From Lachnospiraceae bacterium (GTDB lineage: Bacteria > Bacillota > Clostridia > Lachnospirales > Lachnospiraceae): a stretch of DNA of 35,970 nt. Every line of letters starts with the position of its first letter. Within the stretch, counting starts at the first letter, position 1. The translations under genes were made by a program, and so were the position numbers. Of the stretch, positions 1 to 35,970 are shown piece by piece. The stretch covers positions 1-35,970 of the forward strand of contig JAETRI010000035.1 in assembly GCA_021770245.1 (NCBI GenBank), written 5' to 3'. The notes below the pieces were generated by a model. That model searched no databases, was not told the DNA's origin, and saw only the letters and a program-made list of their open reading frames with translations.

Positions 1-102
1 AGAGATCATAAGACCCCTTGAAGAGGACGAGGTAGATAGGCTGGAGGTGGAAGTACAGTAATGTATGGAGCAGACCAGTACTAATCGGTCGAAGGCTTAT
101 CC
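1..102 (+). rRNA. rrl: 23S ribosomal RNA, 3' end (partial)
   Basis: The first hundred bases match the conserved 3' end of bacterial 23S rRNA, including the GACCAGTACTAATCGGTCG stretch that closes the molecule in Gram-positive bacteria, followed by GGCTTATCC. The rest of the gene lies left of the window. The exact mature end is estimated. No 5S-like sequence follows within 350 bases, and an intrinsic terminator comes at 193-222, so this rRNA operon appears to end without a 5S gene here. Confidence 0.9.
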
Positions 103-192
103 TGAGAGAGAGTTGCTTAAGAGGGAAGGAAAGAAGGAAGAAGTTTTGAGTCAATGTTCGGTTTTGAGGGTATGGCAAAAGAGATTATTTTA

Positions 193-222
193 CCTCATCT
201 GGGAGACAGATGAGGTTTTTTT
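193..222 (+). terminator. Intrinsic terminator of the rRNA operon
   Basis: CCTCATCT (193-200) pairs perfectly with AGATGAGG (208-215) around a seven-base loop and is followed at once by seven T. It lies 90 bases past the 23S end and before the promoter of the next gene, so it is the natural end of the rRNA transcript. Confidence 0.9.
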
Positions 223-223
223 C

Positions 224-252
224 TTGATGGAACGTCGTTCCTGTGATACGAT
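224..252 (+). promoter_or_regulatory. Promoter for the sirtuin-like/hisH/hisF genes
   Basis: TTGATG (224-229) and TACGAT (247-252) are spaced by 17 bases, directly after the rRNA terminator. No other promoter-like pair was seen before hisF, so the three genes may be co-transcribed from here. Confidence 0.5.
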
Positions 253-317
253 TATTCGGGAACGTGTCCGGGTAGCACGGAGGTGTTACCTTATGGACAA
301 AATCTCCTGAACGGAAG

Positions 318-348
318 GCCGCCTGGAGGCGGCAGAATGAGAGGAAAG
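318..348 (+). promoter_or_regulatory. Hairpin leader, family 2, copy 1
   Basis: GCCGCC (318-323) and GGCGGC (328-333) form a six-pair hairpin with a four-base loop, followed by AGAATGAGAGGAAAG and the chosen ATG at 349. The GAGAGG is the ribosome site. The ATG inside the element (337) is in frame but has only a stem-embedded GGAGG upstream. The same arrangement precedes yajC, ilvB, serC and the DUF1015 gene. Confidence 0.6.
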
Positions 349-1185
349 ATGACAGAGGAATTGCAGGAGCGGATTGCGGGAGCACAGATGGTATTGGTGG
401 GCATCGGGAAAGAGATGGAGGATCCCGCTGCCGGTCTGTCGGAGGATCCTTTTTACCGGAAGCTGATGCGCCGGGCAGAGGAGGAAGCGGAGGGAGAAAA
501 CGAGCTTCTTGCGCTGCAGCAGTACATCCGGCTGCATTATCTGCGTCGTCATGCGGATTCGGACAGACGAAATGCGTATCAAAGGCTTTCCGGGCTTTTG
601 AAGGATAAAAATTATTTCGTGGTTTCCCTTTGTACGGACGATCTGATTTTTTCCTCCGGACTGGAGACGGGCAGGATCGTAACACCCTGCGGCGGTTTTC
701 GTGCTCTTCAATGCATGGAGACGGATCAGGAATCCCGGCCGTTATGCCGGACGGATCAGGAACCTCTTGTAGTTTGCGAGGAAGTTTGGAATCAGGTAAT
801 GGACGATTTGGATCGTTGCGAAGGAGAAATCGATAAAGTGGACTTCCCCGTATGCGCGGAATGCTGCCACCTGCTCGCTTTTAATCAAATAGAGACGCCC
901 GGATACAGGGAAGAGGGATATCTTTCACAATGGTCGAAATATAAACAATGGCTTCAGGGTACGCTGAACAGAGAGTTGTGCGTTTTGGAACTGGGTGCGG
1001 GAATGGAATATCCTATGGTGATCCGTTTTCCCTTTGAAAAGATTGTTTTCTTCAATCAAAAGGCTTCTTTTTTCAGAGTCCACAGCAGGCTTTATCAGAT
1101 GACGGAGGAACTGAAAGGAAGAGGAATTTCCGTTAAAGCCGATCCGGTCCGGTTTCTTCTTTCGGGCTTCGAGAGTCAGGGATGA
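349..1185 (+). CDS. Divergent sirtuin-like (Sir2/SirTM-type) protein
   Basis: This 278-residue protein follows the order of sirtuin motifs in degenerate form. There is an N-terminal strand-loop (QMVLVGIGKEM) where sirtuins have the GAG dinucleotide loop, then NYFVVSLCTDD where they have TTNxD, and GGFRALQC with a first Cys pair. PVCAEC is a second Cys pair, suggesting a zinc ribbon. LELGAGMEYPMVIRFPFEK resembles the LELGxGxNTPxxIRxPFE signature of class M (SirTM-like) sirtuins. The usual Asn of TNxD is replaced by Cys, so deacylase or ADP-ribosyltransferase activity is uncertain. The start at 349 is chosen for the GAGAGG ribosome site; an in-frame ATG at 337 is possible. It lies 22 bases before hisH. 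The assignment rests on motif resemblance only. Confidence 0.6.
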   Translation: MTEELQERIAGAQMVLVGIGKEMEDPAAGLSEDPFYRKLMRRAEEEAEGENELLALQQYIRLHYLRRHADSDRRNAYQRLSGLLKDKNYFVVSLCTDDLIFSSGLETGRIVTPCGGFRALQCMETDQESRPLCRTDQEPLVVCEEVWNQVMDDLDRCEGEIDKVDFPVCAECCHLLAFNQIETPGYREEGYLSQWSKYKQWLQGTLNRELCVLELGAGMEYPMVIRFPFEKIVFFNQKASFFRVHSRLYQMTEELKGRGISVKADPVRFLLSGFESQG

Positions 1186-1207
1186 AAACAGCGAGGAGGA
1201 AAAGGCA

Positions 1208-1816
1208 GTGACAGCGATTATAGATTACGATGCCGGAAATATCAACAGTGTGGAAAAAGCATTACATACATTGGGGGAGGATACTGTAATTACCGGTCGG
1301 AAGGAGGAGATCGAAGCCGCTGACAGGGTAATCCTTCCGGGAGTCGGCGCGTTCGGCGACGCGATGGAGAAGTTAAACGGCAGCGGCCTTGCACAAGTCA
1401 TCCGCCGGGTGGCCGGGCAGGGGATGCCCTTTTTGGGGATCTGCCTGGGCCTCCAGCTCCTCTTTGAGAGGAGTGAGGAAAGCGAGGGGGTGGACGGTCT
1501 CTCTCTTCTGCCGGGTGAGATCCTCCGCATTCCGGACGCAGGAGGGTTGAAAATCCCCCATGTGGGATGGAATTCTCTGGAATACCCCAGGGAGGGGAGG
1601 CTCTTTCGCGGGATCCCGGAGGGGGCTTATGTATATTTTGTCCATTCCTATTACCTGAAGGCAGGAAAAGAGGATCTGGTTACGGCCGTTACGGAGTATG
1701 GAACGAGAATTCATGCTTCCGTGGAAAGCGGGAATATATTTGCCTGCCAGTTCCATCCGGAAAAGAGTTCTTCTGTGGGGCTTAGTCTTTTAAATAATTT
1801 TATTTCTATTACATAG
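1208..1816 (+). CDS. hisH: Imidazole glycerol phosphate synthase, glutaminase subunit HisH
   Basis: This class I glutamine amidotransferase releases ammonia from glutamine and channels it to HisF in histidine synthesis. The 202 residues are full length. The catalytic triad is visible as Cys79 ([10 protein letters not shown]) and His183/Glu185 (CQFHPEKSS), and the N-terminus [11 protein letters not shown] is typical of HisH. The start is a GTG preceded by GAGGAGGA. It is followed by hisF, its obligate partner, after a 67-base gap holding a hairpin leader. No other his genes lie in the window, so the pathway is split across the genome. Confidence 0.97.
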
Positions 1817-1820
1817 AGGA

Positions 1821-1883
1821 TGCGGGACCTGTCCGCAGGATGGCAGATGGGTATGCGCTAAAGTGCGCAGATGGGAGCAAGCG
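1821..1883 (+). promoter_or_regulatory. Hairpin leader, family 1, copy before hisF
   Basis: TGCGGG (1821-1826) can pair with TCCGCA (1832-1837), one pair being G-T. A second hairpin follows, TGCGC (1854-1858) with GCGCA (1865-1869), then GATGGGAGCAAGCG and the hisF ATG. The GGGAG at 1873-1877 is the ribosome site. The tail GCAGATGGGAGCAAG is identical to the one before the Hpt gene 33 kb away. Confidence 0.6.
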
Positions 1884-2645
1884 ATGCATACAAAGAGGAT
1901 TATCCCCTGTCTGGACGTAAACGACGGACGTGTGGTAAAGGGTGTAAATTTCGTGAACCTGCGGGATGCGGGGGATCCGGTGGAAATCGGGGCCGCTTAT
2001 GATCGGGCCGGCGCGGATGAACTGGTATTTTTGGATATTACGGCGTCCTGTGATGATCGGAAAACCGTTGTGGACATGGTCCGCCGGGTGGCCGAGCGGG
2101 TTTTTATCCCCTTCACGGTGGGCGGCGGCATTCGGACAGTGGAGGATTTCAGGACGCTCCTACGGGAGGGGGCGGATAAGATATCCGTCAATTCCGCAGC
2201 CATAAACAGGCCGGAGCTGATACGGGAGGCGGCGGACAAGTTCGGAAGCCAGTGCGTGGTGGCAGCGATCGACGCCAGACGCAGACCGGACGGGAGCGGT
2301 TGGAATATCTATAAAAACGGCGGAAGGGTCGATACGGGGATGGATGCGCTGCAGTGGGCGGAACGGGTAACGCGGCTGGGCGCAGGGGAAATCCTTCTCA
2401 CCAGTATGGATTGTGACGGGACGAAATCCGGCTATGACATGGAACTGACCAGAAAAGTGGCCGATCTGGTGCCTGTGCCTGTGATCGCCTCCGGAGGGGC
2501 CGGACGGCCGGAGCATTTTTACAACGTATTAAGCGAAGGAAGGGCGGATGCGGCTCTGGCCGCCTCTCTGTTCCATTACAAGGAGCTGGAAATCGGCGAG
2601 GTCAAGCAATATCTGAAGAGCCGCGGCCTTTCGGTACGCTTATAG
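1884..2645 (+). CDS. hisF: Imidazole glycerol phosphate synthase, cyclase subunit HisF
   Basis: This (beta/alpha)8-barrel cyclase joins ammonia from HisH to PRFAR, giving imidazole glycerol phosphate and AICAR. The 253 residues match the usual length. Asp11 in PCLDVNDG and the Asp of AAIDARR are the two catalytic acids. GGGIRT and ASGGAG are the phosphate-binding loops. The ATG at 1884 is preferred over an in-frame GTG at 1863, because the upstream codons fall in the leader hairpin and [12 protein letters not shown] is the standard N-terminus. It forms an enzyme with the upstream HisH. Confidence 0.97.
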
Positions 2646-2679
2646 AGGAAAACGATTACGAAAGAGGCAGGATATCGTC

Positions 2680-3369
2680 ATGGGAATGATAGAAAATGAC
2701 TGGTTGGAAGAAATCAGCGGGGAGTTTGGGAAACCTTATTATAAACAGCTCTTTGCGTTTGTACAGAAGGAATACACGACCCGGGTGGTTTATCCGCCGG
2801 CGGATGAGATCTTTAATGCGTTTCATTTTACACCCCTCAGCCGGGTAAAGGTGGTAATCCTGGGGCAGGATCCTTACCACAATGTGAACCAGGCCCACGG
2901 GTTGAGCTTTTCCGTAAAGCCCCAGCAGCGGTCCATCCCGCCGTCCCTGCTAAACATCTACCAGGAGCTGCATGACGACCTGGGATGCTATATCCCCGAT
3001 AACGGTTATCTGAAGAAATGGGCGGATCAGGGCGTGCTGATGCTCAATACGGTGCTGACCGTTCGGGCACACCAGCCGGCCTCCCATCAGGGAAAAGGCT
3101 GGGAACAGTTTACGGATGCGGTGATCGAGGCTGTGAACCGCCAGAACCGGCCGATTGTCTATATGCTGTGGGGCCGCCCGGCCCAGGGGAAAATCCCCAT
3201 GCTTACCAACCCGGCCCATCTGGTGCTCAAGGCGCCCCATCCCAGCCCCTATTCCGCCGCGCGTGGATTCTTCGGGTGCAGACATTTCAGCCAGGCCAAT
3301 GATTTCCTGAAGGAAAAGGGGATAGAACCCATAGACTGGCAGATCGAAAATATCGGACGAAAGGAATAA
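2680..3369 (+). CDS. ung: Uracil-DNA glycosylase
   Basis: This family 1 uracil-DNA glycosylase removes uracil from DNA and starts base-excision repair. The 229 residues are full length. The catalytic water-activating loop GQDPYHN holds Asp64 and Tyr66, and the C-terminal HPSPYSAARGFFGCRHFS holds His187 and the leucine-loop region that inserts into DNA. The start has only a weak GAGGCAGG ribosome site; a second ATG two codons later is equally possible. It is 34 bases after hisF and 19 before lysA, so it may share their transcript. Confidence 0.97.
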   Translation: MGMIENDWLEEISGEFGKPYYKQLFAFVQKEYTTRVVYPPADEIFNAFHFTPLSRVKVVILGQDPYHNVNQAHGLSFSVKPQQRSIPPSLLNIYQELHDDLGCYIPDNGYLKKWADQGVLMLNTVLTVRAHQPASHQGKGWEQFTDAVIEAVNRQNRPIVYMLWGRPAQGKIPMLTNPAHLVLKAPHPSPYSAARGFFGCRHFSQANDFLKEKGIEPIDWQIENIGRKE

Positions 3370-3388
3370 CAGAAGGAGAACAACCGGA

Positions 3389-4657
3389 ATGAGCAAACGG
3401 CCATTTGTGACAAAGGAACAGATTGAAAAAATCGTGAAGGAGTATCCGACTCCCTTTCATATTTATGATGAAAAGGGGATCCGGGAGAATGCGGAAAAAC
3501 TCCGGCAGGCTTTTGCCTGGAACAAGGGCTTTCGGGAGTACTTTGCCGTAAAGGCTACGCCAAACCCCTTTCTCATCGATATCCTGCGGGAGTACGGCTG
3601 CGGCTGTGACTGCTCTTCCCAGACGGAGCTGATGCTCGCGGACGCTCTGAATATGAAGGGGGAGGACATCATGTTTTCCTCCAACGATACGCCCCGGGAG
3701 GAGTACGCCTATGCGGCAAAGCTGGGGGCGATTATCAATTTGGACGATATTACCCATATCGATTATTTGGAAAAAATCGTGGGTAAGCTTCCGGAAACGA
3801 TGAGCTGCCGGTATAATCCGGGCGGAGTCTTCCAGATCAGCAACAGCATCATGGACAATCCGGGCGAATCCAAATACGGTTTCACCACGCAGCAGATGTT
3901 CGAGGGCTTTCGTATCCTGAGAAAGAAGGGGGTTAAGTATTTCGGCATCCATGCGTTTCTGGCGAGCAATACGGTGACAAACGAATATTATCCTCTTCTG
4001 GCGCGGGAACTCTTTGAACTGGCGGTGCGCCTGCACAAGGAGACGGGAGCGACGATTCGGTTTATCAACCTCTCCGGAGGAGTGGGGATCCCGTACCGGC
4101 CCGAGGAAGAGGGAAACGATATTCTGGCCATCGGGGAAGGCGTACGCCGCGTATACGAAGAGATTCTCGTTCCTGCGGGCATGGGAGACGTGGCTATTTA
4201 TACGGAGCTGGGCCGGTTCATGCTGGCTCCCTACGGACATCTGATCACCCGCGTAATCCATGAAAAGCACACCCATAAGGAGTATCTGGGCTGTGACGCC
4301 TGCGCAGTAAACTTGATGCGGCCGGCCATGTACGGCGCCTATCATCATATCACGGTGCTGGGAAAAGAGGATGCTCCCTGCGATCATCTCTATGATGTGA
4401 CGGGTTCCCTGTGCGAAAACAACGACAAGTTCGCCATAGACAGGATGCTTCCTGCGGTGGAGATCGGGGATTACCTGGCCATTCACGACACGGGGGCCCA
4501 CGGCTTTTCCATGGGATATAATTACAACGGGAAGCTGCGGAGCGCCGAGCTGCTTTTAAAGGAGGACGGAAGCATGCGGCTGATCCGGCGGGCCGAGACG
4601 CCTGCGGATTATTTTGCCACTTTTGACTGCTTTGATATCCACAGCCGCCTGGTCTGA
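3389..4657 (+). CDS. lysA: Diaminopimelate decarboxylase-like PLP enzyme, divergent subgroup
   Basis: This fold-III PLP decarboxylase probably converts meso-diaminopimelate to lysine. The 422 residues include Lys55 (YFAVKATPNP), which holds PLP, the glycine-rich LSGGVG loop (229-233), and GSLCENND (339-346) with the Cys and Asp that reach across the dimer. Two family motifs are altered: the usual EPGR is ELGR (273-276), and the usual HIGS region reads GIHAFLASN (187-194). These mark a subgroup, so substrate specificity is not certain. The start is preceded by AGAAGGAGA. Similar proteins seen in gut Clostridia are annotated LysA (recalled, not checked). Confidence 0.8.
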   Translation: MSKRPFVTKEQIEKIVKEYPTPFHIYDEKGIRENAEKLRQAFAWNKGFREYFAVKATPNPFLIDILREYGCGCDCSSQTELMLADALNMKGEDIMFSSNDTPREEYAYAAKLGAIINLDDITHIDYLEKIVGKLPETMSCRYNPGGVFQISNSIMDNPGESKYGFTTQQMFEGFRILRKKGVKYFGIHAFLASNTVTNEYYPLLARELFELAVRLHKETGATIRFINLSGGVGIPYRPEEEGNDILAIGEGVRRVYEEILVPAGMGDVAIYTELGRFMLAPYGHLITRVIHEKHTHKEYLGCDACAVNLMRPAMYGAYHHITVLGKEDAPCDHLYDVTGSLCENNDKFAIDRMLPAVEIGDYLAIHDTGAHGFSMGYNYNGKLRSAELLLKEDGSMRLIRRAETPADYFATFDCFDIHSRLV

Positions 4658-4663
4658 CCGATG

Positions 4664-4695
4664 CGGGGCACAGGGCCGTTTATGCGTTTGCCCCG
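4664..4695 (+). terminator. Hairpin after lysA, with a palindrome-like fragment
   Basis: CGGGGCA (4664-4670) pairs with TGCCCCG (4689-4695). There is no T run, so termination is uncertain. The loop contains TTTATGCGTTTG, similar to the arm of the 75-bp palindromes at 19172 and 32363, so this may be a degenerate copy. Confidence 0.4.
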
Positions 4696-4750
4696 GGGTG
4701 GAGAACGGTAATAAAATATTAAGAAATTTTTGTAAAGTTGTGAAGAAATA

Positions 4751-4780
4751 TTGACAGAAATAATTCGTTAAGAGTAAAAT
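4751..4780 (+). promoter_or_regulatory. Promoter of the envelope gene block
   Basis: A consensus TTGACA (4751-4756) and TAAAAT (4775-4780) are separated by 18 bases in an AT-rich stretch upstream of the SGNH hydrolase gene. It could drive the six-gene block that follows. Confidence 0.7.
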
Positions 4781-4817
4781 GTCAATGTATACATAGAAGA
4801 GGATTAATTCTGACAGG

Positions 4818-5774
4818 ATGAAGGGTGTAGGAACGGCCGGAAGAGAGGCGTCGGGACGCCGCAGACACGAGATGAGAAAAGGTTGCCATATAGCAGGAAG
4901 AGTACTGGGAGCAGTGTGTGTGGCATTGCTTCTGACTGTCAGGATATCGGTGGACGCCGTGGCATATGCAGATGTTACGGCGTCTCATACGGAATCCTCC
5001 CTGTGCCAGATGGAGCGGGCCAGGAAGAAGATCCAGAAATTAACCTGCCTGCCTGATGCCGTTCGCAGAACGGTCGATATGAACAGGAGGGACCGGCAGA
5101 TCATCGATCTTGCGCCCGGTATTTTGACGGGATATAAGGTCGCCTGCCTGGGAGATTCCATTACGGCGGGGGCCGGAGGGACGATAGACGAAACCGGCCG
5201 TTTAATCGGTTATTGCGATTATTTGTCCTTGATACTTGGGTGTGAGGTAGTTAACCTGGGCATGGGCGGAACGACGGTCGGGGATTATTTTATAGAAAAC
5301 GCTTTTGTAAACCGTTATGGACAGATTCCGGAAGATGCGGACATTATTATTCTGGAAGGCGGGCTGAATGATTACCAGGTGTTTGCCCAGGGACTGTGGA
5401 ACGGGTTCGGGGATGTCGAAAACCGGGAACCCGGAACCTATTGCGGTGACGCCTATACGCTTTATCAGGGGCTCAGGGACGCTTATCCCAATGCGGACGT
5501 TTTTGTGGTGACGGCCAGCCGTAGCTACTTGGAAACGCTGTATCAATCGGTGGAGCCCTACAGGCTGCAGGACTTTATGGACGTACAGAGGCTGTATGCA
5601 AAGTGGATGGGGTTTCAGGTGATCGATCTTTACGGAATGGGTTTTCTGGACTGCCGTGAGGAGGCGGCGCGGGAACGATGGCTGATCGACATCGTCCATC
5701 CCAACGCGGAGGGACATTTGCTCCTGGCGGAGAGGATCGCCTCGGAACTGGTTTATTATTATTCGCATCAATGA
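4818..5774 (+). CDS. Secreted or anchored SGNH/GDSL hydrolase
   Basis: This is an esterase-type SGNH hydrolase of about 300 residues. Counting from this start, block I GDSITAG holds Ser114, LGMGGTTVGDY is block II, GGLNDY holds Asn184, and DIVHPNAEGH gives Asp291 and His294. A hydrophobic segment (about residues 28-42) after a basic stretch suggests a signal peptide or anchor, so it acts outside the membrane. The start is uncertain: ATG 4818 has a poor ribosome site, and ATG 4872 follows a small GC hairpin and gives a more typical signal sequence. It lies beside an MBOAT acyltransferase and an AlgX-like protein, so O-acetyl turnover on a surface polymer is plausible but inferred. Confidence 0.85.
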   Translation: MKGVGTAGREASGRRRHEMRKGCHIAGRVLGAVCVALLLTVRISVDAVAYADVTASHTESSLCQMERARKKIQKLTCLPDAVRRTVDMNRRDRQIIDLAPGILTGYKVACLGDSITAGAGGTIDETGRLIGYCDYLSLILGCEVVNLGMGGTTVGDYFIENAFVNRYGQIPEDADIIILEGGLNDYQVFAQGLWNGFGDVENREPGTYCGDAYTLYQGLRDAYPNADVFVVTASRSYLETLYQSVEPYRLQDFMDVQRLYAKWMGFQVIDLYGMGFLDCREEAARERWLIDIVHPNAEGHLLLAERIASELVYYYSHQ

Positions 5775-5840
5775 TCCCTTTGTTTCTTCGGCTGGAAGGA
5801 GCCGCAAAACCGGGGATTTTGATGATAGAGGCAGAGAAAT

Positions 5841-8387
5841 TTGAAACAGAATAAAAAAAACAGAGCGTACAGAGGATTGGAGGTTAATCCGAACTGGGTG
5901 CCCGAGAAAAGCTGGGCTCCCGAAAAAAGGAGGAACGCTGTCCGGGCATGGAAGCCGGAGAAAAGACGCCGTCCGCGCAGATCGCGCAGAAGAGGTCCGG
6001 GATCGGGCATATGGAAGGCAGCCCTTCTTTTTCTTCTGATTGCGGCCGTGGCCACAGGAGCGGGTTTCCTGATCTTCCGGGGCATTCAGGACCTTCGGCC
6101 CGAGGCAGGGAGCGGAGCGGTGGGAATCTGCATGGAAGGGAACGAAATGTCCATTTCCTGGCCGCGGGCGGAGCATATGGATGTGTGCCGTCTTTACCTG
6201 TATGAGGAAGAAAAGGAAGATTACGTCCTGGAAGGAGAATATGACGGACATGCCGTCCTCTCCGGTATAGAGCCGGGAGTGGAACTCCGGCTGAGGCTGG
6301 AGGCCAGGCGGCAGGTAGAACTGTTCGGAAGGACCTATGAGCTGGCAGGATATCAAAGGGATATTACGGTCACCCCGGTGGAAATAGACCGCCCGGTTCT
6401 GATAAAGAAGCCGGATACGGAGAACCGAAGGATGATCATCAGCTGGCAGAAAAGCCCGAATGCCGTTTATGAGGTCTATCGGGTGGATGAATCCGGGGAA
6501 CCGCAGAAGATTGCGGAGACACAGGAAAACAGCACGGAGCTGCGTTTTGACGGGGAGGAAGGGCTCCCGGAGAGGGAAAAACCCGTCAGGATAGCCGTTC
6601 GCACCAGAGTGTTGGAGGAAGACTGTATTCTCTACAGCGCCCTGTCCGCCGTGGCGGCGGTGGAGCGCAGGGATCTGCTGGACGATTCCGTCGCCCTTTC
6701 CTGGGAGGAGAACGGCGATGACCGGTATGTGCTGCGCTGGGAAGAGAGCAGCGCGGACCGCTATGAGCTTCAGCAGTGGTCGGATAAGGACGGATTGTGG
6801 GTTTCATGCAGGTCCTATAGCTGGAAGGACGAGCTGAGCTATGATACCGGATTGCTGCCTTCCTGCACCCAGGTCCGTTTCCGGGTGGTCGGTTACGATA
6901 CGGACGCCCAGCGGGAGAGGGCAGAATACCTGGCGGTTTCCGAAGAAGCGGTCTTCCGCACGCAGCCCCGGGCGCTGTATTGTACCATATGGCCGATTAT
7001 GGCTCTGGATTTTTGGGAGGATGCGCAGGGAGCCGTTAAGGCAGGATCGATTCCGCAGGGAACGGCCCTGTGTGTGCTGGGCGAGGAAAACGATAAGTTC
7101 CGGGTACGCTATGAGGGTTCCTACGGATATGTGGATTCCCGGTTCTGTATGATCAATCTGCCGGAATATCTGGGAAATCTGTGTGAATATGATATTGCCA
7201 ACAGCTTTAGTTCCATATTCCGAATTCATGAATGTGATATTCCGGAAATTACGGACGAGGTTGTTAAGGGATATGAAAAGATCTGCCTGGGGGACGACGA
7301 TTTTCTGGTGCCCTATCTGTATCCCTGCACGCGTAAGCTGTATGAAGCTGCGCTGCGGGTGAGGGAAGACGGCTATTGCCTGCGCATTTACGACGCGTTC
7401 CGTCCCAATGAATCGACCAGATACCTGTATGATACGGTGGAAGCCCTGTTGGACGAACAGGTTCCCGGATCGGAGGAAGAAGCGCAGGAATGGGCCGACA
7501 GGGGACTGACGGAAACGTGCCTGACCGTCCTGGAGGAGCTTCGTCCCGAGGTGTGTATGGCCCTGCGGGAACTGCGTGAGGAGGCGCTTCCTGCGATTAC
7601 CGCCCTCCCTGCGGAGTTTCTAACCTGGACGGGCTATCTGGCCCTGATGGGCGTGGATCCGGCTGCGGCTGTGGAAGAGGGTGCGGAGCCGATTGCGGCT
7701 CCGGGTGCGGAAGGGGTCATCGGTGCATGGCAGTTTGTCCAAAGTACCACGGGGCAGGAGCTGTTAACGCCCGAGCAGGCCGCGGCTTATATGGTTTTAA
7801 CGCCGGAGGAGCAGGAGCTTCTGCGCGGATTTACCATAGAGGAGATCGGGACTTTGAAGACCCTGAGTCTCGAAGAGCTTTCCGTATCCAGGCTTTATCT
7901 GTCGGAAAGCATGATTACTTATCGGGAAGTGATGACGGACAACCGTTACCGGCTGGGCAGCTTCCTGGCGGCGGTCACATCCGCCCATAACAGGGGCATT
8001 GCCCTGGATCTCACTCTGGCTAAGCTGGAGACGGACGAAGAATTGGAAATGCAGTCCGCGATGCACGACCTGAGCTGGCATTCGGCTCTTGCCCAGAACA
8101 ATGAGAACGCAAACCTGCTGGCCAAATATATGAAAGGCGCAGGGTTCAACGATCTTTCTTCGGAATGGTGGCATTTTCAGGATGATGAAACGCGCGGCGC
8201 CATCGGTCTGAATACCTATCTGGACAAAGGGGTATCGGTGGAGGGCTGGAAGAAGGACGATAGAGGCTGGAAATACCGGCTGGCGGACGGCGGGTATTAT
8301 AGAAATACGACCGCTGCGGTGGAAGGAAAAAACTGTACTTTCGATGAAGCAGGGTATGTAACCGACGGAATGGAAGAGGCAGAATAA
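5841..8387 (+). CDS. Membrane-anchored VanX-like D,D-dipeptidase/carboxypeptidase with SH3-like and wall-binding parts
   Basis: This is an 848-residue envelope protein. A very basic cytoplasmic tail (1-56) and one membrane span (about 58-80) are followed by three beta-rich, fibronectin-III-like segments (about 90-180, 185-275, 283-375) and a bacterial SH3-like segment (about 378-436). The M15 (VanX/VanY-like) catalytic domain has Arg521 in YDAFRP, His716 and Asp723 in SAHNRGIALD, and Glu775 and His778 in EWWHF. Spacing of the zinc ligands fits VanX, but about 150 extra residues, rich in Glu and Ala, separate Arg521 from His716. The end (803-848) resembles a wall-binding repeat. It probably cleaves D-Ala-containing muropeptides. 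The start is TTG after AGAGGCAGAGAA. Confidence 0.85.
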   Translation: MKQNKKNRAYRGLEVNPNWVPEKSWAPEKRRNAVRAWKPEKRRRPRRSRRRGPGSGIWKAALLFLLIAAVATGAGFLIFRGIQDLRPEAGSGAVGICMEGNEMSISWPRAEHMDVCRLYLYEEEKEDYVLEGEYDGHAVLSGIEPGVELRLRLEARRQVELFGRTYELAGYQRDITVTPVEIDRPVLIKKPDTENRRMIISWQKSPNAVYEVYRVDESGEPQKIAETQENSTELRFDGEEGLPEREKPVRIAVRTRVLEEDCILYSALSAVAAVERRDLLDDSVALSWEENGDDRYVLRWEESSADRYELQQWSDKDGLWVSCRSYSWKDELSYDTGLLPSCTQVRFRVVGYDTDAQRERAEYLAVSEEAVFRTQPRALYCTIWPIMALDFWEDAQGAVKAGSIPQGTALCVLGEENDKFRVRYEGSYGYVDSRFCMINLPEYLGNLCEYDIANSFSSIFRIHECDIPEITDEVVKGYEKICLGDDDFLVPYLYPCTRKLYEAALRVREDGYCLRIYDAFRPNESTRYLYDTVEALLDEQVPGSEEEAQEWADRGLTETCLTVLEELRPEVCMALRELREEALPAITALPAEFLTWTGYLALMGVDPAAAVEEGAEPIAAPGAEGVIGAWQFVQSTTGQELLTPEQAAAYMVLTPEEQELLRGFTIEEIGTLKTLSLEELSVSRLYLSESMITYREVMTDNRYRLGSFLAAVTSAHNRGIALDLTLAKLETDEELEMQSAMHDLSWHSALAQNNENANLLAKYMKGAGFNDLSSEWWHFQDDETRGAIGLNTYLDKGVSVEGWKKDDRGWKYRLADGGYYRNTTAAVEGKNCTFDEAGYVTDGMEEAE

Positions 8388-8408
8388 GAGGAACAGGAGG
8401 AGACGGGA

Positions 8409-9266
8409 GTGGGAAAACAAAGGATATGGGCGGTAGGCGCCGCCGTCATGCTGGGGTTGTTCGTGAGTCTGGGCGTTTCCGCGCAGGCAAAGGAAAAGGC
8501 GCTCTGCGGATTCGTACAGGAGGAGAAGGGCGTTCGCTGGAGGAACCTGGACGGTACCTGGGCCGTGGACTGCTGGCTCGATGTGCTGGGGAGGAAATAC
8601 CATACGGATAAGCGCGGCTATATCCAGGTGGGCCTGACGGAGGTGGACGGAAAGACTTACTATCTCAATCCCGACGGGACGCTGGGAGTGGGCCTGATCA
8701 CCGTCGGGGAGGACACTTACTTTTTCCAGGCTGACGGGACCATGGCGGTGAACATGACCATAGACGGCAACCAGTTCGGAGAGGACGGGAAGCTGGTGGC
8801 GCCACAGCTCGGAAATACCACGCTTGCTCCCGTTCTGGATTCCATTATCGCGTCCGTCACCACGCCGCAGATGACGGACGAACAGAAACTGGCGGCCTGC
8901 TATAACTATATGATCAATGCCTGCAGTTATAAGAGAACATACGAAAAACCGTCCGGAGACTGGACCTGGACCTATGCGACGGAGATTCTGACCACCGGCC
9001 AGGGAAACTGTTACCGGTACGCGGCAGGGTTTGCCTGCCTGGCAAAGAGGCTCGGTTTTGAGACGAAGGTGATCACCGGACAGGTGAAGGCCCGCAGGGG
9101 CGGCACCACGCCCCACGGCTGGACGGAAGTGAAGCTGGGGGATACCTGGTATATTTTTGACACGGAGCTGCAGGATGCGCTGGGTGTGAATTATTATAAA
9201 AAAACGTATGCCAACTACCCGACAAAACCGCTGATCAAAGAGGCGGAATGGGAAGTTTATTTCTGA
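8409..9266 (+). CDS. Secreted transglutaminase-like protein with wall-binding repeats
   Basis: The 285 residues comprise a signal peptide (1-27, AQA cleavage-like), glucan/choline-type wall-binding repeats (about 36-127, with GKTYYLNPDGT and EDTYFFQADGT) and a transglutaminase-like core with Cys201 (GNCYRYA), His236 (HGWTEV) and Asp251 (FDTEL). Such cores act as peptidases or cross-linkers; which applies is unknown. The start is GTG with GGAGGAGA eight bases upstream. It lies 21 bases after the VanX-like gene and 21 before the MBOAT gene, so it is almost certainly in one operon. Confidence 0.88.
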   Translation: MGKQRIWAVGAAVMLGLFVSLGVSAQAKEKALCGFVQEEKGVRWRNLDGTWAVDCWLDVLGRKYHTDKRGYIQVGLTEVDGKTYYLNPDGTLGVGLITVGEDTYFFQADGTMAVNMTIDGNQFGEDGKLVAPQLGNTTLAPVLDSIIASVTTPQMTDEQKLAACYNYMINACSYKRTYEKPSGDWTWTYATEILTTGQGNCYRYAAGFACLAKRLGFETKVITGQVKARRGGTTPHGWTEVKLGDTWYIFDTELQDALGVNYYKKTYANYPTKPLIKEAEWEVYF

Positions 9267-9287
9267 GTATTGGGGGAGTTAAGATAA

Positions 9288-10694
9288 ATGGCATTTAGTT
9301 CGATTCCGTTTTTGTGCGCATTCCTGCCGGTGGTATTCCTTCTATACTGCATGCTTCCGTCCATGAAGGCGCGCAATCTCCTTCTGATCCTGGTCAGTCT
9401 GATGTTCTATGCCTATGGAGAGGGGATTTACGTTTGCCTGATGATCGGCTGTGCTTTCCTGAATTACCTGTTTGCGCTGGCAAACGAGCGCTGCGGGGGA
9501 AGAACGGGAAAATTACTCCTTTTTTTGGTAGTCGCACTGAATCTGGGAATGCTGGGCGTATATAAATATGCGGGAATGGCAGTGGAAACCCTGAATCGGA
9601 TTGCAGGCCTGGACTGGCCCGTGCCCACCGTAAGGCTTCCCATCGGTATTTCTTTCTTCACGTTCCAGGCATTGTCCTATGTGGTGGATGTCTACCGGGG
9701 AAAAAATAAAGCGGAACGGCATTTTTCCAGGATCCTTCTGTACATATCCTTCTTTCCCCAGCTGATCGCCGGGCCGATCGTAAAATACAACGATATCGCG
9801 CAGCAGCTGGAGGAGCGCCGGATCACGCCGGAGGGGTGTGCACAGGGCTTGCGCCGCTTTATTGTGGGTCTTTCCAAAAAGGTACTCCTGTCCAACACCA
9901 TGGGCTCCGCCGCGGACTATGTCTATGCGCTTCCTGCCAGAGAACTGAGTGCGCCGTCGGCTTGGATCGGGGCGGCTGCCTACATGCTCCAGATTTATTT
10001 TGACTTCAGCGGTTACAGTGATATGGCCATCGGGCTTGGCCGGATGTTCGGATTCCGTTTTCTGGAGAATTTCCGTTATCCCTATATCGCGGGGAGTATA
10101 CAGGATTTCTGGAGACGATGGCATATTTCCCTGACGGACTGGTTCCGGGAATATCTATACATCCCGCTGGGCGGGAATCGGAAGGGAAAGACCAGGACAT
10201 GGTTAAATCGGTTAATTGTATTCTTCGCCACCGGCCTTTGGCATGGGGCAAATTGGACGTTCGTCCTCTGGGGGCTTTTCCATGGCGCTTTTCTGACGCT
10301 GGAAACCATTTTCCCGAAAATTGTGAAAAAGCTGGGATGGCTGAGGCATCTGTATGTGCTTCTGGTGGTATGTGTAGGATTCGTCCTGTTTCGGGCAGAT
10401 AGTATGGCGCAGGCAGGAGTGATGTTACGGACCATGTTTACCGGGTTTCATCAGACCGGGGAGATGGCAGCGGCCACGGCGGCCGTCTGTGACCGGCTGT
10501 TTATCGTGACCTTCTTTGCCGCGGCAGCAGGCGCCATGCCCGTGAAGGAATGGGCGCACAGGCTGCAGGAAAAACAAAAGTACGGCGCGGTTTTGAGAGG
10601 AATGTCCTATGTGGGTTCCCTGTTCCTTCTCCTCGCCTGTATGATGAGCCTGGCAGGAGGAACCTATAATCCCTTCATCTACTTCAGGTTTTAA
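9288..10694 (+). CDS. MBOAT-family membrane O-acyltransferase (AlgI/DltB/PatA type)
   Basis: This is a polytopic membrane protein of 468 residues. It carries the MBOAT signatures FWRRWHISLTDWFREYLYIPL (active-site region, His279) and GLWHGANWTF (His319). It begins with the typical SSIPFL...PVVFLLY, and PIGISFFTFQALSYVVDVYRG is characteristic of the AlgI/PatA branch. It would pass an acetyl group from inside the cell to an extracytoplasmic acceptor. The next gene, 12 bases on, encodes an AlgX/AlgJ-like protein, the usual partner that transfers the acetyl group to polymer. The polymer (peptidoglycan, teichoic acid or polysaccharide) cannot be told from the sequence. Confidence 0.93.
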   Translation: MAFSSIPFLCAFLPVVFLLYCMLPSMKARNLLLILVSLMFYAYGEGIYVCLMIGCAFLNYLFALANERCGGRTGKLLLFLVVALNLGMLGVYKYAGMAVETLNRIAGLDWPVPTVRLPIGISFFTFQALSYVVDVYRGKNKAERHFSRILLYISFFPQLIAGPIVKYNDIAQQLEERRITPEGCAQGLRRFIVGLSKKVLLSNTMGSAADYVYALPARELSAPSAWIGAAAYMLQIYFDFSGYSDMAIGLGRMFGFRFLENFRYPYIAGSIQDFWRRWHISLTDWFREYLYIPLGGNRKGKTRTWLNRLIVFFATGLWHGANWTFVLWGLFHGAFLTLETIFPKIVKKLGWLRHLYVLLVVCVGFVLFRADSMAQAGVMLRTMFTGFHQTGEMAAATAAVCDRLFIVTFFAAAAGAMPVKEWAHRLQEKQKYGAVLRGMSYVGSLFLLLACMMSLAGGTYNPFIYFRF

Positions 10695-10705
10695 AGAGGC
10701 ACAGC

Positions 10706-12130
10706 ATGCAAAAGAAGAGGATTGGATATCTGTTATACATAATGATCGTACTGGGTATTTGCCTGCTTCCCCTGCTGGCGATGGGGATTCGCCCGGATGT
10801 GGGAAACCGGGAAAACAGGACGCCCGCTCCCTGGCCTTCTCTGTATAAGGAGGATGGGTTCAACTGGGCATATCTGCAGGAAGCGGGAGATTATTTTACG
10901 GATCATTTCGCTTTCCGCCAGGAACTTGTGTCCGCAGACGCCAGGATCCGGACGGAGCTTTTTGCGGTATCCCCGGTGGACAGCGTAATCGTAGGAAAAG
11001 ACGGGTGGCTCTATTATGCGGCAACCCTGGACGATTACCAGCATAAGGATAGCGTATCGGAAAGAATGTTGTTCAACATGGCCCACAATCTGGCCTTAAT
11101 GCAGGAATATACGCAGCTGCTGGGAAAGACCTTTCTGTTCACGGTGGCGCCGAATAAGAATTCCCTATACGGCGATTCTATGCCGGACCGTCTGAATTAC
11201 CGGTTAGGGGACAACAGCGATATGGAACGGCTGATGCCCTGGCTGGAACGGGAGAAGGTCAATTACGTGGATCTTTACGAACTTTTCCGAAGCCGGGACG
11301 AAGTGCTCTACTATGCCAGGGATTCTCATTGGAATCAAAAAGGGGCAGTGCTGGTCTGCAATGCGCTTCTGGATGCAGCGGGCAGGGAGCATGAGAATTA
11401 TGAAGAGATCGCCTTTGAGAAAACGACGGATTATCTGGGGGATCTGAATCTGATGCTCTTTCCCGTGACGGCCAGGCCGGAGGAACAGATCCGCTATCAG
11501 AAAGAATTTACCTGGGAATACAGCCAGGGAGACGATGTGGAGGATAACTTCATCCAGACAACATGTGAAAACGGGAATGGAAGTCTGCTCTTATACCGGG
11601 ATTCCTTCGGGAACTCCATGCTTCCCTATTTGGCAGAAGAATTCCGGACGGCTGTTTTTTCCAAGCAGGTTCCCTATCCGATGACGGATCTGGTGACCTA
11701 TGATCCGGATTTGGTGATTGTGGAACGGGTAGAAAGGCATCTGCCCACCCTGGGAAGGATCCCGCCCCTGATGAGCGGATTGTCCCGTTCCCTGCAGGAG
11801 GAGAAAACCGTTGTGGACAGTGCGGCCACTCTCCGATTCTCTAAAGAGGGAAGCTACTGGAAGATGGAAGGTCTGGCTGATGCGGCTTATATGAATACGG
11901 ACAGCCCCATCTATCTGGAAGTGGAGGATGCCGCAGGAGTAAAGACCTACGAGGCTTTCTGCGTCGCCCTGTCCGATGAGGGAACACAAGACTATGGATA
12001 TCAAATGTATCTATCCGAAATCCTGCTGGAGGGAGACACCTTCCGCATCCGGGTGATGACACAAAAGGATGACCGGCTGCTGGTCCTGCACGAAGAAGAG
12101 ATCCGGACCGGGGACGAGAGGAAGGATTGA
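10706..12130 (+). CDS. AlgX/AlgJ-like SGNH protein (DHHW type), partner of MBOAT
   Basis: This 474-residue protein has an N-terminal membrane anchor (about 7-27) and a large extracellular domain. It contains GKDGWLYY (97-104), the DxHW motif of AlgX/AlgJ-type proteins in ARDSHWNQKG (Asp206, His208) and a serine motif RDSFGNSM (Ser300), which together form the SGNH-like catalytic set. In alginate systems such proteins bind polymer and transfer acetyl groups supplied by the MBOAT protein. Its position next to the MBOAT gene supports that role. The stop codon lies inside the first hairpin of the leader for the next gene. Confidence 0.88.
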   Translation: MQKKRIGYLLYIMIVLGICLLPLLAMGIRPDVGNRENRTPAPWPSLYKEDGFNWAYLQEAGDYFTDHFAFRQELVSADARIRTELFAVSPVDSVIVGKDGWLYYAATLDDYQHKDSVSERMLFNMAHNLALMQEYTQLLGKTFLFTVAPNKNSLYGDSMPDRLNYRLGDNSDMERLMPWLEREKVNYVDLYELFRSRDEVLYYARDSHWNQKGAVLVCNALLDAAGREHENYEEIAFEKTTDYLGDLNLMLFPVTARPEEQIRYQKEFTWEYSQGDDVEDNFIQTTCENGNGSLLLYRDSFGNSMLPYLAEEFRTAVFSKQVPYPMTDLVTYDPDLVIVERVERHLPTLGRIPPLMSGLSRSLQEEKTVVDSAATLRFSKEGSYWKMEGLADAAYMNTDSPIYLEVEDAAGVKTYEAFCVALSDEGTQDYGYQMYLSEILLEGDTFRIRVMTQKDDRLLVLHEEEIRTGDERKD

Positions 12131-12192
12131 AAATATAGAATTTTCAATCTCCTTGATTTCAGTGCGTACTTTGCGCGCAGAGGGGAGCACAA
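12125..12192 (+). promoter_or_regulatory. Hairpin leader, family 1, copy before the lipoprotein gene
   Basis: GATTGAAAA (12125-12133) pairs with TTTTCAATC (12041+100 to 12149). The spacer TCCTTGATTTCAG follows, then a weaker second hairpin (TGCGTAC, loop TTT, GCGCGCA; one mismatch and one wobble at 12163-12179), then AGAGGGGAGCACAA and the ATG at 12193. The stop codon of the preceding gene (12128-12130) lies inside the first stem. Confidence 0.65.
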
Positions 12193-12822
12193 ATGAGAAA
12201 AGGAGTAATGATTTTACTGGCGGCAGTCATGGTATTGGGATGTACCTATACGGGAATGGAGGGATCGTCCCGGAGCGCATCTTTTATCCTGGAGAATGGT
12301 GCCGGCCGTACCGTGACAGAAACGGCGCCTGACATGGCGGCAGAAGAAGTGGAAGAGACGCAGGCGGAGGCCGCCCAGGCTGTAGAAACCCCTGCTGAAG
12401 AGTCCTCGGCCCCCGCAGAATCCGAAGAAGAAAGCCAGGCCGAAGAAAGCAGGCCGCAGGAGGAGAATGAGGAAACCTCTGTGACAGAGGAATCTGCGGA
12501 GGACGGTTCCGATAAGGAAACGGATCAGCCGGCCCCCGCAGAGAAGAAAACCGAATCTGGTCAGACAGTCCCGGAGAAGAAACCTGCAGATACGGGCAGC
12601 CAGACAGCAGCAGCCCAGGCGGAAGCGGAGGCCCAGGCAGCGGCGGCAGCTCAGGCGGAAGCGGCAGCCCAGGCAGCGGCAGCAGCCCAGGCGGAAGCAG
12701 CGTCTCAGAACCCGGGAGAGGTCACCGAGGTAAGCCGTACCTATATAGAGGACTGCGGGGAAGACAGTGGCTACTGGGAGATCATCTATTCCGACGGAAG
12801 CGTGGAATATATCGACGGCTGA
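12193..12822 (+). CDS. Ala/Glu-rich lipoprotein of unknown function
   Basis: The protein is 209 residues. MRKGVMILLAAVMVLGC is a lipoprotein signal, with the lipobox VLGC placing lipidated Cys at residue 17. The middle (about 45-175) is low complexity, dominated by Ala, Glu, Gln and Pro and ending in AQAEA/AQAAA repeats. It is likely disordered or a wall-spanning stalk. The last 35 residues (VSRTYIEDCGEDSGYWEII and on) are a compact acidic, aromatic segment ending in SDGSVEYIDG. It is the last gene of the envelope block. No enzymatic motif was found. The repeat may be prone to length change. Confidence 0.8.
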   Translation: MRKGVMILLAAVMVLGCTYTGMEGSSRSASFILENGAGRTVTETAPDMAAEEVEETQAEAAQAVETPAEESSAPAESEEESQAEESRPQEENEETSVTEESAEDGSDKETDQPAPAEKKTESGQTVPEKKPADTGSQTAAAQAEAEAQAAAAAQAEAAAQAAAAAQAEAASQNPGEVTEVSRTYIEDCGEDSGYWEIIYSDGSVEYIDG

Positions 12823-12831
12823 ACGAGTCCG

Positions 12832-12889
12832 GGCAGGGGTTTTAGGGTCATTCGTGGTTCGTCTTGTCAAATTCTTAAAACCCCTTGCC
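12832..12889 (+). terminator. Inverted repeat after the lipoprotein gene, overlapping the tRNA promoter
   Basis: GGCAGGGGTTTTA (12832-12844) is the complement of TAAAACCCCTTGCC (12876-12889) with one bulged T. It sits ten bases after the lipoprotein stop and its right arm contains the -35 box of the tRNA-Leu promoter. It may end transcription of the envelope block; there is no T tract. Confidence 0.4.
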
Positions 12890-12913
12890 AGAATCGGAAA
12901 GATATGGTATGAT
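12885..12913 (+). promoter_or_regulatory. Promoter of tRNA-Leu
   Basis: TTGCCA (12885-12890) and TATGAT (12908-12913) are 17 bases apart, with the -10 box 31 bases before the tRNA. The -35 context CCCCTTGCCA is identical to that of the tRNA-Thr promoter at 32522. Confidence 0.75.
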
Positions 12914-12944
12914 TTAAAATGGCTGTTAGGTGTAGAAATAGTAG

Positions 12945-13027
12945 GCCGGCATGTCGGAATGGCAGACGAGGCAGACTCAAAATCTGTTGTGGGCAACCAC
13001 GTGTGGGTTCAAGTCCCACTGCCGGCA
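12945..13027 (+). tRNA. tRNA-Leu (anticodon CAA)
   Basis: A cloverleaf with long variable arm. The acceptor GCCGGCA pairs with TGCCGGC, then discriminator A. The anticodon loop CTCAAAA gives CAA. A class II variable arm follows (GTTGTGGGCAACCAC), and the T loop is GGTTCAAGTCC. The CCA end is not encoded. Confidence 0.95.
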
Positions 13028-13035
13028 GTAAGGTG

Positions 13036-13094
13036 AATTGACAGATCCAAAAGACCAGAAATGGCCGATTGAACGGATTTGTCAATTTTTTTTA
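13036..13094 (+). terminator. Intrinsic terminator after tRNA-Leu
   Basis: AATTGACAGATCC (13036-13048) pairs with GGATTTGTCAATT (13075-13087) over 13 positions with one G-T, and runs into eight T. Confidence 0.85.
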
Positions 13095-13147
13095 CCTTTT
13101 ATTCGTCAATGTCTGGAAAACATATATCATAGGAGGAAAACAGAAAC

Positions 13148-14203
13148 GTGAAACAGTTTTATGGCATGAGCCAAAACGGAAGTTTGGAGGAGGCGGTCCG
13201 CGGGCTCCATAATCCTCAGTTTATCATGCTTCTTTCGAACGATACGCAGTTTGAGGAGCATGTGGCTGCCCTGGAGAAGCGTTATCCTGGGGTTCCCAGC
13301 ATCGGATGTATCGGAATGAGTTATCGTACCAGCGTGGTGGAGCATGGTGTGGGCGTGATCGCATTTTTGGATGGGGTCACTGCGGCGGCAAACGTGCTGG
13401 AACAGGTATCCTCCATGCCTGTAAGGTATATTCGGCGTCTTGAACAGGATATGCAGAAGGTGGGCGGTTCGGAACGCGATACCATATGTATTGATTTTTG
13501 CGCCGGAAACGATGCCTGTGTACTGACTACGATCAATACAGTGCTGAGACAGCGGGGTATTTCTCTGGTGGGCGGAACCGGTGACCAAGGTAAGGTGTCA
13601 GCGAACGGGAAGATTTATCAGGATGCGGTGGCCTATGCGCTGATCAAAAACCAGAATGGCCGTGTGAAGGCTTATAAGGAGAATATCTATCATCAAATGG
13701 GGAATTACCGATTCATTGCCTCCAATACGGATCGGGCCAATTACATACTGGGATCGTTGAACGGACAGCCGGCAAAACAGGTATATCAGAACATCCTGCA
13801 CGTGACGGATCAGGAAATCCTAACCCGTACATTCCAAAACCCCTTTGGAAAGATAAATGGGGATGATACATGTATCATTTCCATTAAAGAGGTTAAGGGT
13901 AATGCGCTGGCCTGTTTCCGCCAGGTAAACGATTCCGACGTGTTGATCCTGTTGGAGCTGGGGGATTATAAGGCCATCACCAAAGAGACCATTCAGAAGA
14001 TCTGTCAGGATTTCCCTCATCGTTCCGCTGTCTTTTCGGTAAACTGTCTGTTCCGGTATAAACTGTTTTCCGAGCGGGGATACATGCAGGCCTATCTGCA
14101 GGATATGGCGTCGCTGGGCAGTCATGCCGGTTTTGTGGGGTATGGGGAGCATTATAACAATCGTTTTGTTAACCAGTCCATGACCTGCGTGGTATTTGAG
14201 TAA
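13148..14203 (+). CDS. FIST-domain sensor protein
   Basis: This 351-residue soluble protein has the FIST_N pattern (PSIGCIGMSYRTSVVEHGVGVIAFLDGV, positions about 50-80, and ISLVGGTGDQG near 140) and a FIST_C half (about 205-345, NDSDVLILLELGDY, ending VGYGEHYNNRFVNQSMTCVVFE). FIST proteins are thought to sense small ligands, possibly amino acids, in signalling pathways. The start is GTG, 11 bases after AGGAGGAAAA. The next gene, 15 bases on, is a soluble chemoreceptor, so the FIST protein is likely its separate sensory subunit. No membrane segment is present. Confidence 0.88.
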   Translation: MKQFYGMSQNGSLEEAVRGLHNPQFIMLLSNDTQFEEHVAALEKRYPGVPSIGCIGMSYRTSVVEHGVGVIAFLDGVTAAANVLEQVSSMPVRYIRRLEQDMQKVGGSERDTICIDFCAGNDACVLTTINTVLRQRGISLVGGTGDQGKVSANGKIYQDAVAYALIKNQNGRVKAYKENIYHQMGNYRFIASNTDRANYILGSLNGQPAKQVYQNILHVTDQEILTRTFQNPFGKINGDDTCIISIKEVKGNALACFRQVNDSDVLILLELGDYKAITKETIQKICQDFPHRSAVFSVNCLFRYKLFSERGYMQAYLQDMASLGSHAGFVGYGEHYNNRFVNQSMTCVVFE

Positions 14204-14218
14204 GGAAAGGGGTACGGT

Positions 14219-15163
14219 ATGTTATTTTGGAATAAAGAGCGTAGAAAGCCTGACCAGACTCACGATGCGGATGACCTTTATCCGCTTTTGCATGTGGCAG
14301 GCGGCCTGAAGGAATATCAAAAGGAACTGGTACAGAAGGAGGTTGCGTCCCTTTCGGAACTGGGAATGGTCGGTACTTCCTTTTCCGGTGTGCTAAAAGA
14401 GGCGGATAATTTTCAGGATAAGCTGCAGGATCTGGGGCAGTCCTTTTCCAGCATTGACCAGACGGCAGAGCAGTTTACCGATGTGAGGGGGAAGATCGCC
14501 GAAAGCGTTTCCCAGGCCCAGAGTCAGATGGAGGATCTGGGAAAGGTTTCCGTACAGGTACAAAGTTCCTTTGAGGAGATGGCCGAGACATTTACCTATT
14601 TGCAGTCCGCCATAAAGGCCATCCAGCAGTGTATGGGTAAGATCGTATCCATAGCAGATCAGACGAATATCCTGGCGATCAATGCATCGATAGAGGCTGC
14701 CAGAGCAGGGGTGGAGGGAAAAAGTTTTGCCGTGGTGGCGGAGCAGGTAAAACGGCTTGCCAAGGAAATCAAAGAACTGGCCGGTGAGGTGGATACCGGT
14801 ATCTATGAAGTGGAGAACAGGGCCGGCGAACTCAGCGGCAGCATCCAGACTGCCCAGCAGACATTGGGCCAGGGAGTGGATATCGTGGGGCAGACGGATG
14901 AAAGTTTCCGTAATATAACAGCTGCCGCGGAAGGATCCATTTCCGTGCAGACACAGATTTCGGATGTGATAGAGACGTCCCAGAGGGATATGCAGGTGAT
15001 CTGTCAGTTCTTTGACCAGATCAAAAACCAGTATCAGGAAGTCGTCAAACATATCGACCGCGCCAGCCGTCTTGGCACCACCAAAAGCGCCATGTTTGAA
15101 GATATGGACAACATGGTTTCCCAGATTCCGCCTCTGATCAAAGAGATAAAAGCCGGATATTGA
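14219..15163 (+). CDS. Soluble methyl-accepting chemotaxis protein
   Basis: This 314-residue coiled-coil chemoreceptor lacks a membrane span and a ligand domain. The signalling tip is clear at about 143-173, with ADQTNILAINASIEAARAG and FAVVAEQVKRLA, the region that binds CheA and CheW. The flanking helices (about 60-140 and 175-290) form the antiparallel hairpin. The first 50 residues contain no recognisable PAS, GAF or zinc motif. It probably receives input from the FIST protein encoded just upstream. No cheA or cheW gene is in the window. Confidence 0.92.
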   Translation: MLFWNKERRKPDQTHDADDLYPLLHVAGGLKEYQKELVQKEVASLSELGMVGTSFSGVLKEADNFQDKLQDLGQSFSSIDQTAEQFTDVRGKIAESVSQAQSQMEDLGKVSVQVQSSFEEMAETFTYLQSAIKAIQQCMGKIVSIADQTNILAINASIEAARAGVEGKSFAVVAEQVKRLAKEIKELAGEVDTGIYEVENRAGELSGSIQTAQQTLGQGVDIVGQTDESFRNITAAAEGSISVQTQISDVIETSQRDMQVICQFFDQIKNQYQEVVKHIDRASRLGTTKSAMFEDMDNMVSQIPPLIKEIKAGY

Positions 15164-15197
15164 GAAATATGGATTAAATTAAAGAGGGGAAAAACGC

Positions 15198-16334
15198 ATG
15201 TATCGATTGATCAGGCAGGAAGGAAGAGCCAAAAGAGGAGAGTTGACGACGGTTCACGGTACGATCCAGACGCCGGTATTCATGAACGTGGGAACGGCTG
15301 CTGCCATAAAGGGTGCGGTGTCAACGGAGGATCTGGAGGGGATCAAGACCCAGGTACAGCTTTCCAATACCTATCATCTGCATGTCCGTCCCGGCGACGA
15401 GGTGGTAAAGAAAATGGGAGGCCTGCATCGGTTCATGTCCTGGAACCGGCCGGTCCTGACGGATTCCGGCGGGTTCCAGGTTTTTTCCCTCTCCTCTCTG
15501 CGTAGAATCCGGGAAGAGGGCGTCTATTTCCATTCCCACGTGGACGGCCGGAAAATCTTCATGGGGCCGGAGGAGAGCATGAAGATCCAGTCCAACCTGG
15601 CTTCCACCATCGCCATGGCCTTTGACGAATGTGCGCCTGCAAAGGCGGAAAGGGATTATGTGGAAGCTTCCGTAGCCAGGACCACCAGATGGCTGGCCAG
15701 GTGCAGGGAAGAGATGAAAAGGCTGAATTCCCTGGAGGATACCATCAACAGGCAGCAGCTTCTGTTTGGCATCAATCAGGGCGCCGTTTACACGGATATC
15801 CGGATTGACCATGCCAAAAGGATTTCGGAGATGGAATTGGACGGATATGCGGTGGGCGGACTGGCCGTGGGGGAGACCCATGAGGAGATGTACCGTGTGT
15901 TAGAGGAGACGGTCCCGTACCTTCCGTCAGACAAGCCCACTTATCTGATGGGGGTGGGGACGCCGGCCAATATCCTGGAGGGCGTGGAGAGGGGGATTGA
16001 TTTTTTTGACTGTGTCTATCCCTCCCGGAACGGGCGGCACGGCCACCTGTACACGAACCGGGGCAAGATCAATCTTTTCAATGCGAAATACGAGCTGGAC
16101 GGACGCCCCATCGAAGAGGGATGCGCCTGTCCTGCCTGCCGGAGATATTCCAGGGCCTATATCCGGCATCTGTTAAAGGCCAAAGAAATGCTGGGAATGA
16201 GGCTGTGCGTGCTGCATAACCTGTATTTCTATAATACCATGATGGAGGAGATCCGCGATGCCCTGGATGCAGGGTGTTTTGCGGCGTACAAGAAGAAAAA
16301 GCTGGACAATATGGCACAGGGGGAAGAACGGTAG
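15198..16334 (+). CDS. tgt: tRNA-guanine transglycosylase
   Basis: It exchanges G34 of GUN-anticodon tRNAs for preQ1 during queuosine synthesis. The 378 residues are full length. The general acid Asp89 lies in LTDSGGFQVFSL, the nucleophile Asp271 in FFDCVYPSRNGRHG, and the zinc site is Cys309, Cys311, Cys314 (GCACPAC) with His342. A ribosome site AGAGGGG lies upstream. In many Clostridia tgt is followed by yajC; here a three-gene ABC operon on the opposite strand lies between them. Confidence 0.97.
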   Translation: MYRLIRQEGRAKRGELTTVHGTIQTPVFMNVGTAAAIKGAVSTEDLEGIKTQVQLSNTYHLHVRPGDEVVKKMGGLHRFMSWNRPVLTDSGGFQVFSLSSLRRIREEGVYFHSHVDGRKIFMGPEESMKIQSNLASTIAMAFDECAPAKAERDYVEASVARTTRWLARCREEMKRLNSLEDTINRQQLLFGINQGAVYTDIRIDHAKRISEMELDGYAVGGLAVGETHEEMYRVLEETVPYLPSDKPTYLMGVGTPANILEGVERGIDFFDCVYPSRNGRHGHLYTNRGKINLFNAKYELDGRPIEEGCACPACRRYSRAYIRHLLKAKEMLGMRLCVLHNLYFYNTMMEEIRDALDAGCFAAYKKKKLDNMAQGEER

Positions 16335-16357
16335 GAGACCGGGCACTGCTAAAAGGG

Positions 16358-16391
16358 GCTGTCGGGAAATAGATAACCCCATCCCGGCAGC
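16358..16391. terminator. Probable two-way terminator between tgt and the ABC operon
   Basis: GCTGTCGGGA (16358-16367) pairs with TCCCGGCAGC (16382-16391) with one G-T. On the minus strand CCCCTTTT follows, on the plus strand CCGTTTTC. It sits between convergent genes, the expected place for a shared terminator. Confidence 0.5.
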
Positions 16392-16418
16392 AGGACCGTT
16401 TTCTACGGCGTCAAATGT

Positions 16419-17264
16419 TTAATTTCCCGTTCCGGCATACCTTTGCACACCCATTGTCCAGATTCCTGCGGCAGCGGCTAAGAGCAGAAGGGAGACGAGC
16501 GGAGAAAGATACTGCCAGACGGGAATTCCCTCAGCTGTCTGCCAAACGAAAAAGCCGTTGAGGCTCTTGGAAAGTTCCGTCGGTATTTTTTTATGCAAGA
16601 GGATCACGCTCGGATAATAATTGATAAAAGCAACGGGAAGAAAGCAGGTTACGAATATCTGGAAATATTTACCGAATATATTAACCGGATATTGCTGCAT
16701 GAGAACCGTGAACCGTTCTGCGATATGCATGGCCGCATTGGAACGGGTGGTCCAAAAGCACAGGCTGGCTCCGATCCAGTTAATAGCGGCCTGGATCAGG
16801 GCGCCGGAGAGGACGCACACGATAAAATAGATCCAGGAAGCGGCCGGCCAGCAAAGTTTGAGCCGGTTTCCGGCGAGAAGGAAGCCAAGGACACCCACCA
16901 GGAAATCGCCCACGCCGGTATAACTGATATCCTTTCCCAACAGCTGCAAAAAAGGACTTACGGGGCGGAGGAGGAAGGCGTCAAAGCTGCCGCTTACGAT
17001 CATTTCCTCCAGATCGGACAGATGCCAGAAAAAGACGCCATAGATTCCCCTGGAAAGCATCCAAAAGCTATAGAGGAACAGCAGATCCCAGATATTCCAG
17101 TTTCCCAGCGCATGAAAATTGTAAACCAGAATACCGATCAGGGATAGGTTTACCGTATTCAAAAGAAGGATGCTGACGATCCCTACGAGAAAGTCCGCTT
17201 TATACTGCACCTTGCCCAGAACCGCTAAGCGCAGGAACTGACCATATAGACGGATATTTTTCAT
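16419..17264 (-). CDS. ABC-2 type permease, COG3694-like
   Basis: This 281-residue integral membrane protein has about six hydrophobic segments and the ABC-2 layout seen in COG3694/PF06182 permeases, including SGSFDAFLLRPVSPFLQLLGKDI (about 90-113), the coupling-type motif of this group. It is the last gene of a three-gene operon on the minus strand and starts 15 bases after the preceding permease gene. It would pair with that permease to form the transmembrane channel. The exported substrate is unknown. Confidence 0.88.
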   Translation of the reverse strand: MKNIRLYGQFLRLAVLGKVQYKADFLVGIVSILLLNTVNLSLIGILVYNFHALGNWNIWDLLFLYSFWMLSRGIYGVFFWHLSDLEEMIVSGSFDAFLLRPVSPFLQLLGKDISYTGVGDFLVGVLGFLLAGNRLKLCWPAASWIYFIVCVLSGALIQAAINWIGASLCFWTTRSNAAMHIAERFTVLMQQYPVNIFGKYFQIFVTCFLPVAFINYYPSVILLHKKIPTELSKSLNGFFVWQTAEGIPVWQYLSPLVSLLLLAAAAGIWTMGVQRYAGTGN

Positions 17265-17279
17265 GAAACGCTCCTTTCC

Positions 17280-18098
17280 TTAACCACCCTGAATCATGAC
17301 CCTGTCGAAAACGTACCTCATCAGCCGGCGGGATGCGGCCCACAGCAGGAGTACCCACAGGAGCTGTACCCCTAACGCTTTGCAGACAGCCTCACCGCGG
17401 TAATTCCCAATGTAGATCGACATGGGTATGGCATAGATGCATCGGAAGGGGAGCAGATTTCCAATCAGGCCCAGGATGCCCGGAAAGATCCACAGGGGAA
17501 CCATCTGACCGGAGAAGAAGCGCAGGATCGCGTTATAGCCCCAGTTGATATTTTTTATGCTCATGGTGACCATACCCAGCAGCCCCAGCATAAAATTTAA
17601 AAAGAAGCTGATAAGTATTGCCAAAAAAAGGCTGAATAAAAATCCGGCGAAGCCGGACAGATCCGGTAACTGCAGGGAAAACAGGAAGAAAGCGGCAATA
17701 AGGGAAGGCAGGACTAAGAATAAAGAGCGTACCGACAGGCTTCCCATATTCTTGGCAAACATATAAAATTGAAAATCCAAGGGCTTTATGAGATCCATTT
17801 CAATGGTTCCCTTGCGGATTTGTTCCATCATATAAGTCTGCGGCCCCCGGGCCGGATGCAGGATGGATTCCAGGGCAACACCCAGGACGGCATAGGAAGT
17901 CATCTGTGAAAGCGATACCCCTGTGGCGGCGGGATCCGCTGCATACAGAGCTTTCCAGACATATCCTACGCTGTACATCATCAGGAAGGTATAGATAAAA
18001 TTGAGCCAGAAGGAGACGCGGTAAATGCTCAGGTCATAAAATTCATTGCGAAGAAAGGCCGCACCTGTCCGTAGGCTTATTCCGTTATTTTTTCTCAT
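17280..18098 (-). CDS. ABC-2 type permease, COG4587-like
   Basis: This 272-residue integral membrane protein has about six hydrophobic segments. EQIRKGTIEMDLIKPLDFQF (about 90-110) is the counterpart of the RPVSP motif in the partner permease. The start overlaps the end of the ATPase gene by 14 bases, implying translational coupling. With the ATPase and the second permease it makes the conserved COG4586-COG4587-COG3694 set, an uncharacterised exporter. The substrate cannot be deduced. Confidence 0.88.
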   Translation of the reverse strand: MRKNNGISLRTGAAFLRNEFYDLSIYRVSFWLNFIYTFLMMYSVGYVWKALYAADPAATGVSLSQMTSYAVLGVALESILHPARGPQTYMMEQIRKGTIEMDLIKPLDFQFYMFAKNMGSLSVRSLFLVLPSLIAAFFLFSLQLPDLSGFAGFLFSLFLAILISFFLNFMLGLLGMVTMSIKNINWGYNAILRFFSGQMVPLWIFPGILGLIGNLLPFRCIYAIPMSIYIGNYRGEAVCKALGVQLLWVLLLWAASRRLMRYVFDRVMIQGG

Positions 18099-19056
18099 AT
18101 AAATTTCTCACAATCATTTCCAGCTGCGGTTCGATGACTTCAATATCGTGGATTGCATGCTGCTTCCCGATGGTGCCGAGCAAATCCATGGGAGTGGATT
18201 CAAAGCGGTCAAAGGAATACCACTTCCGGTTACCCTCACTGCGTGTCAGAACGGCCCCCGGTACCGGGAAATTGGCTATGGGCCGCTCAAACTCCACCAT
18301 CAAGGAGCGGGTGGAACCGAATCGACGTATCATATCGTCCAGATTTCCGTCATACATCAAATGGCCGTCATCGATCACAACAACTCTGGTGCAGAGCTTT
18401 TCCATATCGGCCATATCGTGGGTGGTTAAAAGAATCGTGGTCCCCTTTTCCCGATTAACCGAAACGATGAAATCATGGAGATATTTTTTAGATACCACAT
18501 CCACTCCTATAGTGGGTTCATCCAAGAACAGGATCTTCGGATTATGTAATAAGGCAGCGGCAATATCTGACTTGACCCGCTGTCCCAAACTCATCTGCCT
18601 TACAGGCTGGTTTAGCACATCCGTAAGCCCCAGCATGGGAATGTAACGATCCAGGTTCTGTCGATAGGTATCGGGGTCGATCTGATAGATTTCCCGGAGC
18701 AGCCGATAGCTTTCGATCAAAGGGACATCCCACCACAGCTGTGTCTTTTGTCCGAATACCACTCCGATCTGTTTTGCGTTTTCCATCCGGTGTTCAAAGG
18801 GCCGGATGCCGTTCACAGTCACATGGCCGGAGGTGGGTTTTAAAATGCCGGAAAGCATTTTGATGGTGGTGGATTTCCCAGCGCCGTTTTTCCCGATAAA
18901 TCCCACGATTTCCCCTTCTGCTACCTGAAAGCTTAAATCATCCACAGCGCGTCGGACCGTGTAGCTGCCTGAAAAGAGACTTCTCACCGCAGCAAATTTG
19001 CCCTTTTCCCGAACGGGAATTCTAAATTCTTTTGTTAGATGTTCTATTTCAATCAT
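18085..19056 (-). CDS. ABC transporter ATPase, COG4586-like
   Basis: This 323-residue ATP-binding subunit has Walker A GKNGAGKST (55-63), signature MSLGQR (155-160), Walker B ILFLDEP (175-181) with catalytic Glu180, and switch His in TTHDM (about 216). The long insertion before Walker A (VRSLFSGSYTVRRAV) is typical of COG4586. An in-frame extension of 67 codons upstream is rejected: it runs through the promoter and palindrome, and MIEIEHLTKEF is the standard start, with GAGGAT as ribosome site. Confidence 0.93.
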   Translation of the reverse strand: MIEIEHLTKEFRIPVREKGKFAAVRSLFSGSYTVRRAVDDLSFQVAEGEIVGFIGKNGAGKSTTIKMLSGILKPTSGHVTVNGIRPFEHRMENAKQIGVVFGQKTQLWWDVPLIESYRLLREIYQIDPDTYRQNLDRYIPMLGLTDVLNQPVRQMSLGQRVKSDIAAALLHNPKILFLDEPTIGVDVVSKKYLHDFIVSVNREKGTTILLTTHDMADMEKLCTRVVVIDDGHLMYDGNLDDMIRRFGSTRSLMVEFERPIANFPVPGAVLTRSEGNRKWYSFDRFESTPMDLLGTIGKQHAIHDIEVIEPQLEMIVRNLYEKK

Positions 19057-19117
19057 GCATATCCTCGTTTCCCGATCCGTATCCGGTAGTTTGTGTGTGT
19101 CTAATAAGAGATGTTTT

Positions 19118-19149
19118 ATCTTAGCATAATCCAGGGGGGGGGTTGTCAA
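19118..19149 (-). promoter_or_regulatory. Promoter of the ABC operon with a C9 tract in the spacer
   Basis: On the minus strand, TTGACA (19149-19144) is followed by a run of nine C (19142-19134) and then TGC-TAAGAT, an extended -10 (19126-19118). The spacer is 20 bases for TAAGAT, or 15 for the alternative TATGCT. Neither is optimal, so a change in tract length would be expected to alter promoter strength. Confidence 0.5.
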
Positions 19150-19171
19150 TAGTGGGACCGAATGACTCTGT

Positions 19172-19244
19172 GACAAACGCATGAATGGCCCTGCGGCCCC
19201 GCGACATCCCTGACCGGCCGCGCAGGGCCATTCATGCGTTTGTC
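19172..19244. repeat. 75-bp palindromic repeat, copy 1
   Basis: Bases 19172-19195 are the exact reverse complement of 19221-19244 (24 pairs), enclosing a 25-base loop. The arm begins GACAAACGCATGAATGGCC. A near-identical element is at 32363-32437, and fragments ending in TGCGTTTGTCC occur at about 27440-27462 and, less well preserved, at 4677 and 32712. It lies between divergent transcripts. Confidence 0.9.
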
Positions 19245-19256
19245 CTGCGAATAACA

Positions 19257-19471
19257 CACGCCAAACTGCCTGCTGTATATAAAAATTTCCATGGATCGAC
19301 GGAAAAAGCTTGCCCTGCGGCCTTTTATAAGGTATGATGTTCTATAGCTTGTTTGAAGATACGTTTTCGCAGTCTGTCCGTCTGCCCGGTTCGTGCCATG
19401 CGCTGCAGGACGTAATCGACGAACAAAAATCAGGGCGGCTTCAAAGGCCGGCCATTAAATCAGATACGCAG
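19257..19471 (+). other. Intergenic stretch upstream of yajC, no gene seen
   Basis: Between the palindrome and yajC there is a good promoter and about 130 bases of leader. A 63-codon reading frame starting at 19334 begins within the -10 box and overlaps yajC, so it is unlikely to be a gene. Confidence 0.5.
19310..19338 (+). promoter_or_regulatory. Promoter of yajC
   Basis: TTGCCC (19310-19315) and TATGAT (19333-19338) are 17 bases apart. This gives yajC its own promoter, in line with its separation from tgt. Confidence 0.6.
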
Positions 19472-19505
19472 GCCGCCGCCGGCGGCAGAATGAGAGGAAA
19501 ACAGA
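19472..19505 (+). promoter_or_regulatory. Hairpin leader, family 2, copy before yajC
   Basis: GCCGCC (19472-19477) pairs with GGCGGC (19481-19486), then AGAATGAGAGGAAAACAGA and the ATG at 19506. Here the internal ATG (19490) is 16 bases upstream and out of frame, unlike the other copies. Confidence 0.6.
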
Positions 19506-19820
19506 ATGGGTATTTTAGCGAATGATGCGGCAATGGGAGGCCCCGGAGGCATCGTTGTGATCCTGATGTATGTCGTTATTTTCGGCGCGTTTTTTTATTT
19601 TGCCATGTACCGTCCCCAGAAGAAAGAACAGAAGAGGATGAACACCATGCTTTCGGCGTTGGAGATCGGGGACAGCATCTTGACGAACAGCGGATTTTAC
19701 GGCGTGGTGATCGATATCACGGATGACACGGTCATCGTGGAATTCGGAAATAACAAGAACTGCCGTATCCCTATGCAGAAATCCGCCATCGCGCAGGTTG
19801 AGAAGCCGGATGCGGAATAA
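19506..19820 (+). CDS. yajC: Preprotein translocase subunit YajC
   Basis: This small single-span membrane protein is an accessory of the SecDF part of the Sec translocon. In its 104 residues a membrane helix (about 15-34, IVVILMYVVIFGAFFYFAMY) is followed by the hallmark RPQKKEQKR and the cytoplasmic domain with IGDSILTNSGFYGVVIDI. The ATG has GAGAGG upstream. The TAA stop abuts the left end of a MITE-like element. tgt, its common neighbour, is 3.2 kb upstream beyond the ABC operon. Confidence 0.97.
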   Translation: MGILANDAAMGGPGGIVVILMYVVIFGAFFYFAMYRPQKKEQKRMNTMLSALEIGDSILTNSGFYGVVIDITDDTVIVEFGNNKNCRIPMQKSAIAQVEKPDAE

Positions 19821-19978
19821 GGAACTGTTAAAGAATTAATCTTCACATCTGACTTGTCTAACTCTTTCTATGCTGCGTTGTCGTCAATCGGCGTATCCCG
19901 GTACGCCTCATTCCTCCGCCTTGCATAAAAAGATTTATCCAGCGTCATCTGTAAAGTTGATTCTTAACGGTTCCTAAG
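19818..19978. mobile_element. MITE-like element with imperfect terminal inverted repeats
   Basis: The stretch starting GGAACTGTTAAAGAATTAAT (19821) is matched in reverse complement by the end at 19974-19942, which reads GGAACCGTTAAGAATCAACT. About 25 of 33 positions agree. The interior has no reading frame but a small hairpin (GGCGTA / TACGCC). The length of about 155 bases and the lack of a gene fit a non-autonomous element. The left end coincides with the yajC stop codon. No target duplication is clear. Confidence 0.55.
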
Positions 19979-20068
19979 GACGGTGCGGGTTGGTGATTCT
20001 GCCCGAAACGGTTTGAATATTCGTTGTGGATATAGTAATATATATTTCTATTACCTGAAGTTATTTCG

Positions 20069-20100
20069 GCCATATCGAAAGGATATGGCTGATTTTATTT
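20069..20100 (+). terminator. Hairpin with weak T tail upstream of leuB
   Basis: GCCATATC (20069-20076) pairs with GATATGGC (20082-20089) around GAAAG, followed by TGATTTTATTT. It lies before the leuB promoter and could end read-through from yajC. Confidence 0.45.
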
Positions 20101-20118
20101 CCTGTCGGTCTTTTCCTG

Positions 20119-20147
20119 TTGAAAATCTGCACTTTTTAGGCTATGAT
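20119..20147 (+). promoter_or_regulatory. Promoter of leuB-ilvD-ilvB
   Basis: TTGAAA (20119-20124) and TATGAT (20142-20147) are 17 bases apart. The predicted transcript has a leader of about 180 bases with strong hairpins. Confidence 0.65.
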
Positions 20148-20231
20148 AAAAAAGATAATCGCATCCGACCGGCCTGCCGGGCCGGTGCGGACGGTCTGTG
20201 GGCCGTGTCCGGGGATGATAAGGCTCCGGTA

Positions 20232-20299
20232 AGTTTGAAACTGCGTTTCAAACTCCTTATTGGCGGCATATCGCAAGCTCCGCTTGCGATATGCAATGG
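20232..20299 (+). promoter_or_regulatory. Two-hairpin leader of leuB, divergent member of family 1
   Basis: AGTTTGAAA (20232-20240) pairs with TTTCAAACT (20246-20254). After CCTTATTGGCG a perfect 13-pair stem follows (20266-20278 with 20282-20294, three-base loop), then AATGGG. The order hairpin, CCTT-ATT spacer, hairpin, A/G-TGGG is the same as in family 1, with stems of different sequence. No T-box or leader peptide was recognised. The ATG of leuB is 41 bases further, after GCGAGG. Confidence 0.5.
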
Positions 20300-20335
20300 G
20301 TATAAAATAAAAAGAAGCGAGGTTGAAAACGGATT

Positions 20336-21418
20336 ATGGTATTACATATCGGATGTATTCCGGGCGACGGGATCGGCCCGGAGATCGTGAGGGAAACCCG
20401 GAAGGTTCTGGACCGGGTGGCGGAAAAGTATGGCCATGAAATAGCGTATACGGAAATCCTGCTGGGGGGCGCTTCCATCGATGTGCATGGCGTACCGCTG
20501 ACCCAGGAAGCCATAGAAGCCGCGAAAAAGAGCGACGCGGTACTGATGGGTTCCATCGGCGGCGATGCGGCCACCTCGCCCTGGTACCAGCTGCCGCCGG
20601 ATAAGCGTCCGGAAGCCGGACTCCTGGCCATCCGGAAGGCCCTGGGGCTGTTCGCGAACCTCCGGCCTGCGCTCCTCTATCAGGAACTGGCCGGAGCGTG
20701 TCCGCTGAAAGAGGAGATCAGCCGTGCGGGATTTGATATGCTGATCATGCGTGAGCTGACGGGCGGCCTGTATTTCGGGGAGCGTCGGACTACGGTGGAG
20801 AACGGATTGCGCACCGCCGTGGATACTCTCACTTATAATGAAGAAGAGATCCGGCGGATCGCGGTGAAGGCCTTTGATATCGCCAGGAAACGCAGGAATA
20901 AGGTGACCAGCGTGGATAAGGCAAACGTACTGGATTCTTCCAGGCTGTGGCGCGATGTGACAAGTCAGGTGGCACAGGAGTATCCGGATGTGGAACTTTC
21001 CCATATGCTGGTGGATAACTGTGCCATGCAGCTGGTGAAGGATCCGGCCCAGTTCGATGTCATCCTCACGGAGAACATGTTCGGGGACATCCTTTCCGAC
21101 GAAGCGAGCATGGTGACGGGGTCCATCGGAATGCTCGCCAGCGCCAGCCTGAACGATACGAAGTTCGGCCTGTATGAGCCCAGTCACGGCAGCGCGCCGG
21201 ATATCGCGGGGAAGGACATCGCCAATCCCATCGCGACCGTGCTCAGCGCATCCATGATGCTGCGCTACAGTTTTGACCTGGACCGGGAAGCGGATGCCGT
21301 GGAGGAAGCGGTTCAAAAGGTGTTGAGGGAAGGATACCGCACAGGAGATATTATGTCGGCAGGCTGCGTTCAGGTGGGTTGCACCGGGATGGGCGATTTG
21401 CTGGCGGAACGGATATAA
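20336..21418 (+). CDS. leuB: 3-Isopropylmalate dehydrogenase
   Basis: This NAD-dependent beta-decarboxylating dehydrogenase carries out the third step of leucine synthesis. In its 360 residues, [11 protein letters not shown] is the N-terminal motif, [13 protein letters not shown] (about 138-150) holds the catalytic Tyr, and TSVDKANVL holds the catalytic Lys. [16 protein letters not shown] has the metal-binding Asps, and [18 protein letters not shown] is the NAD-binding loop. The lack of leuA, leuC and leuD nearby is notable. The ribosome site is weak (GCGAGG, 13 bases away). It heads a run with ilvD (41 bases on) and ilvB. Confidence 0.97.
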
Positions 21419-21459
21419 GCGGGCTGTTTTCATAAAAAATAAGGTAGGAGGAAAAGGAC

Positions 21460-23124
21460 ATGAGAAGTGATTCCGTAAAAACAGGAGTACAGCAGGCTCC
21501 CCACAGAAGCCTGTTCAATGCGCTGGGCATTACCGAAGAGGAGAGGAAACGTCCCCTGATCGGAATTGTGAGTTCCTATAATGAGATCGTCCCGGGCCAT
21601 ATGAACCTGGATAAGATCGTGGAAGCCGTGAAGATGGGAGTGGCTATGGCGGGCGGGACGCCCATCGTGTTCCCTGCCATTGCGGTGTGCGACGGGATCG
21701 CCATGGGACACATCGGTATGAAATACTCCCTGGTTACAAGGGATCTGATCTGCGACAGTACGGAGTGCATGGCCACCGCTCATGGTTTCGACGGCCTGGT
21801 GATGGTACCCAACTGTGACAAGAACGTGCCGGGCCTTCTGATGGCTGCGGCCAGGGTGAACATTCCCACCATTTTCGTATCCGGCGGCCCCATGCTGGCC
21901 GGACACGTATGCGGCCATAAGACCAGCCTTTCGTCCATGTTCGAGGCGGTGGGAAGCGTGGCTGCGGGAACCATGAGCATGGAGCAGCTGGAAGAATTTG
22001 AAGAGAAGGCCTGCCCGACCTGCGGTTCCTGTTCCGGTATGTACACGGCCAATTCCATGAACTGCTTAACGGAGGCCCTGGGTATGGGCCTGCAAGGCAA
22101 CGGCACCATTCCGGCAGTCTATTCCGAACGGATCCGGCTGGCCAAGCATGCGGGCATGAAGATCATGGAGCTGGTGGAAAGGGACATTAAGCCCCGGGAT
22201 ATCATGACCGAAAAGGCATTCCTGAACGCGCTGACCATGGATATGGCCCTGGGCTGCTCCACCAATTCCATGCTGCACCTGCCGGCCATCGCCCATGAGG
22301 CAGGCGTAGAGCTGAACATGGAGATTGCGAACGAGCTTTCTGCCAAGACCCCGAATCTGTGTCACTTGGCTCCGGCAGGCCCTACCTATATGGAGGATCT
22401 CAACGAGGCCGGCGGGGTATATGCGGTAATGAACGAACTGAACAAGAAGAATCTGTTATATACCGACCTGATTACCGTATCGGGTAAGACGGTGGCGGAG
22501 AATATTGAGGGATGCATCAATAAAGACCTTTCGGTGATCCGTCCTGTGGAAAATCCCTATTCGCAGACGGGCGGGATCGCTGTGCTGAAGGGGAACCTGG
22601 CGCCGGAGACTGCGGTGGTGAAGCGTTCTGCCGTGGTTCCCGAGATGATGGTGCACGAAGGCCCGGCCAGGGTGTTTGACTGTGAAGAAGATGCCATTGA
22701 CGCGATCAAGGGTGGGAAGATCGTTCCCGGAGATGTGGTAGTGATCCGTTATGAAGGCCCGAAAGGGGGCCCGGGCATGCGGGAGATGCTCAATCCCACG
22801 TCCGCCATCGCGGGAATGGGAATGGGCTCCACGGTGGCCCTGATCACGGACGGCCGCTTCAGCGGCGCATCCAGGGGCGCATCCATCGGCCACGTCTGCC
22901 CGGAGGCGGCCCAGGGCGGCCCTATCGCCTTGGTGGAGGAGGGGGATATCATCAGCATCAATATCCCGGAAAACCGCCTGGATATGAAAGTGTCCGAAGA
23001 GGAACTGGAGAGAAGACGTGCAAACTGGCAGTCCAGGCAGCCCAGGGTGACCACCGGATATCTGGCCAGATATGAAAAGATGGTGACCAGTGCCAACAGA
23101 GGCGCCGTGCTGGAGATCAGATAA
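21460..23124 (+). CDS. ilvD: Dihydroxy-acid dehydratase
   Basis: This iron-sulfur dehydratase forms the 2-oxo acid precursors of valine, leucine and isoleucine. The 554 residues are full length. The cluster ligands are in NCDKNVPG and [19 protein letters not shown], the active-site region is [20 protein letters not shown], and [11 protein letters not shown] is a further signature. A strong GTAGGAGGAAAA ribosome site precedes the ATG. It works with ilvB downstream in the branched-chain pathway. Confidence 0.98.
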
Positions 23125-23156
23125 AAAGGTACCAAAAAAAAGCCTTTGGCGACGAT

Positions 23157-23186
23157 GCCGCCGGTGCGGCAGAAATGAGAGGGAAC
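23157..23186 (+). promoter_or_regulatory. Hairpin leader, family 2, copy before ilvB
   Basis: GCCGC (23157-23161) pairs with GCGGC (23166-23170), then AGAAATGAGAGGGAAC and the ATG at 23187. The internal ATG at 23175 is in frame, 12 bases upstream. Confidence 0.6.
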
Positions 23187-24869
23187 ATGCAGCTTACAGG
23201 AGCAGAAATCATTGTGGAATGTCTGAAAGAACAGGGCGTGGATACGGTGTTCGGCTATCCGGGAGGAACGATTCTGAACGTATACGATGCTCTGTACAAG
23301 CATCAGGATGAGATCTTCCATGTGCTTACCTCCCATGAGCAGGGGGCGGCGCATGCGGCGGATGGCTATGCCAGGGCCACCGGAAAGGTGGGGGTATGTA
23401 TGGCCACCAGCGGTCCGGGAGCCACAAACCTGGTGACAGGGATCGCCACTGCCTATATGGATTCGATCCCTGTGGTGGCGATCACCGCCAATGTGACCCT
23501 TCCCGCGCTGGGAAAGGATTCCTTTCAGGAGGTGGATATTGCGGGCGTGACCATGCCGATTACCAAGCACGGTTATATCGTCAAGGATATCAGTATCCTG
23601 GCAGATACCCTGCGCAGGGCATTTCAGATTGCGGTTTCCGGCCGGCCGGGCCCTGTCCTGGTGGATGTAACCAAGGACGTGACGGCAGCGGTATATGAAT
23701 ATACCCCGAAGACGCCGGAGCAGCCGGTTTATGAGAAAAAATATAATGCCCGGGAGCTGGAAGATGCTTTGGAACTGCTGGACAAGGCGGAAAAGCCGTT
23801 TATCTTCGTTGGCGGCGGTGCGATTCTCTCCGGTGCGGCAAAGCAGGTGAAGGAGTTTGCCGCCAGACTGAACGCGCCGGTCTGCGATTCCCTGATGGGG
23901 AAGGGGGCATTCGACGGAAATCATCCGCTATACACAGGCATGATCGGTATGCATGGGACGAAGACCTCTAATTTAGGGGTGAGCGAATGCGATCTCCTGG
24001 TGGCCCTGGGAGCCCGGTTTTCCGACCGCGTGGTGGGCAACGCGAAAAAATTCGCTGCTCAAGCCAAGATTTTGCATATCGATATCGATGCGGCCGAGAT
24101 CAATAAGAACATCAGGGCCGACGTGGCCCTGGTGGGCGACCTGAAAGACGTGCTGGAAGACATTAACGAAAGGCTTGCACAGAAGTCACATCCTGAATGG
24201 ACGAAGCATATTATTGAAATGAAAAAACGCTATCCGCTCTCTTATGACGGGCAAAATCTGAGCTGCCCCTATGTGATTCAGGAGCTGGACCGGATCACGG
24301 AAGGGCAGGCAGTGGTTACGACGGATGTGGGACAGCATCAGATGTGGGCGGCCCAGTACTACCATTACACCGCCCCCCGTACTTTCCTCTCTTCCGGAGG
24401 GCTGGGAACGATGGGATACGGGCTGGGCGCGTGTATCGGGGCCAAAATGGGAAGGCCGGATAAGATCTGTGTGAACATCGCCGGAGACGGATGCTTCCGT
24501 ATGAATATGAACGAACTGGCTACGGCCAGCCGCTATCACATCCCGATCATCCAGATCGTGATGAATAACCATGTGCTCGGCATGGTGCGCCAGTGGCAGA
24601 CCCTGTTCTATGATCACAGATATTCTCAAACCGTGCTGGCGGATAAAGTGGATTTCTGTAGGGTGGCGGAAGGGCTGGGCTGCATGGCTATTCGGGTTAC
24701 CAGGAAGGAAGAGGTGGCCCCGGCCATTGAGAAAGCCATTGCGGCCTCCGCCCCGGTGCTGATCGAGTGCGTGATCTGTGAAGATGACAAGGTCTTTCCC
24801 ATGGTATCGCCCGGAGCCGCCATCGATGAAGTGTTTGACGGCGACGATCTGGCAGGAAGGCAGGCATAG
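23187..24869 (+). CDS. ilvB: Acetolactate synthase, large subunit
   Basis: This thiamine-diphosphate enzyme condenses pyruvate to acetolactate, or with 2-oxobutyrate to acetohydroxybutyrate. In its 560 residues Glu51 in SHEQGAAHAADGYARATG activates the cofactor, SGPGATNLVTGIATAY and KDSFQEVD are family signatures, and GDGCFRMNMNELATASRY is the ThDP/magnesium motif. The start at 23187 has GAGAGGG upstream; ATG 23175 is an in-frame alternative. The regulatory subunit gene ilvN, often next, is absent here, so the small subunit must be elsewhere or lacking. Confidence 0.97.
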   Translation: MQLTGAEIIVECLKEQGVDTVFGYPGGTILNVYDALYKHQDEIFHVLTSHEQGAAHAADGYARATGKVGVCMATSGPGATNLVTGIATAYMDSIPVVAITANVTLPALGKDSFQEVDIAGVTMPITKHGYIVKDISILADTLRRAFQIAVSGRPGPVLVDVTKDVTAAVYEYTPKTPEQPVYEKKYNARELEDALELLDKAEKPFIFVGGGAILSGAAKQVKEFAARLNAPVCDSLMGKGAFDGNHPLYTGMIGMHGTKTSNLGVSECDLLVALGARFSDRVVGNAKKFAAQAKILHIDIDAAEINKNIRADVALVGDLKDVLEDINERLAQKSHPEWTKHIIEMKKRYPLSYDGQNLSCPYVIQELDRITEGQAVVTTDVGQHQMWAAQYYHYTAPRTFLSSGGLGTMGYGLGACIGAKMGRPDKICVNIAGDGCFRMNMNELATASRYHIPIIQIVMNNHVLGMVRQWQTLFYDHRYSQTVLADKVDFCRVAEGLGCMAIRVTRKEEVAPAIEKAIAASAPVLIECVICEDDKVFPMVSPGAAIDEVFDGDDLAGRQA

Positions 24870-24913
24870 CCGGAAAAGGAAAACCGCCGCGGTTCTCAGA
24901 ATGTCTCCTGGCA

Positions 24914-24956
24914 GGGCATGCTGCAGGGGCCTTAAAGCGGTTCCTGCGGCATGCCC
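24914..24956 (+). terminator. Hairpin after ilvB
   Basis: GGGCATGCTGCAGG (24914-24927) pairs with CCTGCGGCATGCCC (24943-24956), 14 positions with one G-T and a 15-base loop. The tail is CGCGGAAATTT, so it is either a weak terminator or an mRNA 3' stabiliser. Confidence 0.5.
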
Positions 24957-24976
24957 GCGGAAATTTAACAGGGTAG

Positions 24977-25005
24977 TTGACTAAAGTGCCCGGAATGTGT
25001 AGAAT
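24977..25005 (+). promoter_or_regulatory. Promoter of serC-serA
   Basis: TTGACT (24977-24982) and TAGAAT (25000-25005) are spaced by 17 bases, 52 bases before the serC start. Confidence 0.75.
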
Positions 25006-25026
25006 AGACGATGTGTAAAAAAAGAA

Positions 25027-25056
25027 TGCCGAATAAGCGGCAGGATGGGAGGAAAT
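25027..25056 (+). promoter_or_regulatory. Hairpin leader, family 2, copy before serC
   Basis: TGCCG (25027-25031) pairs with CGGCA (25038-25042), then GGATGGGAGGAAAT and the GTG start at 25057. The internal ATG (25045) is in frame 12 bases upstream and overlaps the ribosome site, so it is unlikely to be the start. Confidence 0.55.
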
Positions 25057-26139
25057 GTGGCTAGAGTATATAATTTTTCAGCAGGGCCTGCTGTATTACC
25101 CGAAGAGGTACTGCGGGAAGCGGCGGAAGAGATGCTGGACTATCGCGGCAGCGGGATGTCCGTTATGGAAATGAGCCATCGCTCCAAGACCTACCAGGGC
25201 ATCCTGGATGAGGCGGAAGCCGATCTGCGGGCGCTGGTGGGGATTCCGGAGGATTACAGCGTGCTTTTCCTGCAGGGAGGGGCGAGCCAGCAGTTTGCCA
25301 TGATCCCCATGAACCTGATGAAAAACCGGGTGGCGGATTATATCGTAACAGGGCAGTGGGCGAAGAAGGCCTGGCAGGAAGCCTCTAAATACGGAAAGGC
25401 CAATAAGATCGCTTCTTCCGAGGACCGGACCTTTTCGTACATACCCGACTGCAGCGACCTTCCCGTTTCCGCGGATGCGGACTATGTATATATTTGTGAA
25501 AACAATACGATTTACGGAACGAAGTTCAAGACATTGCCCAACACCAAGGGAAAGACGCTGGTGGCGGACGTGTCCTCCTGCTTCCTTTCCGAACCGGTGG
25601 ATATCACCAAATACGGTGTGATGTATGGCGGCGTGCAGAAGAACATCGGGCCTGCGGGCGTGGTGATCGTTATCATCCGTAAGGATCTGATCACGGAGGA
25701 TGTACTTCCCGCCACGCCCACCATGCTCCGCTATAAGATCCATGCGGATGCGGGCTCCCTTTACAATACGCCTCCGGCCTACGGAATCTATATCTGTGGA
25801 AAGGTTTTCAAATGGATCAGGAAAATGGGCGGCCTTTCCGCTATGAAGGAGCATAACGAGAAGAAAGCGGCGATTCTGTACGATTATCTGGATGAGAGCA
25901 GGCTGTTTCGGGGAACCGTGCGCAGACAGGACCGCTCCCTGATGAACGTACCCTTCGTCACAGGCAGCGAAGAGCTGGATGCCGCCTTTGTCAAGGCCGC
26001 GAAGGAAGCGGGATTTGAGAACCTGAAAGGACACAGGAGCGTGGGCGGGATGCGGGCCAGCATCTATAACGCGATGCCTTTGGAAGGCGTGGAAAAGCTG
26101 GTGGATTTTATGAAGGAATTTGAAGCGCAGAATTTGTGA
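25057..26139 (+). CDS. serC: Phosphoserine aminotransferase
   Basis: This PLP aminotransferase forms phosphoserine from phosphohydroxypyruvate. In its 360 residues, RVYNFSAGPAVLPEEVL is the typical N-terminus, QGGASQQFAMIPMN binds phosphate and cofactor, and Lys195 in GGVQKNIGPAG holds PLP. HRSVGGMRASIYNA is the C-terminal signature. A GTG start at 25057 is chosen because GGGAGGA lies four bases upstream. serA follows 31 bases later, the next enzyme in the same pathway. No serB gene is visible. Confidence 0.97.
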   Translation: MARVYNFSAGPAVLPEEVLREAAEEMLDYRGSGMSVMEMSHRSKTYQGILDEAEADLRALVGIPEDYSVLFLQGGASQQFAMIPMNLMKNRVADYIVTGQWAKKAWQEASKYGKANKIASSEDRTFSYIPDCSDLPVSADADYVYICENNTIYGTKFKTLPNTKGKTLVADVSSCFLSEPVDITKYGVMYGGVQKNIGPAGVVIVIIRKDLITEDVLPATPTMLRYKIHADAGSLYNTPPAYGIYICGKVFKWIRKMGGLSAMKEHNEKKAAILYDYLDESRLFRGTVRRQDRSLMNVPFVTGSEELDAAFVKAAKEAGFENLKGHRSVGGMRASIYNAMPLEGVEKLVDFMKEFEAQNL

Positions 26140-26170
26140 ATCGCCAAGGAAGCGGACGAGGAGCGAGGTT

Positions 26171-27334
26171 ATGTTTAAATATCTATGTTTGAATCCGATC
26201 TCCAAAGTGGGATTGAAGGGCTTTACGCAGGAGTACGAAAAGACGGAAGCAATCGACGAGGCGGACGGCGTTCTGGTACGGAGCGCCTCCATGCACGATA
26301 TGGAGCTTCCCGAAAACCTGCTGGCCGTAGCCAGGGCAGGAGCGGGTGTGAACAATATTCCGCTGGAGGAGTGTGCCTCCAGGGGGATCGTGGTTTTCAA
26401 TACGCCCGGAGCAAATGCCAACGGCGTCAAGGAAATGGTAATCGCGGGCATGCTGCTGGCGAGCCGGGATATTGTGGGCGGCATCCAATGGGTGAAGGAA
26501 AACTGCGGCATGCCCGACATCGGGAAAGCGGCGGAGAAAGCCAAAAAGAATTTCGCAGGAACGGAAATCGGAGGCAAGAAGCTGGGCGTTATCGGCCTGG
26601 GAGCCATCGGCGTCAAGGTGGCAAACACGGCCGTAAATATGGGCATGGAGGTCTTTGGATACGATCCCTTTGTGTCCGTGGCCGCTGCCTGGAATTTAAG
26701 CCGCCATGTGAAGCACGTGCTCAATGTGGATGAGATCTATTCGGAGTGCGATATTATCACCATTCATGTACCGCTGATGGATTCCACTAGGGGGATGGTG
26801 AGCAAAGCGGCAATCGGGAAAATGAAGGACGGCGTGATCCTTCTGAACTTTGCCAGGGATCCTCTCGTGGACGAACAGGCCGTCCTGAAGGCGATCGAGG
26901 AAGGGAAGATCCGCAGATATGTGACGGATTTTGCGAATCCCACGGTGGCGGGCCGGGAAGGCTGCATCGTTCTGCCCCATCTGGGCGCGTCCACGGAGGA
27001 ATCCGAGGATAACTGCGCCGTTATGGCGGTACAGGAACTGATAGATTATCTGGAGAACGGAAATATCAAGAACAGCGTGAACTTCCCCGCCTGTGATATG
27101 GGAGTCTGCAGCCAGGCGGGCAGGATATCCATCGTCCATAAGAATGTGGCGAATATGATCACGAAATTTACCGCCCTTTTCGGCGATATGGGAATCAATA
27201 TTTCGGATATGACCAACAAGTCTAAGGGTGAGGTGGCCTACACCATGATGGATGTGGAAGAACGGCCCCGGGAAGAAATCATAGAAAAGCTCCGGCATAT
27301 CCCGGGCGTGTTCCGGGTACGTGTCATAAAATAA
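26171..27334 (+). CDS. serA: Phosphoglycerate dehydrogenase with ACT domain
   Basis: This NAD-dependent first step of serine synthesis has 387 residues. The Rossmann motif is GLGAIG (142-147), Arg229 lies in NFARDP and His270 in LPHLGAST. An ACT domain (about 317-387) suggests feedback by serine. The catalytic Glu that other SerA proteins carry in DVFxxEP is not in its usual place; here the region reads VTDFANP (251-257). The same VTDF form is familiar from clostridial SerA (recalled, not checked). The ATG at 26171 follows GAGGAGCGAGG; an in-frame ATG at 26120 lies within the end of serC and is rejected. Confidence 0.95.
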   Translation: MFKYLCLNPISKVGLKGFTQEYEKTEAIDEADGVLVRSASMHDMELPENLLAVARAGAGVNNIPLEECASRGIVVFNTPGANANGVKEMVIAGMLLASRDIVGGIQWVKENCGMPDIGKAAEKAKKNFAGTEIGGKKLGVIGLGAIGVKVANTAVNMGMEVFGYDPFVSVAAAWNLSRHVKHVLNVDEIYSECDIITIHVPLMDSTRGMVSKAAIGKMKDGVILLNFARDPLVDEQAVLKAIEEGKIRRYVTDFANPTVAGREGCIVLPHLGASTEESEDNCAVMAVQELIDYLENGNIKNSVNFPACDMGVCSQAGRISIVHKNVANMITKFTALFGDMGINISDMTNKSKGEVAYTMMDVEERPREEIIEKLRHIPGVFRVRVIK

Positions 27335-27350
27335 TGCGAAATAAAGAAAG

Positions 27351-27376
27351 GGCAGGCGGAAGAGCCTGCCTTTTTT
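27351..27376 (+). terminator. Intrinsic terminator after serA
   Basis: GGCAGGC (27351-27357) pairs with GCCTGCC (27364-27370) and is followed by six T, 16 bases after the serA stop. It separates serC-serA from the DUF1015 gene. Confidence 0.9.
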
Positions 27377-27402
27377 GGATGGCCCCTTCTGTGGTCATCA
27401 CA

Positions 27403-27465
27403 CGCCGCGGGGCCGGGCAGGGGGCCGCAGAGGCCTCGGAGCCGTTCGTGCGTTTGTCCTGGTTT
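27403..27465. repeat. Degenerate fragment of the palindromic repeat
   Basis: This GC-rich stretch ends in CGTTCGTGCGTTTGTCCTGG, matching the right arm of the palindromes at 19172 and 32363 except for a few changes. The left arm is not recognisable. Confidence 0.45.
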
Positions 27466-27480
27466 GCCCCGGGATTAGGA

Positions 27481-27509
27481 TTGACAGCATTGCGGCCGGA
27501 ATGTATACT
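27481..27509 (+). promoter_or_regulatory. Promoter of the DUF1015 gene
   Basis: TTGACA (27481-27486) and TATACT (27504-27509) are 17 bases apart. The leader that follows is about 170 bases and ends in a family 2 hairpin. Confidence 0.75.
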
Positions 27510-27656
27510 TAATATTGGGAATTTAATGACTGCCCAGGTATCAGTGTGTTTCCTTTCGGAAAAGCAGCGTGAATCCGGCAGCTTTTTTTGTATCCGGGAA
27601 TCGTTCTGCCGCCGTCCCGGTTTAACGGGGCGGTTTTGGAAAGGGATAGGCAGGCG

Positions 27657-27687
27657 GCCGCCAGGGAGCGGCGGAATGGGAGGAAGG
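27657..27687 (+). promoter_or_regulatory. Hairpin leader, family 2, copy before the DUF1015 gene
   Basis: GCCGC (27657-27661) pairs with GCGGC (27668-27672), then GGAATGGGAGGAAGG and the ATG at 27688. The internal ATG at 27676 is in frame 12 bases upstream. Confidence 0.55.
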
Positions 27688-28959
27688 ATGGCTGAGATAA
27701 AGCCGTTTTCGGCATACAGGCCGGCGAAGGGGCTGGAGGAGCAGATCGCGGCGCTGCCCTATGACGTCTACAGCAGCGAGGAGGCGCGGGAAGAGGTGGC
27801 AGGCCATCCGCTTTCTTTTCTGGCCATTGACCGGGCCGAAACACAGCTGGAGGAGGCGGCGGACCCTCATGGGGAAGCAGTGTATCAAAGGGCGGCCGCG
27901 CTTCTGGAAAAGCGGATCAGGGACGGCGCCTTTGTCCGGGATGAGGCTCCCTGTTACTATATTTACGAATTGGAAATGCAGGGACGCAGGCAGACCGGGA
28001 TCGTGGGATGCGCCGGTGTGGAGGATTATCTTCAGGGGGTGATCCGGAAGCATGAGAATACCCGCCGGGATAAGGAAGAGGACAGGGTGCGTCATATAGA
28101 GGCCTGCGGTGCCCAGACCGGCCCCATATTTCTGGCCTACCGTGCCCGGGAGGGAATCAACCGGATCGTATCCCGGTATCGGAAAGAAAAGCCTGTCTGT
28201 GATTTCGTTTCTCCGGATAAGGTGGCTCATCGGGTATGGGTGATAGGGGATGCGTCGGACATCGCCTGCCTGCAGGCAGAATTTGCACAGGTTCCCGCGG
28301 TCTATATAGCGGACGGCCATCATCGCTGCGCCTCGGCAGTGCGCCTGGCCCTGGCCCGTCGTGCCGGAAAGGCGGAAAGTCTGGACAAAGAGGCCTGTGA
28401 AGGGATCCTGTCGGTACTCTTCCCGGACGAAGAACTGCTGATCATGGCCTATGACCGCGTGGTTAAGGATCTGGGCGGGATGACGGAGGATGCGTTTTTA
28501 AGCCGGGTCGGAGAGGTTTTTCGGGTGGAGGCCGTGGACGGCCCGCTGCGTCCGGAGAAAAAAGGAACCTTCGGAATGTATGTATCGGGCAGATGGTACT
28601 GCTTAAGCCGGAGGGACGGGCCGGATCCGGGAGACCTTTCCGTGGTGGATTCCCTGGACGTATCGATCCTCCAGAGAGAACTGCTGGATCCGATTCTTGG
28701 AATCAAGGATCCGAAAACGGATCAGCGGATCGATTTCGTAGGAGGCATCAGAGGCCTGGGAGAGCTGGAGCGCAGGTGCCGCAGGGATTGCGCCGTGGCT
28801 TTTTCCCTATATCCCACCTCCATCGAGGAGCTGTTTGCCGTGGCGGACGCGGGGCTGCTGATGCCGCCGAAGTCCACCTGGTTTGAACCGAAGTTAAGAA
28901 GCGGGCTTTTCCTCCACAGCCTGTCGGAACCGGAAACCCTTCCGACCGGGCGGGAGTAA
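27688..28959 (+). CDS. DUF1015 family protein, neighbour of serC-serA
   Basis: This 423-residue soluble protein has the DUF1015 pattern: KPFSAYRP at the start, AALPYDVYSSEEA (21-33), KHENTR (121-126), TGPIFLAY (144-151) and YIADGHHRCASA (206-217). The GHHR motif recalls the ParB/Srx-type nucleotide-binding fold seen in serine kinases of the SerK/SbnI kind; that link is inference. Genes of this family are often found beside serA and serC in Clostridia (recalled, not checked). The start at 27688 has GGGAGGA upstream. A 118-codon in-frame extension runs across the serA terminator and the promoter and is not credible. Confidence 0.9.
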   Translation: MAEIKPFSAYRPAKGLEEQIAALPYDVYSSEEAREEVAGHPLSFLAIDRAETQLEEAADPHGEAVYQRAAALLEKRIRDGAFVRDEAPCYYIYELEMQGRRQTGIVGCAGVEDYLQGVIRKHENTRRDKEEDRVRHIEACGAQTGPIFLAYRAREGINRIVSRYRKEKPVCDFVSPDKVAHRVWVIGDASDIACLQAEFAQVPAVYIADGHHRCASAVRLALARRAGKAESLDKEACEGILSVLFPDEELLIMAYDRVVKDLGGMTEDAFLSRVGEVFRVEAVDGPLRPEKKGTFGMYVSGRWYCLSRRDGPDPGDLSVVDSLDVSILQRELLDPILGIKDPKTDQRIDFVGGIRGLGELERRCRRDCAVAFSLYPTSIEELFAVADAGLLMPPKSTWFEPKLRSGLFLHSLSEPETLPTGRE

Positions 28960-28984
28960 GCATATAAAAGAAAGGGGAAAGGGT

Positions 28985-31420
28985 ATGAAAGAAAAGCTGT
29001 ACAAGCTGATGAACTGGCCGGAGATCGAGGCAGTGATCTATTCGGAGGAGGATAACCCGCATAAGCTTCTCGGACCCCACGCGGCGGGCAACTCTACCCT
29101 GTTCCAGGTCTTTATGCCGGGAGCACAGAAGGTGGCTCTGCTTTTAAAAGAGACGGGGAAGACGGTTGAAATGGAGCTGGCGGACGAAGCCGGTTATTTT
29201 GCCGCCCTCATCCCGGGAAAGGAAGTGCCGGATTACGTCTATCGCGTTACCTGGCCGGAGGGAGAGGAAGAGGAGGTGGGAGATCCCTATCGTTTCGCTC
29301 CCGTCATAACGGAAAAGGATACGGAGCTGTTTGCTGCGGGAATCCATTATGAAGCCTACCGGATGCTCGGCGCCCACGTGTGCAGTGTGGACGGAGTGAA
29401 GGGCGTGCATTTCGCGGTCTGGGCCCCCAATGCCCTGCGGGTAAGCGTGGTGGGCGATTTCAACCGTTGGGACGGACGCGTACATCAGATGCGCAGGCTG
29501 TGGGATTCCGGCATTTTCGAGCTCTTTATCCCCGGAGAGCTGGAAGGGCAGAATTATAAATACGAACTGAAGACAAAGGGAGGCCTTACTTACCTCAAGG
29601 CGGACCCCTATGCTTTCGGCCAGCAGCTGCGGCCGGAGACGGCTTCGGTCATCCGGGATATTTCGGGATTTCAATGGGAAGACGGGGAATGGCTGGAAAA
29701 ACGGGAAAAAGCGGATTATACCTGTGAGCCCGTAAACGTATATGAACTCTATCTGGGTTCCTTTATGCGTCCGCAGGACGGGAGGCCTTATTGCAATTAT
29801 CGGGAACTGGCCCCCGCCGTCGCCGCTTATGTGAAGGAGATGGGGTATACCCATATCGAGCTCATGCCCGTGATGGAGCATCCCTTTGACGGTTCCTGGG
29901 GTTACCAGGTGATCGGTTATTATGCGCCCACGGCCAGATATGGGACGCCGGAGGACTTTATGTTTTTCATAAATGAAATGCATAAGGCCGGAATCGGCGT
30001 GATCCTGGACTGGGTGCCCGCCCATTTTCCCAGGGACGTTCAGGGACTTTCCGCCTTTGACGGGACATGCCTGTATGAGCACCTGGATCCGCGCCAGGGA
30101 AGCCATCCCCATTGGGGTACGCTGATCTATAACTACGGCAGGCCGCAGGTATCCAACTATCTGATCGCCAACGCCCTGTTCTGGATCGAGCGTTACCACG
30201 CGGACGGCATCCGTATGGATGCGGTGGCTTCCATGCTGTATCTGGATTACGGGAAGCAGGACGGGGAATGGGTGGCCAATATCTATGGCGGCAACCAGAA
30301 TCTGGAGGCTATAGAATTTCTGAAGCACGTGAACAGCATGATCCATAAGCGGAATAAGGGGGTCCTTTCCATCGCGGAGGAATCCACCGCATGGCCCATG
30401 GTGACGGGAAGCCTGGAAGAAGGCGGCCTCGGCTTTGATATGAAGTGGAACATGGGATGGATGAACGATTTCCTGGGCTATATCAGGCAGGATCCCTATT
30501 TCCGTTCCGGCTGCCATAATGCGCTTACCTTCAGCATGATCTATGCTTACAGCGAACAGTTTATGCTGGTGCTCTCCCATGACGAGGTGGTGCACGGGAA
30601 AGCTTCCATGATCGGGAAGATGCCGGGCAGCAGGGAGGAGCAGTTCGCCAACTTAAAGGCCAGCTATGGCTATATGATGTGCCATCCGGGCAAAAAGCTC
30701 CTTTTCATGGGACAGGAGATCGGGGAATACGACGAGTGGAACGAAGAGCGCGAGGTAGAGTGGAACCTTACGGAGTATGCGGAGCATAAGGGGCTGCAGG
30801 AATTCGTCAAGACATTGAACCACCTCTATCGGGAACAGCCGGCCCTTTATCTGAAGGACACCAGCTGGGACGGTTTTGAGTGGATCGACTGCATCAGCGC
30901 CAACGACTGCGCCATCACCTTTGTGCGTAAGACGGGGAAAACGGAAGAAATGCTCCTGGTGATCTTAAATTTCGCCAATGTGGAACGGGAAAACCATCAG
31001 GTCGGCGTGCCCTTTGACGGGAAATATAAGGAAATTCTGAATTCGGACGAAGTGCGCTTCGGCGGACAGGGCAGAGTGAATCCCAGGGTCAAGACGGCGC
31101 GGAAGGAAACCTGGGACGGCAGGGATTATTCCATTAAGATCATGCAGGCGCCCCTTAGCGTGAGTATTTTCTCCTATCAGCCTTATACAAAGGAGGAACT
31201 GAAGGAAATCGCCAGGAAACAGGCGGAGAAGGAAAAGAAGGCGAAAGAAGCCGCCAGGAAGAAAAAAGGGAAAACGGCCGAAAAGAAAAAGACGGCGCCC
31301 AAAACCCTGAAGGAGGAACTGGCCAATAAGGTGTTTGAGACGGATGCCCTGATCTCGGAAAAAGGGGAATATGAGAAACCCGTAAAGGTGGTAAAGAAAC
31401 CCAAAAGGACGGCAGAATGA
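28985..31420 (+). CDS. glgB: 1,4-alpha-glucan branching enzyme with a Lys-rich tail
   Basis: This GH13 enzyme makes alpha-1,6 branches in glycogen. The 811 residues hold an N-terminal beta domain (about 15-105), a CBM48-type domain with VWAPNALRVSVVGDFNRWDG (about 145-165) and the catalytic barrel. Barrel motifs are DWVPAHFP, DGIRMDAV (nucleophile Asp near 411), IAEESTAWP (acid near 465) and LSHDEVVHGK. A normal GlgB ends near residue 735. Here some 75 more residues follow, very rich in Lys, Ala and Glu, ending KKPKRTAE. The start has AAAGGGGAAAGGG upstream. The stop overlaps the next start (ATGA). No other glg genes are in the window. Confidence 0.95.
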   Translation: MKEKLYKLMNWPEIEAVIYSEEDNPHKLLGPHAAGNSTLFQVFMPGAQKVALLLKETGKTVEMELADEAGYFAALIPGKEVPDYVYRVTWPEGEEEEVGDPYRFAPVITEKDTELFAAGIHYEAYRMLGAHVCSVDGVKGVHFAVWAPNALRVSVVGDFNRWDGRVHQMRRLWDSGIFELFIPGELEGQNYKYELKTKGGLTYLKADPYAFGQQLRPETASVIRDISGFQWEDGEWLEKREKADYTCEPVNVYELYLGSFMRPQDGRPYCNYRELAPAVAAYVKEMGYTHIELMPVMEHPFDGSWGYQVIGYYAPTARYGTPEDFMFFINEMHKAGIGVILDWVPAHFPRDVQGLSAFDGTCLYEHLDPRQGSHPHWGTLIYNYGRPQVSNYLIANALFWIERYHADGIRMDAVASMLYLDYGKQDGEWVANIYGGNQNLEAIEFLKHVNSMIHKRNKGVLSIAEESTAWPMVTGSLEEGGLGFDMKWNMGWMNDFLGYIRQDPYFRSGCHNALTFSMIYAYSEQFMLVLSHDEVVHGKASMIGKMPGSREEQFANLKASYGYMMCHPGKKLLFMGQEIGEYDEWNEEREVEWNLTEYAEHKGLQEFVKTLNHLYREQPALYLKDTSWDGFEWIDCISANDCAITFVRKTGKTEEMLLVILNFANVERENHQVGVPFDGKYKEILNSDEVRFGGQGRVNPRVKTARKETWDGRDYSIKIMQAPLSVSIFSYQPYTKEELKEIARKQAEKEKKAKEAARKKKGKTAEKKKTAPKTLKEELANKVFETDALISEKGEYEKPVKVVKKPKRTAE

Positions 31421-32331
31421 AGGGACTGGAACATTTTCTTGCCCGTCCGGCGGTTTGGGCCCTGGCCGGGGATGCGACGCAGCCTCAGGAACTGTTCCTG
31501 GGGGAACGGCTTTTGCGGGCTGCGCCCAAGTCCCTGATGGATCTGCTCATCCGGGTTGTGTTTTGCGTGGCCTTTTTCCTGATCGGAGCCAGAGTGATCG
31601 CTCTTCTGCGCAGACTCACCCGGAACGCATTGTCCAGGGCCAATGCCAGCCAGGAGGTGAAGCAGTTTCTGGATTCGGCAGTGAAGGTGGGTCTGTATGC
31701 GTTCCTGATCTTCCAGATCGCCATCCGCATGGGAATTGACGCCGCCACCATCGCCACTGTGCTCGGCACGGCCACGGCCACGGTGGGCCTCGCTTTCCAG
31801 GGCAGCCTGAAAAACTGTATCGGCGGGATCATGATCATGATTCTGCATCCGTTCCGGGTGGGGGATTATATCGTGGAATCCGCTTTTGGAAACGAGGGTT
31901 CCGTAACGGAGATCACGATTTTTTATACCAGGCTTGCCACGGTGGACAATAAGATCATCCTGCTGCCCAACGGCCCTCTGGCGGATGCCAGCATTACGAA
32001 TGTGACCAATGAGGACTGCCGCAGGCTGGAGCTGAAGGTAGGGATCTCCTATCGAGCGGATATCCGACAGGCAAAGGCCGTGCTGGAGGGGCTGATCCTG
32101 CAGGAAGAACGGGTCCGCAGAGATAAAGAATATCTGATCTATGTGGATGAACTGGCAGGCAGCAGCGTGGTGCTGGGAACGCGCTTTTGGACGGGTACCG
32201 GGGACTACTGGCCGGTGAAATGGGATATGCTGGAGGCAATCAAATATGCCTTTGACGAAAACGGAATAGAAATCCCTTATCCTCAGATGGATATTCATAT
32301 GAGAGCGGAGGAAACGAAGGACATATCCTAA
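31417..32331 (+). CDS. MscS-family mechanosensitive ion channel
   Basis: This small-conductance mechanosensitive channel opens under membrane tension to release solutes. In its 304 residues the membrane spans lie at about 41-60, 88-108 and 112-138. The pore helix has Ala/Gly packing (ATVLGTATATVGLAFQGSLKN), followed by MIMILHPFRVGDYI and the beta domain with ITIFYTRLATVDNKIILLPNGPL. The start overlaps the glgB stop by four bases (ATGA), so translation is likely coupled. Whether the pairing has meaning for glycogen or osmotic balance is unknown. Confidence 0.94.
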   Translation: MKGLEHFLARPAVWALAGDATQPQELFLGERLLRAAPKSLMDLLIRVVFCVAFFLIGARVIALLRRLTRNALSRANASQEVKQFLDSAVKVGLYAFLIFQIAIRMGIDAATIATVLGTATATVGLAFQGSLKNCIGGIMIMILHPFRVGDYIVESAFGNEGSVTEITIFYTRLATVDNKIILLPNGPLADASITNVTNEDCRRLELKVGISYRADIRQAKAVLEGLILQEERVRRDKEYLIYVDELAGSSVVLGTRFWTGTGDYWPVKWDMLEAIKYAFDENGIEIPYPQMDIHMRAEETKDIS

Positions 32332-32362
32332 CGTACGCTCCGGCCCGGAAAGTGGACGGCCA

Positions 32363-32437
32363 GGACAAACGCATGAATGGCCCTGCGGCCCCCGCACCAT
32401 CCCTGCCCGGCCCGCAGGGCCATTCATGCGTTTGTCC
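32363..32437. repeat. 75-bp palindromic repeat, copy 2
   Basis: Bases 32363-32388 are the exact reverse complement of 32412-32437 (26 pairs) around a 23-base loop. Arms and loop are nearly the same as those at 19172-19244. It lies 31 bases after the MscS gene and could also act as a terminator. Confidence 0.9.
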
Positions 32438-32521
32438 CGGCGTCCGGGAGCCTGCGGGGTGGATGAACCGTTACGTGAGCATAAAAGCATAAAAGAAAAG
32501 CATAAAATAAAAAATTACCCC

Positions 32522-32550
32522 TTGCCAAAAGGGGAATTTGATATTATAAT
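32522..32550 (+). promoter_or_regulatory. Promoter of tRNA-Thr
   Basis: TTGCCA (32522-32527) and a consensus TATAAT (32545-32550) are 17 bases apart. The -35 box lies in an inverted repeat (CCCCTT / AAGGGG), much as in the tRNA-Leu promoter. Confidence 0.8.
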
Positions 32551-32568
32551 ACATCTTGTCGGTAAAAT

Positions 32569-32641
32569 GCTGGAATAGCGCAGTCGGTAGCGCAACTGAT
32601 TCGTAATCAGTAGGTCGAGGGTTCGAGTCCCTTTTCCAGCT
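32569..32641 (+). tRNA. tRNA-Thr (anticodon CGT)
   Basis: A 73-base cloverleaf. The acceptor GCTGGAA pairs with TTCCAGC, then discriminator T. The D arm is GCGCAGTCGGTAGCGC, the anticodon stem-loop ACTGATTCGTAATCAGT gives CGT, and the T loop is GGTTCGAGTCC. The CCA end is not encoded. Confidence 0.95.
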
Positions 32642-32654
32642 TTATATTGATAGA

Positions 32655-32684
32655 AACCATGATCTGTGCGGGTCATGGTTTTTT
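32655..32684 (+). terminator. Intrinsic terminator after tRNA-Thr
   Basis: AACCATGA (32655-32662) pairs with TCATGGTT (32673-32680) and is followed by TTTT, giving six T in all. Confidence 0.85.
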
Positions 32685-32748
32685 GCTGTATTACGCCGTT
32701 TTCCCCAGGATCGTTCATGCGTTTATCCTGCGCCCGGCGGGAAAAGAG

Positions 32749-32778
32749 TTGGCAGACAGGAGGGGGATATGGTATAAT
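32749..32778 (+). promoter_or_regulatory. Extended -10 promoter upstream of the REC/HD-GYP/GGDEF gene
   Basis: TTGGCA (32749-32754), an 18-base spacer and TGG-TATAAT (-10 at 32773-32778). The same TGGTATAAT occurs again at 32848-32856 in the duplicated unit, there without a clear -35. Confidence 0.65.
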
Positions 32779-32924
32779 GTCGCCAGACATGATACTGGCC
32801 CGTAGCGAAGCGGAGTGGCCATCCCGCTAAGCGCCATGCCGCAGGCATGGTATAATGTCGCCAGACATGATACCGGCCCGCAGCGAAACGGAGTGGCCAT
32901 CCCGATAAACGCCGGATGGCGAAA
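32769..32924 (+). repeat. Tandem duplication with a 78-base period carrying promoter boxes and a 17-codon frame
   Basis: The unit starting ATGGTATAATGTCGCCAGAC at 32769 recurs at 32847 with few changes over about 67 bases. Each copy has TGGTATAAT and, starting in the last bases of that box, an open frame of 17 codons: MSPDMILARSEAEWPSR (32777-32830) and MSPDMIPARSETEWPSR (32855-32908), both ending in TAA. Two of four differences in the frame are silent. Short hairpins (ATGTC / GACAT, CCATGCC / GGCATGG) lie in the unit. Confidence 0.75.
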
Positions 32925-32964
32925 AGGATTTTGCAGTACGGAAGTAATTAAGGAAGTGATGGTT

Positions 32965-35040
32965 ATGAAACGAGAGAAGCATAAGATTCTGATAGCAGAC
33001 GATTCCGAGATGAACCGTTCCATCCTGGCGGATATGCTTGGCGATGAGTATGAAATCATCGAGGCGGAGAACGGGGTGGAGGCGATCGGATGCTTTCAGC
33101 AGATGGGATCGGAAATTTCCCTTGTTCTTTTGGATATTGTCATGCCGGAGATGGACGGGTTTGGGGTCCTGGAAATGATGAACAAGTATCATTGGATCGA
33201 AGATATCCCGGTCATCATGATTTCCGCAGAGAATACGGCTGCTTATGTGGAGCGCGCCTATGAACTGGGCGTTACGGATTATATCAGCCGGCCCTTTGAC
33301 GATCTGGTGGTACACCGCCGCGTCATTAATACGATCATGCTGTACGCCAAGCAGAAGAAGCTGATCGGGATGGTGGCCGACCAGCTGTATGAAAAGCAGA
33401 AAAGCAACAACTTAATGATCTCCATCCTGAGCCACATTGTGGAATTCCGGAACGGGGAAAGCGGACTGCATGTGTTTCATATCCATACGCTTACGGATCT
33501 GCTGCTGCGGCATTTGACCCAGATGACAGACCGGTACAATCTTTCTCAGGAGGATATCTCCACCATCACCATGGCGTCCGCCCTGCACGATGTGGGGAAG
33601 ATCGCTATCCCGGAAGAAATCCTGAATAAGCCCGGCAGGCTGACCAAGGAAGAATTTGAGGTGATAAAGACCCATACGGAAATCGGAGCAACCATGCTGG
33701 AACAGATCCCCTTTAACGGCGACAGCGGACTGCTCAAAGTCGCTCACGAAATCTGCCGCTGGCATCATGAGCGGTATGACGGCAGCGGCTATCCGGACGG
33801 GTTGAAGGGAGACGAAATCCCGATTTCCGCCCAGATCGTTGCACTGGCGGATGTGTACGATGCCCTGACCAGTGAACGGGTGTACAAGGCGGCTTATTCC
33901 CATGAGACCACTGTCCGGATGATCACCAATGGGGAATGCGGCGTCTTCAATCCGCTGCTCCTTCAATGCCTGCTGGAAGCCTCCGACAGCATTCAGGAAG
34001 AGCTGCAGGCGGATTATATGGATGCAGACAACAGAGCCGAGCTGCATAATATAGCCATGGAGATGACACGGAAGGAGGAACTTTCCGCATCGGACCGGAC
34101 CCTGATGCTCCTGGAACATGAACGGATTAAATATCAGTTTTTTGCGTCCATCTCCGAGGAAATTCAGTTTGAATATACGGTGGATCCTTCCATGGTCATC
34201 CTGTCGAGCTGGGGGGCTGCAAAGCTGGGGCTAAAGGAAACCATTATGGATCCTTTCCACGATGAACAGTTCATGGCGCTGGCGGATGAGAGCACCTGGA
34301 AGGATCTGGTGGAAAAGCTGAGAAATACCACGCCGGAAGATCCGATCATCAAGGAGGAATATAAAGTCCGGGTGGGCGGAGAAGAACGCTGGCACCGCGT
34401 GATCTGCCGGGCCACCTGGATGATTGGGGACGAGGAACCGGTCTATCTGGGCACGATCGGGAAGGCGGTGGATATCCATCAGGAGCGGCTGCAGCTCATG
34501 GATCTGGAGAAGGCGGCCTCCCATGATGCATTAACCGGCCTGATGAATCATGCCTATGCAAAGAAGCATATCCGCGAGCGGATGGCGGAAGGGATAGAAA
34601 ACGAATACGCCCTGTTCGTCCTGGATCTGGACTACTTCAAATCCGCCAATGACCAGAGGGGACATTCCTTTGGGGATCATGTGCTGCAGTATATGGCGGA
34701 AAAACTGAAAGAAAGCATCCGCAGCGGGGATCTGGCGGCCAGGATCGGAGGAGACGAATTCCTGATCTTCCTGGAATATAATACGGGCCTGGAGGCGCTG
34801 GTAAACCGGATCTATCATTCCCTTCTGGGCGAATATGAGGGATTCCGTATCTCCATCAGCATGGGCGTTGCCAGAGGGAATGCATCGATCACAGATTATG
34901 ATACCCTGTTCCACTGTGCGGATCAGGCGCTCTATGCGGCGAAAAGGGCCGGGCGCGGCCGGTATTGTTTTTATGATGAATCCATGAGAGATATGCTGTC
35001 CGTCCTTTCTCCCATTGAAGGGGAGCGGACGAGAAGATGA
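32965..35040 (+). CDS. Response regulator with HD-GYP, PAS-like and GGDEF domains
   Basis: This 691-residue cyclic-di-GMP protein starts with a receiver domain (1-125) having Asp57 in LLDIVMPEMDG; the usual Lys of the KPF motif is Arg109 (SRPF). An HD-GYP phosphodiesterase (about 150-345) has HDVGK (208-212), HHERYDGSGYPDGL (GYP at 275-277) and LADVYDALTS. A PAS-like segment (about 390-510) and a GGDEF cyclase (about 515-680) follow, with intact GGDEF (595-599) and an inhibitory RxxD site (586-589). Both synthesis and breakdown motifs are complete. The start at 32965 has AAGGAAG eight bases upstream; longer in-frame forms run into the duplicated leader. An Hpt gene follows. Confidence 0.93.
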   Translation: MKREKHKILIADDSEMNRSILADMLGDEYEIIEAENGVEAIGCFQQMGSEISLVLLDIVMPEMDGFGVLEMMNKYHWIEDIPVIMISAENTAAYVERAYELGVTDYISRPFDDLVVHRRVINTIMLYAKQKKLIGMVADQLYEKQKSNNLMISILSHIVEFRNGESGLHVFHIHTLTDLLLRHLTQMTDRYNLSQEDISTITMASALHDVGKIAIPEEILNKPGRLTKEEFEVIKTHTEIGATMLEQIPFNGDSGLLKVAHEICRWHHERYDGSGYPDGLKGDEIPISAQIVALADVYDALTSERVYKAAYSHETTVRMITNGECGVFNPLLLQCLLEASDSIQEELQADYMDADNRAELHNIAMEMTRKEELSASDRTLMLLEHERIKYQFFASISEEIQFEYTVDPSMVILSSWGAAKLGLKETIMDPFHDEQFMALADESTWKDLVEKLRNTTPEDPIIKEEYKVRVGGEERWHRVICRATWMIGDEEPVYLGTIGKAVDIHQERLQLMDLEKAASHDALTGLMNHAYAKKHIRERMAEGIENEYALFVLDLDYFKSANDQRGHSFGDHVLQYMAEKLKESIRSGDLAARIGGDEFLIFLEYNTGLEALVNRIYHSLLGEYEGFRISISMGVARGNASITDYDTLFHCADQALYAAKRAGRGRYCFYDESMRDMLSVLSPIEGERTRR

Positions 35041-35059
35041 GAGGATGCCGGGCAGAGGA

Positions 35060-35111
35060 AGATACTATTATCTGATTTGAGGGCGTGCTTTGCACGCAGA
35101 TGGGAGCAAGA
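35060..35111 (+). promoter_or_regulatory. Hairpin leader, family 1, copy before the Hpt gene
   Basis: AGATA (35060-35064) pairs with TATCT (35069-35073), then GATTTGAG, a second hairpin GCGTGC (35083-35088) with GCACGC (35092-35097) around TTT, then AGATGGGAGCAAGA and the ATG. The second hairpin matches the array at 35824-35970. Confidence 0.65.
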
Positions 35112-35462
35112 ATGACGGTAAAAGAATGTTATGCGGCTATGGGCGGAGACTATGAAGGAATGCTGGGCCGGTTCCGCAGTGAAGACCGGATTGTCAGATT
35201 TTTGGGCAAGTTCCTGAACGACAAAACTTTTGACACTCTGTGTGCGGCACTGGAGGCCGGAAATCAGGAGGAGGCCTTCCGAGGGGCGCATACCCTAAAA
35301 GGCGTCGCGCAGAATCTGAGCATGACCCGCCTCTACCTTTCCAGCGAAAAGCTGACGGAACATCTGCGGGCGGGATCCTGCCAAGGATCGGAGGAGCTTA
35401 TGGCCCAGGTGGATGCGGATTACCATGAGGCCGTTTCGGCGGTTCGCTCTTTGGACGCATGA
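35112..35462 (+). CDS. Histidine phosphotransfer (Hpt) domain protein
   Basis: This 116-residue, all-helical Hpt domain passes phosphate between His and Asp in phosphorelays. His60 in GAHTLKGVAQNLSM is the phosphorylated residue. No other domain is present. It lies 71 bases after the REC/HD-GYP/GGDEF gene, whose receiver is a likely partner. An in-frame GTG at 35085 lies inside the leader hairpin; the ATG at 35112 with GGGAG upstream is preferred. Confidence 0.9.
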   Translation: MTVKECYAAMGGDYEGMLGRFRSEDRIVRFLGKFLNDKTFDTLCAALEAGNQEEAFRGAHTLKGVAQNLSMTRLYLSSEKLTEHLRAGSCQGSEELMAQVDADYHEAVSAVRSLDA

Positions 35463-35470
35463 AAAACCCT

Positions 35471-35496
35471 CCTTTGTATCATAATAGATACAAAGG
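35471..35496. terminator. Perfect hairpin between the Hpt gene and the small ORF
   Basis: CCTTTGTATC (35471-35480) is the exact complement of GATACAAAGG (35487-35496), loop ATAATA. On the plus strand it has no T tract and abuts the GGAAGGTGGAG ribosome site of the next gene. Read on the minus strand it is followed by AGGGTTTTT. Confidence 0.5.
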
Positions 35497-35508
35497 AAGG
35501 TGGAGCGG

Positions 35509-35751
35509 ATGTTTACATTAGGATTGGTGGAATACCTCACATTAAAAATGGGATGCGAATACCCTTCGGATCTCCATTACGTCAGTGACAGGGAAAAAAT
35601 CTGCAGAATTGTAAATGAAATACCGACAGGACAGTGTACTCGCAGGGAATGGCAGGATGCAGCGCAGTATCTCGCGGACGTGACGGATTGTAAAACGGCC
35701 GCGTCTGCCCGTGCGGCCGTGCTGGCATGGGCCGGCGGGAAGTACGAATAA
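35509..35751 (+). CDS. Small protein of unknown function, 80 residues
   Basis: MFTLGLVEYLTLKMGCEYPSD opens a soluble, mainly helical protein with two Cys (CEY, QCT) and a third near the end (TDCKTAASARAAVLAWAGG). I recognise no family. A good ribosome site (GGAAGGTGGAG) precedes the ATG, codon use resembles that of the neighbours, and the gene follows the Hpt gene on the same strand. A 3-codon GTG extension is possible. Confidence 0.65.
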   Translation: MFTLGLVEYLTLKMGCEYPSDLHYVSDREKICRIVNEIPTGQCTRREWQDAAQYLADVTDCKTAASARAAVLAWAGGKYE

Positions 35752-35802
35752 GGGACGCAGGTTTGTCGGTACGGGGGATGTAGGAAAAGAAAACAAACAG
35801 GA

Positions 35803-35970
35803 ATCAGTGCACAGATGGGAGCCAAGGTTGAAAGAAGAACACTTTCAACCTCCTTGATTTGAGTGCGTGCTTTGCACGCAGGTGGGAGCAAGGCTGAAAG
35901 AAGAACACTTTCAGCCTCCCTGATTTGAGTGCGTGCTTTGCACGCAGGTGGGAGCAAGGCTGAAAGAAGA
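35803..35970 (+). repeat. Tandem array of family 1 hairpin leaders, 66-base period
   Basis: After a partial tail (ACAGATGGGAGCC, 35811-35823), complete units begin at 35824 and 35890, and a third starts at 35956 and is cut by the window end. Each unit has hairpin 1 (GGTTGAAAG / CTTTCAACC in unit 1, GGCTGAAAG / CTTTCAGCC in unit 2, a paired change), the TCCTTGATTTGA-type spacer, hairpin 2 (TGCGTGC / GCACGCA, loop TTT) and GGTGGGAGC. No start codon follows the ribosome-site-like GGGAG within units, so the array continues to the right. Confidence 0.9.

What the first reader, a model, noticed from the sequence alone, without database searches (positions are those of the whole stretch)
20232..35970. 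A recurring two-hairpin leader (family 1) directly in front of unrelated genes
Copies precede hisF (1821), the lipoprotein gene (12125), leuB (20232, degenerate) and hpt (35060), with an array at 35803-35970. The order is kept: variable hairpin, CCTTGATT-like spacer, second hairpin, then GCAGRTGGGAGCAAG with GGGAG serving as ribosome site. Stem sequences differ while pairing is mostly kept. The genes have no shared pathway. This looks like a mobile RNA or DNA module that supplies a ribosome site, or a translational control element. I do not recognise it as a described riboswitch.
Basis: partly seen in the sequence, partly recalled or inferred. Interest (0 to 1): 0.7.

Follow-up and report, generated by a model that had tools for sequence, protein, structure and literature searches.

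The report
Mobile hairpins donating ribosome sites
In two related bacteria, a small double-hairpin DNA repeat is present in a hundred copies or more each, mostly slipped in between a gene's ribosome-binding site and its start codon, where it seems to supply a new ribosome-binding site of its own.

Summary
The own genome holds at least 150 copies; one sister species also has over 100, the 11 other species searched in the genus 0-11. Unit of ~66 nt: hairpin H1, CTCCYTGATTTG linker, GC-rich hairpin H2, AGATGGGAGCAAR; single or in tandem arrays. Of 116 array-terminal copies, 91 have a start codon 1-3 nt downstream (random 4.7%); GGAG-to-start spacing is 5-6 nt in 78 of 94. Where H1 is intact, another Shine-Dalgarno-like tetramer lies within 14 nt upstream in 48 of 60 (random 22%). 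At 7 orthologous loci, 16 of 17 outgroup starts have no unit. Both stems covary. Rfam has no match.

Best reading: a non-autonomous mobile repeat that enters the Shine-Dalgarno/start gap, donates a replacement Shine-Dalgarno and, by folding, masks the displaced one with its CTCC linker. The mover is unknown: no Y1 transposase in either carrier, no reverse transcriptase in one. Corrections: the leuB copy belongs to a sister family, hisF lacks the linker, and the 3' array is a contig break.

The parts
1822..1836 (+). first hairpin of the hisF leader (GCGGGACCTGTCCGC), not of the H1 type and without the CCTTGATT linker
1854..1881 (+). family-1 H2 hairpin plus tail GATGGGAGCAAG of hisF; GGGAG 1873-1877, hisF ATG 1884
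   Evidence: plain Shine-Dalgarno at the same place in G010, G002, G012, G001, G004
12113..12124 (+). displaced (old) Shine-Dalgarno-like stretch GACGAGAGGAAG in front of the lipoprotein-gene copy
   Evidence: general rule
12125..12149 (+). H1 hairpin GATTGAAAAT..ATTTTCAATC
12150..12192 (+). linker TCCTTGATTTCAG, H2 (12163-12179), tail with GGGAG 12183-12187; lipoprotein gene ATG 12193
20233..20307 (+). sister family (family 2) unit before leuB: H1 GTTTGAAAC..GTTTCAAAC, linker TCCTTATTGGCGGCA, H2 TATCGCAAGC..GCTTGCGATA, tail TGCAATGGGTATAAAA; leuB ATG 20336
35060..35110 (+). copy before a 116-aa Hpt-domain gene: weak first hairpin 35060-35073, TGATTTGAGG, H2 35083-35097, GGGAG 35102-35106, ATG 35112
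   Evidence: Hpt domain
35806..35825 (+). 5'-most tail of the terminal array (AGTGCACAGATGGGAGCCAA)
35826..35891 (+). array unit 1: H1 35826-35850, H2 35864-35880, GGGAG 35884-35888
35892..35957 (+). array unit 2: H1 35892-35916 (GGCTGAAAG..CTTTCAGCC, a compensated variant), H2 35930-35946, GGGAG 35950-35954
35958..35970 (+). start of unit 3, cut by the contig end; a matching array stands at the end of contig C151

Best explanation
It is a family of small non-autonomous mobile repeats ('Shine-Dalgarno donors'). A unit of about 66 nt, H1 - CTCCYTGATTTG - H2 - AGATGGGAGCAAR, enters the gap between a gene's Shine-Dalgarno (SD) and its start codon. Its own tail GGGAGCAAR then lies 5-6 nt before the start and acts as the new SD. 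The old SD, now just upstream of H1, can pair with the unit's CTCC across H1, so the displaced site is masked and the new one is used. The tail looks like the target (SD plus about 5 nt), so a unit can be re-entered or duplicated head to tail, giving arrays. SHOWN by sequence: copy number, placement, orthologous sites without a unit, arrays, stem covariation, SD-like flanks. INFERRED: that the tail is the SD in use, that the old SD is masked (folding only), that movement is an active process, and the mover, for which no candidate was found.
For: 150 own-genome copies, all 150 scored candidates being hits; 34 array-internal, 98 followed by a start codon within 30 nt (random positions 36.7%), 91 of 116 array-terminal copies at 1-3 nt against 4.7% of 20,000 random positions and 2 of 116 on the opposite strand at the other end. 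Replicate in sister species G011, not used for the model: 91 copies, 32 internal, 47 before starts, 34 of these at 1-3 nt. GGAG-to-start spacing 5-6 nt in 78 of 94. SD-like tetramer within 14 nt of H1 in 48 of 60 first units with H1, peaked at -7/-6, against 11 of 60 in the stretch from -25 to -12 and 22% of 3,000 random 14-mers; G011 14 of 14, mostly tails of preceding units. Orthologous starts were found for 18 of 100 loci. With the model, a unit lies within 200 nt upstream in G011 at 9 of 17 loci and in outgroups G010, G002, G012 at none of 17 locus-genome pairs (7 loci) with E below 1, one pair having a weak match of E 3.6. Stem pairing above shuffles: H2 95.0% against at most 91.6% in 500, H1 8.16 of 9 against at most 7.35 in 200. 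Linker pairs with the old rather than the new SD in 37 of 40 terminal copies with H1 and an SD-like flank. 132 of 150 copies sit before starts or inside arrays, which argues for targeting.
Against: No mover: PF01797 Y1 transposase 0 in both carriers, PF00078 reverse transcriptase 3 in G000 but 0 in G011, PF07282 one weak hit in G000 and 0 in G011. 5' ends vary: of 116 first units 60 have H1, 32 have a linker but no H1, 24 neither, so a fixed left end is not shown. No target-site duplication was demonstrated. 9 of 53 first units with H1 have no SD-like flank. Array units resemble each other more (0.93, 8 pairs) than units of different loci (0.74, 553 pairs), so arrays may grow by local duplication rather than re-entry. 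In the small alignment the number of pairs with two-sided changes (2) and of pair types (11) is no more than shuffles give (218 and 262 of 500 reach it). Linker and tail do not covary. The new SD is not more open than ordinary ones (paired 0.58 against 0.45 for 9 native genes). 18 of 116 terminal copies have no start within 30 nt. leuB's sister-family copy lies upstream of an SD, not between it and the start. With a strict hairpin rule only 1 of 21 window genes has a hairpin just before the SD, 0.6 expected. Near C222:4434 G011 has a unit 228 nt upstream rather than none.
Confidence: 0.62

Rival explanations
1. Spread by recombination, not by a transposition enzyme: leaders are copied from gene to gene by microhomology or gene conversion between SD motifs, and arrays arise by slippage. 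The hairpins are hitchhikers or help template switching.
For: No Y1 transposase in the two carriers and no reverse transcriptase in G011; units are bounded by SD-like sequence on both sides; variable 5' ends; arrays homogeneous within a locus; G000 and G011 carry different unit families at the same place before leuB.
Against: At least nine-fold difference in copy number between species of one genus suggests an active spreading element; the same recombination should also copy ordinary leaders (inference).
Confidence: 0.22
2. A cis-regulatory RNA (translational switch or protein-binding leader) shared by a large regulon: CTCC pairs alternately with the upstream and downstream GGGAG, hiding or freeing the ribosome site.
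For: Structure kept with compensated changes; fixed distance to the start; CTCCC can pair with either GGGAG; the new SD is somewhat more paired than in 9 native genes.
Against: No Pfam family is shared among 17 distinct downstream proteins scanned; predicted pairing of the linker with the new SD is 0.05-0.13 in all but the largest arrays, where it is lower still; linker and tail do not covary; many copies lack H1 or linker; orthologous genes lack it.
Confidence: 0.1
3. A REP/REPIN or IS200/IS605-type element: hairpins recognised as single strands by a Y1 transposase, CTCC acting as guide and GGGAG as cleavage and target site; the transposase has since been lost or lies in an assembly gap.
For: Guide - hairpin - cleavage-site geometry resembles IS200/IS605 ends, where guides lie 5' of the palindrome and choose the cleavage site by complementarity (PMC8266576, passages); Y1 transposases occur in G010, G002, G012 and G001 of the genus.
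Against: No Y1 domain in either amplified genome, 96% and 97% complete; no GTAG tag among the conserved positions; in two species examined in print REPs lie close to 3' ends of genes (PMC3733652, passages).
Confidence: 0.06

Closest known systems
REP / REPIN palindromic repeats with Y1 (RAYT) transposases
   Same: short, hairpin-forming, high copy number, non-autonomous
   Different: no GTAG tag and no Y1 transposase in the carriers; anchored on the gene strand at start codons and carrying a ribosome site, whereas REPs are described as mostly intergenic and, in two species, close to 3' ends of upstream genes, some lying at annotated 5' ends of genes (PMC3733652, passages)
TAACTGA direct repeats of Beggiatoaceae (PMC4679880)
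   Same: tandem repeats immediately upstream of start codons in gene orientation, proposed translational role
   Different: those are 7-nt repeats with little SD character, and only about 10% of the intergenic regions with repeats include an SD; here the unit is a double hairpin that brings an SD (passages)
Double-hairpin elements of fungal mitochondrial DNA
   Same: two hairpins as a mobile unit (recalled; one search gave a search listing only)
   Different: organellar, not recalled as tied to start codons or ribosome sites
MITEs and other small Firmicute repeats (BOX, RUP, bcr; recalled)
   Same: small palindromic repeats between genes
   Different: no transposon-type terminal inverted repeats or target duplication seen here; placement set to 1-3 nt before the start codon

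Membership tests
REP/REPIN (RAYT-mobilised) | Y1 (PF01797) transposase in the genome | tested here: not met
   0 hits in G000 and G011; hits in G010, G002, G012, G001, of 9 genomes searched. The two drafts are 96% and 97% complete
REP/REPIN (RAYT-mobilised) | GTAG (or CGTC) tetranucleotide at the hairpin foot | tested here: not met
   conserved positions are CTCC(C/T)TGATTTG and AGATGGGAGCAAR
REP/REPIN (RAYT-mobilised) | hairpin repeat in high copy number | tested here: met
   at least 150 copies
IS200/IS605-derived element | guide sequence 5' of the hairpin complementary to the cleavage/target site | tested here: inconclusive
   CTCC lies 5' of H2 and is complementary to GGGAG, but linker and tail do not covary and cleavage cannot be tested
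Known Rfam RNA family or riboswitch | match to a covariance model | tested here: not met
   window: only two tRNAs and the end of an rRNA over gathering score; 8 loci, 56,015 bases, E up to 1: two weak matches, neither overlapping a module
TAACTGA-type start-codon repeats | repeats adjacent to start codons in gene orientation | tested here: met
   91 of 116 terminal copies at 1-3 nt
TAACTGA-type start-codon repeats | TAACTGA heptamers without SD | tested here: not met
   66-nt double hairpin with GGGAG
MITE of a DDE transposon | terminal inverted repeats and target-site duplication | tested here: inconclusive
   no terminal inverted repeat seen by eye; filled and empty sites too diverged to read duplications

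The most novel reading that the evidence does not exclude
A mobile element whose insertion target is the translation initiation region itself: it homes to the SD, inserts between SD and start codon, neutralises the host's SD with an internal anti-SD and substitutes its own, so that insertion just in front of essential genes is harmless and the whole translatome becomes safe landing ground. Several hairpin+SD families of different sequence in the same genus would then be separate lines of one strategy, moved by an enzyme or RNA process not yet known.
Probability: 0.35. Interest if true: 0.88.

Novelty: new variant of a known kind. Interest (0 to 1): 0.74.

Why it matters
Small bacterial repeats usually sit between genes, where they do little harm (general knowledge). 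Here a repeat lives right at translation starts, and seems able to because it carries a replacement ribosome site. That would be a new way for selfish DNA to be tolerated, would make the 5' leaders of about a hundred genes in one genome imports, and would give a natural experiment on how much the sequence upstream of a start codon matters. It also offers a set of portable hairpin+SD parts for expression work in clostridia, and it points to an unidentified mobilising activity.

Tried and rejected
A known riboswitch or Rfam RNA was rejected. A shared regulon was not supported: 63 downstream genes with complete frames were listed, of the 91 with a start at 1-3 nt; I scanned 17 distinct proteins behind family-1 copies with Pfam, 16 have a family and none is shared, the lipoprotein gene having none (one search also held leuB with its family-2 unit, two neighbours without a family-1 unit and one duplicate). 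A coding origin was rejected: unit spacings of 49, 60, 63-67, 71 and 143 nt keep no frame. An SD/anti-SD switch acting on the new SD was tried by folding and not supported. A Y1 transposase, a reverse transcriptase and TnpB common to both carriers were sought and not found. A generic count of stem-6 hairpins just upstream of SDs gave 40 of 221 genes in the G011 stretches (chosen because they hold copies, so biased) against 3.9 in shuffles; G000 window 1 of 21 (0.6), G010 2 of 32 (0.8), G002 1 of 36 (0.4), G012 2 of 43 (1.6), G008 1 of 6 (0), G004 0 of 6. Literature searches listed no description of this repeat; I saw listings and abstract starts, in 42, 66, 67 and 68 only part of the papers found, so this is a statement about those lists only.

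Rows dropped before counts: of 117 model hits in G011 stretches I used the 91 best-scoring (bits 33.5 and above). For H2 pairing 144 of 150 copies (46 or 47 nt long), for H1 118 with a recognisable linker. For orthologs, 18 of 100 loci had one in the sequence held. By model, G011 has a unit within 200 nt upstream at 9 of 17 (two of them weak, E about 0.01) and none at 8; of these 8 one (the lipoprotein gene) has a degenerate unit by eye, one (C20:13457) a different hairpin leader by eye, and one (C222:4434) a unit 228 nt upstream. In the outgroups 16 of 17 locus-genome pairs have no match up to E 10; G002 cmk has a weak one (E 3.6) right before the start, perhaps a decayed unit, and G012 cmk a similar tail (for hisF in G012 the model was run on L153 and L164, which should hold the same stretch as the L175). 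The script's label 'native-looking' (32 flanks) includes several that are tails of other module families, so I give no count of native SDs.

Full report
WHAT IS THERE. The unit is H1 (for example GGTTGAAAG..CTTTCAACC), a linker CTCC(C/T)TGATTTG, a GC-rich hairpin H2 (TGCGTGC..GCACGCA and variants) and AGATGGGAGCAAR. A search of the own genome (4.28 Mb draft, 237 contigs) gives 88 places with at most one mismatch to the tail and none for the reversed pattern. A covariance model built from 33 copies gives 150 hits, the weakest at E 8.6e-4; 150 of 2355 candidates were scored and all 150 were hits, so the number is a lower bound. They form 116 clusters: 89 single units, 21 doubles, 5 triples and one quadruple; of 34 unit spacings 18 are 66 nt and 7 are 67 nt.

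PLACEMENT. Of 150 copies 34 are array-internal. Of the 116 array-terminal ones 98 have a start codon with an open frame within 30 nt (88 ATG), 91 of them at 1-3 nt; 18 have none. Random positions give 36.7% within 30 nt and 4.7% at 1-3 nt (20,000 positions in G011 stretches); the opposite strand at the other end gives 2 of 116 at 1-3 nt. The spacer between GGAG and the start codon is 5 or 6 nt in 78 of 94. The sister species G011, which played no part in building the model, behaves alike: 91 copies used of 117 found, 32 internal, 47 before starts (34 at 1-3 nt, 5 at 0), 12 neither.

THE OTHER SIDE. Of 60 first units with an intact H1, 48 have an SD-like tetramer in the 14 nt before H1, sharply peaked 6-7 nt upstream; the stretch from -25 to -12 gives 11 of 60 and random 14-mers 22%. 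Some flanks are plain gene SDs (for example CAGGAGGAAAAG or AAGGAGAAAAG), others are tails of further hairpin modules (GGGTATAAG, GAGAGGAAG); in a stricter second pass 9 of 53 had no SD-like flank. So a unit with H1 usually sits between an older SD and the start codon and ends in a new SD.

EMPTY SITES. In hisF, G000 and G011 carry units; G010, G002, G012, G001 and G004 have a plain SD; G008 carries a different hairpin+RBS module, twice. Of 100 loci, 18 have an ortholog in the relatives' sequence held. The model finds a unit within 200 nt upstream in G011 at 9 of 17 and none at 8. One of the 8 is ispH (LytB family), where G011 runs from the upstream gene's stop straight into ATG while G000 has one and a half units; another is C187:13980, where G011 has CAGGAGGTAGCGT-ATG and G000 CAGGAGGAAAAG-unit-ATG. 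Of the 8, the lipoprotein gene has a degenerate unit by eye and C222:4434 has a unit 228 nt further up. In G010, G002 and G012, 16 of 17 locus-genome pairs (7 loci) have no match up to E 10; the exception is G002 cmk at E 3.6. Conversely G011 has hairpin leaders of sister families where G000 has none (genes at window 9288 and 28985).

DISTRIBUTION. Of 61 genomes searched with the model at E up to 1e-4, 9 have hits. G000 and G011 each reach the scoring limit of 101; the 11 other species of the genus have 0-11; two other genera have 1 and 3. Exact tail matches: G000 69, G011 111, the other species of the genus 0-6, control 0. The low-copy species have genuine units: all six places fetched from G010 have an ATG 0-2 nt downstream, and two of three loci from G002 have one at 1-3 nt, one of them a tandem (by eye). 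Matches in G024, G031 and one of two in G012 look like chance. The family is therefore older than the pair and has burst in one pair of species.

STRUCTURE. H2 arms pair at 95.0% of cells against a shuffled maximum of 91.6% (144 copies, 500 shuffles); with identical arms counted once (41), 87.5% against 86.1%. H1 reaches 8.16 of 9 pairs against a shuffled maximum of 7.35 (118 copies, 200 shuffles), with up to five standard pair types per position among the 30 of 61 distinct stems pairing at 8 or 9. Against this, in the first small alignment only 2 pairs have two-sided changes, which 218 of 500 shuffles reach, although the covariation score itself exceeds all 500. The CTCC-GGGAG helix around H2 shows no two-sided change and linker and tail do not covary.

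HOW IT MAY WORK. Folding 40 terminal units with H1 and an SD-like flank, the CTCC linker pairs with the old SD at mean probability 0.49 and with the new SD at 0.05, and prefers the old one in 37 of 40; over all 65 such units the means are 0.44 and 0.11. This suggests that the unit masks the displaced site and offers its own. It is a prediction: the new SD is not more open overall than in 9 native genes (about 0.58 against 0.45 paired; 0.92 in the 5 triple arrays). Array units are more alike within a locus (0.93, 8 pairs) than between loci (0.74), so arrays probably grow locally. First units vary at the 5' end (60 with H1, 32 with linker only, 24 with neither), from erosion, truncation or a non-transpositional copying process.

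THE MOVER. Among 9 genomes searched, Y1 transposase (PF01797) is absent from both amplified genomes and present in four congeners. Reverse transcriptase (PF00078) has 3 hits in G000 and none in G011. TnpB (PF07282) is weak in G000 and absent from G011. No candidate remains among these three families; a recombinational spread is the main rival.

COMPARISON. Rfam has no match at modules. REP elements have GTAG or CGTC tags, lie mostly between genes, and in two species close to 3' ends of genes (PMC3733652, passages); they use Y1 enzymes, and IS200/IS605 elements choose their sites with guide sequences (PMC8266576, passages). TAACTGA repeats of Beggiatoaceae sit at start codons but have little SD character (PMC4679880, passages). 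A survey of stem-loop families in bacteria has no occurrence of 'start codon', 'ribosome', 'translation start' or 'Shine' (PMC2267715, word search). I file this as a new variant of small mobile palindromic repeats; the SD-gap placement with SD donation is the new part.

Noticed in passing
window 4671, 19223, 27437, 32415, 32706: Another dispersed palindrome (CAGGGCCATTCATGCGTTTGTCCTG), forming long inverted repeats at 19164-19247 and 32359-32441; also seen in the own genome just upstream of copy C20:13457.
   Followed up: no
window 328-347 and 19481-19500: A further hairpin+ribosome-site module, GGCGGCAGAATGAGAGGAAA; window 306-353 has many short matches in G011, and hairpins with similar tails precede starts there.
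   Followed up: partly
L160 (G008), hisF leader: A species with no family-1 model hit has a different hairpin+RBS module (GCTGTCCTGCGGACAGCGGAAACAGAGG) twice in front of hisF: same grammar, different sequence.
   Followed up: no
own genome, loci C13:2793, C59:1471, C61:106725: Family 3 modules: TTACGGATTTGGGCCTATTCCCGTTTTGGG.., elsewhere seen ending in a GGGTATAAGA tail, chained with family-1 units.
   Followed up: no
window 32769-32913: Tandem repeat with 78-nt spacing containing GGTATAAT, a possible duplicated promoter, also tandem in G011.
   Followed up: no
window 35970 and own-genome contigs C151, C63, C91: These contig ends lie inside or next to unit arrays, so the repeats may fragment assemblies of this species.
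   Followed up: partly
G002 and G012 cmk leaders (L256, L255): The tail GATAGGAGCARA stands before cmk in two outgroups, in G002 with a weak, perhaps decayed hairpin (E 3.6): a possible old unit or source of the tail.
   Followed up: partly
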